From contig NZ_CP012401.1 of NCBI RefSeq assembly GCF_001305595.1, positions 1,375,001 to 1,439,000 on the forward strand: 64,000 nucleotides of DNA, given 5' to 3'. Positions within the stretch are counted from its first letter, which is position 1. The number at the start of each line of letters is the position of its first letter. Shown here piece by piece: positions 1-64,000 of this stretch. The translations under genes and the position numbers were made by a program. This DNA comes from Azospirillum thiophilum (GTDB taxonomy: Bacteria > Pseudomonadota > Alphaproteobacteria > Azospirillales > Azospirillaceae). A model generated the notes under the pieces. That model searched no databases. It was not told the DNA's origin and was given only the letters and a program-made list of their open reading frames with translations.

Positions 1-526
1 TGCGGGCACCGGGTTCGCCGTCATCCGTGGTGGCGACGTCGTAGCCGTAGGTCACGCCGCCCGCCGAAAGGCCCGCCAGCGTCTTGCCGCGGAGGCCGCG
101 GCGGGTTTTATGCCGCAAGTCGTCAAGGTAGCTTTGGGCGATGGCGCCCAGCACGCCGGCCAGCAATGGTGATATCTCGCCGCGGTCTACGGTGTGTAGC
201 CCGATCCGCAGGAACGTGAGGCGGTCGTGGAAGCCGGTCACATCTGCCAGCCGCCGGCTGAGGCGATCGAGGGACTCCGTGACCACCATGTCGAACAGGC
301 CCGCCTCGGCGTCCTCGCGCAGGCGCCTGAACTCGGGGCGGTTGTCAGACGCGCCCGACATGGCGGCGTCCGCGTAGGTCCCGACCATCGTCCACCCCTT
401 GGCTTCGCAAAGGCGGCGGCAGGATTCGAGCTGATCCGTAACCGACTCCGGTCGCTGTTCGTCCGACGAGTACCTTACGTACACGGCCGCCCGGATCGGC
501 TTCATGGCGGACGGCTTCGGTGGCAT
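1..526 (-). CDS. Large serine recombinase (resolvase/invertase family), C-terminal part missing at the window edge
   Basis: This gene runs off the left edge; about 175 codons are visible. The protein starts MPPKPSAMKPIRAAVYVRYS, and the motif VYVRYSSDEQ contains the serine expected to be the catalytic nucleophile of serine recombinases. It continues with QLESCRRLCEAKGW, then TYADAAMSG, RPEFRRLREDAEAG and VVTESLDRLSRR, the ordered blocks of the resolvase catalytic domain. After these comes the start of a recombinase domain (TRRGLRGK, GGVTYGYD), so this is a large integrase-type enzyme rather than a short invertase. The start at 526 is preceded on the minus strand by GGAGG at good spacing; Met8 (505) is an alternative. 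It probably integrates and excises the element that carries the downstream rep and mob genes. Confidence 0.85.
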   Translation of the reverse strand, partial: MPPKPSAMKPIRAAVYVRYSSDEQRPESVTDQLESCRRLCEAKGWTMVGTYADAAMSGASDNRPEFRRLREDAEAGLFDMVVTESLDRLSRRLADVTGFHDRLTFLRIGLHTVDRGEISPLLAGVLGAIAQSYLDDLRHKTRRGLRGKTLAGLSAGGVTYGYDVATTDDGEPGAR

Positions 527-656
527 GAACGGTCCCTCCAAGTCGTGCTGTCAACAGAGTAGCATAGGCCGAACCGACCGGGAGCTCCGGTCAACATTTT
601 TTGTTTTTGGAACAATGCCTTGGCCACAACGCGGTTGTGCGCTACCGCTAAAAGAA

Positions 657-687
657 AGTCGGCGCCCGTGGCAAGCGGACGCCGACT
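657..687. other. Hairpin, 8-bp perfect stem
   Basis: AGTCGGCG at 657-664 is the exact reverse complement of CGCCGACT at 680-687, with a 15-base loop. It lies in the 286-base gap between the recombinase and the replicase. No T tract follows on either strand, so a terminator role is doubtful; a structured leader or recombination-associated site is equally possible. Confidence 0.35.
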
Positions 688-812
688 GGAACCTTAGGGT
701 TCGGACCTGCTGTTAGGGCGGCAAGTCATGACCAGAGAGATAGCGCAGCCTATCGCGGTGGCCAAGACCAAAATGACAGCAGGCCGGACCTCCCACATAG
801 GAGGCGCCAGAA

Positions 813-1700
813 ATGTTGTCAGCGAGAAAGATCCTTCCGAAAAAGCAACGCGTAGCGGAGACCCTGAAGGGTTCACGAGCATCCTCATGGATCGAGTATT
901 CATCGTATGCGGTGGAGCGACCGTACATTTCCATGAACGACCCCGAGAGCAATGTCGTTCGCTTCCTTGCTGTGGACTGCGATCACGAGAACTGGGACAT
1001 GCTCCCTGGATCAATGCCGAAGCCGCGATGGACCCCTATTACCCGTGACAGTCAGCGTCATCATGTGATTTGGGAGCTTGCTTCGCCGGTCATCATCGGA
1101 GAGAACGCTCGGCGGAAACCATTGGCATTGCTTGCCGCGGTTCAAATGGCTCTTACCTATCACCTCAATGGAGACGTGAATTTCACCAACACTCTAATGA
1201 AGAATCCATGGCATCAGGAATGGAGTACCATCTTCTATCCAGATGCACGGCCGGTTGACCTCCATGAATTCGATGATTGGCTTCTACCACGCGGATTCTA
1301 CACGAAGGCTGCAAACAGTAACATCAAACCATCGCCGCATGGTTATTCCAGAAATGTCGATCTCTTCGATCATGTTCGGCATTGGTCCTATCAGAATTGG
1401 ACGGGCGACTGGGCTGAAGTCTACGGCATAGCCCACGATTTCAACGGAATGTTCTCAGTCCCATTACCGTCCAAGGAAGTTGACGCTACGGCCAAGTCGG
1501 TGTGTCGCTTTATGGAAGAGGATTACACGGGAACGCCGAAGCCGGTTCTACGCCAGCGTACCCGAGACACCAAAGTTGCCGCCATCTTGGACGCTGAGGC
1601 ATCGATCCGCGCATCTGGGCAGCGTCCCACTAACGCCATGATCGCGGCGATCACAGGCATTCCACGGCGGACTGTGACCAACATTCTGAATACCCTCTAG
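813..1700 (+). CDS. rep: Plasmid replication initiator, ColE2-type replicase family
   Basis: The 295-residue protein matches the layout of ColE2/ColE3-type Rep proteins, which prime replication at a specific origin. Visible blocks include RFLAVDCDHE near residue 45, a histidine-rich HHVIWELASPV block near 80, the run RKPLALLAAVQMALTYHL, and a KNPWHQEW block near 127. The C-terminus (TNAMIAAITGIPRRTVTNIL) looks like a helix-turn-helix, as expected for origin binding. AGGAGG at 799-804 lies 8 bases before the ATG, which fixes the start. Its presence in a chromosomal-looking window suggests an integrated plasmid or an element that replicates after excision. Its identity as a replicase-family protein is fairly sure; its origin is unknown, but ColE2-type origins lie just downstream of rep. 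Confidence 0.75.
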   Translation: MLSARKILPKKQRVAETLKGSRASSWIEYSSYAVERPYISMNDPESNVVRFLAVDCDHENWDMLPGSMPKPRWTPITRDSQRHHVIWELASPVIIGENARRKPLALLAAVQMALTYHLNGDVNFTNTLMKNPWHQEWSTIFYPDARPVDLHEFDDWLLPRGFYTKAANSNIKPSPHGYSRNVDLFDHVRHWSYQNWTGDWAEVYGIAHDFNGMFSVPLPSKEVDATAKSVCRFMEEDYTGTPKPVLRQRTRDTKVAAILDAEASIRASGQRPTNAMIAAITGIPRRTVTNILNTL

Positions 1701-2666
1701 TTTGTTGACAGGATTTCGGCGGCGACCTTCCGTCATATGGCTTTGTCAACGTGGGCCATTTTTCCGACATCAGGTATACCCGCCGGGAGACCGCGTTCGG
1801 AGTCTCTGGACTTCCACACACGGCAGCTTCCGGCATCAGCGCCGACGGCAGGAGCCGACCGCGAGCGTCCCCCTCTGGGGGACCGAAGCGGCGGCGGGAG
1901 CTACAATCAAAAGACCTCCTGGGATGCCCGATGCGGAGCTTGCTCCTGGTGCCCAGCCCGAAGGGCCGCCCCGTAGGTCTGCGGAGGGGCGGGGTGCTGC
2001 ACTCAGCGCTGACATGCGGGCACCACGGCGCGACAGCGACGGGGAGGGGTCTGGGGAGGGGCCGCCGAACCGGCGACCGTGTCAACATTCCTGGAAACCG
2101 GCCTTACAGCGTCGGAATCGAGTCGCCGGCTACCTGACCACCCCCCCACTTCCTGTCTTCCGACGCTCATCCCGTCGCATCACCCCTCGCTATCTGTGAC
2201 CTGAAGGCTTGGTCGGAACCCGTCAAGTCCAAGCCCTTCGGGTCGCTTCGCGAGGCTTGACGGAACCCGCCCAACCCTTCCGAGACGGTCACAGCGAGGG
2301 GCGACGCGACGGGATGAGCTAAGTGCGAGGGAGCCTTCCGCCTTCTTTGAAGGCAACAGTTTCGCTCGGGGCTTGGCTCAAGGATGAGGCCCCTCCCTGC
2401 TTTCCCCGAGGCGTCGACGGGGCTCAATCTGCCTCAACCTGAGACCCGCTGCCTATTCTTGTAATCTCGTTTTTATGTCTGGATAATCACTTTGTCACGA
2501 CAAGCAAACGAGAAGCTGAGTCTTGCTAATCATTCAGCTATTCTGTGGCTAACTGGGAAAGCCAGGCATGGTGATTTCCGCGCCGACCTTCGGTCGCCGC
2601 TCCAATCCCCAGCCCGGCCAGGGGGAGCGAAGCTCCCCCGTGGACCCCCTCAGAGGAGACAAGCAC
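1701..2666. other. 966-base non-coding region between rep and mob genes, rich in inverted repeats
   Basis: No convincing gene lies here on either strand: the open frames have arginine/proline-rich translations and no ribosome binding sites. The stretch contains a large inverted repeat (2165-2319, listed separately), several smaller CTTGACG/CGTCAAG repeats inside its loop, and an AT-richer stretch at about 2455-2545. Its position directly downstream of a ColE2-type rep and upstream of mobC/relaxase makes it the natural place for a replication origin and/or oriT. That is inference from context. Confidence 0.5.
2165..2319. repeat. Large imperfect inverted repeat with nested repeats
   Basis: The left arm (2165-2201, GCTCATCCCGTCGC... 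to ...CTGTGACC) is complementary to the right arm (2287-2319, GGTCACAGCGAGGGG... to ...GGGATGAGC), with a 4-base gap and two single mismatches over about 33 paired bases. The 85-base loop carries a second, shorter inverted repeat (CGTCAAG with CTTGACG). As DNA it could form a cruciform; as RNA it would be a long hairpin. Confidence 0.6.
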
Positions 2667-2846
2667 ATGACCGTTGAGAGCAGCATCGAGGCGATCGAGG
2701 ACGGGTGGCGGTGGACGGTCATCGCGGGCGATCGCCGCGTTTCCGGCGTGGCCGGCACCCCCGAGCGAGCCGCCGAGGCGGCGGCCGCCACCGCCTTCTT
2801 CGAGGAGACGGCGCCCAAGTTGGCCGCTCTCTACCCCAAGGGCTGA
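2667..2846 (+). CDS. Small hypothetical protein in the mobilization region
   Basis: This is a 59-residue protein starting MTVESSIEAIEDGWRW and ending in an alanine/glutamate-rich helix (RAAEAAAATAFFEET). A clear AGAGGAGA site at 2652-2659 precedes the ATG. It ends five bases before the start of mobC, so the two are probably co-transcribed. I do not recognise the family; a small DNA-binding or relaxosome accessory role would fit the context but nothing in the sequence proves it. Confidence 0.6.
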   Translation: MTVESSIEAIEDGWRWTVIAGDRRVSGVAGTPERAAEAAAATAFFEETAPKLAALYPKG

Positions 2847-2850
2847 AGCC

Positions 2851-2958
2851 ATGGAGCGGAGCGGAAGCGAGAAGCGCAAGCTGGCGGCCGCCGTGACGGT
2901 GCGGCTGTCCGACGAGCTCGCGACCGCCGTCGTCGCCGAGGCGAAGGCGGCGAAGGTG
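2851..2958 (+). pseudogene. mobC: mobC relaxosome protein, N-terminal fragment (interrupted by IS)
   Basis: The first 36 codons of mobC (MERSGSEKRKLAAAVTVRLS...) encode the start of a ribbon-helix-helix type domain (VTVRLSDELATAVVAEA). The reading frame is broken at 2958 by the IS1595-family element and runs 13 codons into the IS before a stop at 2995-2997. The remainder of the gene resumes in frame at 4628. Joining 2851-2958 to 4628-4954 restores a 144-residue MobC-like protein, so the insertion is recent enough to leave no other damage. Confidence 0.75.
2951..2958. repeat. Left 8-bp target-site duplication of the IS
   Basis: CGAAGGTG at 2951-2958 is repeated exactly at 4620-4627, directly bracketing the element. 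An 8-bp duplication is the size expected for the IS1595 family. Confidence 0.85.
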
Positions 2959-3075
2959 CGGACTTATGTAGCATCCGCCACTATGACCGGCGGGTGAGCA
3001 CAAATCATGAACTTGATGATTCACAACGGAGTCGTGGCCGGGTAGACTCGGGCAATCACCGTGTCGGAGATCGCC

Positions 3076-4074
3076 ATGCCCCGTCGCACCAAAAGCCAGC
3101 ACTTCCTTCTCAGCGCCGCGGCGCGCACGCTGTCGCTGGCGACCGTGCTGCGCCTGTCGGACACGGAAGCCGAGACGGTGTTCGCGGCGATCCGCTGGCC
3201 GGAGACGAACGGGCGTCCCGTGTGCCCGGCGTGCGATTGTGATGCGGTGTACGACTGCCGCCGGCCGAGCGGTGCGCCTCGCTGGCGCTGCAAGCGGTGC
3301 CGCAAAGACTTCTCCCTCACCTCGGGCACGCTGTTCGCCTTCCACAAGCTGGCGCTCCGGATGTACCTCGCCGCCGTGGTGATCTTCGTCAACGAGGTGA
3401 AGGGCAAGGGCGCGCTGCCGCTGTCGCGCGACCTGGGCGTCCAGTACAAGACGGCGTTCGTGCTGGGCCACAAGATCCGCGAAGCGATGGCGGCCGAGAG
3501 CCGCGGTGTCGTCATCGGCGGCGCGGGCAAGGCGGCGGAGATCGATGGGGCCTACTTCGGCGGCCACGTCCGCCCGGAGAACCGCAAGGCGGAGCGCAAG
3601 GACCGCCGGCTGGCCATCAACCAGACCGGCAAGCGCCGGTGTGTCGTCACCATCCGCGAGCGCGACGGCCGCACCCTGACCGGCGTGTTCCCGTCCGAGG
3701 ACGCCGCCGGCAGCTTCATCCGCTCGCGCGTCGCCAAGGGCACCGAAGTGCATGCGGACGAGTCCAGCGCCTGGAACGACCTGCACGCCCGCTACCCGAT
3801 GCACCGCATCAACCACCAGGACGCCTACAGCCAGGACGGCGCCTGCACCAACGGGGCGGAATCTTTCTTCTCGCGCATCCGCCGCGGGGAGATCGGGCAC
3901 CATCATCACATCTCGGGCCTCTACCTGCACCGCTACGCCAATGAGGCCGCGTTCCGAGAGGATCATCGCCGGACCAGCAACGGCGAGCAGTTCCGCGTCG
4001 TGGTCGGGCTGGTGACGAAGACCGGCCCGTCGGTCGATTTCTGCGGCTACTGGCAGCGCGCTCACGCGGCGTGA
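3076..4074 (+). CDS. IS1595-family transposase
   Basis: This 332-residue DDE transposase has an N-terminal zinc ribbon (CPACDCDAVYDC followed by WRCKRCRKDFS) and then the ISXO2-like catalytic domain. The acidic catalytic residues are visible in EIDGAYFGG, VHADESSAWNDL and NGAESFFSRIRRGE. The C-terminal HHHHISGLYLHRYANEAAFREDHRR is a family hallmark. The ATG at 3076 has GGAG seven bases upstream; an in-frame GTG at 3061 is an alternative start. The gene ends 13 bases inside the convergent accessory gene. Confidence 0.92.
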   Translation: MPRRTKSQHFLLSAAARTLSLATVLRLSDTEAETVFAAIRWPETNGRPVCPACDCDAVYDCRRPSGAPRWRCKRCRKDFSLTSGTLFAFHKLALRMYLAAVVIFVNEVKGKGALPLSRDLGVQYKTAFVLGHKIREAMAAESRGVVIGGAGKAAEIDGAYFGGHVRPENRKAERKDRRLAINQTGKRRCVVTIRERDGRTLTGVFPSEDAAGSFIRSRVAKGTEVHADESSAWNDLHARYPMHRINHQDAYSQDGACTNGAESFFSRIRRGEIGHHHHISGLYLHRYANEAAFREDHRRTSNGEQFRVVVGLVTKTGPSVDFCGYWQRAHAA

Positions 4075-4523
4075 TCGGCGGGTTCGGCCGGAAGGCGCCA
4101 GCGGGCGCCCAGGCCATTGCCGATCTTCTCCACCGTGCCCTTGCCTTTCAGGGCGGTCAGGGTGTTGAGGACGCGCTGGATGAAGTCGGAGCGGGTCTTG
4201 CGGTCTTCCGGATCGAGCCCTTTGTCGCGCAGCGCGGCGACGGCGATCTCCTCAGCGGCAACGACACGTCCCTCTGCCATGCGCAGCGCCTCCAGGCAGC
4301 GGCGCGCCAGCTCGCCGCTGGCGAAGTAGTGGGAGCGCCTCGCCGGCGGCTTCTTCGGCGCGATGCTCTCCGGCTCCAGTTCCGGGGCGAACAGGCGCAA
4401 GGTGGCGTCCAGGTGCACCAGGTCGGCCCGGTGCTGAGACATCCGCTTCTCAAGCTCAAGGATTGCCCCGGAGATCTCGCCCCGCTTCTCCCGCAAGGCG
4501 CTGACAACGTGCGGCTCGCCCAT
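4062..4523 (-). CDS. IS-borne accessory protein of unknown function
   Basis: This is a 153-residue protein encoded within the IS, convergent with the transposase. Its N-terminal half is a predicted coiled coil (ALREKRGEISGAILELEKRM) and its C-terminal half resembles a small winged-helix module (RSDFIQRVLNTLTALKGKGTVEKIGNG). Such genes accompany some IS1595 relatives as passenger genes. A regulatory or DNA-binding role is plausible but not shown by any diagnostic motif. Confidence 0.7.
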   Translation of the reverse strand: MGEPHVVSALREKRGEISGAILELEKRMSQHRADLVHLDATLRLFAPELEPESIAPKKPPARRSHYFASGELARRCLEALRMAEGRVVAAEEIAVAALRDKGLDPEDRKTRSDFIQRVLNTLTALKGKGTVEKIGNGLGARWRLPAEPADHAA

Positions 4524-4619
4524 ACTCCATGCCCCTTCTGTGCGGCTTCAGGGCGACAGGGTAGCTGGCAGGGCGGCGACGCGGCAGGATCAGGCGGTGG
4601 CGGGTGCTACATAAGTCTG

Positions 4620-4627
4620 CGAAGGTG
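4620..4627. repeat. Right 8-bp target-site duplication of the IS
   Basis: This exact copy of CGAAGGTG at 2951-2958 immediately follows the right inverted repeat. Confidence 0.85.
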
Positions 4628-4954
4628 TCCGCCGCCGGCTGGCTCCGCTCCCTCGCCGTGGACATGACTTCCGCCGCCCGCCCCGAAGACGTTCAGCGTT
4701 CCCGCCGTCGCCGACCCGTCCATGTTCCCGCCGAGGATCTCGCCGAGGTGTCCCGTCTGGTTGGGAAGTTGGGAACCGTTGCAGGTGCCCTGATCCAGTT
4801 CGCCAAGCGGAGCCGCGAAGACGGTGACGCGCACCTTCACGCGGAAGCGGAAGCCGCGTTGGCCGACCTGCGGGCGATCCAGCCGACCTTGGTCGACGTC
4901 GCGGAGTCCCTGAAGCGGACCGCCAAGAAGGCGGCGAAGAAGCCTGCGCCATGA
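4628..4954 (+). pseudogene. mobC: mobC relaxosome protein, C-terminal fragment
   Basis: This is the in-frame continuation of the mobC fragment at 2851-2958 (SAAGWLRSLAVDM..., then VPAEDLAEVSRLVGKLGTVA, ending KRTAKKAAKKPAP). The IS end supplies a new in-frame ATG at 4604 without a good ribosome binding site, so a truncated product could be made. The block around SRLVGKLGTVAGALIQFAK with a basic tail matches the MobC-type relaxosome helper style. Its stop overlaps the relaxase start as ATGA, indicating translational coupling in the undisrupted operon. Confidence 0.7.
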
Positions 4955-6786
4955 TGTCGGGAGCCAGCCGCGGGAGCGGTGGGAAGGGGATCACCCGCCA
5001 CCTGACCAACGTCGAGCAGAACGAGACCGTTCGCCTCAACGATCCTCGCGGCCTCGCCGGCGACGACCTCCGCGACCAGGTGCGCGAGCTTGTGGCGGGA
5101 GCCGCCCACGGTCGCACCGATCGTCCCATCCATCACGTCTTCATGAACCCGGGCGATGCCCCCATGACGGACGCCCAATGGCAACGCCTCTGGGAGCTTT
5201 ACGAGCAGGAGTTCGGCCTACAGGGTCAGCCCTACGCCTCCGTCACCCACACCAAGAACAGCCTCGACCACGAGCACCGCCTGTATTCCCTCACCCGTGA
5301 TGACGGTTCCGTCGTCAGCCTCAGCCACGATTACGCGCGGCGGGAGAAGGTGTGCAGGCTGGCTGAGGTGGAGTTCGGCCACGAGGTTCAGCGGGGCAAG
5401 CACAACGCTGCCGTCGTGGCTGCTCTCACCAAGGAAGGGCGCCATGATGTGGCGGCCGCCGTCCGTGTTGCGGGGGAGACCAAGGAGCTTCGGGCCGACC
5501 GCATCACCCCGAAACAGCGGGCGATCATGGAGCGGACGGGTGTCGATCCCCGCACCGCCGCGGCGGCATGGGCCGCCGGCGATTCCCCCAAGGCACGCGA
5601 GGCCAGCCTCGCCGCGGCGGGCTTCGCCATCGCTACAGGGCGCCATGGCAAGCCGGTCCTCGTCGATGCGTCGGGCACCGTCCACGGCCTCGCCCGAACC
5701 CTCGGCATCAAGGCCAAGGACGTTCGCGACGGCATCGCCGGTCTTCGGCTGCCGACTGTCGATCACGTCCAGACGGCCATGAATGAAGCCGCGAAGTCCC
5801 CCCTTAAAGCCGGCTGCGCCGGCTTTAAGGGGGGAGGCAACAGCGTTGAACAGGAGACCAAGAATGGCAGAGCAGAAGGCCAAGCCCGTTTCGCCGAGGA
5901 CGGCCAAGGGCGACGATCTGGTGAGGCTGGTGGGCATCGAAGCCGAAAGGGCGAAGAAGGGAACCCAGCAGATCATAGAGATGCTGACCGAGGACGAGAA
6001 GGACGGCGGGCCGAATCCTCTGGATCAGATCGCCGAAATCTTGGAGCGGATAAGCGATACCTTGAACGGGTTCGAAATGCGTCTGTCCGAGATCGAGTCA
6101 ACATTAGGAAGGATGCGGCCGACTTTGTTCAGAGAGGGGGAGGCACCCGCCTCCACGCGCTCTCAACCCAACTGAAGGCGACGACGGCCAAGCCGCCCGC
6201 CCAGCCGGTCGCCCAGCGTTCGGCAGCCACCCCAGAGAAGGGCGCCAAGAGCGGCGGCGCACCCGCGACGAGCGTCGGGAAGAACCCGACCGCTGGGGGC
6301 GGCGGCGGCTCTGGCGGGCGTTCCATGGACAGCATCATCAAAGCCCAGAACGGGCTGGAGGAAGCCGGCGGCGCCGACGACGGAGGCGAAGCCACGCCCA
6401 TCGCTGACGGCCTCGATCCGCAGGAGTGGAAGGAGTTCTGCGAGTCGCTGGAGCGCCATCGCCACAGCGGCGAGGAACCCGCAGACCTTCACCGCTACGC
6501 CAAGACGCGGGAGCAGTTTGGCCGCTCGCACCCGAAGGCTCAGAGCCTTGCCGCCAAGGTTCCCGCTTCGGCTGCCGTCTACGAGACGGGATTGAAGGCG
6601 GGGGCCGACGTGTCCGCCTTCGCATCCGGCAAGGCTGCCGACGCGGTGAAGAAGGTGATCGAGGAGGCCGACCGCCTGAAGCGGGATCGTGAGGACAAGA
6701 GCCGGAACCCGACGAAGGACGACACCATGGGGGCTAGCCGCGGCTACCGCCCTTCATCATCCATGGGGGCGAGGATGGGTCGTTAA
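4951..6786 (+). CDS. mobA: Relaxase/mobilization nuclease
   Basis: A 611-residue open frame begins with a relaxase domain. HHVFMNPGDAP (residues 61-71) and the histidine block H100 through DHEHRLYSL (106-114) match the metal-binding three-histidine motif of MOB relaxases, which nick at oriT and pilot the transferred strand. Residues about 280-375 are unlike the rest: a perfect hairpin sits there at DNA level and the translation becomes Arg/Gly/Asp-rich while another frame (5864-6175) looks better. After about residue 375 the frame again looks real, with an Ala/Pro/Gly linker and a helical domain (DPQEWKEFCESLERHRH..., KAADAVKKVIEEADRLKRD). Start overlaps the mobC stop. The insertion upstream in mobC may have cost it its relaxosome partner. 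Confidence 0.8.
   Translation: MMSGASRGSGGKGITRHLTNVEQNETVRLNDPRGLAGDDLRDQVRELVAGAAHGRTDRPIHHVFMNPGDAPMTDAQWQRLWELYEQEFGLQGQPYASVTHTKNSLDHEHRLYSLTRDDGSVVSLSHDYARREKVCRLAEVEFGHEVQRGKHNAAVVAALTKEGRHDVAAAVRVAGETKELRADRITPKQRAIMERTGVDPRTAAAAWAAGDSPKAREASLAAAGFAIATGRHGKPVLVDASGTVHGLARTLGIKAKDVRDGIAGLRLPTVDHVQTAMNEAAKSPLKAGCAGFKGGGNSVEQETKNGRAEGQARFAEDGQGRRSGEAGGHRSRKGEEGNPADHRDADRGREGRRAESSGSDRRNLGADKRYLERVRNASVRDRVNIRKDAADFVQRGGGTRLHALSTQLKATTAKPPAQPVAQRSAATPEKGAKSGGAPATSVGKNPTAGGGGGSGGRSMDSIIKAQNGLEEAGGADDGGEATPIADGLDPQEWKEFCESLERHRHSGEEPADLHRYAKTREQFGRSHPKAQSLAAKVPASAAVYETGLKAGADVSAFASGKAADAVKKVIEEADRLKRDREDKSRNPTKDDTMGASRGYRPSSSMGARMGR
5797..5835. repeat. Perfect 18-bp-stem hairpin inside the relaxase gene
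   Basis: TCCCCCCTTAAAGCCGGC at 5797-5814 is the exact complement of 5818-5835, with a three-base loop. It lies about 30 bases before the start of the internal overlapping gene and marks the point where the relaxase frame loses its protein-like composition. It could be a mini palindromic insertion or a translational control structure. Confidence 0.75.
5864..6175 (+). CDS. Small protein encoded in an alternative frame within the relaxase gene
   Basis: This is a 103-residue open frame starting MAEQKAKPVSPRTAKGDDLV with CAGGAGACC about 7 bases upstream. Its translation is much more protein-like than the relaxase frame over the same bases: it has amphipathic acidic helices (GIEAERAKKGTQQIIEMLTE, PLDQIAEILERISDTLNGF). 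It is shifted one base relative to the relaxase frame. A nested gene inside a relaxase gene is known from RSF1010 (mobB within mobA), where the product stabilises the relaxosome; a comparable role here is inference. I do not recognise the family. Confidence 0.6.
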   Translation: MAEQKAKPVSPRTAKGDDLVRLVGIEAERAKKGTQQIIEMLTEDEKDGGPNPLDQIAEILERISDTLNGFEMRLSEIESTLGRMRPTLFREGEAPASTRSQPN

Positions 6787-6909
6787 TCGGTGTTTCTGTA
6801 ACGGTGACGAATTCCCTCAATGGTCGCTAACGCGATGAGCGAGAAAAGGCAATCAAAGGTTGAATATAACACTATTCCGGATTTTCATGAAATGCGGCCA
6901 GCGCCATAT

Positions 6910-7845
6910 TCATTTCCAAATTCTCATGTTGGATACTATTGTATCAGCCATTCTTTTCCGGAATTTATGCTTGTTCCGAAAATGTGTGTTGTACTCAAGG
7001 AAATCTTCAAACAGATTTACAGACTCTTTAAATGTTCCATCGGCATATTTTGAAACAGAAGCCAATCCGATAAGAGATGGCTCGTCTGGGAATGCTAGAC
7101 GGAACGAATCCATATGGGATCTTATTGCAGATTTTGCTTCTGTCTCTGCACTGCTTAGTGTGCTTCGGACGTGATCGTGTATCTTCCATATACAGTCAAC
7201 GTACTCTCTTGCAAGAGGCATAATATCTATCTTCTTGCCGTATTCTTCCACTTCTTCTCTAATGGATTTCTTCACCTTTTTGTTGCTAACAATATCGTCT
7301 GTGTTCATGTAGAGGGACAGAGAAACAAAAAATTTGGTTTCGTTGTCCACTTTTTTCTTTTCGTCATGGTATGTGGTGTAGTTGATCGGCAACCCACGGT
7401 GCTGGACGTGGTTTCGTAATGCCTCCATGAAGCGGTATCCAAAGTGCTGATCGTACTGTCCAGACTTAAATTTGCCAACAGAATCAATATCAAGTCGAGT
7501 TATCTTGTGAAGATCAGAGAGATGATGGTCGATGTGGTCGATATATAGTCGGCATGATGTAAGAAGGTTCGCCATTCTGCGATTCAGCGTATTTCCTTCT
7601 ATATGAAAGTCTTTATGCTCTTTTCCATGGAAAAGGTAGCTTGATGCGGCAATGTTGATAATTTCTATTTCTAACTCTTTTGCATTCTCTATCAGGAGAT
7701 CAAATTTCTCTTCTATGTATATAGAGTTTATGATGATGTCGCGAAATACCAATAGTTTATCGAACTGATCTTCAGTAATTTTTAAGAAAGCTTCTGATCC
7801 TAGAACCATCCTGGTCAACCCATACTCGACCGGTCTATCTGACAT
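6910..7845 (-). CDS. AT-rich orphan gene, HEPN-like protein of unknown function
   Basis: This protein of about 311 residues is unlike its neighbours in base composition: it is visibly AT-rich with many AAA/ATT codons, which points to recent transfer. It is largely alpha-helical by eye and contains RNHVQH, an R-x4-H motif like that of HEPN-superfamily RNases and toxins, within MEALRNHVQHRGLPI. No second domain, membrane segment or signal peptide is evident. GGGAGGAG precedes two adjacent ATGs at 7848 and 7845; spacing favours 7845. It stands alone with no obvious antitoxin partner. The HEPN assignment rests on one motif and needs a profile search; a defence or toxin role is only a possibility. 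Confidence 0.55.
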   Translation of the reverse strand: MSDRPVEYGLTRMVLGSEAFLKITEDQFDKLLVFRDIIINSIYIEEKFDLLIENAKELEIEIINIAASSYLFHGKEHKDFHIEGNTLNRRMANLLTSCRLYIDHIDHHLSDLHKITRLDIDSVGKFKSGQYDQHFGYRFMEALRNHVQHRGLPINYTTYHDEKKKVDNETKFFVSLSLYMNTDDIVSNKKVKKSIREEVEEYGKKIDIMPLAREYVDCIWKIHDHVRSTLSSAETEAKSAIRSHMDSFRLAFPDEPSLIGLASVSKYADGTFKESVNLFEDFLEYNTHFRNKHKFRKRMADTIVSNMRIWK

Positions 7846-8028
7846 CATCTCCTCCCAAGCAATCTAACCCCATATTAGGGAGTGGCTGGAAGGAAGGGAA
7901 CCGGCTGCATCGGCGCTCAGGATGGGACGGTAGACGTCCACCTCATGCCGCCAGCGTCGGAAAGTCAACCTCGGGAAGCGGACGGGTTCGACAGCGGAGA
8001 TTGCGTGCCCCCGCAACCAAACACACCA

Positions 8029-8058
8029 AACGCCCCGGTTCGAAAGAGCCGGGGCGTT
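8029..8058 (-). terminator. Terminator of the sulfatase gene
   Basis: AACGCCCCGG (8029-8038) pairs with CCGGGGCGTT (8049-8058) over a 10-base loop. Read on the minus strand it follows the sulfatase stop and is followed by a T/G-rich run (GTTTGGTGTGTTTGG). Confidence 0.7.
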
Positions 8059-8071
8059 CGTGCGTCCGGGC

Positions 8072-10117
8072 TTACGCTGCCACTACCTGCGCTTCCGGGA
8101 TCGCCAAGTCGCGCGTTTCCAACTCCGCCAGCAGAGCGGCGAGATGGTCGGCGTCGGCCTGGACCGTCGCACAGTCGAACCATGGGGGCAGGTTTTCCAG
8201 ATCCTCGCGCGCGATCGGAGTCTGTCCCGTCACCTGCACCAGATTGATCGCTTCGTTCGGATCCCTGGCGAGATCATACATCTCCCATTCCTGCCGGCTT
8301 TCGTTCGACGGGTCGAAATAGCGGACCAGCTTGGCGTCCTTGGTGCGTACGCACCGGATGTGGTTGGGCTGACGCACCGGGCCAGGGGCCAAATCCGGCA
8401 CCCCCTTGATGCTGAAGGCGCCGTTGCGGACGGCCTCCACCGTGCGGCAATAGACCTCGTACGCCTCATGATAATCGCGTTCGCCGCCTGCCGCGGTTTG
8501 GGTCACCTCGTCGTCCGTGATGAACAGCACCCCTTCGCGTTCCGTTCCATCGGGGTAGGTGACCGCCGTGCCGGGTGCCTTCAGCACCGGGGTCAAATCG
8601 ACGCCGGGCAGCGGCGCCATGCTGTGCCGTTCGGACAGTCCGGCTTCCGCCTCGACCAGGACGTCCCGCCCGACACCGGTCAGCCCCAGAACGGTCGGCA
8701 CGAGGTCGGCGTGGCTGGTCACGGCATCCACATGCCTCAGCGTGCCATCCTTGCGCATCGACTGCGGAAACCGCACGACCATCGGCACATGCACCGCCTC
8801 CTGATAGGCGACATGCCACTTTTCCAGCATCATGTTATGGGCGGCGCCCAACTCGCCGTGGTCGGCCACGAAAAGCACGATGGTATTCTCGGCCTGACCG
8901 GTGTCCTCCAGAGTCTGGAGTACGCGGTCGATCTGGGGGTCGACCTGCGAATGCAGCCAGGCATAGAATTGCAGGAACCGGATGCTGTAGCCCTCCGGGT
9001 CTTCGGAAAGCTGGAACGGGATGGAGAATTTGAGGGCCAAGGCCACCGCGGCCGCCCATTCGTCCTCCCCGATTCCGGTATCGGCCTCCTTGTCGTTGCC
9101 GCCGCCGGCGCTGACGGCGCCGTGGCTCGCCTTGGCGGACAGGGCGAGCCCGATCTTGTAGGCCGCGTCGAACTGGCAGGACGGCTTGGTCGACAGATCC
9201 TCGTTCCAGGTGGGGATGGTGCCGGCACAGTCCTGGGGGAACCCCTGCGGATTGAGCGGTATCGTCATGGTGCCTTCGACCGGCATGTGCGATGCCTGCC
9301 CCTGGTCGGGGACATCGAGCGGACCGAACACCGGCTGGCTCTTTCGGGACGAATCCTGTGCGGCAGTCGGGGGCAATGCCTGGGAGATCACCGTCGGATA
9401 GGTGGCGATGTCGTGGGGGTTGGTGAAGGACATCACCGCGAACCAGGGACGCTTGGCCGCATCGGTCGCCTGGGTACCGTCGCCGATACGCGCCTCGTCC
9501 GCCGAAGTCCCGTAATTGTAAGGCTGCGCCAGCCCGCGACGGCGCAGGAACAGGCACGCGTTGTCGGCGAACCCAGGGTCGCGGTAGATGCCCAGATTGT
9601 TGATGGCCGCCCCATGGGGTTCGGGATAGGACAGTTCCCAATCGGCGAAGCCGAAGCGGTCCAGCGAATGGCCGGGCGGATCGCTGACATGCCATTTGCC
9701 GAAATAATGGGAGGAGTAGCCGATCGCCCGCATCCAATGGCCCAGGGTGGGATAGCCGTCGGCCCGGAGCCACGGGAAGTGCGGCGCGTTGCCGTCCTTG
9801 AACATGCCGTCGGTCTGGGTCACGCCGGTCCGGGTGCCGTACTGGCCGGTGAACATCACCGCCCGACTGGGGGTGCAGGCGCTGGACGCGATGGTATGGT
9901 TGTGCAGGGCCACTGCATTCCTGCGCAGGCGGGTCAGGCCGGGGAAATACCGGGCGTAGTCGTTGTCGCCGACATCCGCAGGGCCCCGGAACCCCAGGAT
10001 CTGTTTCAGCGGCTCAGCCATCCCGCCATCGGGACCATAGGAGAAGCGTGGATACCGGTACTGGTCGACGACGATCATCAGGATATTGGGTTGCGCAGTG
10101 GCGGTGCCTTCAGTCAT
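8072..10117 (-). CDS. Sulfatase-family hydrolase
   Basis: This 681-residue member of the alkaline phosphatase/sulfatase superfamily hydrolyses sulfate esters (or, in some members, phosphonates). The maturation motif C81-T-P-S-R85 in SSACTPSRAVMFTGQYG is the site where cysteine becomes formylglycine. Metal-binding blocks are also visible: VVDQYR near residue 17 and FVADHGELGAAH in the C-terminal half. No signal peptide is seen, so it is probably cytoplasmic unless exported as a complex. It stands alone with its own terminator. The substrate cannot be read from sequence; choline-sulfatase-like activity is one possibility. The upstream 400 bases are AT-rich. Confidence 0.85.
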   Translation of the reverse strand: MTEGTATAQPNILMIVVDQYRYPRFSYGPDGGMAEPLKQILGFRGPADVGDNDYARYFPGLTRLRRNAVALHNHTIASSACTPSRAVMFTGQYGTRTGVTQTDGMFKDGNAPHFPWLRADGYPTLGHWMRAIGYSSHYFGKWHVSDPPGHSLDRFGFADWELSYPEPHGAAINNLGIYRDPGFADNACLFLRRRGLAQPYNYGTSADEARIGDGTQATDAAKRPWFAVMSFTNPHDIATYPTVISQALPPTAAQDSSRKSQPVFGPLDVPDQGQASHMPVEGTMTIPLNPQGFPQDCAGTIPTWNEDLSTKPSCQFDAAYKIGLALSAKASHGAVSAGGGNDKEADTGIGEDEWAAAVALALKFSIPFQLSEDPEGYSIRFLQFYAWLHSQVDPQIDRVLQTLEDTGQAENTIVLFVADHGELGAAHNMMLEKWHVAYQEAVHVPMVVRFPQSMRKDGTLRHVDAVTSHADLVPTVLGLTGVGRDVLVEAEAGLSERHSMAPLPGVDLTPVLKAPGTAVTYPDGTEREGVLFITDDEVTQTAAGGERDYHEAYEVYCRTVEAVRNGAFSIKGVPDLAPGPVRQPNHIRCVRTKDAKLVRYFDPSNESRQEWEMYDLARDPNEAINLVQVTGQTPIAREDLENLPPWFDCATVQADADHLAALLAELETRDLAIPEAQVVAA

Positions 10118-10359
10118 GGCAGTATGGTCCTTTACGATGGATAGAGTGGTTCAAGAGAAAGGATTTTATCTTTGAAATAAGAATTCATCGTCCTTTGATG
10201 GTGGAACTGAATTCATATGAATTAATCCCACGAACCAAAAGTATTTTGATAATTATGCAGGAGTCAATTGGTATGAAGGTTTTCTAACTTGAAGTTTTTT
10301 GAAAAATACTTACGGAAGTGTGCGATTTTATAATAAGCTCAGTCCGGAAGCGGCTTTGG

Positions 10360-10379
10360 GCACCCGAACTGTCGGGTGC
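10360..10379. other. Hairpin, 8-bp perfect stem, 4-base loop
   Basis: GCACCCGA at 10360-10367 pairs with TCGGGTGC at 10372-10379. It lies next to a second, longer hairpin downstream of the entericidin gene; the pair may end transcription from that side. Confidence 0.4.
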
Positions 10380-10386
10380 AAATGGA

Positions 10387-10421
10387 AATGCCGCCGATTC
10401 CGGATTGGAATCAGCGGCATT
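10387..10421 (-). terminator. Candidate terminator of the entericidin gene
   Basis: AATGCCGC pairs with GCGGCATT, then after one mismatch GATTCC pairs with GGAATC, with a 5-base loop. On the minus strand the stem is followed by TTTCCATTT. It lies downstream of the entericidin stop codon. Confidence 0.5.
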
Positions 10422-10514
10422 GCATTGCGTAGGCCCGAACGTTTCCGAGGACGGGTGATGTCGACGATGTTACGCCCTGTCCCGGCGCTTCCTCGGAACT
10501 TTCCGACGCTGGCC

Positions 10515-10673
10515 TTACATCTTCTTCTGGACGTTGTCGGCGCCGCGTTCGATGGCGCGGCCGCCGGCCTGAACGTCCTGGCCGGCGCCTTCGACGGTGT
10601 TGCAGGCGGCCAGCGTGGTGCCCAGCAGCGAGCCGAGGATGGCGAGCATGGCGAACTTCTTGACGGTGGTCAT
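10515..10673 (-). CDS. Entericidin A/B family small lipoprotein
   Basis: This 52-residue protein has a signal peptide and lipobox: KKFAMLAILGSLLGTTLAAC, with the cysteine as the lipidation site, followed by NTVEGAGQDVQAGG and a charged tail ending NVQKKM. This is the compact layout of entericidin-type membrane lipoproteins linked to envelope stress. GGGAG precedes the ATG at 10673 at good spacing. It is a single gene divergent from lpdA. Confidence 0.85.
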   Translation of the reverse strand: MTTVKKFAMLAILGSLLGTTLAACNTVEGAGQDVQAGGRAIERGADNVQKKM

Positions 10674-10968
10674 GGTGGTCTCCCTTTCGGTGGCGATGTG
10701 ATGCCACCTGGAACGCAAGCGGGGCAGTAAAGGTTTCCGGATCCGAAAGGGGAGGGGGCTTGCGCAAAAGGGGTATCCTGCGTTCCGGTGCGGCGAATGG
10801 GGCGGGAGAACCTGCCGGATCCGCAGCCCTAGCCCCAGAGACGAAGTGTCCCGTTGCCACAGGGCGTGAGCGCGGGCATAACTCGCCCCGCGGCACTTTC
10901 CGCTGGCCCTCCCCGCTGGATGGGACGGCTTTTGGCAACGAGCAAGAATGGCGAAAGGAAAGCCTCTC

Positions 10969-12366
10969 ATGGCTGAAAGCACTTTTGACGTCGTCGTGGT
11001 GGGCGGCGGTCCCGGCGGGTATGTCTGCGCGATCCGTGCGGCGCAGCTCGGTTTCAAGGTCGCCTGCGTCGAAAAGCGCGGGACCCTCGGCGGCACCTGC
11101 CTGAACGTCGGCTGCATCCCGTCCAAGGCTCTGCTGGCGGCGTCGGAGAAGTTCGAGGAGGCGGCCCACGGCCTGGCCAAGTTCGGCATCAAGGTCGGCG
11201 GCGTCGAACTCGACCTGCCGGGCATGCTGTCCCACAAGGACAAGGTCGTTAAGGACAATGTCGGCGGCATCGAATTCCTGTTCAAGAAGAACAAGGTCAC
11301 CTGGCTGAAGGGCGCCGGCAAGATCACCGCCGCCAACACGGTCGAGGTCGAAGGCGTCGGCACCGTCACCGCGTCGAAGGCCATCGTCATCGCCACCGGG
11401 TCGGAAGTCACCCCGCTGCCGGGCATCGCCATCGACGAGAAGCGCGTGGTGTCCTCCACCGGCGCGCTGGACCTGGCCGAGGTGCCGAAGCATCTGGTGG
11501 TCATCGGCGGCGGCGTGATCGGGCTGGAGCTGGGCTCCGTCTGGGGCCGCCTGGGCGCCAAGGTGACGGTGGTCGAGTTCCTCGACCGCGTGCTGCCGAC
11601 GATGGACGGCGAGCTGTCGAAACAGGCCCAGCGCATCTTCGCCAAGCAGGGCATGGACTTCAAGCTGAGCACCAAGGTGACCGGCGCGACCGTGACCGAG
11701 ACCGGCGTGACCCTGATGGTCGAGCCCGCCGCCGGCGGCGCGGCCCAGACCATCGAGGCCGACACCGTGCTGGTCGCCATCGGCCGCCGCCCCTACACCG
11801 AAGGGCTGGGGCTGGAAGCGGTCGGCGTCGAGCTGGATCGCGGCCGCGTCAAGATCGACGGCCATTTCCAGAGCAGCGTCCCCGGCATCTACGCCATCGG
11901 CGACGTGGTGGTCGGCCCGATGCTGGCCCACAAGGCCGAGGAGGAGGGCGTCGCGCTCGCCGAGCAGTTGGCCGGCCAGAAGAGCCATGTCAACCACGAC
12001 CTGGTTCCCGGCGTCGTCTACACCTGGCCGGAAGTCGCCGCCGTCGGCAAGACCGAAGAGCAGCTGAAGGCCGCGGGCGTTGCCTACAAGGCCGGCAAGT
12101 TCCCGTTCACGGCGAACGGCCGCGCACGCGCCAGCGCCACGACCGACGGCTTCGTGAAGATCCTGTCGGATGCCGCCACCGATCAGGTGCTGGGCGTCCA
12201 CATGATCGGCCCGAACGTGTCGGAGATGATCGGCGAGCTGGTGCTGGCCATGGAGTTCAGCGCGTCGGCCGAGGACATCGCCCGCACCTGCCATGCCCAC
12301 CCGACCCTGTCGGAAGCGGTCAAGGAAGCTGCCCTGGCGGTGGACGGGCGTCCGCTGCACATCTGA
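10969..12366 (+). CDS. lpdA: Dihydrolipoyl dehydrogenase (E3)
   Basis: This 465-residue flavoprotein reoxidises dihydrolipoamide in the pyruvate and 2-oxoglutarate dehydrogenase complexes, reducing NAD. It has an N-terminal FAD-binding [11 protein letters not shown], the redox-active disulfide motif [13 protein letters not shown], a second dinucleotide fold ([13 protein letters not shown]), the FAD-binding IYAIGDVV, and a C-terminal catalytic [16 protein letters not shown] lies upstream of the ATG at 10969; an ATG at 10948 is less well placed. No E1/E2 genes are adjacent, so it may be an unlinked lpd copy; a strong terminator follows. Confidence 0.95.
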
Positions 12367-12388
12367 TCGGACCGAGGGTTTTTTAAGG

Positions 12389-12424
12389 AAAAGGCTCCTC
12401 CGCCGCTCGGCGGGGGAGCCTTTT
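12389..12424. terminator. Rho-independent terminator shared by lpdA and xerC
   Basis: AAAAGGCTCC (12389-12398) pairs with a GGAGCCTTTT arm ending at 12424, with a G/C-rich loop. It works in both directions, as it sits between the convergent lpdA and xerC. Confidence 0.85.
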
Positions 12425-12435
12425 CCATTGTGGGG

Positions 12436-13386
12436 TCAGCCCTTGCGCGCCCGGGGATGGGCGTTGCGGTACACGGTCATCAGCTGCTCGTTCTCCACAT
12501 CCGTGTAACGTTGGGTGGTGGAGAGGGAGGCGTGACCCAGCAGATCCTGGATGGCGCGCAGGTCGCCGCCATCGGCCAGAAGATGGGTTGCGAAACTATG
12601 CCGCAGGGCGTGCGGGGTGGCGCTGTCCGGCATGCCCATCAGGGCGCGCAGCTTCTGCATCTGGTGCTGGGCGATGCTGGCGTTCAGCCGGCCGCCGCGG
12701 GTGCCGACGAACAGCGGGTCGTCCGGTGCCAGCGTGAAGGGGCAGGCGTCGAGATAGCCCCGCACCGCCTCGGTCACCGCCGGCAGGACCGGGATCATGC
12801 GGTCCTTGCGGCCCTTGCCGGTGACGCGCAGCGTGTCGCCGAGCGGCGCATCCTTGCGCGCCAGCCCCAGCGCCTCGGAGATGCGCAGGCCGCAGCCGTA
12901 GAGCAGGGTGAACAGCGCCCGGTCGCGCTTGCCGACCCAGGGATCCTCGCGGTCGCGCTCGGCCTCCTCCAGCAGGCGGTCGGCGTCGATCTCGGTCAAC
13001 GGGCGCGGGGCCGGGCGCTTGACCTTGGGGGTCGCCAGCGTGGCGACCGCCGGGTTGTGCAGGCGGCCGCTGCGGTCGAGCCAGCGGAACAGGTTGCGCA
13101 CCGCCGCCAGCTTGCGCGCCCGGCTGGCGCCGATCAGACCGTCCATCGCTTGCCTGGACATCCAGGCGCGGAAATCCGCCGCCTTCAGGTCGCCCAGATC
13201 GTTCAGCGAGGGCGGGGAACCGCCGCGGAATTCGGTGAGGAAGCGCAGGAACTCGCCCACGTCGGCGGTGTAGGCCGACAGGGTGTGGCGGGAAACCGCC
13301 TTCTCGCTCTCCATCCAGCGCCGCCAGTGGGCCAGCACGTCCTGGACGTCGGGCTTGGCGGAAAAGCCCAAAACATGTTCGGTCAC
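12436..13386 (-). CDS. xerC: Tyrosine recombinase XerC
   Basis: This 316-residue tyrosine recombinase resolves chromosome dimers at dif together with XerD. The N-terminal SAM-like core-binding domain is followed by the catalytic residues: Arg in YGCGLRISEAL, Lys in TGKGRKDR, His-x-x-Arg in HALRHSFATH, His in LGHASLSTTQ and the nucleophilic Tyr in QRYTDV. Its start overlaps the DUF484 stop by four bases (ATGA), so the two are translationally coupled. XerC rather than XerD is favoured by this DUF484 linkage. Confidence 0.92.
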   Translation of the reverse strand: MTEHVLGFSAKPDVQDVLAHWRRWMESEKAVSRHTLSAYTADVGEFLRFLTEFRGGSPPSLNDLGDLKAADFRAWMSRQAMDGLIGASRARKLAAVRNLFRWLDRSGRLHNPAVATLATPKVKRPAPRPLTEIDADRLLEEAERDREDPWVGKRDRALFTLLYGCGLRISEALGLARKDAPLGDTLRVTGKGRKDRMIPVLPAVTEAVRGYLDACPFTLAPDDPLFVGTRGGRLNASIAQHQMQKLRALMGMPDSATPHALRHSFATHLLADGGDLRAIQDLLGHASLSTTQRYTDVENEQLMTVYRNAHPRARKG

Positions 13387-14105
13387 GCCGGCAGCTCCAG
13401 CCAGCCGCGGATCACCCGCTCGATGACGCGGGCAAGGAAGCCCACCAGCTCGGTGCCCTGGCCGCGGTGGAAGGTGTCGGGCTCGCGGCTGCCGAAGGCG
13501 AGCAGGCCGTCGGGGGTCTCGCTGGACACCTGGATGCGGATCAGCGCCTCCGACCGCACCAGCCCGGCGCCGGGGCCGTAGATCTCGGGATCGCCCTGGA
13601 TGTCGGTGTTCAGCACCACGTCGGCCCGGCCCAGCCGGTCGGAGATCGCCCCCGGCTCTACCACCCGCACGCCGGACCGGTGGACGTGGGGACTGTCGGA
13701 GCCGTTCGATTCGATGACCAGACAGGCGACGTCGAGGTCGAGAAGCACCGCCAGGTCGGTGGTGATGGTCTGGATCAACTGCTCGAAGCTCTGGGCATCG
13801 AGCAGGAAGAGGACCGCGGCATGGATGCGGTTCTGGCTGTTCAGGTTGGCGCGGCTGGTGCCGATCAACTCGCGCTGCTGGTCCTTGAGTGTCCGGACCT
13901 CGGCGCGCAGCCGCTCCACCATGAAGGCCTGGAGGTCCACCACCCCGCGCCCGCGGTCGACCGACGGCGGGGTCAGGTGGTGGACCAGATCGGCGTTCTG
14001 GGCCAGGAAATCCGGGTTGCTCCGCAGATAGGCGCGCACATCCTCGGATGAGAGCGCCGGCGTCCGGCGGGAGGGGGGGCCCGGTTCGCGGCCCATGTCG
14101 GCCAT
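13383..14105 (-). CDS. DUF484 family protein
   Basis: This 240-residue protein has an N-terminal helical DUF484 block (DVRAYLRSNPDFLAQNADLV) followed by a coiled-coil (LRAEVRTLKDQQREL) and a GAF-like domain. It is coupled to xerC here, as in gammaproteobacteria, where the equivalent gene is also an xerC neighbour. Function is not established; the GAF-like fold suggests ligand sensing. GGAG lies five bases before the ATG at 14105. Confidence 0.88.
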   Translation of the reverse strand: MADMGREPGPPSRRTPALSSEDVRAYLRSNPDFLAQNADLVHHLTPPSVDRGRGVVDLQAFMVERLRAEVRTLKDQQRELIGTSRANLNSQNRIHAAVLFLLDAQSFEQLIQTITTDLAVLLDLDVACLVIESNGSDSPHVHRSGVRVVEPGAISDRLGRADVVLNTDIQGDPEIYGPGAGLVRSEALIRIQVSSETPDGLLAFGSREPDTFHRGQGTELVGFLARVIERVIRGWLELPA

Positions 14106-14122
14106 GATCGCTCCGGCCCGCC

Positions 14123-14779
14123 TTACAGGATCGACTGACCGGTCTTCTTCCAGTCCTCGACGAACTGGGAGAGGCCCTTGTCGGTCAGCGGGTGGTTGAA
14201 CAGCTGCTTCAGCACCGACGCCGGCGCGGTCACCACATGGGCGCCCAGGCGGGCGGCCTTGACGATGTGCATCGGGTTGCGGATCGACGCCACCAGCACT
14301 TCGGTCTTGAAAGCGTCGTAGTTGCTATAGATCTCGCAGATGTCCTTGATGATGCCCATGCCGTCCTGGCCGATGTCGTCCAGCCGGCCGACGAAGGGCG
14401 ACACGAAGCTGGCGCCGGCCTTGGCCGCCAGGATCGCCTGGGCAGGGGAGAAGCACAGGGTGACGTTGACCATCGTCCCTTCGGACGAGATGATCTTGCA
14501 GACCTTGAGACCGGCCGGGGTCAGCGGCACCTTCACCGCGACGCGATGGGAGATCTTGGCGATCTTGTGGGCTTCGGCGAGCATGGTCTCGAAATCGGTG
14601 GACGCGACCTCGGCGCTGACCGGGCCGTTGACGACATCGCAGATCTCGGCCACGAGGTCGAGGAACTGACGGCCGGACTTGGCGATCAGGGAGGGGTTGG
14701 TGGTAACACCGTCCAGCAGGCCGCTGTCGGCCAGATCGCGGATCTCGGCGATGTCGGCGGTGTCGACGAAGAACTTCAT
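14123..14779 (-). CDS. fsa: Fructose-6-phosphate aldolase / transaldolase-like protein
   Basis: This 218-residue protein of the small transaldolase (TalC/FSA) family begins [16 protein letters not shown] and carries [13 protein letters not shown]. The Schiff-base lysine lies in [14 protein letters not shown]. Other family blocks are [12 protein letters not shown] and [15 protein letters not shown]. It works in the non-oxidative pentose phosphate pathway or as a fructose-6-phosphate aldolase; sequence alone does not separate the two. It lies just downstream of the DUF484-xerC pair in the same direction as those genes and divergent from priA. Confidence 0.9.
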
Positions 14780-14884
14780 GACGAAGGGTCCATGCTTGCT
14801 GATGTTGACCGGAACCGGCCGCGCCGGAAAGCTGACCGACGCGCCGTCCCGCCCGGTGCCCGGGACATGAGGCCACTCTAGCCG

Positions 14885-17224
14885 ATGCGTGAGACTTCCG
14901 CCAGTTCCGCCCCGGGCGTCCAGGGGGATCTTCTTGGGGACATGCCCGGTTCGGAGCGGCCCGAAGGCGATTCCATGCCGGAATCCGTCCGATCCGGGGC
15001 CAAACCCAAGCCGGCGGCAGCCAAACCCAAGCCGGCGGCGCCGGACCGGCGCGTCGCCGTCCTGCTGCCCCTGCCGCTGCGCGAAGCCTACGACTACCGC
15101 ATTCCCGACGGCATGGATCTCGGTCCCGGCGATTATGTCGAGGTGCCGCTCGGGCCCCGCCGGGTGATCGGCGTCGTCTGGGGGCCGGGGGCCGGGACGG
15201 TGGAGTCCGGCCGGCTGAAGGCGGTGCTCCGCAAATTCGACGCCCCGCCGATGACCGGTGCCGGCCGCCGCTTCGTCGACTGGGTCGCCGCCTATACCAT
15301 GACGCCGCCGGGATTCGTGCTGCGCATGGCGGTCAGCGTGCCGGCGGCGTTGGAGCCGCCCAAGCCGATGCTGGCCTATCTGCGCAAGGCCGATGCCGAA
15401 GCGCCGCCCGGCTTCAAGATGACCGATCCGCGCCGGCGCGTCCTGGCCTTGCTCGACGACACGCTGGCCGGCGGCCCGCCCCGCACCCCGGCGGAGCTGG
15501 CGGAGGAGGCCGGCTGCGGCATCACCGTCGTGCGCGGGCTGGCGGAGGCCGGGCTGCTGGATCCCGTCATGCTGCAGCCGACCCGGCTCGGCCGGCCGGA
15601 CTGGCACCGCCCCGGTCCCAGCCTGTCGCCAGACCAGCGGGCGGCGGCCGACGACCTGCGGGAGCGGGTGATCTCCGGCCGCTATTCGACCGTGCTGCTC
15701 GACGGCGTCACCGGGTCGGGCAAGACCGAGGTCTATTACGAGGCGATCTCGGCGGCGCTGGAGCAGGGCAAGCAGGCGCTGGTGCTGTTGCCGGAGATCG
15801 CCCTGTCGGCGCAGTGGCTCGACCGCTTCGCCCGCCGCTTCGGCGCGCCGCCGGCCGAATGGCATTCGGAGCTGACCGGGGCGCAGCGCCGCGATACCTG
15901 GCGCGCGGTGGCGAAGGGGGAGGTGCCGGTGGTGGTCGGCGCCCGCTCCGCCCTGTTCCTGCCCTACCCGGATCTCGGCGTCATCATCGTCGATGAGGAA
16001 CATGATTCCGCCTACAAGCAGGAGGAGGGGGCGATCTACCATGCCCGCGACATGGCGGTGGCGCGGGCGCATCTCGGCGGGCTGCCCATCGCGCTGGTTT
16101 CCGCCACCCCGTCGCTGGAAACCAAGGTCAACGCCGACAGCCACCGCTACGCCCGCATCGCCCTGCCGGCCCGCCATGGTGGCGCCGTGCTGCCGGAGGT
16201 CGAGCTGGTCGACCTGCGGCGCGACCGTCCGCCGGCCCGCCATTGGCTGGCGCCCAGCCTGCGCAAGGCGCTGACCGACACGCTGGCGGGGGGCGAGCAG
16301 GCGATGCTGTTCCTGAACCGCCGCGGCTATGCCCCGCTGACGCTCTGCCGCGCCTGCGGCCACCGCATGCAATGCCCGAACTGCACGGCATGGCTGGTCG
16401 AGCATCGGCTCGCCCGCAAGCTGCAATGCCACCATTGCGGCCTGCAGCAGCCGCTGCCCCACGCCTGCCCGGAGTGTGGCGAGGAGGGCACCATGGCCGC
16501 CTGTGGCCCCGGGGTGGAGCGCATCGCCGAGGAGGTGGCGGAACTGTTCCCCGAGGCCCGCGCCGCCATCATGGCGTCCGACACCCTGCACGGCCCGCGC
16601 GCCATCCAGGAGATGGTGGAGAGCATCGGCCGGCACGAGCTGGACATCATCATCGGCACCCAGGTGATGGCGAAGGGCCACCATTTCCCGATGCTGACCC
16701 TGGTGGGGGTGGTCGACGCCGACCTCGGCCTGAACGGCGGCGATCTGCGGGCGGCGGAGCGCACCTACCAGCTGCTGCATCAGGTGGCCGGACGCGCCGG
16801 GCGCGGCGAGCGGCCGGGCCGGGTCATGCTGCAGACCTTCATGCCCGAGCATCCGGTGATGCAGGCACTGGCAGCCGGCGACCGCGACGGCTTCTACCAG
16901 CTGGAGGCGGAGATGCGGCTGGAGGCCGGCATGCCGCCCTTCGGCCGGCTGGCGGCGCTGATCGTGTCGGGCGAGGATCCGACGCTGGTGGAGCGGGTGG
17001 CAATGGCGCTGGGCCGCGCCGCCCCGCGCAGCGAGACGGTCCATGTGCTGGGCCCGGCCCCGGCGCCGCTGTCCCTGCTGCGTGGCCGCCACCGCCGCCG
17101 CCTGCTGCTGAAGGCGCCGCGCAGCACCCAGGTGCAGCCGCTGATCGCGGAGTGGCTGGCCCGGGTGGAGATCCCGCCGGCGATCCGGGTCCAGATCGAT
17201 GTCGACCCCTACAGCTTTCTGTAG
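14885..17224 (+). CDS. priA: Primosomal protein N' (replication restart helicase)
   Basis: This 779-residue superfamily 2 helicase reloads the replisome at stalled forks. It has an N-terminal 3'-DNA-binding region ([15 protein letters not shown]), Walker A in [13 protein letters not shown], a DEEH box ([16 protein letters not shown]), and the paired-cysteine zinc sites ([13 protein letters not shown] then CHHC, CPECG). The first 55 residues are a Lys/Pro/Ala-rich extension with two copies of AKPKPAA, longer than usual; an in-frame ATG further in could be the real start. Confidence 0.93.
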
Positions 17225-17418
17225 GCGATGAGCTTAAGGTGATGGGCAGGCGTCGACGATGCCGGCGGAAGAGGCTGCGGCGAATTGACCCGCCCCGGCC
17301 GCGGCGGCGGCCGGGCATGGCACCTGTGACGTTTGGTCCATTGCGCGCGACGAAACACGGTATTACCACGGTTGGAATGGTTCCGGATCGAAACATTTCC
17401 CGCGACAGGGTCCAGCTC

Positions 17419-17934
17419 ATGGCCGGCTTGATCTCGAAGCTCCGTCTGCGCGTTCAGCGTCAAACCCTGCTGACCGTGCTGCCGGTCCTGCTGCTGCTGG
17501 CGGTCATCGCCTTCGCCGCCGGCGCCCCGGCCAGCACCCGCGGCACCGATGCGGAGGCGCTGAGGATGATCGACCGCGCCCAGCAACTGCTGGAGCGGAT
17601 CGGTGCGGATGCGGCGCCCGAAGCCTTTGCCGGCCATGATAGCGCTTTCATGGACCGCGACCTCTATCCGATGCTGCTGGACGACAAGGGCGTGATGATC
17701 GCCCATGGCTGGACCGCGACGCTGAACGGATCGAACCTGAAGGATCTGCGCGACGTCGACGGCAAGCCCTTCATCCTCGATGCGCTGGACGGCGTGGCCC
17801 TCGATGGCCGGACCGACGTCACCTATCAGTGGATCGATCCGCTGACCGGGCAGGTCGCGCGCAAGACGATGCACGCCCGCCGCCTGGTCCTGAACGGCAA
17901 GCCCTACATGCTGGCGGTCGGGGTGTATCGCTGA
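17419..17934 (+). CDS. Membrane-anchored single-Cache domain sensor protein
   Basis: This 171-residue protein has one N-terminal transmembrane segment (LLTVLPVLLLLAVIAFAAG) and a periplasmic single Cache domain. Its typical blocks include MLLDDKGVMIAHG, DVDGKPFILDAL and a Trp-x-x-Pro (QWIDPLTGQ) near the end. There is no cytoplasmic signalling domain, so it either senses small molecules for a partner or is a stand-alone domain. The start is chosen at 17419 with AGGG upstream; 17377 is an alternative. Confidence 0.75.
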   Translation: MAGLISKLRLRVQRQTLLTVLPVLLLLAVIAFAAGAPASTRGTDAEALRMIDRAQQLLERIGADAAPEAFAGHDSAFMDRDLYPMLLDDKGVMIAHGWTATLNGSNLKDLRDVDGKPFILDALDGVALDGRTDVTYQWIDPLTGQVARKTMHARRLVLNGKPYMLAVGVYR

Positions 17935-18077
17935 ACGTGCCGCCGGGCTTGTCGCCGGGGCGGGCGGGCGTGACTGCCGGGAGGGCGGTCTTCGTCCATG
18001 GAACCGGCGCGGCATGCTGCGGCGCGACATTTTTTACATGGCGAAAATTACGAGCCTTGTTGCAGCCCGGCCGGAGA

Positions 18078-18491
18078 TCACGGTCCCTTCGGCCGGCGCG
18101 GGCGCCAGATCGACAGGCATTCGGCTGCACTGTCACCGCCGCCGATTCCGTACCAGCCGGACCGGTCATGGAAGGAGAGGCTGTAGCGCCCCTTCGCATC
18201 GCGTTCGAAGCGGAAGACGGGGTGGTCGACCTCGGGCAGCAGCACCAGCAACCGGTCATGGTGGCGTCCCGACTCGCGCAGCACGCCGACCCAATGGCCG
18301 TTGCCCAGCTTCGGCTCGGCGACCGCGGCGAAGGCGTCCAGATCCTCCGGCGTGAAGCGGGCGCGGCAGAACTGGACGACGTTCGACGGCCGTTCGGCGG
18401 CCCGATCGGGGGAGCGTCCGGCCGGGTGAGTGCCGGTATCGGCGCCGGCGTCGGCTGTGGCGGCGGTGTCGGTCGTCGGCAGGATCGTCAT
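18078..18491 (-). CDS. Conserved hypothetical protein
   Basis: This 137-residue soluble protein has a low-complexity Ala/Thr/Asp N-terminus and then a compact domain: NVVQFCRARFTPEDLDAFAA, GNGHWVGVLRESGRHHDRL, and FRFERDAKGRYSLSFHD. Codon and base composition fit the host. I do not recognise a named family. It is divergent from the ATP synthase operon, separated by 420 bases. Confidence 0.6.
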   Translation of the reverse strand: MTILPTTDTAATADAGADTGTHPAGRSPDRAAERPSNVVQFCRARFTPEDLDAFAAVAEPKLGNGHWVGVLRESGRHHDRLLVLLPEVDHPVFRFERDAKGRYSLSFHDRSGWYGIGGGDSAAECLSIWRPRRPKGP

Positions 18492-18914
18492 GGGGGATGC
18501 CCTTGGTCTCGTTGACCGGATGCGGGTGGGACGAACCGAGGAACCGGCTCTGGGAAACGGGACGCGGCGGCGGCGAAGCGGCCGGAAGGGGGGGGCGGAG
18601 CATCCGCCCGCGCGATGTGGTCCGACCCTGGATCAGATTGGTTAACCTTGAATTAAGCCGGAGTCGGTGCCACTTCGAAGTCACAGCCGGTATGACCAGT
18701 CGAACGCGACTCGAGTCCTTGGCGGGCACAATTGCGACCAATGATTCCGCAGTTGCTCAAAACGCCGCAGTCAAATTGTCCAGACACCGTTGCGTAGGCG
18801 CGATTCCTGTGATATTGGACCGCTCGCTTTCGCGGCCGGGGTGTTTGTGCCTCGGGTTGACACCCTATAAGGCCGCCGAATTCACCGTCTACCGAACTCA
18901 ATTCGAGGGATCAG
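18492..18914. other. 423-base non-coding leader upstream of the ATP synthase operon
   Basis: No gene is supported here. A possible -35 hexamer TTGACA lies at 18857-18862, about 55 bases before the atpH start; a matching -10 is weak (around 18880). The stretch 18630-18800 is AT-richer than its neighbours and may hold the upstream promoter. Confidence 0.4.
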
Positions 18915-19484
18915 GTGGCATCCGAAGGAACAGGCGTATCCGAACTCGCCGCGCGTTACTCCACCGCGCTGTTCGAGCTTGCGGACGAAAACCAGGCGTT
19001 GGACACGGTCGCGAGCGACCTGACCACGCTGAAGCAGATCCTGGCCGAGAGCGCTGACCTCCGTCGCCTCGTCCGCAGCCCCGTCATCAGCCGCGCCGAC
19101 CAGGGCAAGGCCATGGCCGCCGTCCTTGACAGCGCCGGCCTGTCGGACCTGACCAAGCGCTTCATCGGGCTGGTGGCGGCCAACCGCCGCCTGTTCTCGA
19201 TCGACGGCATGATCGAGGGCTTCCTGGCCGAGCTGGCGCGCCGCCGCGGCGAGGTCACCGCCCACGTCACCTCGGCCCAGCCGCTGAGCGACGCCCAGCG
19301 CGCCGCCGTGATCGACGCGCTCAAGGCGTCCATCGGTTCCAAGGTGCTGGTGAACACCTCCGTCGATCCCGAGCTGATCGGCGGCATGATCGTTAAGTTC
19401 GGCTCGCGCATGGTCGATACCTCGGTGCGAACGAAGCTGAACAAATTGCAACTCGCCATGAAGGCCTCAGGGGGATCAGTCTGA
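18915..19484 (+). CDS. atpH: ATP synthase F1 subunit delta
   Basis: This 189-residue OSCP/delta subunit connects F1 to the peripheral stalk of F0. It begins with GTG at 18915 after GAGGGA. The typical blocks are present: [13 protein letters not shown] at the N-terminus and, near the end, [25 protein letters not shown]. It is the first gene of atpHAGDC; F0 genes are not here, which is usual for alphaproteobacteria. Its stop overlaps the atpA start by one base (TGATG). Confidence 0.95.
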
Positions 19485-21013
19485 TGGATATCCGCGCCGC
19501 AGAAATCTCTGCGATCCTCAAGCAGCAGATCGCGAATTTCGGGACCGAGGCGGATGTCGCCGAGGTTGGTCAGGTCCTGTCGGTGGGTGACGGCGTCGCC
19601 CGCGTGCACGGCCTGGACAACGTCCGCGCCGGCGAGATGGTCGAGTTCCCCGGTGGCCTGCAGGGCATGGCGCTGAACCTCGAGACCGACAATGTCGGCA
19701 TCGTGATCTTCGGCGACGACCGCGGCATCAAGGAAGGCGACGTCGTCAAGCGCACCGGCACCATCGTGGACGTCCCCGTCGGCCGCGGCCTGCTGGGTCG
19801 CGTGGTCGACGGCCTGGGCAACCCGATCGACGGCAAGGGTCCGCTGGTCAACGTCGAGCGCAAGCGCGTCGAGGTCAAGGCCCCCGGCATCATCCCGCGC
19901 AAGTCGGTGCACGAGCCGATGCAGACCGGCCTCAAGGCCGTCGACAGCCTCGTTCCGATCGGGCGCGGCCAGCGCGAGCTGATCATCGGCGATCGCCAGA
20001 CCGGCAAGACCGCCGTCGTCATCGACACCTTCCTGAACCAGAAGCCGATCAACCAGGGCGACGACGAGAGCAAGAAGCTCTACTGCATCTACGTCGCCGT
20101 CGGCCAGAAGCGTTCGACCGTCGCCCAGATCGTCAAGACCCTGGAAGACGCCGGCGCCATGGAATACTCCATCGTCGTCGCCGCCACCGCGTCGGAGCCG
20201 GCTCCGCTGCAGTTCCTGGCGCCGTACACCGGCTGCACGATGGGCGAGTATTTCCGTGACAACGGCATGCACGCCCTGATCGTCTATGACGATCTGTCCA
20301 AGCAGGCCGTCGCCTACCGCCAGATGTCGCTGCTGCTCCGCCGTCCGCCGGGCCGCGAAGCCTATCCTGGCGACGTGTTCTACCTCCATAGCCGCCTGCT
20401 CGAGCGCGCCGCCAAGATGGGCGATGCCCACGGCAACGGCTCGCTGACCGCCCTGCCGGTCATCGAGACCCAGGCCGGCGACGTGTCCGCCTACATCCCG
20501 ACCAACGTGATCTCGATCACCGACGGTCAGATCTTCCTGGAAACCGGCCTGTTCTACAAGGGCATCCGCCCCGCCATCAACGTCGGCCTGTCGGTGAGCC
20601 GCGTCGGCTCCGCCGCCCAGATCAAGGCGATGAAGCAGGTCGCCGGCACCATCAAGATGGAACTCGCGCAGTACCGCGAGATGGCCGCCTTCGCCCAGTT
20701 CGCCTCGGACCTCGACGCCTCGACCCAGCGCCTGCTGGCCCGCGGCGCCCGCCTGACCGAGCTGCTGAAGCAGGGCCAGTTCCAGCCGCTGCCGGTCGAA
20801 GAGCAGGTCGTGTCGATCTTCGCCGGCGTGAAGGGCTACCTGGACGCCATCCGCGTCGAGGACGTGAACCGCTTCGAGGCCAAGTTCCTGTCGGAAATCC
20901 GCGCCAAGGGCGCCGATATCCTGGCGGCGATCCGCACCGACAAGCAGATCACCCCGGCGACCGAAGAGAAGCTGAAGGCGTTCCTCGACGGCTTCGCCAA
21001 GGTCTTCGCCTGA
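19484..21013 (+). CDS. atpA: ATP synthase F1 subunit alpha
   Basis: This 509-residue regulatory subunit carries the non-catalytic nucleotide sites of F1. Walker A is GDRQTGKT, and the alpha signature [17 protein letters not shown] is present near residue 365. The N-terminal [19 protein letters not shown] is the segment that binds the stalk. It is coupled to atpH by overlap. Confidence 0.97.
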
Positions 21014-21095
21014 CCGACCGCGCGGGGGCGGGAAACCGCCCCCCACCGTCGGACGACGGGCACGGAACGACCTCGAGCGGAATTGAAGGGCCGGC

Positions 21096-21983
21096 ATGCC
21101 TAACCTCAAGGACCTAAAGAACCGGATCGCGAGCGTCCAGTCGACGCGCAAGATCACCTCGGCCATGAAGATGGTCGCGGCTTCCAAGCTGCGCCGCGCC
21201 CAGGAGCAGGCGGAAGCCAGCGGTCCCTACGCGGAGCGTATGGGCCGCATGCTGTCGTCGCTGGCCGCCAACGTGCAGGACAGCGGCAACGGGCCGAAGC
21301 TGATGACCGGGACGGGCGCCGACAAGGTGCATCTGCTGGTCGTCATCAGCTCCGACCGCGGCCTGTGCGGCGCCTTCAACGGCTCCATCGTCCGCGAGGC
21401 CAAGCGTCAGATCGCCCGCCTGCAGGGCGAGGGCAAGACCGTGAAGCTGCTGACCGTGGGCCGCAAGGGCCGCGACCAGCTGAAGCGCGATTTCTCCTCG
21501 CTGATCGTCGAGAGCTACGAGGATGTCGGCCGCCGCCGTCTCGGCTTCGCCGATGCCGACATGGTGGCGTCGAAGGTGCTGGCGATGTTCGACGCCGGTG
21601 AGTTCGACGTCTGCTCGGTCGTCTTCAACAAGTTCAAGTCGGCGATCTCGCAGATCGTGACGGTTCAGCAGCTCATTCCCTTCGCGCCTCCGGCGTCGGC
21701 GCAGGCCGCCGCATCGGACGAAGCCAAGGCGATCTACGAGTTCGAGCCGGACGAGGAGCAGATCCTCGCCGAACTGCTGCCGCGCAACCTGTCGATCCAG
21801 ATCTACCGCGCCCTCCTGGAGAGCGCCGCGTCCGAACAGGGCGCCCGGATGACCGCGATGGACAATGCGACGCGCAACGCCGGCGACATGATCAACAAGC
21901 TGACGATCACCTACAACCGGACGCGCCAGGCCTACATCACCAAGGAGCTGATCGAGATCATCTCCGGTGCCGAGGCCCTGTAA
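21096..21983 (+). CDS. atpG: ATP synthase F1 subunit gamma
   Basis: This 295-residue protein forms the central rotor shaft of F1. The long N- and C-terminal helices that make the coiled coil are recognisable ([20 protein letters not shown], and [19 protein letters not shown] near the end), as is the [10 protein letters not shown] block. A GAAGGG site lies upstream of the ATG. Confidence 0.96.
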
Positions 21984-22002
21984 CGCCGCATCCGACCTGT
22001 AG

Positions 22003-23490
<1,488 letters not shown>

Positions 23491-23567
23491 TCCCATCCGG
23501 GATTGCGGCATCCCGGCCCGGCCCGATCCCGAAAGGGGCGCGGCCGGACGGGAATCGACATCAGCAT

Positions 23568-23599
23568 ACCCCCTCCCTCCCGTAACGGGGGAGGGGGTT
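23568..23599. repeat. CCCTCCC/GGGAGGG inverted repeat between atpD and atpC
   Basis: An inverted repeat of ACCCCCTCCC type with arms joined by CGTAAC is inserted between atpD and atpC. It is a short relative of the larger repeats at 55447, 59457 and 62980 and may modulate expression of atpC relative to atpD. Confidence 0.65.
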
Positions 23600-23624
23600 C
23601 CTATGAAGAGGCACCAGGAAACCC

Positions 23625-24041
23625 ATGGCCGATAAAGTCGAATTCGAGCTGGTCTCGCCGGAAAAGCTGCTGAAGTCGCAGCCCGTGGACATGGTCGTGG
23701 TGCCGGGTTCGGAAGGCGATTTCGGCGTGCTCGCCGGTCATTCGCCGATGATCTCGACCGTGCGTCCGGGTGTCATCGACGTCTATGAGGGCGACCGCAT
23801 CGTCGACCGCGTGTTCGTCGCCGGCGGCTTCGCCGAGGTCACCGAGGCCCGCTGCACCGTGCTGGCCGAGGAAGCGGTGGCGCTGGCCGATCTGAACCGC
23901 GGCGCGGTCGAGCAGCAGATCAAGGATCTGTCCGAGGATCTGGACGACAGCAAGTCGGATGCCGAGCGGGCCACCGCTGAGTCCAAGCTGGCCGTCGCGC
24001 GCGCCAAGCTGGAGGCGTTGAGCCAGTCGTCCGCCCACTGA
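23625..24041 (+). CDS. atpC: ATP synthase F1 subunit epsilon
   Basis: This 138-residue subunit couples gamma to the c ring and can inhibit ATP hydrolysis. The beta-sandwich (VEFELVSPEKLL, PGSEGDFGVLAGHSPMI) and the C-terminal helical hairpin (ERATAESKLAVARAKLEAL) are both present. AGGAAA precedes the ATG. Last gene of the operon. Confidence 0.93.
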   Translation: MADKVEFELVSPEKLLKSQPVDMVVVPGSEGDFGVLAGHSPMISTVRPGVIDVYEGDRIVDRVFVAGGFAEVTEARCTVLAEEAVALADLNRGAVEQQIKDLSEDLDDSKSDAERATAESKLAVARAKLEALSQSSAH

Positions 24042-24092
24042 GCGGAGCTGGGCCGGGGAAGTCCCGGGCAAACGGCGTAGAGTCCTTCAGTC

Positions 24093-24126
24093 GAACGGGC
24101 GGCTTGGGTATCCAGGCCGCCCGTTC
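24093..24126 (+). terminator. Candidate end-of-operon hairpin after atpC
   Basis: GAACGGGCGGC (24093-24103) pairs exactly with GCCGCCCGTTC (24116-24126). There is no T run after it, so it may be an RNA-stabilising hairpin rather than a classical terminator. Confidence 0.45.
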
Positions 24127-24243
24127 GCGTTGCGAGTCGGTTGCATCCCTCCAAAGAGCGACTACATTCGAAGGCCGGCCCCCCCGGGACATTGACCACG
24201 GCCGCCACCGGTGCGGCCCCGAACGAGGCGGATACAGCGGATC

Positions 24244-25068
24244 ATGGCGCGTGCTCACTGGCGGATCGACGAGCTTCCCTGGGATCTTTTCGATGCCAAC
24301 CAGGTCGATCCCGACCTGGTCCCACTGATCAAGGCGGCGGCGCTGGTCGAGTTCAACGCCCACGACTACACCGCCTATCTCTGCAACGTCTTCAAGGACG
24401 ATCCCGAGTTCCAGGAGGTCGCCCATGTCTGGGCGGAGGAGGAGGTGCAGCATGGCGAGGCGCTGGGCCGCTGGGCCGAGCTGATCGATCCGGCCTTCGA
24501 TTTCCGCGGGGCGGTCGAACGGTTCCGTGCCGGCTACCGGGTGCCGATCGAGCTCGACGCCTCGGTCCGCGGCTCGCGCACCGGCGAGATGATCGCCCGC
24601 TGCATGGTGGAGACCGGCACCAGCTCCTACTATGCCGCCATCGGCGATTCGACCGACGAGCCGGTGCTGAAGGAGATCTGCCGTAACATCGCCGCCGACG
24701 AGCTGCGCCACTACAAGATCTTCTACATCTACGCCAAGAAGTACCTGGAGCGTGAAGGGCTGAACCGGGTCCAGCGGCTGAAGGTCGCCCTGTCGCGCAT
24801 CGGCGAGTCCGAGGACGACGAGCTGGCCTACGCGTATTACGCCGCCAACGCCCCGGCCGACGCTGCCTATGAGCACAAGTTCTACAACGCCGCCTACATG
24901 CGCCGCGCCTATGGCCGCTACCGCCGCAAGCATGTCGACCGTGCCGTCGCCATGGTGTTCAAGGCCTGCGGGTTGAAGCCGCACACCCGCCTGTGCACGC
25001 TGGCCTCCCGCGGCGCCTGGTGGCTGGTCGACCGCCGCGCCAGGAAGCTGGCGGCCCAGCCGGTCTGA
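24244..25068 (+). CDS. Ferritin-like diiron-fold protein of unknown function
   Basis: This 274-residue all-helical protein has the paired metal motifs of the ferritin-like superfamily: E67-x-x-H70 in WAEEEVQH, E123 in MVETGTSS and E153-x-x-H156 in ADELRH. An N-terminal LPWDLFD resembles the LPWDSFD of the diiron oxygenase at 55576, so the two may be distant relatives. The fold is shared with acyl-ACP desaturases and AurF-type oxygenases; no electron donor is next to it. The start at 24244 is chosen over 24211 for the MARAHWRIDELPW beginning. Its task is not known. Confidence 0.75.
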   Translation: MARAHWRIDELPWDLFDANQVDPDLVPLIKAAALVEFNAHDYTAYLCNVFKDDPEFQEVAHVWAEEEVQHGEALGRWAELIDPAFDFRGAVERFRAGYRVPIELDASVRGSRTGEMIARCMVETGTSSYYAAIGDSTDEPVLKEICRNIAADELRHYKIFYIYAKKYLEREGLNRVQRLKVALSRIGESEDDELAYAYYAANAPADAAYEHKFYNAAYMRRAYGRYRRKHVDRAVAMVFKACGLKPHTRLCTLASRGAWWLVDRRARKLAAQPV

Positions 25069-25172
25069 CGGCGGACCCGACGGCCCGCATTTCCGGAAGG
25101 GTGGCAGCGGCGGCGCCATTGAGGTAGCCGTTACATCACCAACCACGAAACACCCGAACGGGATCCGGACAC

Positions 25173-25787
25173 ATGAAGCTCTATTACAAGCCGGGCGCCT
25201 GCTCGCTGTCGCCGCACATCGTCCTGCGCGAGGCCGGGCTGCCCTTCGAGCTGGTCAAGGTCGACCTCGCTGCCAAGACGCTTGAGGACGGCAGCGACTT
25301 CCGCGCGGTGAACCCGAAGGGGCAGGTGCCGGCCCTGGCGCTCGACGGCGGCGGGATCCTGACCGAAGGGGCGGTGATCGTCCAGTACATCGCCGACCAG
25401 GCGCCGGACAGCGGCCTGATCCCGCCGGCCGGCAGCCTGGAGCGCTACCGTGTCCAGGAACTGCTGAACTTCATCGGTTCGGAACTGCACAAGGGCGTTG
25501 TCCCACTGTTCCCGATGCTGAAGGACGTGGTGTCCGAGACCTACAAGGGCTTCGCCGCCAAGGTGCTGGGCGCCAAGCTGGCGCTGCTCGACCATGAGTT
25601 GGAGGGAAAGGCCTATCTGACCGGCGACGGCTTCACCGTCGCCGACGCCTATGCCTTCACGGTGCTGAGCTGGCTGCCGCGCATCGGCTTCGACCTGACG
25701 CCCTGGCCGAACCTCGTCGTCTTCGTCGAGCGGGTCGCCGCCCGTCCGGCGGTGCAGGCTGCGCTCGCCGCGGAAGCGCAGGGCTGA
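25173..25787 (+). CDS. gst: Glutathione S-transferase, beta-class-like
   Basis: This 204-residue cytosolic GST begins MKLYYKPGACSLSPHI, with the Cys10 and SxSP features of beta-class enzymes such as GstA. The thioredoxin-fold glutathione site NPKGQVPAL (cis-Pro) and ILTEGAVIVQYI follow, then an all-helical C-terminal domain. Typical role: detoxification or redox reactions with glutathione. It is a single gene ended by a strong terminator. Confidence 0.9.
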   Translation: MKLYYKPGACSLSPHIVLREAGLPFELVKVDLAAKTLEDGSDFRAVNPKGQVPALALDGGGILTEGAVIVQYIADQAPDSGLIPPAGSLERYRVQELLNFIGSELHKGVVPLFPMLKDVVSETYKGFAAKVLGAKLALLDHELEGKAYLTGDGFTVADAYAFTVLSWLPRIGFDLTPWPNLVVFVERVAARPAVQAALAAEAQG

Positions 25788-25806
25788 CATCACCAAGCGT
25801 CCCGGA

Positions 25807-25850
25807 CAAGAAAAAGGCCCCGTCTCGGTAGAGACGGGGCCTTTTTCTTG
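25807..25850. terminator. Bidirectional Rho-independent terminator
   Basis: A perfect 20-bp stem (AAAAAGGCCCCGTCTC at its core) with a GGTA loop and T/A tracts on both sides lies between the convergent gst and the helicase gene. Confidence 0.92.
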
Positions 25851-25864
25851 TCGATTACCGGGCG

Positions 25865-27370
<1,506 letters not shown>

Positions 27371-27677
27371 GGAAGCGATGGTCCTGGTCACCAGAATGGG
27401 GGCCGCGCCAGGAGGGAGCGGCCGGGCTTGCGCGCTCCGCGGCGGGTTGGCGCGGAGCCGTCGGGCGGCGGGCGAGATGGCACGCGCAAGTCCTGCGCGG
27501 CGCCGGGCGCCGTCCGACTCTGGACACATAGGGCCGGCGGCTTGATTTGGCAAGAAAACTCGGCGCGCGGCAGGCGTGCGCAGGGTGGAACGGCTTGGAG
27601 GAGGGGGGTGGGGAAGGAGCGCGGGCCGCCGCGGGGGCGCCGCGGCATAGCGTCGCGCCCCGGTGCGCCTTCGAGCC
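27371..27677. other. 307-base gap between sodC and the helicase
   Basis: The gap is non-coding and very GC-rich, with no recognisable RNA. It should contain the helicase promoter on its right-hand minus strand; the 5' half near 27640 has a C/G-rich palindromic patch (GCCGCGGGGGCGCCGCGG). Confidence 0.4.
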
Positions 27678-28241
27678 TTACGGCTTCTTGATGACGCCGC
27701 AGGCGATGCGGTCGCCTGAGTTGCCGGCCGGCTGGCTGAGATAATCGTCGGGCTGGGCATGGACGACGATCGAGGTGCCGCCCTGCTTGAACAGGCCGTC
27801 GGCGCCGTCGGTCAGCGTCACCATGTGGGTGATCGCCTCGAACCCGGCCTTGCCGGACTCGTTGGCCCAGATGTTGGGAAGCTCGCCGTAATGCATGTGC
27901 TCGGCTTCGAGCCCGTGCTTGGCGCCCTGGGCGGCGAAATGGCCGCCGGCAGCCTTGAAATCGGGCGTGCAGGCGCCGTTCTCATGGATGTGGATGCCAT
28001 GCCAGCCCGGCGCCAGACCTTCGAGCTGGCCATGCACCAGGATGCCGTGCGGGAATTTGGTGAAGGTGACGGTGCCCAGCGGCTTGCCCTGCGCATCGGC
28101 GACGGCGGCCTGGGCGGCAGGGGCGGGAGCGGGGGCAGAGGCGGGAGCGGATTGCTGGGCGAGTGCCGGAGCGGCCAGCAGGGCCAGTCCGGCGCACAGC
28201 AGGGCCGGGGCGGTCCATGCGCGGGTCATGAGGCGGGTCAT
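27678..28241 (-). CDS. sodC: Periplasmic Cu/Zn superoxide dismutase
   Basis: This 187-residue SodC has a signal peptide ([19 protein letters not shown]) and an Ala/Pro linker, then the SOD domain. The copper and zinc ligands appear in HGIHIHE (81-87), [12 protein letters not shown] (99-110) and EHMHYGE (114-120), with the later copper histidine in [10 protein letters not shown] and a final ACGVI disulfide. One oddity: the zinc-ligand Asp in the usual HxGDL motif is Glu here (E120, HYGEL). GGAGGAA lies upstream of the 28241 start. The gene is divergent from a Fur-family regulator, which suggests iron/oxidative-stress control. Confidence 0.93.
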
Positions 28242-28382
28242 GAGGGGCGTTCCTCCATGTTGGCCGGGCCGCGGACGGCACCGGCGGAACAGCGACATCG
28301 GGTCGCCTGCGAAACCGCTCTGGGATTGCGAACGGTTTTCAGTATGATGGGGGTCTCGGCAAGCAATGACCAGGGTTGGGTT

Positions 28383-28805
28383 ATGACGTCGCGTCTGGAA
28401 GCGTTGTGTATGGAGAAGGGGCTGAAGATGACCGGGCAGCGCCGTGTCATCTCCCAGGTGTTGTCGGAGGCCGACGACCATCCCGACGTCGAGGAGGTGC
28501 ATCGCCGGGCGGTCCGGATCGACCCGCGCATCTCGATCGCCACCGTCTACCGCACCATGCGGTTGCTGGAGGACGCGCAGGTGATCGAGCGCGTCGATCT
28601 CGGCGACGGCCGCGCGCGGTACGAGGAGGCGACGGCCGATCACCACCATCACCTGATCGACACCCGCACCGGGCGGATCATCGAGTTCGCCAGCCCCGAG
28701 CTGGAGGCGATGAAGGAACGCATCGCCCGCGAACTCGGCTACAAGATCGTCGGGCACCGGCTGGAAATCTACGGCGTGCCCCTGGATGAGGAGGAGCGTC
28801 CATGA
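28383..28805 (+). CDS. fur: Fur-family metalloregulator (alphaproteobacterial Fur/Mur type)
   Basis: This 140-residue DNA-binding repressor has a winged helix (ISIATVYRTMRLLEDAQVI) and the metal-binding H-rich block DHHHHLIDTRTGRIIEF (86-102), where the usual HDH is HHH. There is no CxxC structural zinc site (only Cys9), typical of alphaproteobacterial Fur/Mur. It is divergent from sodC and translationally coupled to the next small gene. Whether it senses iron or manganese cannot be decided from sequence. Confidence 0.88.
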   Translation: MTSRLEALCMEKGLKMTGQRRVISQVLSEADDHPDVEEVHRRAVRIDPRISIATVYRTMRLLEDAQVIERVDLGDGRARYEEATADHHHHLIDTRTGRIIEFASPELEAMKERIARELGYKIVGHRLEIYGVPLDEEERP

Positions 28806-29026
28806 CCGACCCCCGTTTCTTCGAGGTCGACCCGCCTCCCGCCGACGTCATCGCCTGCCGCGATGCGGTGCAGCGCTGCTATTCCGGCCTGTGCCGCTGC
28901 GGCCAGCCGGAACGCTATGCGCTGGAGGCCGCAGTCACCGTCTATCGCTATCACCATCCTGAAATCCCGCCGGCCCAGGCGGAGACCATCGTCAGCCATT
29001 GGGTCGCCGGTCCGGTCCGGCACTGA
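28802..29026 (+). CDS. Small hypothetical protein coupled to fur
   Basis: This 74-residue protein overlaps the fur stop by four bases (ATGA). It has a cysteine cluster (CYSGLCRCG) in a helical segment and a C-terminal histidine-containing region (VYRYHHPEIPPAQAETIVSHW). The clustered Cys and His could bind metal, which would fit its coupling to fur, but no family is recognised. Confidence 0.65.
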   Translation: MTDPRFFEVDPPPADVIACRDAVQRCYSGLCRCGQPERYALEAAVTVYRYHHPEIPPAQAETIVSHWVAGPVRH

Positions 29027-29335
29027 GACGGTTTTGTGAAAATAGTCCTTCCTCGAAGCGGCTAAAAATCCTACAACCAGCCTTGTCAAGGCGACAGCTC
29101 CATCCATCCGGACCTGACGCCTGACGGCACCAGAGCTCCCCCCTCGCTTCGGTCCGAAAAGGGCCGGCCGGAAAACCGAAAGGCCCGGCCGGCCCTTTTC
29201 ATTTTCGCGTTCCGCCCGCGGCCGGCGGTGCGTCCCTCGGCGCACTCCGACAACCGGATGGCGGAACGAGCCCCTCCCGCATGGTCTCCCCCTGCGCCCG
29301 CGGGATCCGCAGGAACGCGAAAGGAAAAATCACCC
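29027..29335. other. 309-base gap between fur operon and phage module
   Basis: The gap holds one hairpin terminator (29156-29200) and no supported gene. It is the left flank of the phage-like block; no tRNA or repeat that could be an attachment site was seen. Confidence 0.5.
29156..29200. terminator. Rho-independent terminator after the fur operon
   Basis: GAAAAGGGCCGGCCGG (29156-29171) is the exact complement of 29185-29200, which ends in CCCTTTTC, with a 13-base loop. Confidence 0.8.
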
Positions 29336-30154
29336 ATGTCGACCACGATCGCCCAGGCGTTCGTCAAGCAGTTCGAGCGCGAGGTCCATGAAGCCTACCA
29401 GCGCATGGGCTCCAAGCTGCGCAACACGGTGCGCGGCAAGAACAACGTGCAGGGTGCCTCCACCGTCTTCCAGAAGGTGGGCAAGGGCGCGGCCTCCACC
29501 AAATCGCGCCACGGCGCCGTCCCGGTGATGAACCTGGACCACACGCCGGTCGAGTGCGCGCTGTACGACTTCTATGCCGGCGACTGGGTCGACCGGCTGG
29601 ACGAGTTGAAGACCAACATTGACGAGCGGCAGATCATCGCCAATGCCGGCGCCTATGCGCTGGGCCGCAAGACCGACGAACTGCTGATCGCCGAGCTGGA
29701 CAAGTCGACCAACCATGCCGGCGCCGCCACCGACGGCCTGACCAAGGCCAAGGTGCTGGAGGCCTTCGAGATGATGGGCGAGGCCGACGTGCCGGACGAC
29801 GGCCAGCGCTATGCCGTCGTCGGCTGGAAGCAGTGGAGCCAACTGCTGGGGATCGACGAGTTCGCCAGCACCGACTATGTCGGACCGGACGAGCTGCCCT
29901 GGCGCGGCACCCAGGCCAAGCGCTGGCTCGGCACGCTGTGGGTTCCCCATTCCGGCCTGACGCTGAACGGCGGCGTCCGCCTGTGCCATTGGTACCACAA
30001 GACGGCGATCGGCCACGCGGCGGGTGCCGACGTGAAGACCGACATCACCTGGCACGGCGACCGCGCGGCGCATTTCGTCAACAACATGATGAGCCAGGGC
30101 GCCGCGCTGATCGACGGCTCGGGCGTGGTGACGCTGCGCTGCCTGGAGAGCTGA
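29336..30154 (+). CDS. Phage major capsid protein
   Basis: This 272-residue virion protein starts MSTTIAQAFVKQFEREVHEA. Its features are an N-terminal helical arm (YQRMGSKLRNTVRGKNNVQG), a central domain with TDELLIAELDKSTNHAG and a C-terminal run with RLCHWYHKTAIGHAAG. These features match the podovirus-type capsid proteins sometimes called Phage_capsid_2. It is followed by tail genes, supporting the assignment. AAAGGAAAAA precedes the ATG at 29336. No scaffold or protease gene is adjacent. Confidence 0.75.
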   Translation: MSTTIAQAFVKQFEREVHEAYQRMGSKLRNTVRGKNNVQGASTVFQKVGKGAASTKSRHGAVPVMNLDHTPVECALYDFYAGDWVDRLDELKTNIDERQIIANAGAYALGRKTDELLIAELDKSTNHAGAATDGLTKAKVLEAFEMMGEADVPDDGQRYAVVGWKQWSQLLGIDEFASTDYVGPDELPWRGTQAKRWLGTLWVPHSGLTLNGGVRLCHWYHKTAIGHAAGADVKTDITWHGDRAAHFVNNMMSQGAALIDGSGVVTLRCLES

Positions 30155-30302
30155 GCCGCGGCGTCGTGCCTTTGCTCGACGCGCGACGCCGCAGCTTCTC
30201 ACTGAATCCTCCCCATGCATCCCCCTCACCCCGACCCTCTCCCCGGGGGGGAGAGGGGGATGTCGGCCGTATTCCCCACACAAAATCCGGAGTCTTCCGT
30301 CC
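30155..30302. repeat. Short inverted repeat in the capsid-to-next-gene gap (30218-30262)
   Basis: CATCCCCCTC and GAGAGGGGGATG bracket a C/G-rich centre at 30218-30262, a relative of the CCCTCCC repeat family found elsewhere in the window. The rest of the 148-base gap holds no gene. Confidence 0.55.
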
Positions 30303-30575
30303 ATGGCCTATGCGTCCAAGGATCTGAGCGTGCTCGCCTACGCCAACGGCTTCACGCTCTGGCACTACACCACCCCCGATGCGGCGACCGACGTCGATAC
30401 CGCCGGCTATTTCAACGGGGCGGCCGGCCTGCTGCGGGCCGGCGACATGATGCTGGCCAATTGCGCCGCCGGCACCGTCACCCCGGCGGCCGGCATGCTG
30501 GTGGTCGCCTCCAGCAGCGGCGGTGCGGTCGACGTCGCCAACCTGACGCCGTTCGGCGGCACCAACAGCGACTGA
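30303..30575 (+). CDS. Small phage head-associated protein (hypothetical)
   Basis: This 90-residue protein has a periodic Ala/Gly/Thr/Val-rich composition (LLRAGDMMLANCAAGTVTPA). It sits between capsid and tail genes in a position where head decoration or joining proteins are usual. I do not recognise the family, so the role comes from context only. Confidence 0.5.
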   Translation: MAYASKDLSVLAYANGFTLWHYTTPDAATDVDTAGYFNGAAGLLRAGDMMLANCAAGTVTPAAGMLVVASSSGGAVDVANLTPFGGTNSD

Positions 30576-30610
30576 TCCTTATCCTCCCTCCCCCAACCGG
30601 AGACCAGCCC

Positions 30611-31180
30611 ATGGCCCTCACCGCCATCGGCCTGTGCGGCCGTGCGCTGATCAAGCTCGGCGCCACCGCCATCGCCTCCTTCGACGACGGCTCCGCCGAG
30701 GCGGAGGTGGCCGCCGCCCTCTATGGGCCGGCGCGCGACGCGCTGCTGTCGGCCAACGCCTGGAGCTTCGCCAGCGTCCAGGCGACGCTGCCGCGGCTGG
30801 CCGAAGCGCCGGTCGCCGACTATGCCTGCGCCTTCCAGCTGCCGGCCGATTTCCTGCGGGCGCTGGGGGCGGGCGGCGGCGGGCGGGGGCGCGGCCTGTC
30901 CTATCGCATCAACGGCCGGACGCTGTTGTGCGATGCCGCCGCCGTCACCCTGTCCTACATCGGCCGCCCGGCGGAGGAGGATTTCCCCGCCTTCTTCGAC
31001 CAGGCGCTGATCGCCCGGCTCGCCGCCGAGTTCTGCCTGCCGCTGACCGAAAGCTCGACGCGGGCGGAGCTGCTGGCCCAGCTGGCCGAGGCCGAGTTCC
31101 GCCGCGCCCGCCAGATCGATGCCCAGCAGGACAGCCAGCCCGGCTTCGAGGATTTCACCCTGATCGATGCGCGGGCATGA
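30611..31180 (+). CDS. Phage tail tubular protein A-like (gp11-like adaptor)
   Basis: This 189-residue protein (MALTAIGLCGRALIKLGATA...) has the helical pattern of podovirus tail tubular A adaptors: GLCGRALIKLG at the N-terminus and a tail containing FDQALIARLAAEFCLPLTES. In T7-like phages this protein forms the ring between portal and nozzle. It is followed at once by tubular protein B, as expected. Confidence 0.75.
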   Translation: MALTAIGLCGRALIKLGATAIASFDDGSAEAEVAAALYGPARDALLSANAWSFASVQATLPRLAEAPVADYACAFQLPADFLRALGAGGGGRGRGLSYRINGRTLLCDAAAVTLSYIGRPAEEDFPAFFDQALIARLAAEFCLPLTESSTRAELLAQLAEAEFRRARQIDAQQDSQPGFEDFTLIDARA

Positions 31181-31193
31181 TGGGGAGGGCGTG

Positions 31194-33089
31194 ATGGGAC
31201 GGCTGCATCAGGTCAAGACCAACTTCACCGCTGGCGAGGTGTCGCGCCGCCTGCTCGGGCGCGGCGACCTCAAGGCCTACGACAACGGCGCGCTGGCCTT
31301 GCGCAACCTGTTCATCGACCCGACCGGCGGGGTGACGCGGCGTTCCGGCCTCGCCTTCACCGCGCCGGCCCGCGGCGACGGGCGGCTGGTGGCGTTCGAG
31401 CGCAACACCGAGCAGACCTATCTGCTGCTGTTCACCGGCGGCTGGATCGACGTGTTCCAGGGCGGGGCCAGGCTTGCCTCCATCGCGGCGCCCTGGACGC
31501 TGGCGCAGCTGGCGCAGATCACCTGGACGCAGAGCGCCGACACGCTGCTGGTCTGCCATCCCGACCTGCCGCCGCGCAAGCTGGCGCGCGGCGAGGACGG
31601 GGCGTGGACCCTGTCCGAATGGGTCTTCGCGGTCGAGGGCGAACTGGTCCGGCTGCCCTTCCACCGCTTCGGCGATCCGGCGGTGACGCTCACCCCGTCG
31701 GGCACCGCCGGGGCGGTCACCGTCACCGCGTCGGCCCCGGTCTTCGACCCGCGCCACGACGGCACCCGCATCCGCATCAAGGGCAAGCAGTTGCTGGTGA
31801 CCGGGGTCGTCTCGCCGACCCAGCTCAACGCCACGGCGAAGGAGACGCTGGCCGACACCCAGCCGACGACGGTCTGGGAGGAGCAGGCCTTCTCACCCCT
31901 GCGCGGCTGGCCGGTGTCGGCCGCCTTCCATCAGGACCGGCTGGTGATCGGCGGGTCGCGCGACCTGCCCAACCGGCTGTGGCTGTCCAAATCCGCCCGG
32001 ATCTGGAACTTCGACCTGGGCGAGGGGCTGGACGACGAGGCCATCGAGTTCGGCATCCTGTCCGATCAGGTGAACGCCGTGCGCGCCGTCTTCTCCGGCC
32101 GGCATCTGCAGGTCTTCACCTCGGGCGCCGAGTATATGGTGACCGGCGACCCGCTGACGCCGCAGAGCATGCAGGTCAACCGCCAGACCCGCATCGGCTC
32201 GCCGCTCGACCGTGCCATCCCGCCGCGCGACGTCGAGGGGGGCACCCTGTTCGTGCCGCGCAACCGGCGCGAAATCCGAGAGTTCCTCTACACCGACACC
32301 GAGGCGGCCTATCAGGCCAACGACCTGGCGCTGCTGGCCCGCCATCTGGTGGTCAACCCGCGCGACCAGGATTACGACCAGAACCGCCGCCTGCTGTTCG
32401 TGGCGATGGAGGACGGCGCGCTCGGCGCGCTGACCGCCTACCGGGCGGAGAGCGTCACCGCCTGGACCCGGCTGGAGACCGACGGGGCGGTGCGTTCGGT
32501 CGCCGCGGTCGGCGACGAGGTCTATCTGCTGATCGACCGCCGCGGCGTGTGGAGCGTCGAACGCTTCGACGACGGCCTCAACCTCGACGCCGCGATCACC
32601 GGCGAACGGGCGGAGCCCGCCGCTGTCTGGGGCGGCCTGGCCCATCTGGAGGGGCGGAGCGTCGCCATCGTCGCCGACGGGGTGGTGCGCACCCCCGCCA
32701 CCGTCCAGGCCGGTAGCGTCACGCTCGACCCGCCGGCGGCCAGGGTCGAGATCGGGCTGCCCTACAGCCACCGGATCGAACCGCTGCCGCCCAATCTGCT
32801 GGGGCAGGCGGCCGGGGCCGATCTGATGCGGCTGGTCGCCGTCACCTTCCGGCTGGAGGAGACGGCGGCACTGCGCGTCGATCTGGGGCGCGGGTTGCAG
32901 GACCTGCCGCTCCACCGGCTGGGGCCGCAACCGGCCGGCGGGGTGCCGCCGCGCGTGTCGGGAGACCGCCGGCTGCGGGCGCTCGGCTGGCGGTACGACA
33001 CCGATGTCCCGCTGTGGCGCATCGAACAGGATGCGCCGCTGCCTTTCACGCTGCTTTCCGTAACCATGGAATTGAAGGTGAACGACTGA
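31194..33089 (+). CDS. Phage tail tubular protein B-like (gp12-like nozzle)
   Basis: This 631-residue protein has the features of the T7-type tail nozzle: MGRLHQVKTNFTAGEVSRRL at the start, and beta-rich repeats such as PVFDPRHDGTRIRIKG and SRDLPNRLWLSKSARIWNFD (a conserved family block). The start at 31194 follows GGGAGGG. It ends with TGA overlapping the next gene start (TGATG). Confidence 0.82.
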   Translation: MGRLHQVKTNFTAGEVSRRLLGRGDLKAYDNGALALRNLFIDPTGGVTRRSGLAFTAPARGDGRLVAFERNTEQTYLLLFTGGWIDVFQGGARLASIAAPWTLAQLAQITWTQSADTLLVCHPDLPPRKLARGEDGAWTLSEWVFAVEGELVRLPFHRFGDPAVTLTPSGTAGAVTVTASAPVFDPRHDGTRIRIKGKQLLVTGVVSPTQLNATAKETLADTQPTTVWEEQAFSPLRGWPVSAAFHQDRLVIGGSRDLPNRLWLSKSARIWNFDLGEGLDDEAIEFGILSDQVNAVRAVFSGRHLQVFTSGAEYMVTGDPLTPQSMQVNRQTRIGSPLDRAIPPRDVEGGTLFVPRNRREIREFLYTDTEAAYQANDLALLARHLVVNPRDQDYDQNRRLLFVAMEDGALGALTAYRAESVTAWTRLETDGAVRSVAAVGDEVYLLIDRRGVWSVERFDDGLNLDAAITGERAEPAAVWGGLAHLEGRSVAIVADGVVRTPATVQAGSVTLDPPAARVEIGLPYSHRIEPLPPNLLGQAAGADLMRLVAVTFRLEETAALRVDLGRGLQDLPLHRLGPQPAGGVPPRVSGDRRLRALGWRYDTDVPLWRIEQDAPLPFTLLSVTMELKVND

Positions 33090-33907
33090 TGGGTGGAATA
33101 GCTCCCCTCGTGACCACGGCGCTGCCACTGGCGAACTCGGTGATCGGCACCGTGCGCAGCGCCAGTGCCGGCACCGGCACCAGCCAGTCCGGCTCCGCCG
33201 CGCAACAGGCCGCCGCGCAACAGGCCGCGGCCGAGCTGGAATACAAGCGCCAGCAGGATGCCGCCGCCGCCGCCGCGGCCCAGGCGGCGCTGGAACAGAA
33301 ATACCGCGAGGAAGCGGCGGCGGCCGAGCGCAACGCCCAGGCGACGGCCACCGCCCGCCAGCAGCAGGCCCAGCTGGAGGCCGAAGCGGAGGCCCGCGCC
33401 TGGGCGCGCGAGGACGAGCTGCGCCGACAGGACCAGGAGCTTCGGCGCCAGCAGGACGAGGCCGCCGCCGCCGCGGCCCAGGCGGCGCGGGCCAGGGAGA
33501 TGGACGATTACCGCTCCGGCCAGGAACAGACGCTGGCCCAGCTCCGCGCCAGCCAGTCCGAGGCGGTCCGCACCCAGGAGACCGACAGCCAGACCCAGCT
33601 CGCCCAGCTGACCGCCGCCGCCGATGCCGCCGAACAGCGCCGGCTGGCGGCGCTGCGCCAGGCGGTCGGCAAGACGCGCGCCAGCCTGGGCGCCCGCGGC
33701 GTCACCGGGCAGGACGGGTCGGGCGAGGCGATCCTGCTCGGCCTGACCAACGCCAGCGACGCCGAAGGCAAGGACGCCCAGGCCGCCAGCCAGCTGAAGC
33801 GCGCCGCCATCCAGCAGAGCCTGGACGAGGTGAAGCGCCGCAACCTGCTGGAGCTGTCGCAGCTCGCCGACCGCCAGCGGCTCGACTATCTCAGCAAGTT
33901 CTTCTGA
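33089..33907 (+). CDS. Coiled-coil virion protein (internal/ejected type)
   Basis: This 272-residue protein has a hydrophobic N-terminal stretch (GGIAPLVTTALPLANSVIG) and then a long Ala/Gln/Glu/Arg-rich coiled coil running to about residue 200 (ALEQKYREEAAAAERNAQAT...). The C-terminal section contains LGARGVTGQDGSGEAILLGL. It overlaps the tail B stop and comes before the tailspike. It looks like an internal or ejected virion protein of the podovirus type; no enzyme motif is seen. Confidence 0.6.
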   Translation: MGGIAPLVTTALPLANSVIGTVRSASAGTGTSQSGSAAQQAAAQQAAAELEYKRQQDAAAAAAAQAALEQKYREEAAAAERNAQATATARQQQAQLEAEAEARAWAREDELRRQDQELRRQQDEAAAAAAQAARAREMDDYRSGQEQTLAQLRASQSEAVRTQETDSQTQLAQLTAAADAAEQRRLAALRQAVGKTRASLGARGVTGQDGSGEAILLGLTNASDAEGKDAQAASQLKRAAIQQSLDEVKRRNLLELSQLADRQRLDYLSKFF

Positions 33908-33933
33908 CGACTCCTCCCTCGGAGCCCCTCCCG

Positions 33934-35964
33934 ATGTCCACGTCGCTTCTCATCCCGCGCGGCACGCCGCGCGTGCAGTATCTCGCCGACGGTGTGCAGC
34001 GGGTCTTCACCTACCCGTTCCCGATCTTCGCCGACGGCGACCTCCAGGTCTTCCTGGGCGCGGCCCTGCAGGGCACCGGCTATGCTGTCTCCGGTGCGGG
34101 AACCACCGCGGGCGGGGCCGTCACCTTCGCCGATGCCCCGGCCGAGAACATCGTCGTGCTGCTGCGCCGCCGCTTGCCGATCGAGCGCAGCAGCGATTTC
34201 GGCGAGAGCGGGCCGCTGCCGGCCTCCGCCCTCAACGGCGAGCTGGACCGGCTGACCGCCGCGCTCCAGCAGGTGGCGGGCGACCAGGAACTGATGCTGC
34301 GCTATGCCGACAGCGACCTGCCGGCGTCGGCCCTGCTGCCGGAGCGCGGCTTGCGCCAGGGCAAGCTGCTGGCCTTCGACAGCGCCGGCAATCCCACCGT
34401 CCGCCCGCCGGTGGACGAGGAGGCGCTGGCGACCTATGTGCCGCCGGGGGCGGGTGCCACCGCGCGGCCGGTGCGCGACAAGCTGGCCGATCTCGTGTCG
34501 GTGAAGGATTTCGGGGCGGTGGGCGACGGGCTGGTCGACGACACGCTGGCGCTCCAGGCCGCGCTGACCTCGGCCCGCGCGGTGTTCGTGCCGCCGGGCA
34601 CCTACCGCATCGTCAATACGCTGACGCTCGGGTACGGGCAGACGCTGTACGGGGTGGGGCAGGCGTCGGTGATCCGCGGCGCCTCCAACGGCTTCGACCT
34701 CGTCCACCTGCCGGACGGCTACGCCACCCTGTCGGCCCTGCGGCTGGAGCGGGGGCGGGCGGGGGTGCGGCTGTTCGGCCGCGACGGTCCCTGCGTGCAG
34801 AACGCGCTGGCCGACCTGACGCTGTGGGAGCCGGAGACCGGGCTGCTGTTCGACGGCTATGACGACCCGAACCTGCCCTGCTACTGGAACAACATCGCCC
34901 GGGTGCTGGTGGCGCGGCCGTCCCGGCATGGGGTGTGGCTGACGCGGACGGGGGCCGGCGACACGCCGAACGCCAACCGCTTCCATGCCGTGCGGGTCTA
35001 TTCGCTGTCGGCGCCGATGACCGGCTGCGGCTTCTTCGTCGAGCAGGGGCGCTTCAACAACGCCTTCTTCGATTGCGAGGCCAACCTGTGGCCGGAGGCG
35101 GAGGCCTGTTTCCGCGTCGGCTCCGTCACCGACAAGACGCTGATCGTGAATTTCTACGCCGAATCGCTGGGCGGGGTGCCGAACCTGCAGCTCGACGCCG
35201 GGTCGGTCGAGACGGCGGTGGTCAACCTGTTCTCCGCCTCGGCCGGGCCGGCGATCCTCGACCGCTCGGGCGGGCGCTACACCGCGGTCAATGCCGGATA
35301 TCCGGAGAAGAACCGGCTCCAGCGCAGCCGTGTCACCGAGCTGGTGGTGGAGGCGCTGCGCTACGACACCGAATTCGTCGAGCCGCTGACCGGCGGGGTG
35401 GTGGCGCTCGACCTCGCCAGCTCGGTCTATCTGGCGAGCGCCTATGGTGGGCCGGTGGAACTGCGGTTGCCAAAGGCCGATGCCGCGAACGGCCATGCGG
35501 TGACGGTCAAGCGCACCGACGCGTCCGCCAATCCGCTGACGGTGACGGAGACCGGCGGACCGGGGCCGGACGGGCGCACGCTGGCGCTCGGCAACCGCTA
35601 TGACTTCGTGACGCTGGTGTCGAACGGGGCGGGCTGGTGGATCGTCGCCGGCAACAACCCGCCCGGCAACGCCGGCTATCACGAGGGCGCCGGCCTGTTC
35701 GAGCCGGACCTGACCCGGCAGCTCTATCTGGTCAGCGCCTGGAGCGGCGCGGTCGAGGTGCGGCTGCCGGCCCCGTCGGCGCCCCACGCGGTCGGCCGGA
35801 CGGTCACCATCAAGAAGTCCGACACCGGCGGCAACCGCGTCACCGTCACCCAGGCCGGCGGCGGCGGCCCGGACAGCGAGGCGATCGCGCTGGCCGGCCA
35901 GGGCCATGCGGTGACCGTGATGTCGAACGGCGCCGGCTGGCACATCCTGGGGCGGAATCCATGA
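33934..35964 (+). CDS. Tailspike/tail fiber with pectate-lyase-like beta-helix
   Basis: This 676-residue receptor-binding protein begins with an N-terminal tail-attachment domain (PRVQYLADGVQRVFTYPFPIF), typical of podovirus tail fibers. The centre (from SVKDFGAVGDGLVDDTLALQ near residue 188) is the pectate-lyase superfamily beta-helix that often depolymerises surface polysaccharide. The last about 130 residues are two similar copies of one module (HAVTVKRTDASANPLTVTE then RTVTIKKSDTGGNRVTVTQ, both ending SNGAGW). Enzyme activity is inferred from the fold. It overlaps the terminase start by four bases. Confidence 0.8.
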   Translation: MSTSLLIPRGTPRVQYLADGVQRVFTYPFPIFADGDLQVFLGAALQGTGYAVSGAGTTAGGAVTFADAPAENIVVLLRRRLPIERSSDFGESGPLPASALNGELDRLTAALQQVAGDQELMLRYADSDLPASALLPERGLRQGKLLAFDSAGNPTVRPPVDEEALATYVPPGAGATARPVRDKLADLVSVKDFGAVGDGLVDDTLALQAALTSARAVFVPPGTYRIVNTLTLGYGQTLYGVGQASVIRGASNGFDLVHLPDGYATLSALRLERGRAGVRLFGRDGPCVQNALADLTLWEPETGLLFDGYDDPNLPCYWNNIARVLVARPSRHGVWLTRTGAGDTPNANRFHAVRVYSLSAPMTGCGFFVEQGRFNNAFFDCEANLWPEAEACFRVGSVTDKTLIVNFYAESLGGVPNLQLDAGSVETAVVNLFSASAGPAILDRSGGRYTAVNAGYPEKNRLQRSRVTELVVEALRYDTEFVEPLTGGVVALDLASSVYLASAYGGPVELRLPKADAANGHAVTVKRTDASANPLTVTETGGPGPDGRTLALGNRYDFVTLVSNGAGWWIVAGNNPPGNAGYHEGAGLFEPDLTRQLYLVSAWSGAVEVRLPAPSAPHAVGRTVTIKKSDTGGNRVTVTQAGGGGPDSEAIALAGQGHAVTVMSNGAGWHILGRNP

Positions 35965-37484
35965 CGGAGGGCGAGGATACCGGCTTTCCCGCCTTCATCC
36001 GCGGCTGGAACGCCATGGTGGAGCTGAAGACCCCCGCCCACCATGACCGCATGGCGCGCTGGCTGGAGGCCTGCATGGCCGGGCCGAATCGGCGGATGCT
36101 GCTGATGGCCTTCCGCGGCTCGGGCAAATCGACCCTGGTCGGGCTGTTCGCCGCCTGGCTGCTGCTGCGCGACCCCAACCGCCGGCTGCTGGTGCTGGCC
36201 GCCGACATGAAGCTGGCGATGAAGATGGTGCGCAACGTCAAGCGCATCCTGGAGCGCCACCCCGAGGCCCGGCACCTGAAGCCGCCGGCCAACGAGCGCG
36301 ACCAGTGGGCGGCCGGCCAGTTCACGGTGGTTCGGCCGATGGAGCTGCGCGATCCGTCGATGGCGGCGGCCGGCATCGGCGGGAACATCACCGGCAGCCG
36401 CGCCGACGTGGTGATCTGCGACGATGTCGAGGTGCCGCGCAACGCCGACACCGCGGTCAAGCGCGCGGTCCTGCGCGAGCGTCTGTCGGAGTTGGAGTAT
36501 GTGCTGGTGCCGGGCGGTGCCCAGCTCTATGTCGGCACGCCGCATGCGCAGGACAGCCTCTATGCCGAGGAGGGCGGCGACGGCGGACAACCCTTCCTCG
36601 ACGGCTTCGACCGGCTGGTCCTGCCGGTCTACCGCGAGGAGGCCGACGGCCGCCGCATCTATGCCTGGAAGGAACGCTTCGGCGAGGCGCATGTCGCCCG
36701 CATCCGCAAGACCACCGGCCCCAACAAATTCGCCAGCCAGATGCTGCTGCTGCCAGTGAGCGTCGCCGACGGCGTGCTCGACGTCGACCGGCTCGGCCGC
36801 TACGACGCGGAGCTGGACTATCGAGAGGCGCTCGGCCGGGCGGTGCTGACGCTCGGCGGGGTGCGGCTGGTCTCCGCCACCTGCTGGTGGGATCCGGCCT
36901 TCGCCCGGCCGGGCGGCGAGGGCACCGGCAAGGCCGGCGACGGCAGCGTCGTCGCCGCGGTGTTCGGCGGCGAGGATGGCCGCTTCTACCTGCATCGGGT
37001 GCTGTATCTCGCGGTCGATCCGAAGGCGGAGGAGACCGAGGCCGACCAGCAATGCCGGCAGGTCGCCCGGTTGATCGCCGACGCCCATCTGCCGGCGATC
37101 CACATCGAGATCAACGGCATTGGCCGCTTCCTGCCCGGCCTGCTGCGCGAGCGGCTGCGCCACGACCGGCTGGCCGCCGCGGTGGTCGAGCAGTCGAGCC
37201 ACACGCCGAAGGCCCGACGCATCCTGGAGGCGTTCGACGCCCTGCTGGCCGACCGCCGCCTGCTGGCCCACCGGCTGGTGTGGGAAACGCCGCTGATCCG
37301 GGAAATGCGCGACTGGCGCCCGGACGGCCGCTATCGCGGGCCCGACGACGGTCTGGACGCGGTGGCCGGCTGCCTCGGTGCCGAGCCCCACCGTTTCGAC
37401 CGCTCCGTCCGGTTGCCCGACCGTCGCTCCGACTGGCGCGGCGCCGGCATGCCGACGGTCGCGGCGGCCGACTGGGAATTGTGA
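35961..37484 (+). CDS. terL: Phage terminase large subunit
   Basis: This 507-residue protein is the packaging motor ATPase and nuclease. Walker A is AFRGSGKST (residues 50-58) and Walker B is VVICDD (150-155) followed by a glutamate (VE). The C-terminal half has an RNase H-like nuclease with acidic residues in WWDPAF, IHIEINGIG and PDDGLDAVAG. Its start overlaps the tailspike stop (ATGA). The small terminase subunit is not seen nearby. Confidence 0.85.
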   Translation: MTEGEDTGFPAFIRGWNAMVELKTPAHHDRMARWLEACMAGPNRRMLLMAFRGSGKSTLVGLFAAWLLLRDPNRRLLVLAADMKLAMKMVRNVKRILERHPEARHLKPPANERDQWAAGQFTVVRPMELRDPSMAAAGIGGNITGSRADVVICDDVEVPRNADTAVKRAVLRERLSELEYVLVPGGAQLYVGTPHAQDSLYAEEGGDGGQPFLDGFDRLVLPVYREEADGRRIYAWKERFGEAHVARIRKTTGPNKFASQMLLLPVSVADGVLDVDRLGRYDAELDYREALGRAVLTLGGVRLVSATCWWDPAFARPGGEGTGKAGDGSVVAAVFGGEDGRFYLHRVLYLAVDPKAEETEADQQCRQVARLIADAHLPAIHIEINGIGRFLPGLLRERLRHDRLAAAVVEQSSHTPKARRILEAFDALLADRRLLAHRLVWETPLIREMRDWRPDGRYRGPDDGLDAVAGCLGAEPHRFDRSVRLPDRRSDWRGAGMPTVAAADWEL

Positions 37485-37515
37485 CCCTGCCTTACCTCAA
37501 CGACGGGAGACCCCG

Positions 37516-37836
37516 ATGCACGACACCTTGACTGCAGGCCTCGATCTGGCCTGGTGGATCACCGCCGTCGAATTGCCGGCGATGGGCGGGCTGTTCTGGA
37601 TGATCGTCCGCGCGCGCAAGGACGCCGACAGCGGGCTGGACGATCTGCGTGCCCGCGCCGAACAGGCGCAGTCACAGGTGCGCGAGAGCCTGGCCGCCTA
37701 CAAGCTGGAGGTCGCGAAGACCTATGTGTCCTTCGCGACGCTCAAGGATGTGGAGCAGCGCCTGACCGACCATCTGCTGCGGATCGAGACCAAGCTCGAT
37801 TCGGGCTTCAGCCCCTGCGAGGGCGGACGGCGCTGA
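37516..37836 (+). CDS. Small membrane protein with coiled-coil, phage module
   Basis: This 106-residue protein has one N-terminal transmembrane segment (AWWITAVELPAMGGLFWMIV) followed by a charged helix (RARKDADSGLDDLRARAEQ) and a C-terminal coiled coil (ATLKDVEQRLTDHLLRIETK). It could be a holin-like or spanin-like accessory, but these genes also occur without lysis function; identity is not settled. It starts 31 bases after the terminase stop. Confidence 0.55.
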   Translation: MHDTLTAGLDLAWWITAVELPAMGGLFWMIVRARKDADSGLDDLRARAEQAQSQVRESLAAYKLEVAKTYVSFATLKDVEQRLTDHLLRIETKLDSGFSPCEGGRR

Positions 37837-37865
37837 CCGGTTGGCGGCTGTTGGGCCGGGCCGGC

Positions 37866-38084
37866 TCAGTCGGCGTGGTGGATCATCGCCTGGTAGATCT
37901 TCCAGGCGACCTCGACCGACACGCCGCCGGCCCGTGCCCCGGCGGCCAGCATCGTGGCGCTCGGCTTCAGCGGGACCGCGGTCTGGCCCGGCTCGCACAG
38001 CGCGCCCATGGCGGTGACCGATGCGCCCAGCTCCACGTCGCAGGGCTTGGTCTTCTTCATCAGGCTCATGGAAATCGCGTTCAT
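37866..38084 (-). CDS. Small hypothetical protein at the end of the phage block
   Basis: This 72-residue protein starts MNAISMSLMKKTKPCDVELG, with GGAGG before the ATG at 38084. It has a Cys pair (CDVELGASVTAMGALC) and an amphipathic C-terminal helix (VSVEVAWKIYQAMIHHAD). Opposite to the virion genes. I do not recognise the family. Confidence 0.55.
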   Translation of the reverse strand: MNAISMSLMKKTKPCDVELGASVTAMGALCEPGQTAVPLKPSATMLAAGARAGGVSVEVAWKIYQAMIHHAD

Positions 38085-38428
38085 GGCGGGTCCTCCGTTG
38101 TCTTGCAGCTGTTACAGCAAAAGCGGTGCCACTTTTCGGCGACAGGCTCCGGCCAGTGGAAACGTTGGCTTTGCACGGGGAAGCAGGCCGATGCGGCTGG
38201 TCCGGCGGCTGCAAAAACCAAAAATACCCGCAAAATGCCGTTTAATTTCGCGAGGGCTTTGCAAAATGCAACGCGCGACGCGTGCGCAGTTGCAATCGGG
38301 GAGTCGATCTTGCGTTGTGGTGACGCCCGGCCGGGGAGGAGCATCCCGCCGCGGTCATCCGGCGCGGCGGCCCTGCGGCTTCGATGCGTCTGGCCGGTCG
38401 CCGTGCATTGGGATAGTGTCCGGCCATC
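38085..38428. other. 344-base gap between the phage block and DUF952
   Basis: No gene or RNA is supported here. It contains an AT-richer patch (38215-38290) that may hold promoters for the divergent small gene and the DUF952-pyrD pair. Confidence 0.45.
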
Positions 38429-38803
38429 ATGACCGACCGCATCATCCACCATATGTGCCGCAGGGACGAGTGGGACGCCGCCCGCCCGGCGGGCAGCTAT
38501 CCCGGCTCGTCGCAGGATGCCCGGGACGGGTTCATCCATTTCTCGACCGCCGGCCAGGTGGTGGAGAGCGCCGCCAGGCACCGCGCCGGCCAGGACGGGC
38601 TGCTCCTGCTGACGGTCGACGCCGACCGGCTGGGCGACGCCTTGCGCTGGGAACCGTCGCGCGGCGGACAGCTGTTCCCGCACCTCTACGGGCCGCTGCC
38701 GGTCGGCGCCGTGCTGCGCGCCGACCCGCTGCCGCTGGGGCCGGACGGACACCACGTCTTCCCCGCCGGCTTCCCCTTCACCCTTCAGGACCTCGTTCCG
38801 TGA
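38429..38803 (+). CDS. DUF952 family protein
   Basis: This 124-residue protein has the DUF952 pattern: HMCRRDEWDAARPAGSYPG, DGFIHFSTAGQV and LFPHLYGPLPVGAV. Its enzyme activity is not established; glutathione-linked proposals exist for relatives. Its stop overlaps the pyrD start (GTGA), a coupling common in this group of bacteria. Confidence 0.85.
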   Translation: MTDRIIHHMCRRDEWDAARPAGSYPGSSQDARDGFIHFSTAGQVVESAARHRAGQDGLLLLTVDADRLGDALRWEPSRGGQLFPHLYGPLPVGAVLRADPLPLGPDGHHVFPAGFPFTLQDLVP

Positions 38804-39873
38804 TCGACCTCTATCCGCTTGCCGGGCCGCTGCTGTTCCGCTTCGACCCTGAGACCGCGCATGGCCTGACCATCAAGGCGCTGAAGACCGGGCTGGTTCC
38901 GCCGGCGCGCGGCAGGGACGAACCGGCGCTGCGCACCCGCGTGTGGGGGCTGGACTTTGCCAACCCGGTCGGGCTGGCCGCCGGCTTCGACAAGAATGCC
39001 GAGGTGGTCGACGCCATGCTCAATCTCGGCTTCGGCTTCGTCGAGCCGGGCAGCGTCACCCCGCGGCCCCAGCCCGGCAACCCGCGCCCCCGCCTGTTCC
39101 GGCTGGTGGAGCAGCGGGCGGTGATCAACCGCATGGGCTTCAACAACGAGGGGCTGGAGGCCTTCGCCCAACGGCTGGAGCGCCGCCTCGAGTCCGGCAA
39201 ACGCGCGCCCGGCATCGTCGGCGCCAACCTGGGCAAGAACAAGGACACGGCCGACGCCGCCGACGATTACGTGATCGGCGTGCGCCGGCTGGCGCCGCTG
39301 GCCGACTATCTGGTCGTCAACGTCTCCTCCCCCAACACGCCGGGCCTGCGCGCGCTCCAGGGCCGCGATCCGCTGCGCGCCCTGCTGGAACGGGTGCTGG
39401 AGGCTCGGGCGGCCTGCAGCTTGACCCGCAACCCTCCGCTTCTGCTGAAGATCGCCCCCGACCTGACGGTCGAGGACAAGGGCGACATCGCCGCGGTGGC
39501 GCTGGAGTCCGGCATCGACGGGCTGATCGTCTCCAACACCACCATCGCCCGGCCCGACGGCATCCCGGCGGCGCTGCGCGGCGAGGCTGGCGGCCTGTCG
39601 GGCGCTCCGCTGTTCGAGCCCTCGACCACCGTCCTGCGCGAGATCTACGCGCTGACCGGCGGCAAGCTGCCGATCGTCGGCGTCGGCGGCGTCGCGACCG
39701 GCGAGGACGCCTATGCCAAGATCCGGGCCGGCGCCTCGCTGGTGCAGCTCTATTCGGCGATGGTCTATGCCGGGCCGGCGGTGGTCCACCGCATCCGCCG
39801 CGAGCTGACGGAGCTGCTGCGCCGCGACGGCTATGGATCGGTCGCCGAGGCGGTGGGGGCCGATCACCGCTGA
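38800..39873 (+). CDS. pyrD: Dihydroorotate dehydrogenase (quinone), class 2
   Basis: This 357-residue membrane-associated flavoprotein oxidises dihydroorotate to orotate in pyrimidine synthesis and passes electrons to quinone. It starts with GTG at 38800, coupled to DUF952. The N-terminal helix (YPLAGPLLFRFDPETAHGLT) that binds the membrane is present, and FMN-binding blocks include NPVGLAAGFDKNAE, GANLGKNKDT and VGVGGVATGEDAY. The catalytic serine lies in VVNVSSPNTPGL. Confidence 0.95.
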   Translation: MIDLYPLAGPLLFRFDPETAHGLTIKALKTGLVPPARGRDEPALRTRVWGLDFANPVGLAAGFDKNAEVVDAMLNLGFGFVEPGSVTPRPQPGNPRPRLFRLVEQRAVINRMGFNNEGLEAFAQRLERRLESGKRAPGIVGANLGKNKDTADAADDYVIGVRRLAPLADYLVVNVSSPNTPGLRALQGRDPLRALLERVLEARAACSLTRNPPLLLKIAPDLTVEDKGDIAAVALESGIDGLIVSNTTIARPDGIPAALRGEAGGLSGAPLFEPSTTVLREIYALTGGKLPIVGVGGVATGEDAYAKIRAGASLVQLYSAMVYAGPAVVHRIRRELTELLRRDGYGSVAEAVGADHR

Positions 39874-39990
39874 GGCCGCGCAGGACGGGCCGGGCGGCGG
39901 CGTAGCATTAACGGATCGTCAAGCGGGTGCCCCGACAGTGGGTGGGCCCGCCCGGTCCGCGCCACGCCGTCCGCAAAGGGCACCGCATCC

Positions 39991-41286
39991 GTGAAGGTCC
40001 TGACCGCCGAGCTTCGCCATGGAACGTCCCATCCGGCCACCGGCCCCGACAACAGCTTTCCGTCCCATGCGATGACCCTGCTGACGCACGCCGTCTATGC
40101 GCTCGCCTATCTGGTCGCCGGCGGGACGGCCGCGGCCTCGCTGTGGGCGCTGCGGCCGGAGGCCGATCCGCTGGTGGCGGGGCTGGCCGGCGGAATGGTC
40201 GTTCTTGCCGGGGCGCTGGCCCATGAGACGGCGGCCCGGCTGGGACGCGAGCGCGCCGCCGGCCGCCGCATCGCCCGCCTGAACGGTCGGGTGGAGGAAC
40301 TGGCCCGCCTGCTGGAACAGCGCCTTGCCGCCGAGACCGCCGTCCAGGGCATCCAGCCGGATGCCGGTGCCCGCTATGACGCGGTGATGCAGGAGGTGAG
40401 GCTTCTCCAGTCGCTGGTCGCCCGCCTGACCGAGCGCCGCGCCCCGCGTCCGCCGGCCCCCAGCGTCGAGCGCCGCTCCGCCGCCGGGGCGCCTCCGGAA
40501 GCCGCCGTCCGCCCGGTGCCGCCCTCCGTTCGCCCCTCCTCCGCGCCGATGGACGACGCGGCGGTGCTGGAGGCGGTGCACGAGGCGCTGAAGGCCGACC
40601 GCATCGACATCTATCTCCAGCCCATCGTCAGCCTGCCCCAGCGCAAGCACCGTTTCTACGAGGTGTTCTCGCGGGTGCGCGCCGCCGATGGCACCCAGAT
40701 CATGCCCGACCGCTATCTCGACATCGCCGAGCGCGAGGGGCTGATCGCCACCATCGACAATCTGCTGCTGGTCCGCTGCGTCCAGCTGATCCGCGAAACC
40801 GAGCGGCGGCAGCATGCCATCGGCTTCTTCGCCAACATCTCCGCCGCGACGCTGGCCGACGCCGACTTCATGCGGCAGTTCCTGCACATGATGACGCAGA
40901 ACCAGGCGCTGGTTCCGAAGCTGGTGTTCGAGCTGAGCCAGCACGACCTCGGCGCCGGTGGTGCGGTGACCATGGGCATCCTGTCGCAGCTGGCGCGGCT
41001 CGGCTTCCGCTTCTCGATGGATCAGGTGACGGATCTGGACATCGACCTGGACCGGCTGCTGCGCCACGAGTTCCGCTGCGTCAAGCTGGACCGCGCCCTT
41101 GTGCTCGACCCGGCCAACGCCGGGCGCATCGGGGATCTGCGCCGCCGCTGCGCCGCCGAGGGCATCGACCTGATCGTCGAGAAGATCGAGACCGAGAACC
41201 AGCTGGTCGAGGTGCTCGACACCGGCTTCGACTTCGGCCAGGGCTACCTGTTCGGTGAGCCGCGGCTGAGCCGCAAGCCGGAGTGA
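39991..41286 (+). CDS. EAL-domain protein with membrane anchor, degenerate active site
   Basis: This 431-residue protein has two N-terminal transmembrane segments (VYALAYLVAGGTAAASLWAL, AGLAGGMVVLAGALAHE), a coiled linker and a C-terminal EAL domain. Several catalytic motifs are altered: the EAL signature reads EVFSR, and the DDFG motif reads DQVTDLD. The domain can still be recognised by NISAATL, KLDRALV and GQGYLFGEP. It probably binds rather than degrades cyclic di-GMP, or has another signalling role. GTG at 39991 is used as start; an ATG at 40072 is an alternative. Confidence 0.8.
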   Translation: MKVLTAELRHGTSHPATGPDNSFPSHAMTLLTHAVYALAYLVAGGTAAASLWALRPEADPLVAGLAGGMVVLAGALAHETAARLGRERAAGRRIARLNGRVEELARLLEQRLAAETAVQGIQPDAGARYDAVMQEVRLLQSLVARLTERRAPRPPAPSVERRSAAGAPPEAAVRPVPPSVRPSSAPMDDAAVLEAVHEALKADRIDIYLQPIVSLPQRKHRFYEVFSRVRAADGTQIMPDRYLDIAEREGLIATIDNLLLVRCVQLIRETERRQHAIGFFANISAATLADADFMRQFLHMMTQNQALVPKLVFELSQHDLGAGGAVTMGILSQLARLGFRFSMDQVTDLDIDLDRLLRHEFRCVKLDRALVLDPANAGRIGDLRRRCAAEGIDLIVEKIETENQLVEVLDTGFDFGQGYLFGEPRLSRKPE

Positions 41287-41297
41287 GGCTCGGGTTT

Positions 41298-41645
41298 CTA
41301 AAGTCCGATCAGTGCCGCGAGCTTTCCGCGCACCTCCGCCAGGATGGCGGACGGTGCGCGTGCGCCGGAAAACACCAGGGGCCGGGCCAGGGTGTCGATG
41401 CTGCGGACATGGCTGGTCAGGATTTCGCCGGCGATCGGTGGACCCGGCGGCAGGACGGCGCTGCTGGGGAACGGGCGGACGCGGGTGGTGATCGGGCACA
41501 GGATCGCAAAGCGCGTCGCTTGCCAGAATGCACGGGGAGACACGATCAGCGCCGGCCGGCGCCCGCCCTGCTCGCGTCCCGTCCGAGGATCGAAGTCGGT
41601 CCAGACCAGATCGCCCGCTTCCGGCTCCCATTCGTCCCCGGTCAT
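41298..41645 (-). CDS. mazF: MazF/PemK-type toxin (endoribonuclease)
   Basis: This 115-residue protein has the MazF fold: GDLVWTDFDPRTGREQGGRRP with the nearby PALIVSPRAFW, then ILCPITTRVRPFPSSA and RSIDTLARPL. MazF enzymes cut mRNA at short sequences. It overlaps the antitoxin gene by four bases (ATGA), the normal arrangement, with the antitoxin first. Confidence 0.9.
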   Translation of the reverse strand: MTGDEWEPEAGDLVWTDFDPRTGREQGGRRPALIVSPRAFWQATRFAILCPITTRVRPFPSSAVLPPGPPIAGEILTSHVRSIDTLARPLVFSGARAPSAILAEVRGKLAALIGL

Positions 41646-41887
41646 TCTTCGACGATCTCGCGGCCGGCGTCGGGACCCCAGTCGAATGCCTCGCGCATCG
41701 CCTCCGGCGTGACGCCTTTCATGAGTTCGTCGAGGCTGTAGCGGGGGCGGTCCGCCGTGATGACGATCCGGTCGCCTTCGGCGCGAATGTCGACCCTTGC
41801 GCCATCGTGCAGCCCGACCTGACTGGCGATGTCCTTGGGGATGCGGATGCCCAGGCTGTTGCCCCATCGGGCGAGTTGGACCTGCAT
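41642..41887 (-). CDS. mazE: MazE-type antitoxin (AbrB fold)
   Basis: This 81-residue protein starts MQVQLARWGNSLGIRIPKDI, the AbrB/SpoVT swapped-hairpin DNA-binding domain, and continues to an acidic C-terminal tail (FDWGPDAGREIVEE) that should cover the toxin. Its promoter region carries inverted and direct repeats that fit autorepression. Confidence 0.9.
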   Translation of the reverse strand: MQVQLARWGNSLGIRIPKDIASQVGLHDGARVDIRAEGDRIVITADRPRYSLDELMKGVTPEAMREAFDWGPDAGREIVEE

Positions 41888-41916
41888 GCGCGTGGCCTCC
41901 TGGCCGCTGCGGCAAA

Positions 41917-41957
41917 TCATGGATGATACCATGAGTCGGATATACGCAGGATATACG
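41917..41957. promoter_or_regulatory. mazEF operator region: inverted repeat plus paired direct repeats
   Basis: TCATGG (41917-41922) and CCATGA (41929-41934) form a perfect inverted repeat with a 6-base spacer. Right next to it GGATATACG occurs twice, at 41938-41946 and 41949-41957, spaced 11 bases start to start. This layout upstream of mazE fits operator sites for the MazE/MazF complex. Confidence 0.6.
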
Positions 41958-42104
41958 GCGAGCGTGGCAAAAATAAAGCCATGGGTTGCCCGGAGCCCTT
42001 GATTTCCGCCGCCGCCCTTGACATTCCCCCACGCGGCGATGGAAATTTCGCGTTCCCGGCCTTGGTCCGGGTGCCCGATCCGGGTGATACGCAACACTAT
42101 TGAA

Positions 42105-44069
42105 ATGGTGACTTCGGTGACGTCCAACATCGCCATCACGCTGCCCGACGGCAGCGTGCGGGAGTTCGACCGGCCGGTGACGGGGCTTGAGATCGCCCAG
42201 TCCATCGGTACGCGACTGGCCAAAGATGCGCTTGCCGTCAAGATCGACGGCACGGTGAAGGACCTCACCACCACCGTCACTACCAACGCCAAGATCGAGA
42301 TCGTCACGCGCAATCACGCCGACGCCCTCGAGGTCATCCGCCACGATGCCGCCCATGTGCTGGCCGACGCGGTGCAGAAGCTGTATCCCGGCACGCAGGT
42401 CACGATCGGCCCGTCGATCGCCACCGGCTTCTACTATGACTTCGCGCGCGACGAGCCGTTCACGCCCGAGGATCTGGAGAAGATCGAGGCGAAGATGCGC
42501 GAGATCGTCTCCGCCGACGTGCCCATCGTGCGCGAGGTGTGGGACCGCGACGAGGCGGTCGCCTACTTCAAGAATCTGGGCGAGCATTACAAGGCCGAGC
42601 TGATCGAGGCGATCCCGCAGGGCGAGCCGGTGTCGATCTACCGGCAGGGCGACTGGCTGGATCTGTGCCGCGGTCCGCATGCCTTGACGACGGCCAAGGT
42701 CGGGCAGGGCTTCAAGCTGACCAAGGTGGCCGGCGCCTATTGGCGCGGCGACAGCCGCAACCCGATGCTCCAGCGCATCTACGGTACGGCGTGGCGCGAC
42801 GAGAAGGAGCTGAAGGCCTACCTGCACCAGATCGAGGAGGCGGAGAAGCGCGACCACCGCAAGCTCGGCAAGGAACTCGACCTGTTCCATGTCCAGGAGG
42901 AGGCGGTCGGCTCGGTGTTCTGGCATCCGAAGGGCTGGACGCTCTACCGGACGCTGGAGACCTACATCCGCACCAAGCTGAAGGCCGCCGGCTATGTCGA
43001 GGTCAAGACGCCGCAGTTGATCGACAGCTCGCTGTTCAAGGCGTCGGGCCACTGGGACATGTATGGCGACAACATGTTCAAGGTGGAGGCCGACGGCGGC
43101 GAGAAGCTGCTGGGCATCAAGCCGATGAACTGCCCCGGCCATGTCCAGATCTTCCGCCACGGCCTGCGCTCCTACCGCGACCTGCCGATCCGCATGGCCG
43201 AGTTCGGCGCCTGCCACCGCAATGAGCCGTCGGGCGCGCTGCACGGCATCATGCGCGTGCGCGCCTTCACCCAGGACGACGCCCACATCTTCTGCACCGA
43301 GGATCAGGTGCAGGGCGAGGCGGCGGAGTATTTCAAGCTGCAGCTCGGCGTCTACAAGGATCTGGGATTCGACAAGATCTCGGTGAAGCTGGCGCTGCGT
43401 CCGGATGTCCGCACCGGCTCCGACGATCTGTGGGACCGGGCCGAAGGGGCGCTGGCCCAGGCGTTGCGCGACGCCGGGCTGGAGTATGAGGAACTGCCGG
43501 GTGAGGGCGCCTTCTATGGTCCCAAGGTGGAATTCCACCTGACCGACGCCATCGGCCGGACCTGGCAGTGCGGCACGCTGCAGTATGATCCGAACCTGCC
43601 GGAGCGGCTCGACGCCAGCTATATCGGCGAGGATGGCGCCCGCCATCGGCCGATCATGCTGCACCGGGCGATCCTGGGGTCGCTGGAGCGCTTCATCGGC
43701 ATGCTGATCGAGCATTACGCCGGCAAGTTCCCGCTGTGGCTGGCCCCGGTCCAGGTCAGCGTCGCCACCATCACCAGCGAAGCCGACGGCTATGCCGAGG
43801 AAGTGGCCAGGCTGTTGCGGCGCAACGGCCTGCGCGTCGAGCTCGACACCCGCAACGAGAAGATCAACCTGAAGGTCCGCGAGCACAGCCTGCAGAAGAT
43901 CCCGCTGATGCTGGTGGTCGGGAAGCGCGAAGCCGAGGAGCGCACGGTCGCGCTCCGCGTGCTGGGCGGCAAGGATCAGGAAATTCTTGCCCTCGACGCG
44001 GCGGTGAATAAACTGGTTGAGGAAACAAAATCTCCCGCCGGGGATTTCGGATCCGACTCGCAGTTTTAA
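42105..44069 (+). CDS. thrS: Threonyl-tRNA synthetase
   Basis: This 654-residue class II synthetase has an N-terminal TGS domain ([20 protein letters not shown]), the editing domain with [17 protein letters not shown], a catalytic core ([20 protein letters not shown], and [11 protein letters not shown] with the zinc-ligand Cys), motif 3 and an anticodon domain. It charges tRNA-Thr and edits Ser mischarging. No strong Shine-Dalgarno is seen before the ATG at 42105. It precedes infC as in many bacteria. Confidence 0.96.
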
Positions 44070-44086
44070 CCGACCGCGCGATGCCG

Positions 44087-44108
44087 CCGGCCTCCCTCCG
44101 GGGGGCCG
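44087..44108 (+). terminator. Hairpin between thrS and infC (partial terminator or attenuator)
   Basis: CCGGCC (44087-44092) pairs with GGCCGG (44103-44108) and is followed by TTT. It lies 18 bases after the thrS stop in the infC leader, and could act as a weak terminator or a control element. Confidence 0.4.
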
Positions 44109-44114
44109 GTTTCC

Positions 44115-44131
44115 GCATGGTCTAAGACCAT
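44115..44131. promoter_or_regulatory. Perfect palindrome in the infC leader
   Basis: CATGGTCT (44115-44122) and AGACCATG (44124-44131) form a perfect inverted repeat around a single A. The right arm contains an ATG (44129) in the same frame as infC, and is next to GGAGAAG, so folding would hide this region. Confidence 0.55.
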
Positions 44132-44146
44132 GGAGAAGCGTCCATA

Positions 44147-44680
44147 GCCAGGATTCCGTCCGAAGCCGCCCCGACCCGCGATGGACCGCGGGTCAACCGG
44201 GAGATTACGGCTCGTTCCGTTCGTCTCGTTGGCGCCGACGGCGAGATGATCGGCGTCGTGTCGTTGCGCGATGCCCTGCTGGCCGCCGAGGATGCCGGCC
44301 TCGATCTGGTCGAGGTCGCCCCCCAGGCCGAACCGCCCGTCTGCAAGATCCTCGACTATGGCAGGTTCAAGTACGAGGCGCAGAAGAAGGCCAACGAGGC
44401 GCGCAAGAAGCAGAAGATCATCGAGGTCAAGGAGATCAAGCTCCGGCCGAACATCGATGACAACGACTATGACGTGAAGATGCGCTCGGCACGCCGTTTC
44501 CTCGAGGAGGGCGACAAGGTCAAGGTGACCCTGCGCTTCCGCGGCCGTGAAATGGCGCATCAGGATCTGGGTATGAATGTGCTGGTCCGTGTCCGCGACG
44601 AACTGGACGAACTGGCGAAGGTCGAGCAGATGCCGAAGCTCGAAGGCCGCCAGATGGTCATGGTGCTGGCTCCGCGCTGA
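44147..44680 (+). CDS. infC: Translation initiation factor IF-3, start unresolved
   Basis: The IF-3 domains are clear: [19 protein letters not shown] near the N-terminus (the conserved block needed for 30S binding), then [20 protein letters not shown], the linker [12 protein letters not shown], and [12 protein letters not shown] at the end. The conserved N-terminal block is encoded upstream of the first good ATG (44246), so translation starts earlier. The frame is open back to 44147, just after TAG at 44144. No in-frame ATG, GTG, TTG or CTG lies between; ATT at 44204 is in frame. Candidate explanations are in the findings. IF-3 normally uses rare start codons to regulate its own synthesis. 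Confidence 0.88.
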
Positions 44681-44702
44681 CGCGCTTTCCGGTTCCATCC
44701 AC

Positions 44703-44740
44703 GGAAAAGGCCCGCCAGGGATGCCGGGCGGGCCTTTTCC
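44703..44740 (+). terminator. Terminator after infC
   Basis: GGAAAAGGCCCGCC (44703-44716) pairs with GGCGGGCCTTTTCC (44727-44740) with a 10-base loop. It ends the thrS-infC transcription unit, so rpmI/rplT are not part of it here, and also faces the convergent hydrolase gene. Confidence 0.85.
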
Positions 44741-44761
44741 ATGTCCGGGGCGCGCAACCCC

Positions 44762-46141
44762 TCACCGCAGCCGCTGGTCGTCGACGAAGACGACGTAGCA
44801 GGTGTGCCGGGTGTATTTGGCGCAGTTGTCCAGCGCGCCGACCCGCGCGGAATCCTCGCTGCCCATGCCGGATTTCCAGCCGAAGGCGCCGTCGGACGAC
44901 ACGGCGAAGGCCTTGTGGCCGGCGGCCTCCAGATAGGCGGTGAACTTGGCGCGGTTGGCGGCGGACAACTCGGCCGGCGGCTCCAGGCGCACCCGGGCGG
45001 CGCCTGTCGGCTCGGCCGCCGCCGCCGCGGCGCTGCCGGCCGGGCGGTCGTTGACATAGGCGATGCGGCAGCCCTGCCGGCTGTTCCTGGCGCAGGTCTC
45101 CAAGGCCAGGCGCTGCGCCTCGTCCAGGCTGCGCAGGCCGGATTTCCAGCCGAAGGCGCCGTCGGGCGCCACGGCGAAGGCCTTGTTGCCGGCAGCCTCG
45201 ACATAGGCGGGGAATTTGGCGCGGTTGGCGGCGGACAGCTCGGCCGGCGGCACCAGCGCCGGCAGGGCCAGCGCCATCGGCGTGGCGCGCGGGGCGAGGC
45301 CATTCCTCGACAGGAAGGCATCGACCGCCGGTGTCCATTGCGGGATGGCGGCGCCGAAGAGGAAATGGCCGTCCTTGCCGTTCGCGGGAGCGGCCACGAA
45401 GTCGGCCCGCCCCCCTTCGCGGGTGAAGGCCTCCCAGAAGCGGCGGGCCAGCGCCGGGCCGAAGAACAGGTCGTTCTCCGCATAGATCCACAGGGTCGGC
45501 ACCCGCGACGTGCGGCCCATCGTTCCGAAGGCGGCGACCAGCCGGTTCTCCTGGCAGACGTCGTCGTCGCCGCGCGAGCCGCGCCCGCCGGCGAAGCTGA
45601 TGACCGCCTTCAGCCCCGGCGGCGGGTTGGCGGCGAGCGCCAGGCTGGCGAAGCCGCCGGCCGACACGCCGACCGCGATGATACGGCCCGGATCGGCAAA
45701 GGGCTGGCGCGCCATGTAGCGCACGGCCTGCCGGACATCCTCGCTGCTCTGCTCGGCGGAATGCAGATAGTCGGGGTTGTCGCAGGGGCCGTTGCTTTCG
45801 ATGTAGGGGCCGTCCGACCCGCCATAGCCGCGCCGCATCACCGCCAGCACCGCCCAGCCGCGCCGGGCGAACTCGCGCGCCTGCGGGACATAGCGCAGCG
45901 GCGTCATCTCCGCCCGTTCGGCCGGGTCGCGCGGCGTGCCGTGGCTGATGATGGCGACCGGGTAGGGGCCGGGGCCGTCCGGCCGCAGCAGCAGCGCCTC
46001 CAGGTTGGCGCTGCTGCCGTCCGGGTAGCGGGCGGGGATCGACAACGGCGTCTGCGTCAACCCTTGGGCCAGGACCGGGCCGCTGCACAGCAGGACGATC
46101 AGCAGGGCGAGCAGGTGGCGCAGGCGCATGGCGGGCGGCAT
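44762..46141 (-). CDS. Secreted alpha/beta hydrolase with two tandem C-terminal repeats
   Basis: This 459-residue protein has a signal peptide (RHLLALLIVLLCSGPVLAQG) and a dienelactone hydrolase-like alpha/beta hydrolase domain with the nucleophile elbow GVSAGG near residue 160 and a candidate catalytic Asp in YAENDLFF and His in GKDGHFLFG. After about residue 295 come two near-identical repeats of about 70 residues, each with PPAELSAANRAKF, then AFAV..DGAFGWKSG and a C-rich end (NCAKYTRHTC in the second). The repeats are probably a separate small binding domain. Start at 46141 or 46129. Confidence 0.78.
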   Translation of the reverse strand: MPPAMRLRHLLALLIVLLCSGPVLAQGLTQTPLSIPARYPDGSSANLEALLLRPDGPGPYPVAIISHGTPRDPAERAEMTPLRYVPQAREFARRGWAVLAVMRRGYGGSDGPYIESNGPCDNPDYLHSAEQSSEDVRQAVRYMARQPFADPGRIIAVGVSAGGFASLALAANPPPGLKAVISFAGGRGSRGDDDVCQENRLVAAFGTMGRTSRVPTLWIYAENDLFFGPALARRFWEAFTREGGRADFVAAPANGKDGHFLFGAAIPQWTPAVDAFLSRNGLAPRATPMALALPALVPPAELSAANRAKFPAYVEAAGNKAFAVAPDGAFGWKSGLRSLDEAQRLALETCARNSRQGCRIAYVNDRPAGSAAAAAAEPTGAARVRLEPPAELSAANRAKFTAYLEAAGHKAFAVSSDGAFGWKSGMGSEDSARVGALDNCAKYTRHTCYVVFVDDQRLR

Positions 46142-46227
46142 GGTGGGCGCATCCTCCGGGGAAACGATGCGCCTTTTTACGCGAAAGCGGGGCGGCCGTC
46201 AGCGGGGACCGACCCCGAACCCCGTGC

Positions 46228-46425
46228 CTACGCCACCCCCTGCCGGGCGATGCGCAGGGCCTCGGCCAATATCTCCGGGTCGCCGATGTGGTTGGCGAGC
46301 AGCAGGATCAGCTTGGCGTTCAGGCGGGCGCTCTGGTCGGCGGTCAGGTCGCGGTGGCTGTCGATCAGCATCTGATAGACGTCGTCCGGACTGGCGAAGC
46401 GCTGGTCGGTGATGAGGTCGGCCAT
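46228..46425 (-). CDS. DUF2783 family small protein
   Basis: This 65-residue helical protein (MADLITDQRFASPDDVYQML...) matches the DUF2783 pattern. Genes of this family commonly sit beside FAD-dependent aromatic hydroxylases. Here it follows the flavoprotein hydroxylase in the same transcription unit 54 bases later, so it may be an accessory subunit of that enzyme, though no role is proven. Confidence 0.8.
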   Translation of the reverse strand: MADLITDQRFASPDDVYQMLIDSHRDLTADQSARLNAKLILLLANHIGDPEILAEALRIARQGVA

Positions 46426-46479
46426 TGAGGGGGGCTCCAGGAGATCGGGGGAATCGGCGGCCGGCTTGGGGCGTCCGGC

Positions 46480-48159
46480 TCAGCGTCCGGTGCAGCGGTC
46501 CAGCGCTGCCGACAGCGCGGCGGCGTCGAAGCGGCGCCAGCGGGCGGCGACATGCTGGTCGGGGCGGATCAGATAGACACTGCCGGGCGTCAGGTCATAG
46601 CGCTCGCGGATGCGGCCGGCACTGTCCACCAGCTCCCCGGCGATGCCGCGGCGCCGCTCGGTCACCGCATGCCAGGCGAGCGGCAGCGGACCGCGGGCGA
46701 GGTCATCCAGCGCTGTCGCGACCTCCGCCGGCACCGGCCCGTTCCCGTCCCCGTCCCCGTCATTGCCCATGGCGGCGTAGAGCACGGTGAAGCGCCCGTC
46801 GAGCGCCTCCATCAGCCATCCCGCTTGCCCGTCGCGCTCGACCGGCGCGTCGGTGGCCGGCGCCCCCGGCACCATGCGGCCGGCGAAGGCGTCGCCGTCG
46901 GGCGTGTTCAGCGGGCTGCCGGTATAGGTGGTGGGGGTGGACAGCCGGCCGGAATTGACCAGCGCGCGGGCGAAGGGCAGATCGACCGCCAGTTCCAGCA
47001 CCGCGTCGCGGAAGACGCGGCTGATGTCGCTCTTGGGCGTGATGAAGTCGGTGGAGCGGGTCGAGTTCAGGATGTTTTCCTTCGCTGCCGCCACCCGCTC
47101 GTCGCTGTAGCTGTCGAGCAGCGTCTCGGGCGCCTTGCCCTCCAGCACCAGCGCCAGCTTCCACACCAGATTGTCGGCATCGGGCACGCCGCTGTTGGCG
47201 CCGCGGGCGCCGAAGGGCGAGACCTGATGCGCCGAGTCGCCGGCGAACAGGATGCGCCCATGGCGGAACCGCTCCAGCCGCCGGCACTGGAAGGTGTAGA
47301 CCGAGACCCATTCCAGTTCGAACGGGGTGTCGGCCCCCAGCATCGCCTGGACGCGCGGGATGACGCGCTCCGGCTTCTTCTCCTCCTCCGGGTCGGCATC
47401 CCATCCCAGCTGGAAATCCAGCCGCCAGACATTGTCGGGCTGCATGTGCAGCAGCGCCGACTGCCTGCGGTGGAAGGGCGGGTCGAACCAGAACCAGCGC
47501 TCGGCCGGGAAATCGGCCGTCATCACCACGTCGGCGATCAGGAAACGGTCCTTGAAGACCTCGCCCTGGAACTCCAGCCCCAGCATCTTGCGCACCGACG
47601 ATTTGGCGCCGTCGCAGGCGACCACCCAATCGGCCTCCACCGCATGGACGCCGTCGGGCGTCTCCACCTGGAGCACGACATGGTCGGGCTCGGCCTTGGC
47701 GGATATGACGCGGGAGAGCCAGCGCAGGTCGATCAGGTCGCTCTTCCGCGCCTCGGTGACCAGGAACTCCTCCAGGTGATATTGCTGGAGGTTGATGAAG
47801 GCCGGGATCTTGTGGTCCGGTTCCGGCAGCAGGTCGAACTGGTAGACCATGCGGTCGCCGTTGAAGACCTTGCCGATCTTCCACACCACGCCCTTGTCGA
47901 TCATGCGTTGGCCGACGCCCAGCCGGTCCCACACCTCCAGCGCGCGCTTGGCATAGCAGACGGCGCGGCTGCCGACGCTGACGGTGTCCTCGGCGTCGAG
48001 CACCACCACCGGCACCCCCTTGCGCGCGAAGTCGAGCGCCGCGGTCAGCCCGACCGGGCCGGCGCCGATGACCACCACCGGATGGCGGCGGACGGTGCCG
48101 GTACGCTGCTCCTCCGATGGTGTGAAGCTGTATTTGGGATAGCTGTAGGTCGCGTGCAT
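46480..48159 (-). CDS. FAD-dependent aromatic hydroxylase, MhaA/MhpA-like
   Basis: This 559-residue class A flavoprotein monooxygenase has the FAD-binding GxGxxG (VVVIGAGPVGLTAA), the DG motif ACDGAKSSVR and the second FAD motif FAGDSAHQVSPFGARG. Members hydroxylate phenolic acids such as 3-(3-hydroxyphenyl)propionate (MhpA) or 3-hydroxyphenylacetate (MhaA, giving homogentisate). The adjacent homogentisate dioxygenase, fumarylacetoacetase and maleylacetoacetate isomerase favour a MhaA-like role; this is context. GGAGGAAA lies upstream of 48159, which is preferred to 48198. The promoter contains an FNR-type box. Confidence 0.8.
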   Translation of the reverse strand: MHATYSYPKYSFTPSEEQRTGTVRRHPVVVIGAGPVGLTAALDFARKGVPVVVLDAEDTVSVGSRAVCYAKRALEVWDRLGVGQRMIDKGVVWKIGKVFNGDRMVYQFDLLPEPDHKIPAFINLQQYHLEEFLVTEARKSDLIDLRWLSRVISAKAEPDHVVLQVETPDGVHAVEADWVVACDGAKSSVRKMLGLEFQGEVFKDRFLIADVVMTADFPAERWFWFDPPFHRRQSALLHMQPDNVWRLDFQLGWDADPEEEKKPERVIPRVQAMLGADTPFELEWVSVYTFQCRRLERFRHGRILFAGDSAHQVSPFGARGANSGVPDADNLVWKLALVLEGKAPETLLDSYSDERVAAAKENILNSTRSTDFITPKSDISRVFRDAVLELAVDLPFARALVNSGRLSTPTTYTGSPLNTPDGDAFAGRMVPGAPATDAPVERDGQAGWLMEALDGRFTVLYAAMGNDGDGDGNGPVPAEVATALDDLARGPLPLAWHAVTERRRGIAGELVDSAGRIRERYDLTPGSVYLIRPDQHVAARWRRFDAAALSAALDRCTGR

Positions 48160-48242
48160 TGGGCGTTTCCTCCCCCGGAAACCGATGTCGGGATGCATTG
48201 GCGGATCGCTGTGGGGCGAATTGTTATTGTTGCCAACGATAC

Positions 48243-48258
48243 AGTTTCATTTGATACC
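48243..48258. promoter_or_regulatory. Half-matching MarR-type operator (weak)
   Basis: AGTTTC-ATTT-GATACC at 48243-48258 matches the first half of the perfect AGTTTC-AAAC-GAAACT site at 49664 (9 of 13 central positions). It lies in the flavoprotein promoter and overlaps the FNR-type box. Confidence 0.4.
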
Positions 48259-48264
48259 AATCAA
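48251..48264. promoter_or_regulatory. FNR/Anr/FixK-type box upstream of the flavoprotein hydroxylase
   Basis: TTGAT-ACCA-ATCAA at 48251-48264 is a perfect match to the TTGAT-N4-ATCAA consensus bound by FNR-type regulators. It is about 90 bases upstream of the flavoprotein start and 145 bases upstream of the PaaY-like start, in the divergent region. Confidence 0.65.
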
Positions 48265-48408
48265 GCCCCCGCTGGACCACCGGCCGGTCCGTCGGTGAAG
48301 CGATACAGACATGCTTACCATGACGGAAAATCAGTATCGCGTACAGGATGCCTCGGTGTAGCCTTGCGGCAAAAGACCGGACAGAGACACCCGAGGACCG
48401 ACCCGATC

Positions 48409-49050
48409 ATGACCGCATCCGCCAGGACCGCCCCCGCCTTGCCGCGCCCCACCGTCTACGCCATCGACGGCGTTATCCCCGTCATCGACCCGACCGCTTT
48501 CGTCCATCCCTCCGCCGTGCTGATCGGCGACGTGGTGGTGGGCCCGGGCTGCTATGTCGGGCCCTGCGCGAGTTTGCGCGGCGATTTCGGCCGGATCGTG
48601 CTGCAACGGGGCAGCAACGTGCAGGACAATTGCACGCTCCATGCCTTTCCCGGCCATGACGCCATCGTCGAGGAGGACGGGCATGTCGGCCATGGCGCCG
48701 TGCTGCACGGCTGCGTCGTCCGCCGCAACGCGCTGGTCGGCATGAATGTGGTGGTGATGGACGGGGCGGAGATCGGCGAGGAGTCGATCGTCGCCGCCAT
48801 GGCCTTCGTCAAGGCCGGCTTCGTCGTGCCGCCGCGCACGCTGGCCGCCGGCCTGCCGGCGAAGGTCGTGCGCGACCTGCGCCCCGACGAGATCGCCTGG
48901 AAGGGCGAGGGGACGGAGGAGTACCAGCGCCTCGCCCGCCGCTCGCTCGCCACCATGGTCGCCTGCGCTCCGCTGGAGGCGGAGGAGCCGGGCCGCGGCC
49001 GGGTCGATGCCGGCACCAGCCAGCCGCTGCACAAGGTGAAGGGGGGCTGA
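48409..49050 (+). CDS. PaaY-like left-handed beta-helix protein (gamma carbonic anhydrase fold)
   Basis: This 213-residue protein has hexapeptide repeats ([20 protein letters not shown]..., then VGPCASLRGDFGRIV and QDNCTLHAFPGHDAIV). The VYAIDGVIPVIDPTAFVHPSA start is typical of PaaY-type proteins of phenylacetate degradation. PaaY acts as a thioesterase that recycles CoA in the paa pathway. No other paa enzyme gene lies in the window, so its role here is uncertain. GAGGA lies upstream of the ATG at 48409. It is divergent from the flavoprotein. Confidence 0.78.
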   Translation: MTASARTAPALPRPTVYAIDGVIPVIDPTAFVHPSAVLIGDVVVGPGCYVGPCASLRGDFGRIVLQRGSNVQDNCTLHAFPGHDAIVEEDGHVGHGAVLHGCVVRRNALVGMNVVVMDGAEIGEESIVAAMAFVKAGFVVPPRTLAAGLPAKVVRDLRPDEIAWKGEGTEEYQRLARRSLATMVACAPLEAEEPGRGRVDAGTSQPLHKVKGG

Positions 49051-49053
49051 GCG

Positions 49054-49596
49054 TCAGCCCGCCGCCGGCTCCGCCTCCGCGGCGGCCGGCGCCGGGCGGG
49101 TCGCCAGCTGGTCGGCGCGGGCCTGGAGACGGGTCAGCAGCGTGTCGAGCTGCGCCTGCTCGTCGGCCGACAGGGCGTCCGTCACCTCGGCCTGATAGGT
49201 CAGCGCCATCGGCACGATCTCCGCATAGATGTCCAGCGCCTTGGGCGTCAGGGTCAGCAGGGCCTTGCGCCGGTCGGTGTCGCCCGATTCGCGCAGGATC
49301 AGCGCCGAATCGAGCATGCGGCTGATGGCGCGGCTGACCTGCACCTTGTCCATCGCCGTGCGCTGCGCGATCTCGCCCGCGCTCATCGTCTCGCCGCCGC
49401 CCAACACGGCGATGATCCGCCATTCCGGGATGGTGATGCCGAACCGCTTCTCGTACAGCTTGGCCAGCGTGTGGCTGACCGTGTTGGCCAGCACCGACAG
49501 CCGGTAGGGCAGGAAGCGCGGCAGGTGCAGCGCCGGCAGGTCGGCCGGGGCCGAGGCTGGTTTGGCGGCGGTTCGGGTACGGCGGGCGGGCGGCAT
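49054..49596 (-). CDS. MarR-family transcriptional regulator
   Basis: This regulator of about 180 residues has a winged-helix domain (GITIPEWRIIAVLGGGETMS, QRTAMDKVQVSRAISRML, then DRRKALLTLTPKALD) typical of MarR proteins. It is divergent from the homogentisate dioxygenase. The start at 49596 (MPPARRTRTAAK) is chosen because an earlier ATG at 49671 would lie inside the operator. A perfect inverted repeat in the gap (49664-49679) is the likely operator. It probably represses the homogentisate genes until an aromatic intermediate binds. Confidence 0.88.
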   Translation of the reverse strand: MPPARRTRTAAKPASAPADLPALHLPRFLPYRLSVLANTVSHTLAKLYEKRFGITIPEWRIIAVLGGGETMSAGEIAQRTAMDKVQVSRAISRMLDSALILRESGDTDRRKALLTLTPKALDIYAEIVPMALTYQAEVTDALSADEQAQLDTLLTRLQARADQLATRPAPAAAEAEPAAG

Positions 49597-49663
49597 CGGC
49601 GGGATATCGTCTGAATCGTGAAGGGTAGGGTCCCATCCTGCGCCGGAATTTCGCGCTTGCAAC

Positions 49664-49679
49664 AGTTTCAAACGAAACT
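49664..49679. promoter_or_regulatory. Candidate MarR operator between marR and hmgA
   Basis: AGTTTC (49664-49669) and GAAACT (49674-49679) form a perfect inverted repeat with an AAAC spacer in the divergent promoter region. Confidence 0.65.
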
Positions 49680-49753
49680 ATTATGGGTGCCAATGGAACA
49701 AGCCTGCCGGTTCGCCCAGTCGCGGCTGCCGGCGGCATGAAGGGGGAAGCGCC

Positions 49754-50890
49754 ATGAAGAGCTGGATTTCGTTTCCGAAGGTCGAGGGCACCGCATCGCG
49801 TCAGGCCCATGTCCGGCTGCCGGCCGGCACCTACGAGCGCGAGATGGGGCGCGAGGGCTTCTTCGGCCCGGCCACCCAGATGCACCATGCCCACCCGCCG
49901 ACCGGCTGGACCAGCTTCGACGGGCCGCTGCGCCCGCGCGCCTTCGACCTGAACAACATCGACCGCATCCCCAGCCAAATTCCAGGCTGCCCCTTGGAGG
50001 CGCCGGCCCTGATGGGCAACGGCGCGACCCAGGTGCGGCTGTGGCGCTTCAAGGGCAAGATGGACCATCTGGTCCGCAACGCCGACGGCGACGATTTGCT
50101 GTTCTTCCACCAGGGCGGCGGCCACCTCTACTGCGACTACGGCCATCTGGAGGTGCGGGAGGGCGACTATGTCGTGCTGCCGCGCAACACCTGCTGGCGG
50201 CTGGAGACCGACGAGGCGGTGATGGTGCTGATGGTCGAGGCCACCGGCGACGCCTACAAGCTGCCGCACAAGGGGTTGGTCGGCACCCACGCCATCTTCG
50301 ATCCGGCGGTGCTGGACGTCCCGTCGCTGGACGACGCCTTCCAGGCGCAGAAGCACGAGCGCGAGACGCTGGTTCGGGTCAGGAAGCGCGGGCAGCTCTG
50401 TGCCATGACCTATCCGTTCAACCCGCTCGACGCGGTGGGCTGGCACGGCGACCTCGCCCCGGTGCGGCTGAACTGGCGCGACATCCGGCCGCTGATGAGC
50501 CACCGTTACCATCTGCCGCCCTCGGCGCACACCACCTGGGCCGCCGGCCGCTTCATCGTCTGCACCTTCGTGCCGCGCCCGATCGAGTCGGATCCGGAGG
50601 CGCTGAAGCTGCCCTACTACCACTCCAACGAGGATTACGACGAGGTGCTGTTCTATCACCGCGGCCAGTTCTTCTCGCGCGACAACATCCATCCCGGCAT
50701 GGTGACCTACCACCCCTCGGGCTTCCCGCACGGGCCGCATCCGAAGGCCTACGAGGTGGCGCAGAAGTTCGAGCGCAAGGAAACCGACGAGGTCGCCGTG
50801 ATGATCGATACCCGCGACCCGCTGGACGTCTATCCGGCGATGGAGGGCGTCGAGTGGGGCGGCTACGCCGACAGCTGGAAGGTGAAATGA
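49754..50890 (+). CDS. hmgA: Homogentisate 1,2-dioxygenase-like ring-cleavage enzyme
   Basis: This 378-residue cupin dioxygenase should open the ring of homogentisate to maleylacetoacetate. The N-terminal YEREMGREGFFGPATQMHHA and the C-terminal iron-site regions PYYHSNEDYDEVLFYHRG (H290, E293/E297) and YHPSGFPHGPHP (H320, H326) agree with the homogentisate dioxygenase family; the length is shorter than the classic enzyme of about 430-440 residues. GGGGGAAG precedes the ATG. It is followed by fumarylacetoacetase. A related substrate such as a hydroxylated homogentisate is possible. Confidence 0.85.
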   Translation: MKSWISFPKVEGTASRQAHVRLPAGTYEREMGREGFFGPATQMHHAHPPTGWTSFDGPLRPRAFDLNNIDRIPSQIPGCPLEAPALMGNGATQVRLWRFKGKMDHLVRNADGDDLLFFHQGGGHLYCDYGHLEVREGDYVVLPRNTCWRLETDEAVMVLMVEATGDAYKLPHKGLVGTHAIFDPAVLDVPSLDDAFQAQKHERETLVRVRKRGQLCAMTYPFNPLDAVGWHGDLAPVRLNWRDIRPLMSHRYHLPPSAHTTWAAGRFIVCTFVPRPIESDPEALKLPYYHSNEDYDEVLFYHRGQFFSRDNIHPGMVTYHPSGFPHGPHPKAYEVAQKFERKETDEVAVMIDTRDPLDVYPAMEGVEWGGYADSWKVK

Positions 50891-50969
50891 GCGGCTGCCT
50901 GGAAACAAGGGGCCGGAAACCGGGGACAAGGCTGCCGGACGCTGATCTGACAGGAAGGGAAGGGACCGA

Positions 50970-51986
50970 ATGAAACTGGCAAGTCTGAAGGCGGGCGGGC
51001 GCGACGGCACCCTCGTCGTGGTGTCGCGCGACCTGACCCGCGCCATCCCGGTGCCCGCCGTGGCGAAAACGCTGCAGGCGGCGCTGGACGAGTGGGAGGC
51101 GCTGGCGCCGAAGCTGGAGGAGGCCTACCGCGCGCTGAACGCCGATCCGGCGTCCGGCCGGCCCTTCGACCCGGCCGAGGCGGCCTCGCCGCTGCCGCGC
51201 GCCTACCAGTGGGCGGATGGGTCGGCCTACGTCAACCATGTGGAGCTGGTGCGCAAGGCCCGCGGGGCGGAGATGCCGCCCAGTTTCTGGACCGACCCGC
51301 TGATGTATCAGGGCTGTTCCGACGGCTTCCTGGCGCCGATGGACCCGATCCCGGCGGCGACCGAGGAGTGGGGAGTCGATTTCGAGGCGGAGATCGCCGT
51401 CGTCACCGACGACGTGCCGATGGGCGTCTCGGCCGAGGCGGCGCGCGGCCATGTCCGGCTGCTGATGCTGGTCAACGACGTGTCCTTGCGCAACCTGATC
51501 CCGGCGGAGCTGGGCAAGGGCTTCGGCTTCTTCCAGTCCAAGCCGGCCTCCAGCTTCTCGCCCATCGCGGTGACGCCGGACGAGCTGGGCGGGGCCTGGG
51601 ATGGTGCCAAGCTGCATCGCCCGCTGGTGACGACGCTGAACGGCGAGCCCTTCGGTCGTCCGGATGCCGGCACCGACATGACCTTCGACTTCCCGACCCT
51701 GATCGCCCATGCCGCGAAGACCCGCCATCTGGCGGCCGGCAGCATCGTCGGGTCCGGCACGGTGTCGAACAAGCTGGACGGCGGCCCCGGCAAGCCGATC
51801 GGTGCCGGCGGCGTCGGCTATTCCTGCCTTGCCGAATTGCGGACGATCGAGACCATCGAGCATGGCGCGCCGAAGACGCCCTTCCTGCGCTTCGGCGACC
51901 GCGTGCGGATCGAGCTGTTCGATGCGGCCGGCGCCAGCGTGTTCGGCGCCATCGAACAGGAGATGGTCCGGTACGAGGGACCGTGA
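50970..51986 (+). CDS. fahA: Fumarylacetoacetate hydrolase family enzyme
   Basis: This 338-residue protein has the FAH domain with the acidic metal-binding residues in VDFEAEIAVVTDDVP and an adjacent SFSPIAVTPDELG. The C-terminal GVGYSCLAELRTIETIEHG is typical. It should split fumarylacetoacetate into fumarate and acetoacetate. GGAAGGGAAGGGA precedes the ATG. It is in one operon with the dioxygenase. Confidence 0.9.
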   Translation: MKLASLKAGGRDGTLVVVSRDLTRAIPVPAVAKTLQAALDEWEALAPKLEEAYRALNADPASGRPFDPAEAASPLPRAYQWADGSAYVNHVELVRKARGAEMPPSFWTDPLMYQGCSDGFLAPMDPIPAATEEWGVDFEAEIAVVTDDVPMGVSAEAARGHVRLLMLVNDVSLRNLIPAELGKGFGFFQSKPASSFSPIAVTPDELGGAWDGAKLHRPLVTTLNGEPFGRPDAGTDMTFDFPTLIAHAAKTRHLAAGSIVGSGTVSNKLDGGPGKPIGAGGVGYSCLAELRTIETIEHGAPKTPFLRFGDRVRIELFDAAGASVFGAIEQEMVRYEGP

Positions 51987-52258
51987 GCCCGGCGTTCCGC
52001 TGAATTCGAGGTTGTGGAATTGGCGTCGGCGGGACCCGCATGCCCTTCCGGCGCCTTTTCGCATTTGCAGCAATAACCTGTCGCCGGCCAGTATGGCATG
52101 GCAGGTCGGTCCGAAGGATTGTTGCGCTTGCCCGGCGGTCCGGAGATTTGACGTGCCATCCGATCGTTATCGAATATAAGGTGCCGCCCCCTATCCCTAT
52201 TTGGTGCCGCCCCTCCGTTCATTTCCGAACCTTTGGCGGACCTGACGAGGTGCGCGGC

Positions 52259-54340
52259 ATGAAGGCCAGGTTCAGGACGAAGATCATCATCGGTGTCGCG
52301 GCGGTGCTGGCGGCTGGGGCCGCCGCGGTGACGGCGGTGTCGCTGACATTGTCGCGCGATGCCGGGCACAAGGCGGCGCTTGCCCTGGCCGCCGAAACCG
52401 CCGACCGCCATGGCGCACTGGTCGCCGCCGATCTCTCCGCCGCGCTGGACGCCGCCCGTGCAACCGCCGCGCTGGTCGAGGTGGAGCGCTCCACCGGAAC
52501 CCCGCGGCGCGAGACGGTGAACCGCTACCTGCGCCGTGCCGCCGAGGCCAACCCGCTCTATGCCGGGGTCTGGGTCGACATGGCCGACGACGGCTTCGAC
52601 GGCCGCGACAGGGAATTCGCCGCGCACGACCGTTCCACCGAGATTCTCGGCCTGCCGAAGACCGGCCGGATGAGCCTGCTGTGGCTGCCGGGGGACAAGG
52701 GGGTACAGGCCGACGACAGCGACGGCTATACCTTCTCCGACGTGCAGGAGAAGGACTATTACAAGGCGGCGGCCACCGCGCGGAAGGCGGTGCTGACCGA
52801 ACCCTATCTGGACGATTTCACCAAGCGGCTGATGACCAGCGCCGCCGCGCCGGTGATGGACGGCGGCAAGGCCGGCCGCGTCATCGGGGTCGCCGGCGTC
52901 GACATGGCGCTGACCGGGCTGACCGATCTGGTCCGCTCGGTGAAGCCCTATGGCGACGGCTTCGCCGCGGTGCTGACCGGCTCCGGCCTCTATGTCGCCC
53001 ATCCCGACGGCGGCCGGCTGGCGAAGACCGCCGACGATCTGCCGGAAGCCGCCCGCCGCGCCGTCGCCGAGGGACGGGCGTTCGACGGGATCGTCGAACT
53101 GGCCGGGGCGCCGCATTACCTTCGACTGGCGCCGGTCCGCTTCTCCGGGGCGGACGGTGCCTGGTCCTTCATGGTGGCGGCGCCGCAATCCAGCGTGATG
53201 GCCGATGCCAACCGTCTGACCCTGCTGACCGTGCTGGTCAGCCTGGGCTGCGTGGCGCTCGGCTGTCTGGTGGCGTGGAAGGTCGGCGACGGCATCGCCC
53301 GTCCGGTCACGGCGTTGATCGTCGCCATGGACCGTCTGGCGGCCGGCGATCTCGAAACCGCGGTGCCGGGCGCCGACCGCGACGACGAGGCCGGCGGCAT
53401 GGCCCGCGCGGTCGAGGTGTTCAAGGACGGTCTGGTCCGCGCCCGCGAGCTGGACCGCCGGCAACAGGCCGAATGGCACGCCAAGGAGGCCCGCGCCGCG
53501 GCGCTGTCCCAGTTGCAGGCCGGGTTCGAGAACCGGGTCGGCGGGCTGACCGGGGCGCTGGCGTCGGCCGCCCAGCAGCTCGAATCGACGGCCCGCGCCT
53601 TGACCGGCATCGCCGACCACAGCCTCGACCGGTCGGAGCAGGTCGCCTCCTCCGCCCGTGCCGCCGCCGAGAATGTGCAGACCGCCGCCGCCGCGACGGA
53701 GGAGCTGTCGGCCTCGGTCCAGGACATCGGCCGGCAGGTCGGGGAGTCCGCCCGCATCGCCGATGCCGCCGTCGCCGACGTCAAGCGGGCCGACGATGCC
53801 GTCGCCGTGCTGGCCGAGAGCGCCGAGCGGATCGGCACGGTGGTCGGGCTGATCAACGACATCGCCGGCCAGACCAACCTCCTGGCGTTGAACGCCACCA
53901 TCGAGGCCGCCCGCGCCGGGGAGGCCGGCAAGGGCTTCGCCGTCGTGGCGGGCGAGGTGAAGAACCTCGCCAACCAGACCGCCCGCGCCACCGAGGACAT
54001 CGTCGGCCAGGTCAAGGGCATCCGCGACGCCACCCAGGTGGCGGTGACCGCCGTGCATGGCATCAGCGAGACCATCGCCCAGGTCAGCCGCATCGCATCG
54101 GGCATCGCCGCGGCGGTCGACCAGCAGGCGGCGGCGACCCAGGAGATCGCCCGCAGCGTGATCCAGGCGGCCGACGGCGCGCAGGAGGTCAGCGGCGGCA
54201 TGGGCCAGATCCGATCGGGCGCCGGGGAAACCGGGGCCGCCGCCGACCAGCTTCTCGCCGCCGCCGCCGCGCTGGCCGGCCAGTCCAAGGATCTGACCCG
54301 CGAGATCGACGGCTTCATCGAGGGCGTCCGCAGGGCGTAA
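52259..54340 (+). CDS. Methyl-accepting chemotaxis protein with periplasmic dCache-type sensor
   Basis: This 693-residue receptor has two transmembrane segments ([20 protein letters not shown] near the N-terminus and [20 protein letters not shown] near residue 330). A periplasmic double Cache-type domain lies between them, with [20 protein letters not shown] and [24 protein letters not shown] region and a signalling domain ([40 protein letters not shown]) follow. In this cluster it probably senses an aromatic acid for chemotaxis. The start at 52259 is chosen over 52040 for the [15 protein letters not shown] beginning. Confidence 0.9.
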
Positions 54341-54350
54341 GAGCCCTTCG

Positions 54351-55403
54351 TCAGCCCAGCGCCATCAGCCGGTCGGCCGGCAGCACTTCCGGAATGTGCT
54401 GGGACACGTAGCCCTCGCTGTGGATCCGGTCGTCCTGTGCGCCCAGCGCGCGGGCGGCGGCGACGCAGGACTCGACGAAGGCAGGGCTGCCGGCGGTGAA
54501 GACGGCGTGGCCGGACAGGTCGGGGAACAGGCCGGGTAGGATGGCGGGGATGCGGCCGGTCAGATGGCCGGGCAACTCCTGGCGCGTCAGCGTCACCTTG
54601 ACCCTGAAATTGCGGTATTTGGCCTGCCAGTAGCCGAGCAGCCCCTGCTCGTAGACATCCGCCCGCGTGCAAGCCGAGACCAGCAGCGTCACCGGCTGGC
54701 GGTAGCCGCGGCGCAGCGCCGCGTCGGTCAGCGCCAGGATGGGGGCGAGGCCGGAGCCGGCGGCCATGCACAACACCGGGCTGTCGACCGACGGGTCGCC
54801 GATGAAGGTGCCGTAGGGGCCGGACAGCTTCACCATCTCGCCGACCGCAAGCCGGTCGTGGATCCAGCCGCTGGTCGGGCCGCCGTCGACGCGGGTGACC
54901 TGCAGGACGATCTCGCCATCCGGGCGGGGTGCGTTGGCGATGGAATAGCAGCGCGGCGGTGCGCCGGCCGCGGCGTCGCCCAGCATCACATACTGTCCCG
55001 GCCAGTAGCGCAGCGGCTGGCCCAGCGGGCGCAGCCGCAACTCCACGATCCGTGGCGTGCGCGGGATGCGGTCGGTGACGATGAACAGCACATTCTCGCG
55101 CGGCGGGAACAGCTTGGGCTGGGCGTCGGCGGTGCCGTATTCGATCACCAGCTCGTCGGAGATCGGCTTGGCCATGCACATCAGGCCGTAGCCGTCTTTC
55201 CGCTCGCCCTGGGACAGCGCCATGTCCAGCACCATGCCCTGGTCGAACTGGCCGCTGATCACCTTGACCTTGCATTCGCCGCAGGCCCCGGCGCGGCAGT
55301 TGTTGGGCAGGGCATAGCCGGCCTGTTCCAGCGCCGACAGGACGGTCTCGCCGTCACGGCACTCGACCGTGCGGCCCGAGGGGTGGAGGCGGATGCGGCT
55401 CAC
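54351..55403 (-). CDS. [2Fe-2S]/FAD oxygenase reductase component
   Basis: This 350-residue electron-transfer protein has an N-terminal plant-type ferredoxin domain (C36, C41, C44 and C76 in NNCRAGACGECK and GLMC), an FAD-binding domain (RCYSIANAP, residues 151-159) and an NAD-binding domain (AAGSGLAPILAL). This order (ferredoxin, FAD, NAD) is that of reductases for diiron or Rieske oxygenases. It follows the diiron protein in the same direction, separated by a repeat, so it is likely to supply its electrons. Confidence 0.88.
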   Translation of the reverse strand: MSRIRLHPSGRTVECRDGETVLSALEQAGYALPNNCRAGACGECKVKVISGQFDQGMVLDMALSQGERKDGYGLMCMAKPISDELVIEYGTADAQPKLFPPRENVLFIVTDRIPRTPRIVELRLRPLGQPLRYWPGQYVMLGDAAAGAPPRCYSIANAPRPDGEIVLQVTRVDGGPTSGWIHDRLAVGEMVKLSGPYGTFIGDPSVDSPVLCMAAGSGLAPILALTDAALRRGYRQPVTLLVSACTRADVYEQGLLGYWQAKYRNFRVKVTLTRQELPGHLTGRIPAILPGLFPDLSGHAVFTAGSPAFVESCVAAARALGAQDDRIHSEGYVSQHIPEVLPADRLMALG

Positions 55404-55446
55404 CGGGGGGATCCTTGGGTGGAGAGTAAGGTTTGGTCGGCGTTTG

Positions 55447-55560
55447 CCCCCTCCCTAACCCTCCCCCTCTTCGAGGGAGAGGGGACTGCCGCTTCCTGTC
55501 CCTCCACCGCCAAAGGCGGGGGAGGGAGGGACCCGCGGCGGAGCCGTGGGAGGGAGGGGG
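55447..55560. repeat. CCCTCCC/GGGAGGG dispersed repeat, copy C
   Basis: It begins CCCCCTCCCTAACCCTCCCC at 55447 and carries GGGAGAGGGGACTGCCGC, then ends in a G-rich arm (GTGGGAGGGAGGGGG) at 55560. It lies between the oxygenase and reductase genes and is related to copies at 59457 and 62980. Confidence 0.75.
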
Positions 55561-55575
55561 CTCAACGGTGCGCGC

Positions 55576-56604
55576 TCAAAACACCGGGATGATCTCGTCC
55601 ATGTCGACGTCGCGGACTTCCTCGCCGGTGATGCCGACCTCGGGGATGGCGGGGAAGGGGATGCCGTAGCGGTCCAGCACGCCCTTCAGGTTCAGCATGG
55701 CGTTGCGCCAGTTCTCCTTCTTCGCCTCGTAGTCGGGGATGTGGAAACCGGCGTTGCGGGCGATGGCCTCCGCCTCGCGCTGGGTGGCGATGAAGTCGTC
55801 GGGCAGGTCCCAGAACTGCGGCGGCGGCTCGAACAGCACGGCCGACAGGAACAGGTAGCCGGCGCGGATCTGCTTGGTGATGACCGACTTGTCCTCGACC
55901 GCCAGGTGGGGATAGTCGCGCTCCATCACCGACATGCAGATCGCCATGTGGCGGCCCTCGTCGCGGCCGATGTTGCGGAAGGCCTCCTTGAACACCGGCT
56001 CGCTGCAGCCGGCCGCCATCTGGTGGAAGATGGTCGCCGCCGCGATCTCGCCCATCAGGAAGGAACTGAACAGCACCGCCAGCGAGTATTTCGGCACCGC
56101 CTTCTTGTAGCCGTCCCAATAGCGCCCGCCATTGTAGTACAGCCAGTGCGCGTTCTTCTGCAGCCGGCGGCCGAGGTCGGTCTTCGGCTCGTAGGTCAGC
56201 GGGCTGGTGGCCTCCAGCAGCCTGGTGATGGCGAGCCCGCACATCTGCTCGTGGTTCTGCTCGTCGCGGGTGACGGAGAAGAAGCAGCGGCGGACGGGAT
56301 CCTCCTCATGCACCTCGTAGGTCTTGATCAGCGCATGGGCGAAGACCGGCGGGGCCGAGGCGTCGAACACCGACAGGATGGTCCACCAATAGGCGATGGC
56401 CTCCCGTTCCTCCCACGAATAGCGCGACACGTCGAAGCTGTCCCAGGGCAGCTTGGCCGGGTCCCAGTTCTCGCGCTGGGCGGCGGCATAGACCTCTTCC
56501 AGCTTCCTGGTCTGCGACACCCAGGACAGCGGGTAGACGTTCGGCTGCGGCGTGGCGGGGGGGAACTCCATCGTGTTGGCGATGGGGGTGTAGTCCTTGG
56601 ACAT
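55576..56604 (-). CDS. Ferritin-like diiron oxygenase component, substrate unknown
   Basis: This 342-residue all-helical protein has the diiron pattern E115-x-x-H118 (TRDEQNHEQ) and E216-x-x-H219 (GRDEGRH), with further acidic residues such as E186 in FLMGEIAAATIF. The fold is like acyl-ACP desaturases and AurF-type N-oxygenases, but I do not recognise a named enzyme. It is followed by the ferredoxin reductase and preceded by a PaaX-type repressor, with operators at its promoter. I infer a ring-hydroxylating oxygenase that makes a phenolic acid for the homogentisate pathway; it does not look like BoxB, PaaA or a Rieske enzyme. Confidence 0.65.
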   Translation of the reverse strand: MSKDYTPIANTMEFPPATPQPNVYPLSWVSQTRKLEEVYAAAQRENWDPAKLPWDSFDVSRYSWEEREAIAYWWTILSVFDASAPPVFAHALIKTYEVHEEDPVRRCFFSVTRDEQNHEQMCGLAITRLLEATSPLTYEPKTDLGRRLQKNAHWLYYNGGRYWDGYKKAVPKYSLAVLFSSFLMGEIAAATIFHQMAAGCSEPVFKEAFRNIGRDEGRHMAICMSVMERDYPHLAVEDKSVITKQIRAGYLFLSAVLFEPPPQFWDLPDDFIATQREAEAIARNAGFHIPDYEAKKENWRNAMLNLKGVLDRYGIPFPAIPEVGITGEEVRDVDMDEIIPVF

Positions 56605-56669
56605 GGGGGCGTTTCCTCCGCGGGAATTCGGCGGGCGCTCACATTTCCATCGGCGCCCTGTGGTCTTTA

Positions 56670-56712
56670 TATGACACAGAAAAATCAGATCATCAACGGT
56701 ATCTGTATCATA
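56670..56712. promoter_or_regulatory. PaaX-type operator candidate at the diiron oxygenase promoter
   Basis: TATGACACAG (56670-56679) pairs with CTGTATCATA (56703-56712), 9 of 10 positions, spaced 23 bases. It lies about 70-110 bases before the oxygenase start. The same motif pair is found at the paaX side (57999-58042). Confidence 0.65.
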
Positions 56713-56773
56713 ATGACAAGGCGGAGAAGTCCCGTTAACCCATTGCCAGGAAAAGAAATATGTACGAAAGCGG

Positions 56774-56795
56774 CGAATTGATCCAGATCAATTCG
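56774..56795. promoter_or_regulatory. Perfect FNR/Anr/FixK-type box upstream of the oxygenase
   Basis: A perfect 10-bp inverted repeat (CGAATTGATC then GATCAATTCG, 2-base spacer) contains TTGAT-CCAG-ATCAA at 56778-56791, a perfect FNR-type consensus. It lies about 170 bases upstream of the oxygenase start. Confidence 0.7.
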
Positions 56796-56863
56796 TTCGT
56801 TCAACGGAGTTTATCGGCCGGATCGGTATCGGAAACCGCCACCCGAATGGCAGGCGGAAGCGC

Positions 56864-57808
56864 TCAGCCGGCGGCGATGGTTTCCAGCCCGCCGAAGCGC
56901 CCGTGGAAGGACGGCTGGGCATCGGGCAGCGGGCCGTTGGCGGTGGTCGCCGCCTGCATCAGGAAGGCTTCCGATGGGCCTGCCAGCCGGCGGTAGAGGT
57001 TGCGCGTCAGCATCCGCGATTCCTGGCCCGGCCAGTCGGCCGGAAGCAGGTCGGGCGGCAGCATCGGGTCGCGCAGCAGGATGCGTCGGAAATCATGGAT
57101 CATCAGCGTGCGCAGGACGAAGCAGGCGGCGGGGTCCAGGGCCTCCGCCGCGTCGACCGCCGCCCAGACCGGACGGAAATGATCCAGGAACGCCGCATAA
57201 TCATGTTCGAGCTGATCGATGTCCCAGCAGCCGCGCACCAGATCGCGCAGCGCCCCGAACCCTTCGGCCCGGTCCAGGCTGGCCTTCATGTGGACGATCC
57301 GGTCGGCGACCCCCAGCTCCGCCAGCGACCGGTGCATCGCCGCCTCGTCGCAGTTGGGATGGGCGTAGACGGTGGCCGATGCGGCGCCGAAGCCCTGCCA
57401 GGTCAATTCCCGCCGCAAGGCGTCGCGGGTCTCGGCGTCGAGCGCGTTGGGCGGCACCAGCAGCAGGTCCCAGCCGCGGTCCCACTCGCGGGCCAGCGGC
57501 GCGTAGATCCGCCGTTCCGCCGCCGCGAAGCGCTCCTTGCCGCTGTCGGTCACCCGGTAGAAGCTGCGCCGGCCGATCTGGGTGTTGGTCAGCCAATCGT
57601 CCTTGCACAGCCGGAAGACCGAGGTGCGGACGATCCGCTCGCTCATCCCGAACAGCCCCATCAGCTCGATCAGGCTGCCCAGCCACAGCGACCCGCCATG
57701 CGGCAGAACCGCGTCGCCATAGGCGGTGATGATCAGCGACTTGGCCCGCGGCGCGATGGCTTCTGTCAGCTGGGCGGCGAGGTCTTCGGGGCGGCGTGGG
57801 CGGGCCAT
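56864..57808 (-). CDS. PaaX-family transcriptional regulator
   Basis: This 314-residue regulator has the PaaX N-terminal winged helix (RAKSLIITAYGDAVLPHGGS, SLIELMGLFGMSERIVRTSV, FRLCKDDWLTNTQIGRRSFY) and the C-terminal PaaX domain. PaaX represses phenylacetate genes and responds to phenylacetyl-CoA; the effector for this relative is unknown. The start at 57808 (MARPRRPEDLAAQL) is used; a longer frame has an arginine-rich leader. It is in the same direction as, and upstream of, the oxygenase, and divergent from the transporter. Confidence 0.88.
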   Translation of the reverse strand: MARPRRPEDLAAQLTEAIAPRAKSLIITAYGDAVLPHGGSLWLGSLIELMGLFGMSERIVRTSVFRLCKDDWLTNTQIGRRSFYRVTDSGKERFAAAERRIYAPLAREWDRGWDLLLVPPNALDAETRDALRRELTWQGFGAASATVYAHPNCDEAAMHRSLAELGVADRIVHMKASLDRAEGFGALRDLVRGCWDIDQLEHDYAAFLDHFRPVWAAVDAAEALDPAACFVLRTLMIHDFRRILLRDPMLPPDLLPADWPGQESRMLTRNLYRRLAGPSEAFLMQAATTANGPLPDAQPSFHGRFGGLETIAAG

Positions 57809-57998
57809 GCGGCGGGGGCGTCCTTGTTGCGGGCGGAACTGTTGCGGGCGCGATGCGATGCGGACGGCACGGCGATGGGGCGGCGTCGGGAGTTGTATAC
57901 GCAACCCGCCCCCCCGAGGGCCAGCGCCGCGACGGGGCGGGACGCGCCGGCGTCTCCGGATAGGATGGTGGCCGGACTTTCCGTTTGACAATCATTAA

Positions 57999-58042
57999 TA
58001 TGATACACTACGGTTGGTTCATTGAAGTAAAAATGTGTCATA
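57999..58042. promoter_or_regulatory. PaaX-type operator candidate in the paaX/transporter region
   Basis: TATGATACA (57999-58007) and TGTGTCATA (58034-58042) match as an inverted repeat in 8 of 9 positions with a 26-base spacer, nearly the same spacing as the pair at 56670-56712. It fits autoregulation of paaX and control of the transporter. Confidence 0.65.
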
Positions 58043-58160
58043 AAACGAAGCATCGGTTTCCCTCCCCGCCGTTCGCGGGACCGCGGAAGGACGGGACGGG
58101 CACCGGGAGTATCCGGATCGCGATTATGGTCTTGGTAGCGGAAATTTTTCTTCAGAAATC

Positions 58161-58176
58161 ATTTCGTTTGAAACAT
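58161..58176. promoter_or_regulatory. MarR-type operator candidate upstream of the ABC transporter
   Basis: ATTTCGTTTGAAACAT at 58161-58176; its reverse complement shares the 13-base core GTTTCAAACGAAA with the marR/hmgA operator at 49664. It lies about 85-100 bases before the substrate-binding protein start. Confidence 0.6.
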
Positions 58177-58258
58177 TATGTAAGTCAAATCGTCCCGCCG
58201 AACCGGGACCGGGCCGTCGCCCGGGCCGGTGATAAGGGGGCAGCCAAGGGAGGTCATC

Positions 58259-59422
58259 TTGCGCAGACGCCTGCTTTCCACCATCGCCCTTTCCATCACC
58301 GCCATGTTTGCGGTGTCCGGCATGCTGTCCGGTGCGGCGGTCGCCGCCGATCCGATCAAGGTCGGCGCCATCGTCTCCGCCACCGGCCCGGCCTCCTTCC
58401 TCGGCGATCCCGAGAAGAAGGTGCTGGAGCTCTATGCCGACCGCATCAACCAGGCGGGCGGCATCGCTGGCCGGCCGGTCCAGCTGACCGTCTATGACGA
58501 CGGCGGCGCGGCGGACAAGGCGGCCTCCTTCACCAAGCGCCTGATCGAGAGCGACGGCGTCGACGTGATCGTCGGCGGCACCACGACCGCGGCGACCATG
58601 GCGGCGGTGCCGCTGGTGGAGCGGGCCGGCGTGCCCTTCATCTCGCTGGCCGGCGCGGTGGTGATCGTGGAGCCGGTGAAGAAGTGGGTGTTCAAGACCC
58701 CGCACACCGACCGCATGGCCGCCGAGAAGGTGATGGAGGACATGAAGGCGCGCGGGCTGACCAGGCTGGCGCTGCTGTCGGAGGATTCCGGCTTCGGCAA
58801 GTCCGGCCGCGAGCAGACGCTGGCCGTCGCCAAGGAGCGCGGGATCGAGCTGGTCGCCGACGAAACTTATGGCGCCAAGGACACCGACGTCACCGCCCAG
58901 CTGACCAAGGTGAAGAACAACGCCGCGGCGCAGGCGGTGCTGGTGTTTGGCCTCGGCCAGGGGCCGGCGGTGGTGACCAAGAACTACCGCCAGCTCGGCA
59001 TCTCGCTGCCGCTCTACCAGTCGCACGGCGTGGCGTCGAAGGAATATATCCGGCTGGCCGGCGGGGCCGCCGAGGGTGTCCGCCTGCCGGCCGCCGGTCT
59101 GGTCGTCGCGGCGCAGCTGCCGGACAGCGACCCGCAGAAGAAGGTGGCGACCGAGTTCACCAAAATCTACGAGGACAGCTTCAGCTCGGAGGTCTCGACC
59201 TTCGCCGGCCATGCCTATGACGGGCTGATGATCGCGCTGGACGCGGTGAAGCGCGCCGGCGGCACCGACAAGGCCAAGCTGCGCGACGCCATCGAGCAGA
59301 CCAAGGGCTATGTCGGCACCGGCGGCATCGTGACCATGAGCGCCAAGGACCACATGGGCCTGACGCTGGACGCCTTCCACATGGTGGAGGTGAAACAGGG
59401 TGACTGGGCGCTGGTGAAGTAA
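58259..59422 (+). CDS. ABC transporter substrate-binding protein (branched-chain amino acid/aromatic acid type)
   Basis: This 387-residue periplasmic protein has a signal peptide (LLSTIALSITAMFAVSGM... to AVAADPIKVG) and the LivK-like fold (VGAIVSATGPASFLGDPEKK, GLTRLALLSEDSGFGKSGRE). It starts with TTG at 58259 after GGGAGG; a GTG at 58229 is less likely. Such proteins in aromatic clusters often bind aromatic acids rather than amino acids; the ligand is not known. First gene of the importer operon. Confidence 0.88.
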   Translation: MRRRLLSTIALSITAMFAVSGMLSGAAVAADPIKVGAIVSATGPASFLGDPEKKVLELYADRINQAGGIAGRPVQLTVYDDGGAADKAASFTKRLIESDGVDVIVGGTTTAATMAAVPLVERAGVPFISLAGAVVIVEPVKKWVFKTPHTDRMAAEKVMEDMKARGLTRLALLSEDSGFGKSGREQTLAVAKERGIELVADETYGAKDTDVTAQLTKVKNNAAAQAVLVFGLGQGPAVVTKNYRQLGISLPLYQSHGVASKEYIRLAGGAAEGVRLPAAGLVVAAQLPDSDPQKKVATEFTKIYEDSFSSEVSTFAGHAYDGLMIALDAVKRAGGTDKAKLRDAIEQTKGYVGTGGIVTMSAKDHMGLTLDAFHMVEVKQGDWALVK

Positions 59423-59456
59423 GGGTAGCGGCCCTCTCTCGCACTCAAGCCACGAT

Positions 59457-59560
59457 GCCCCCTCCCTAACCCTCCCCCACCTGTGGTGGGAGAGGGGACT
59501 GCCGCCGCTTTCCCGTGAGGCACCCTCTCCCTCGCAGAGGGGGAGGGTCGGGGAGGGGGC
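59457..59560. repeat. CCCTCCC/GGGAGGG dispersed repeat, copy D
   Basis: It begins CCCCCTCCCTAACCCTCCCC and shares GGGAGAGGGGACTGCCGC with copies C and E. It lies between the substrate-binding protein and the first permease gene, and ends near GGAGGGGGC at 59560. Confidence 0.75.
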
Positions 59561-59582
59561 CTGCGAAGCGGAAACCCAAACG

Positions 59583-60458
59583 ATGTTCGCGGAACTGCTG
59601 CAATACATGCTGTCGGGGCTGACCATCGGCGCGATCTATGCGCTGGCGGGGCTCGGCTTCTCGATCATCTACAATGCCAGCCACGTCATCAACTTCGCCC
59701 AGGGCGAGTTCATCATGATCGGCGGCATGGCGTCGGCGACCCTGACGGCGTCGGGGGTGCCGCTGCCGCTGGCGATCATGATCGGCTGCGGCGGCGCCAT
59801 GCTGGTCGGCGTCCTGGTGGCGAAATTCGCGGTGGAACGGGCGCGCAACGCCTCGACCGTCACCCTGATCATCATCACCATCGGCGCGTCGATCTTCCTG
59901 CGCGGCATCGCCGAACTCATCTGGGGCAAGGACTTCAAGCGGCTCGACGCCTTCTCCGGCGAGACGCCGATCCAGATCCTGGGCGCCTCGATGCAGCCGC
60001 AGTCGCTGTGGGTGGTAGGCACGGCCGCCGTGCTGATCGTCGCCATCGGCCTGTTCTTCGCCAGGACGCTGACCGGCAAGGCGATGCTCGCCACCTCGCA
60101 CAACCGGCTGGCCGCCCAGCTGGTCGGCATCGACGTCAAGCGGGTGGTGCTCGCCTCCTTCGCGCTGTCGGCGGCGCTGGGTGCCGTCGGCGGGGCGGTG
60201 GTGGCTCCGATCACCTTCTCCTACACCGAGATGGGCATCATGCTGGGGCTGAAGGGCTTCACCGCCGCGGTGCTGGGGGGGCTGGGCCACGGGCCGGGCG
60301 CGGTGGCCGGCGGCTTGATCGTCGGCGTCGCCGAGGCGCTGGGCGCCGGCTACATCTCGTCGGCCTACAAGGACGCCATCGCCTTCGTCATCATCCTGGC
60401 CGTCCTCCTCTTCATGCCGAACGGGCTGTTCGGCAAACGCGGCACCGAACGGGTGTAA
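59583..60458 (+). CDS. ABC transporter permease, LivH-type
   Basis: This 291-residue protein has about eight transmembrane segments (LSGLTIGAIYALAGLGFSII and others) and the LivH loop motif NRLAAQLVGIDVKRV. It forms one half of the membrane channel with the LivM-like protein that follows. The start is 22 bases after the dispersed repeat. Confidence 0.92.
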   Translation: MFAELLQYMLSGLTIGAIYALAGLGFSIIYNASHVINFAQGEFIMIGGMASATLTASGVPLPLAIMIGCGGAMLVGVLVAKFAVERARNASTVTLIIITIGASIFLRGIAELIWGKDFKRLDAFSGETPIQILGASMQPQSLWVVGTAAVLIVAIGLFFARTLTGKAMLATSHNRLAAQLVGIDVKRVVLASFALSAALGAVGGAVVAPITFSYTEMGIMLGLKGFTAAVLGGLGHGPGAVAGGLIVGVAEALGAGYISSAYKDAIAFVIILAVLLFMPNGLFGKRGTERV

Positions 60459-60472
60459 GGACCTTCAAGACG

Positions 60473-61420
60473 ATGAACGCACTCCTTCACGGGCGGCTGA
60501 CCGGCCTCATGGTACTGGCTGCCGCGATCGCGGTCCTGCCGGCCTTCCTGCCCAACAACTTCTATCTCGACATCGCCATCCTGGCCGGCTTCAACGCCGT
60601 GGTCTGCGTCGGGCTGAACCTGCTGATCGGCTATGCCGGGCAGATCAGCCTCGGCCATGCCGGCTTCTTCGGCATCGGCGCCTATGCGTCGGGCGTGCTG
60701 GTCGGAACCTACGGCTGGCCGCCGGTGCTGGCGCTGCTGGCCGGGGCCGCCGTCGTCGGGCTGCTGGCCTTCGCGGTCGCCAAGCCGATCCTGCGGCTGA
60801 AGGGCCATTACCTCGCCATGGCGACACTCGGCATCGGCATCATCGTGTCGATCGTGCTGCGCACCGAAAGCGGCCTGACCGGCGGCCCCGACGGCATGAT
60901 GGTCGAGCCGTTCCGCATCTTCGGGATCGAGCTGTATGGCGAGAAGGTCTGGTACTGGGTGGTCGGCGTCCTGCTGGTCGGGGTGGTCTGGCTGTCCCTG
61001 AACCTGATCGACAGCCCGATGGGCCGGGCGCTGCGCGCCGTCCACGGGTCGGAGGTGGCGGCCGAGGTGGTCGGCGTCGACACCGCGCGCTTCAAGGTGC
61101 TGGTCTTCGTGCTGTCGGCGGTGTTCGCCAGCGTGGCCGGCAGCCTGTTCGCCCATTACGCCGGCCTGATCACCCCGGCCAAGGCCGACTTCTTCAAGTC
61201 GATCGAGCTGGTGACCATGGTGGTGTTCGGCGGCATGGCCTCGACCTTCGGCGCGGTGGTCGGCGCGGTGGTGCTGACGCTGCTGCCGCAGGCGCTGACC
61301 ATGTTCCAGGACTACCAGCAGATCGTGCTGGGCGGCATCCTGATGGCGACGATGGTGTTCATGCCCAAGGGCCTGCTTCCCACCCTGGCGGCACTGCTCC
61401 CGGCGCGGAGGCGGGCATGA
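60473..61420 (+). CDS. ABC transporter permease, LivM-type
   Basis: This 315-residue permease has multiple transmembrane segments and the LivM features NLLIGYAGQISLGHAGFFGI and GRALRAVHGSEVAAEVVGVD. It pairs with the LivH-type protein. Its stop overlaps the next ATP-binding gene start (ATGA). Confidence 0.92.
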   Translation: MNALLHGRLTGLMVLAAAIAVLPAFLPNNFYLDIAILAGFNAVVCVGLNLLIGYAGQISLGHAGFFGIGAYASGVLVGTYGWPPVLALLAGAAVVGLLAFAVAKPILRLKGHYLAMATLGIGIIVSIVLRTESGLTGGPDGMMVEPFRIFGIELYGEKVWYWVVGVLLVGVVWLSLNLIDSPMGRALRAVHGSEVAAEVVGVDTARFKVLVFVLSAVFASVAGSLFAHYAGLITPAKADFFKSIELVTMVVFGGMASTFGAVVGAVVLTLLPQALTMFQDYQQIVLGGILMATMVFMPKGLLPTLAALLPARRRA

Positions 61421-62241
61421 AGATGCTGGCAACCACAGAGATTTCCCTGGATATGACGACCCAGGCCCGCCGCATCGGCCCGCCGATCCTGAAGGTGGAG
61501 CATCTCAGCCGCGAATTCGGCGGCGTGCTCGCCGTCGGCGATCTCAGCTTCACCATCGCGGCCGGCGACATCCATTCGATCATCGGGCCGAACGGGGCGG
61601 GCAAGACCACGCTGTTCAACCTGGTGACCGGCGTCTACAAGCCGTCGGGCGGCAGGGTGCTGTTCGACGGGGCCGACGTGTCGGGCATGGCGCCCTACCG
61701 GCTGGCCGCCCGCGGCATGTCGCGCACCTTCCAGAACCTGCAGATCTTCTTCAACATGACGGCTCTGGAGAACGTCATGGTGGGGCGGCACCTGCACCTG
61801 GACACCCGGCTGCTGCCGGCGCTGTTCCGCTTCCCCTCGCTGGTGCGCAAGGACCGCGAGGCGCGCGACCGCGCGGTGCAGCTGATGACCGATGTCGGGC
61901 TGGAGAAATACATCGACGCCGATGCCGCCTCCATGCCCTACGGCGCGCTGAAGCGGCTGGAGATCGCCCGTGCGCTGGCGTCGGAGCCGAAGCTTCTGCT
62001 GCTGGACGAGCCGGCGGCCGGCCTGAACGCCACCGAAAGCCGCGAGATCGACGAGGTCATCAAGACCGTGGCGGGCAACGGCGTCACCATCGTCCTGGTG
62101 GAGCACGACATGAAGATGGTGATGGGCATCTCGCACCGGATCACCGCGCTGAACCAGGGCCGCATGCTGGCCGAGGGCACGCCGCAGGAGGTGGGAGCCA
62201 ACCCGGATGTCATCGCCGCCTATCTCGGCGCCGCACCGTAA
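61417..62241 (+). CDS. ABC transporter ATP-binding protein, LivG-type
   Basis: This 274-residue ATPase has Walker A GPNGAGKTT, a Q loop in RTFQNLQIF, Walker B LLLLDEPAAG and the H loop VEHDM. The expected ABC signature LSGGQ is replaced by MPYGALKRLEIARAL, as seen in many LivG-type proteins. It has a 27-residue N-terminal extension before ILKVEHLSREFGG. Coupled to the LivM gene. Confidence 0.92.
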   Translation: MKMLATTEISLDMTTQARRIGPPILKVEHLSREFGGVLAVGDLSFTIAAGDIHSIIGPNGAGKTTLFNLVTGVYKPSGGRVLFDGADVSGMAPYRLAARGMSRTFQNLQIFFNMTALENVMVGRHLHLDTRLLPALFRFPSLVRKDREARDRAVQLMTDVGLEKYIDADAASMPYGALKRLEIARALASEPKLLLLDEPAAGLNATESREIDEVIKTVAGNGVTIVLVEHDMKMVMGISHRITALNQGRMLAEGTPQEVGANPDVIAAYLGAAP

Positions 62242-62254
62242 GGAGGGAGCCCCC

Positions 62255-62959
62255 ATGCTTCTGGAGATCGAGGGCCTCAACAGCCATTACGGCCGCATCC
62301 ACGCGCTGAAATCGGCCAGCCTGACCGTACGGGAGGGCGAGCTGGTGGCGCTGGTTGGCGCCAACGGGGCCGGCAAGACGACGCTGCTGCGCACCCTGTC
62401 CGGCGTCCATCCCGCCAGCAGCGGGCGCATCACCTTCGACGGCTGCGACATCACCCGGATGAAATCGTCGCGCCGGGTGGCGGAGGGCGTGGTGCAGGTG
62501 CCGGAGGGCCGCCAGCTGTTCGGGCCGCAGACGGTCGAGGACAATCTTAGGCTCGGCGCCTTCCGCCGCGGCAGCGGCAGGCCGGACGAGGACATCGGCC
62601 GGCTGTACGAGATGTTCCCGATGCTGAAGGTCAAGCGCGACCAGCCCGCCGGCACCCTGTCGGGCGGCCAGCAGCAGATCGTGGCATTGGGCCGCGCGCT
62701 GATGGCGAAACCCCGGCTGCTGCTGCTGGACGAGCCCAGCATGGGGCTGGCGCCGCTGCTGGTGGCGGAGATCTTCGACGCGGTGCAGCGGCTGAAGCGC
62801 GAGGGCACCACCATCCTGCTGGTCGAGCAGAACGCCCATGCGGCGCTCGCCATCGCCGACCGCGGCTATGTGATCGAGACCGGCGAGATCGTGCTGAGCG
62901 ACAGCGGCGCCGCCCTGCTGAGCAACGAGCGGGTGCGGCAGGCTTATCTCGGGCTGTGA
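62255..62959 (+). CDS. ABC transporter ATP-binding protein, LivF-type
   Basis: This 234-residue ATPase has Walker A GANGAGKTTLL, signature LSGGQQQ, Walker B LLLLDEPSMG and the H loop LVEQNAH. AGGAGGG precedes the ATG at 62255. With the LivG-type protein it powers the importer. Confidence 0.93.
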   Translation: MLLEIEGLNSHYGRIHALKSASLTVREGELVALVGANGAGKTTLLRTLSGVHPASSGRITFDGCDITRMKSSRRVAEGVVQVPEGRQLFGPQTVEDNLRLGAFRRGSGRPDEDIGRLYEMFPMLKVKRDQPAGTLSGGQQQIVALGRALMAKPRLLLLDEPSMGLAPLLVAEIFDAVQRLKREGTTILLVEQNAHAALAIADRGYVIETGEIVLSDSGAALLSNERVRQAYLGL

Positions 62960-62979
62960 TCAGGGTATCGGCTGCCGAT

Positions 62980-63159
62980 GCCCCCTCCCTAACCCTCCCC
63001 CGCTCTCGGCGGACCTATGGTCCGCCTGCCGCGTCAGCACAAAGCGCAGCTTTGTGCGAGAGCTTCGCGGGAGAGGGGACTGCCGCCGCTCCTTTGCAAA
63101 ATTCCCCGCAAAGCTCCTACCCCCTCTCCCGCGGAGCGGGGGAGGGATGGGGAGGGGGC
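62980..63159. repeat. CCCTCCC/GGGAGGG dispersed repeat, copy E (long)
   Basis: It begins with CCCCCTCCCTAACCCTCCCC and carries GGGAGAGGGGACTGCCGCCGCT, with an extra inner inverted repeat near 63010-63060. It ends GGAGGGGGC near 63159. It lies between the importer and the isomerase gene. Confidence 0.75.
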
Positions 63160-63192
63160 AACCGCCGCGACACTTCAACGGACACCAATCCC

Positions 63193-63843
63193 GTGAAACT
63201 CCACACCTACTTCCGCTCCTCCGCCGCCTACCGGGTGCGCATCGCGCTCAACCTCAAGGGGCTGGCGCCGGACCAGGCCTTCGTCCATCTGCGCCGGGGG
63301 GAGCAGGCGAAGCCGCCCTTCGCCGACCTCAACCCGGAGCGTCTGGTCCCGGCGCTGGAGGTCGACGGGCCGGACGGGCACCATGTGCTGACCCAGTCGC
63401 TCGCCATCATCGAGTATCTGGACGAGACCCATCCCGCCCCGCCGCTGCTGCCGGCGGATCCGGCCGGTCGCGCCCGGGTGCGGGCGCTGGCGCTGGCGGT
63501 GGCCTGCGATCTCCACCCGCTCAACAATCTGCGGGTGCTTGGCCATCTGAAGGCGATGGGCCACCCCCAGGAGGAGGTCGACGGCTGGTATCGCCACTGG
63601 ATCGCCATCGGGCTGACGGCGCTGGAGGCGCAGCTTGCCGGCGATCCGCGCACCGGGCGGTTCTGCCATGGCGACACGCCCGGTCTGGCCGACGTGGTGC
63701 TGGTGCCGCAGATGGCGAACGCCCGCCGGTTCGGCTGCCCGCTGGACGCCTATCCGACGCTGCTGCGCATCGACGGGGCCTGCCGTGCCCTGCCGGCCTT
63801 CGCCGCCGCGGCTCCCGACCGGCAACCCGACGCCGAGGCGTGA
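63193..63843 (+). CDS. maiA: Maleylacetoacetate isomerase
   Basis: This 216-residue zeta-class GST-like enzyme has the SSAAYRVRIALNLKG catalytic loop of maleylacetoacetate isomerases, the glutathione site with LVPALEV and QSLAIIEYLDE, and a C-terminal helical domain. It turns maleylacetoacetate into fumarylacetoacetate with glutathione, completing the homogentisate route between hmgA and the fumarylacetoacetase. GTG at 63193 is the start. Confidence 0.92.
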   Translation: MKLHTYFRSSAAYRVRIALNLKGLAPDQAFVHLRRGEQAKPPFADLNPERLVPALEVDGPDGHHVLTQSLAIIEYLDETHPAPPLLPADPAGRARVRALALAVACDLHPLNNLRVLGHLKAMGHPQEEVDGWYRHWIAIGLTALEAQLAGDPRTGRFCHGDTPGLADVVLVPQMANARRFGCPLDAYPTLLRIDGACRALPAFAAAAPDRQPDAEA

Positions 63844-63957
63844 GCGGGCGGAGTCCGGCCGTCAAAAGTCACATTGCCCCATTGGTGTTAGCGGTTTCGT
63901 GGCATCCTTCCGTGGTATAGAGGTAGCCGGAACGGAGCGGGGACAGGCGGCCGGGCG

Positions 63958-64000
63958 ATGGCGGGCAATTTTTCTTCCATGGCGTACGACCTTGCCGAGA
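63958..64000 (+). CDS. Start of an unidentified gene cut by the window edge
   Basis: ATG at 63958 begins MAGNFSSMAYDLAE and continues past the edge; GGACAGG lies some 10-15 bases upstream. Too short for identification. Confidence 0.3.
   Translation, partial: MAGNFSSMAYDLAE

Follow-up and report, generated by a model that had tools for sequence, protein, structure and literature searches.

Azospirillum thiophilum encodes an R2-like diiron oxygenase (DIIRON) with an adjoining reductase (RED), which together probably constitute an alternative, two-protein phenylacetyl-CoA 1,2-epoxidase; in some bacteria it would be the only such enzyme detected, and in others it accompanies PaaABCDE, perhaps for use at low oxygen. 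From gene linkage, the absence of PaaA (and of PaaC where tested), operator-like sites and a predicted fold, all obtained by computation, we infer the reaction, the CoA substrate and the role of oxygen. The central features lie in the window, that is, the whole 64 kb stretch of DNA analysed:

54351..55403, minus strand: RED, a 2Fe-2S/FAD/NAD reductase (PF00111, PF00970 and PF00175, in that order), the proposed electron donor
55576..56604, minus strand: DIIRON, a 342-aa R2-like diiron oxygenase, the proposed catalytic component
56672..56710, minus strand: predicted PaaX-type operator of the DIIRON promoter, TGATAC-N27-GTGTCA
56778..56791, minus strand: FNR/FixK-type box TTGATNNNNATCAA, lying within a perfect palindrome of 10+10 bp (56774-56795)
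56864..57808, minus strand: PaaX repressor of the phenylacetyl-CoA-responsive family (TIGR02277, 304 bits, cut-off 264.55), encoded upstream of DIIRON in the same orientation; the start at 57808 was chosen, and the open frame runs to 57991

DIIRON is predicted to adopt the R2 fold and contains two ExxH motifs as well as additional carboxylates, which places it among the R2-like, ferritin-fold proteins, and six candidate metal ligands (D81, E115, H118, E186, E216 and H219, all predicted) are invariant. In profile searches against Pfam and NCBIfam, no family scored over its cut-off; the AurF family PF11583 reached 20.2 bits, below the gathering cut-off of 29.6. The PaaA and PaaC profiles (TIGR02156 and TIGR02158) are absent from its NCBIfam matches at E<=0.1, and neither of the two NCBIfam families matched at that level is BoxB, a profile of which is presumably part of the library. 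Compared by hhalign with a 10-sequence PaaA alignment, DIIRON (A1) gave a probability of 1.6%, both alignments being of low diversity. A sequence search of the PDB returned nothing significant, only a single match at chance level, while the fold search ranked R2-like ligand-binding oxidases (R2lox) and the R2 subunit of ribonucleotide reductase (RNR R2) first, at 8-14% identity among the matches listed, with PaaA not among the best 50 listed per search. At profile level, DIIRON shows no detectable relationship to PaaABCDE. By profile search RED carries its Fer2 domain first, as in BenC and MmoC, and it lies on the same strand no more than 800 bp downstream of DIIRON in 80/80 loci. The earlier note, made from the DNA alone, had described a diiron enzyme and its reductase, different in look from PaaA- and BoxB-type enzymes and matching no described enzyme that it recognised. 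These points are supported, the profiles setting DIIRON apart from PaaC too, and all the genes the note listed are present, from flavoprotein to importer and isomerase, some of them identified by reading; the profile and structure searches that it proposed added the predicted R2 fold and no family over cut-off. No description of the DIIRON family was found among the matches listed in the open literature, the scope of this search; an earlier account in subscription journals or preprints is possible.

In the proposed mechanism, electrons from NAD(P)H would pass through FAD and then the 2Fe-2S centre of RED to the R2-like diiron site with its predicted ligands, which would activate O2. DIIRON and RED would then insert a single oxygen into the phenylacetyl-CoA ring to form the ring-1,2-epoxide, which PaaG would isomerise to oxepin-CoA. 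In the window organism, this product would be processed further by the canonical lower paa genes, located on contig C4.

The distribution of DIIRON argues for this assignment. The loci compared are the best 80 of 214 (18 from Azospirillum, 62 from elsewhere); separately, in an ORF clustering used as a lead only, the main DIIRON family was absent from the clusters listed. PaaA scores over cut-off in 49/81 DIIRON genomes and not in the other 32, whereas the epoxide isomerase PaaG is over cut-off in 63/81 and is kept in 26 of the 32 without PaaA. Among PaaG-containing genomes, PaaA is therefore missing from 26/63 with DIIRON versus 2/38 of the DIIRON-free background (Fisher p=4e-5, isolates included), although at most eight PaaG candidates were scored per background genome and more in DIIRON genomes, such that the background PaaG count may be slightly low. 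PaaC was over cut-off in 0/20 of the PaaA-lacking DIIRON genomes searched (20 of 32), as against 5/5 controls. In Sedimenticola, which lacks PaaA, PaaK-J-H-G, PaaZ, DIIRON, RED and PaaX are clustered, and DIIRON is the only candidate epoxidase found by the searches there and in Arcobacter, magnetospirilla, A. halopraeferens and Rhodobium (some lineages). It should be noted that there are exceptions. Since MAGs and drafts make up many of the genomes without PaaA, gaps may account for some absences; L046 contains a PaaA fragment, and A. soli and A. isscasi have a divergent PaaA-like gene adjoining PaaX. Six of the 32 PaaA-lacking genomes have no PaaG over cut-off, two of them with scores close below it, and in one of the six, L074, PaaK is likewise below cut-off or missing. 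Outside Azospirillum, the recognised neighbours of DIIRON are CoA-dependent paa genes; in 30/62 of these loci, the stretch examined contains neither a paa gene of the lower pathway nor PaaX or PaaY.

Among the alternatives, the one that survives best, unlikely as it is, holds that DIIRON-RED belongs to the phenylacetyl-CoA regulon but takes a different arylacetyl-CoA, such as a hydroxylated one, so that it would broaden the range of PaaABCDE instead of replacing it. The co-occurrence with PaaA in those 49 genomes would fit this, as would Variovorax proteins, 51-53% related, which sit with genes for an indolepyruvate:ferredoxin oxidoreductase and for beta-oxidation, a setting in which other arylacetyl-CoA esters may be substrates of the wider family. 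Against it, the strong conservation across phyla fits one substrate (the 77% floor is partly selection, as the loci are the best 80 of 214), and clusters with PaaG and PaaZ in genomes without PaaA need an epoxidase. Somewhat less probable still is an accessory function in the paa pathway, such as removing or detoxifying the epoxide, with the PaaA-lacking genomes incomplete or using yet another epoxidase: in Vitreoscilla, Marinospirillum and Nitrincola, DIIRON does share a cluster with PaaABCDE, PaaG occurs in two background genomes that have neither PaaA nor DIIRON, and the epoxide is described as toxic in the available parts of PMC13186573 and PMC3916325, but the strong tie of DIIRON to the absence of PaaA among PaaG genomes, isolates included, and the concurrent absence of PaaC speak against it.

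Predicted regulatory sites connect an epoxidase role for DIIRON-RED to phenylacetyl-CoA. The repressors PaaX and PaaR both answer to this ester, and PaaX, or PaaR in many betaproteobacteria, would keep DIIRON-RED repressed until it appears. PaaX-type operators are predicted in 33/79 DIIRON upstream regions against about 0.55 expected (Azospirillum 11/19, others 22/60), with half-site letters, TGATAC, that are post hoc, having been read off these same regions after comparison across relatives; the sharp optimum of the spacing at 26-28 is the independent part of the evidence for these predicted operators. In the 64 kb window, the DIIRON operator is the only N27 site with at most one mismatch. 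PaaR-type operators are predicted in 19/79 regions (about 0.45 expected), never in the same region as a PaaX-type one, so that 52/79 carry one or the other. When two mismatches are allowed, 15/79 regions also have a site with a gap of 32, against 33 at a gap of 27. The E. coli half-site TGATTC is not enriched (6/67 regions, about 6 expected), and a general PaaX consensus, WWTRTGATTCGYGWT, was set aside, as it matched the window three times, where 6.75 matches were expected, and never in the vicinity of DIIRON. Operator sites of E. coli and B. cenocepacia are quoted in the available part of PMC9493321.

FNR-type boxes occur in 34/79 DIIRON upstream regions (about 0.9 expected), in 32/49 from PaaA-positive versus 2/30 from PaaA-negative genomes, an association for which tests on independent pairs, too few at 3 and 4, are not significant. 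Given that such a box is often present where DIIRON lies beside PaaABCDE, as in Azospirillum, Azoarcus, Marinospirillum and others, DIIRON may work at scarce oxygen. In the window, the box is off the standard class II distance from a -10 element, judged by eye, and only the box is therefore claimed. An extension that we hold tentatively, as evenly balanced at best, is that two unrelated diiron enzymes are chosen by oxygen: PaaABCDE would serve when it is plentiful and DIIRON-RED when it is scarce, the latter induced by phenylacetyl-CoA and FNR/FixK-type regulators, while some microaerophiles and others would rely on DIIRON-RED alone. A simple division of labour by oxygen is weakened by FNR boxes upstream of PaaA in 4/10 loci and by the rise of the canonical PaaA of Bradyrhizobium diazoefficiens under microoxia (available part of PMC6515984); together with the pair tests, these also soften any account based on FNR only.

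The remainder of the cluster concerns homogentisate and transport:

46480..48198, minus strand: FAD monooxygenase, PRK08132 subfamily (NF006002, 868 bits), proposed ring hydroxylase making homogentisate
48409..49050, plus strand: PaaY-like thioesterase (TIGR02287, 295 bits, under the cut-off of 319.6)
49054..49671, minus strand: MarR-family regulator (PF12802), likely of the homogentisate genes
49754..50890, plus strand: short-form homogentisate 1,2-dioxygenase (HGD), HgmA family, 378 aa (PF20510, over cut-off)
50970..51986, plus strand: fumarylacetoacetate hydrolase, FAH (PF01557, PF18288)
52259..54340, plus strand: methyl-accepting chemoreceptor (ORF, identity by reading)
58229..59422, plus strand: substrate-binding protein of a Liv-type importer (PF13458)
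59583..60458, plus strand: LivH-like permease (ORF, identity by reading)
60455..61420, plus strand: LivM-like permease (identity by reading)
61417..62241, plus strand: LivG-like ATPase (identity by reading)
62255..62959, plus strand: LivF-like ATPase, start chosen (identity by reading)
63190..63843, plus strand: MaiA, maleylacetoacetate isomerase, start approximate (TIGR01262, 271 bits, over cut-off)

The order of the LivH-, LivM-, LivG- and LivF-like genes is kept in Azospirillum relatives, in several of which the chemoreceptor is not seen at the same place. The short-form HGD scores 79 bits against TIGR01015, far below the cut-off of 510.75 and thus outside that profile, and keeps His, Glu and His at positions aligned with what we take to be the iron ligands of canonical HmgA, which the genome also has elsewhere (C4:32327). 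In a 299-genome sample, FAH adjoins it in 20/20 loci returned, the window's own included, the relatives in the other 19 being 59-66% identical. Two other genomes (L092/L111, L093/L116) also have the MarR gene beside HGD, and in L111 a relative of the FAD monooxygenase adjoins FAH-HGD-MarR-PaaX-PaaABCDE.

The earlier note had inferred that the diiron enzyme makes an earlier intermediate of the homogentisate route, possibly by hydroxylating phenylacetate without CoA activation, and had proposed a survey for a conserved oxygenase-reductase-PaaX-hmgA linkage. Its placing of DIIRON in phenylacetate catabolism is supported; the linkage proved to be an Azospirillum arrangement in this sample, and neither dedication to homogentisate nor CoA-free action is supported. 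A route wholly without CoA, in which free phenylacetate would be hydroxylated by DIIRON-RED and the product turned into homogentisate by the flavoprotein, is rejected as first choice and highly improbable: the flavoprotein and HGD (12/18 each) and FAH (14/18) do lie near DIIRON in Azospirillum, and the window cluster shows no CoA ligase, but homogentisate genes over threshold are near DIIRON in 0/62 non-Azospirillum loci (within the stretch examined), they recur without DIIRON, HGD-FAH forming a separate operon elsewhere, PaaK is over cut-off in 35/42 genomes tested, and DIIRON promoters carry predicted operators of CoA-ester-sensing repressors. As a weaker suggestion, the flavoprotein-HGD-FAH-MaiA set may salvage 2-hydroxyphenylacetate, a phenolic breakdown product of the epoxide, burning it via homogentisate.

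The oxygen step that commits substrate to a central aromatic pathway is that of phenylacetyl-CoA epoxidase. In a May 2026 survey covering 6,536 genomes, ligases were filtered by whether they co-localised with PaaABCDE; the survey found configurations without the epoxidase to be only rare and recommended PaaA/PaaC as pathway markers, according to the available part of its text (PMC13186573); organisms with DIIRON only would probably be missed or misfiled by it. If the epoxidase assignment is true, aerobic phenylacetate degradation would extend to organisms that marker-gene surveys score as lacking the pathway, and an epoxidase of just one protein plus its reductase would be easier to investigate and apply than a complex of many subunits.

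Among known systems, PaaABCDE of the E. coli type resembles DIIRON-RED in the proposed reaction, in belonging to the paa regulon, in its diiron chemistry and in having a flavin/2Fe-2S reductase as partner. The two differ in that PaaABCDE has PaaA and PaaC (with B and D), whereas one catalytic protein is seen here, without a PaaA or PaaC profile match, and the domain order of PaaE is the reverse of that in RED. The benzoyl-CoA epoxidase BoxAB pairs a single diiron oxygenase with a reductase acting on an aryl-CoA ring, as proposed for DIIRON-RED, but DIIRON has no BoxB model match, RED reaches only 16.5 bits against BoxA, and the operators at DIIRON are of the paa type. R2-like ligand-binding oxidases and RNR R2 differ by their low identity and by the dedicated reductase and catabolic setting of DIIRON, and its weak, sub-cut-off likeness to AurF N-oxygenases is accompanied by a context that suggests no amine substrate. 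That an enzyme of this pathway can have an alternative has a precedent in the alternative oxepin-CoA hydrolase of GapMind (available part of PMC9007349), which concerns ring opening, whereas DIIRON-RED is proposed to be the epoxidase.

Between 46480 and 63843, the window (C1:1375001-1439000 of a 7.6 Mb genome) carries the genes for a PRK08132-type FAD monooxygenase (the flavoprotein), PaaY, a MarR regulator, a short homogentisate dioxygenase (HGD), fumarylacetoacetase (FAH), a chemoreceptor, the reductase RED, the diiron protein DIIRON, PaaX, five Liv-type importer genes, and maleylacetoacetate isomerase (MaiA), which bears out the observation in the earlier note. By eye, AbrB/MazE-like and MazF-like frames are also seen at 41298-42100 on the minus strand, near and opposite the thrS start.

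DIIRON is associated with genes for phenylacetate catabolism. A single GTDB genome scan yielded 214 relatives, and the 80 best of these were analyzed; the nearest are from Azospirillum, with 97-99% identity in the first ten loci, and in all of the best 80 RED lies downstream of DIIRON on the same strand. Neighbors were called by identity thresholds over up to 10 kb per side, often less. All 18 Azospirillum loci have PaaX, 14 have PaaY and 14 have FAH, and HGD and the flavoprotein are each found in 12, so that the linkage of oxygenase, reductase, PaaX, and hmgA envisaged in the earlier note holds within this genus (RED and PaaX, 18/18; HGD, 12/18). In this sample it does not extend further, as HGD, FAH, MaiA, and the flavoprotein were found in none of the 62 other loci within these limits. 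Of these 62, 20 have at least two lower-pathway paa genes nearby, 16 have PaaX, and 7 have PaaA; at least one among PaaX, PaaY, and the lower-pathway paa genes is near DIIRON in 32, and none of these within the sequence covered in 30. In Vitreoscilla, DIIRON-RED forms the end of a paa cluster containing PaaABCDE, the known multi-subunit phenylacetyl-CoA epoxidase, and the Sedimenticola cluster reads PaaK-J-H-G, PaaZ, DIIRON, RED, PaaX, with PaaA not found in the genome by profile search (TIGR02156).

PaaG is the isomerase that acts on the ring epoxide. Counting presence as a score over the profile cut-off (TIGR02156 for PaaA, TIGR02280 for PaaG), PaaA occurs in 29/42 DIIRON genomes and in 20/39 more (49/81), and PaaG is retained in 26 of the 32 that lack PaaA (12/13 and 14/19). 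PaaC was over cut-off in none of the 20 of these 32 that were searched and in 5/5 control genomes. In a background of 299 Pseudomonadota, PaaG was over cut-off in 40 genomes and PaaA too in 38 of them, or in 36/38 when two DIIRON genomes are removed. PaaG without PaaA is found in 26/63 genomes with DIIRON versus 2/38 without it (p = 4e-5), and in 23/60 versus 2/38 (p = 1.3e-4) after exclusion of L046, which has a PaaA fragment, and of the Azospirillum loci L014 and L015, which have a divergent PaaA-like gene; these p-values are only a guide because the 80 loci were chosen by DIIRON similarity, are mutually related, and include many MAGs. PaaA is missing from several isolates, among them S. selenatireducens, S. 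hydrogenitrophicus, A. halopraeferens, and Rhodobium orientis. The best tree built from the 81 DIIRON sequences has many unsupported forks; on it, the PaaA state switches 10 times, and the starred branches of a smaller tree require at least three changes. From these distributions, we propose that DIIRON may take the place of PaaABCDE in some genomes.

In A. soli and A. isscasi (L014, 7600-8418 on the minus strand, and L015), canonical PaaA is absent, and a divergent PaaA-like protein (69 and 68 bits; 272 aa in L014) adjoins PaaX and DIIRON. Two genomes (L112 in G287; L113 in G168) have PaaG over cut-off with neither DIIRON nor PaaA over cut-off; they may rely on some other epoxidase or put PaaG to a different purpose. 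Oligoflexia and Bacteriovoracia MAGs (L025 in G352; L076 in G375) carry DIIRON-RED and weak PaaA-like matches of 107-114 bits, with no PaaG over cut-off in either genome; in G352, an enoyl-CoA hydratase-like match adjoins the PaaA-like one.

The published operator of PaaX is TGATTC(N27)GAATCA, and one for PaaR is ACCGACCGGTCGGTT; phenylacetyl-CoA is described as the inducer in both cases (PMC9493321). We scanned 320 bp upstream of DIIRON in 79 regions, namely the window and 78 loci, leaving out L072 and L080, which have too little upstream sequence. With a variant half-site, TGATAC, derived from these same regions, the pattern TGATWC-gap-GWATCA (at most one mismatch, gaps 18 to 36 compared) occurred in 7, 17, and 9 regions at gaps of 26, 27, and 28, and in 0-2 regions at every other gap; the summed background of these three gaps, computed on every third locus, is 0.007 per region. 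The 8-mer TGTATCAT is found in 21/67 regions versus 0.004 expected per region, and the TGATTC half-site is not enriched in these 67. When up to two mismatches are allowed, the PaaR core is found in 19/79 regions versus 0.0057 per region. One or the other type of site is present in 52/79 regions (Azospirillum 11/19, others 41/60), and both together in none of the 79. As a control, a PaaX-type site lies upstream of PaaA in 4/10 loci. The site in the window is:
56672-56710, predicted PaaX-type operator upstream of DIIRON, the only such N27 site in the 64 kb
As far as these sites tell, DIIRON appears to be under phenylacetyl-CoA control. The PaaX gene of the same genome adjoins DIIRON, although the canonical paa cluster (L115, contig C4) has no PaaX-type site by an equivalent scan.

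A further motif is TTGATNNNNATCAA, which we take to be the FNR/FixK consensus box. It lies upstream of DIIRON in 33/78 loci at no more than one mismatch (20 exact; 0.011 expected per region), and the window has one in addition:
56778-56791, FNR/FixK-type box upstream of DIIRON, an exact match
The box is present in 32/49 PaaA-positive versus 2/30 PaaA-negative genomes, and outside Azospirillum in 16/33 versus 2/27, an association that is non-significant by independent tree pairs, which are too few (3 and 4). Such boxes are found upstream of PaaA as well (4/10 loci), among them, with one mismatch, that of L115. Canonical PaaA is reported to be raised by microoxia in Bradyrhizobium diazoefficiens (PMC6515984), and the paa cluster to be lowered during nitrogen fixation in Azoarcus BH72 (PMC3916325). 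A role of DIIRON at low oxygen is a plausible hypothesis.

The genes for homogentisate breakdown form an ordinary module of their own. Among the 299 Pseudomonadota genomes, 35 match the window HGD at E ≤ 1e-40, and 2 contain DIIRON (the window's own and one other); FAH adjoins HGD in 20/20 loci among the matches listed, the window's own included. In alignment, the His, Glu, and His of this HGD line up with those of the canonical HmgA that the window's genome also encodes. In L111, from another alphaproteobacterium, the order is MaiA, flavoprotein, FAH, HGD, MarR, PaaX, PaaABCDE; because the module here directly adjoins PaaX and PaaABCDE, it can stand beside either kind of epoxidase, known or proposed.

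In the window, the DIIRON-RED promoter would be held by PaaX until phenylacetyl-CoA is formed and, probably, oxygen drops, whereupon DIIRON-RED would be made and would oxidize phenylacetyl-CoA to the ring epoxide. Contig C4 encodes PaaG, PaaH, PaaJ, and a PaaN-like protein together with PaaABCDE and PaaK, and the first four could process the epoxide further. The phenolic breakdown product of the epoxide is 2-hydroxyphenylacetate (PMC3916325), which PaaY could free from CoA and the flavoprotein could hydroxylate to homogentisate, with HGD, MaiA, and FAH completing its breakdown; gene content alone suggests this salvage.

More distant relatives of DIIRON (50-53%) occur in Variovorax and Nonomuraea (L085-L088). 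According to annotation, those of Variovorax (L085, L086) adjoin an indolepyruvate:ferredoxin oxidoreductase, an AMP-binding ligase, a thiolase, and an enoyl-CoA hydratase, and no PaaX, PaaR, or FNR sites were found upstream in the four loci. These proteins are possibly oxygenases of other arylacetyl-CoA esters.

The proposed assignment gives DIIRON-RED a known reaction, and the literature searched gave no description of the enzyme family. PMC13186573 treats PaaA/PaaC as robust markers and filters ligases by co-localization with PaaABCDE, mentioning rare configurations without PaaABCDE. An alternative enzyme for the phenylacetate pathway, an oxepin-CoA hydrolase, is described in PMC9007349; it differs from the enzyme proposed here.
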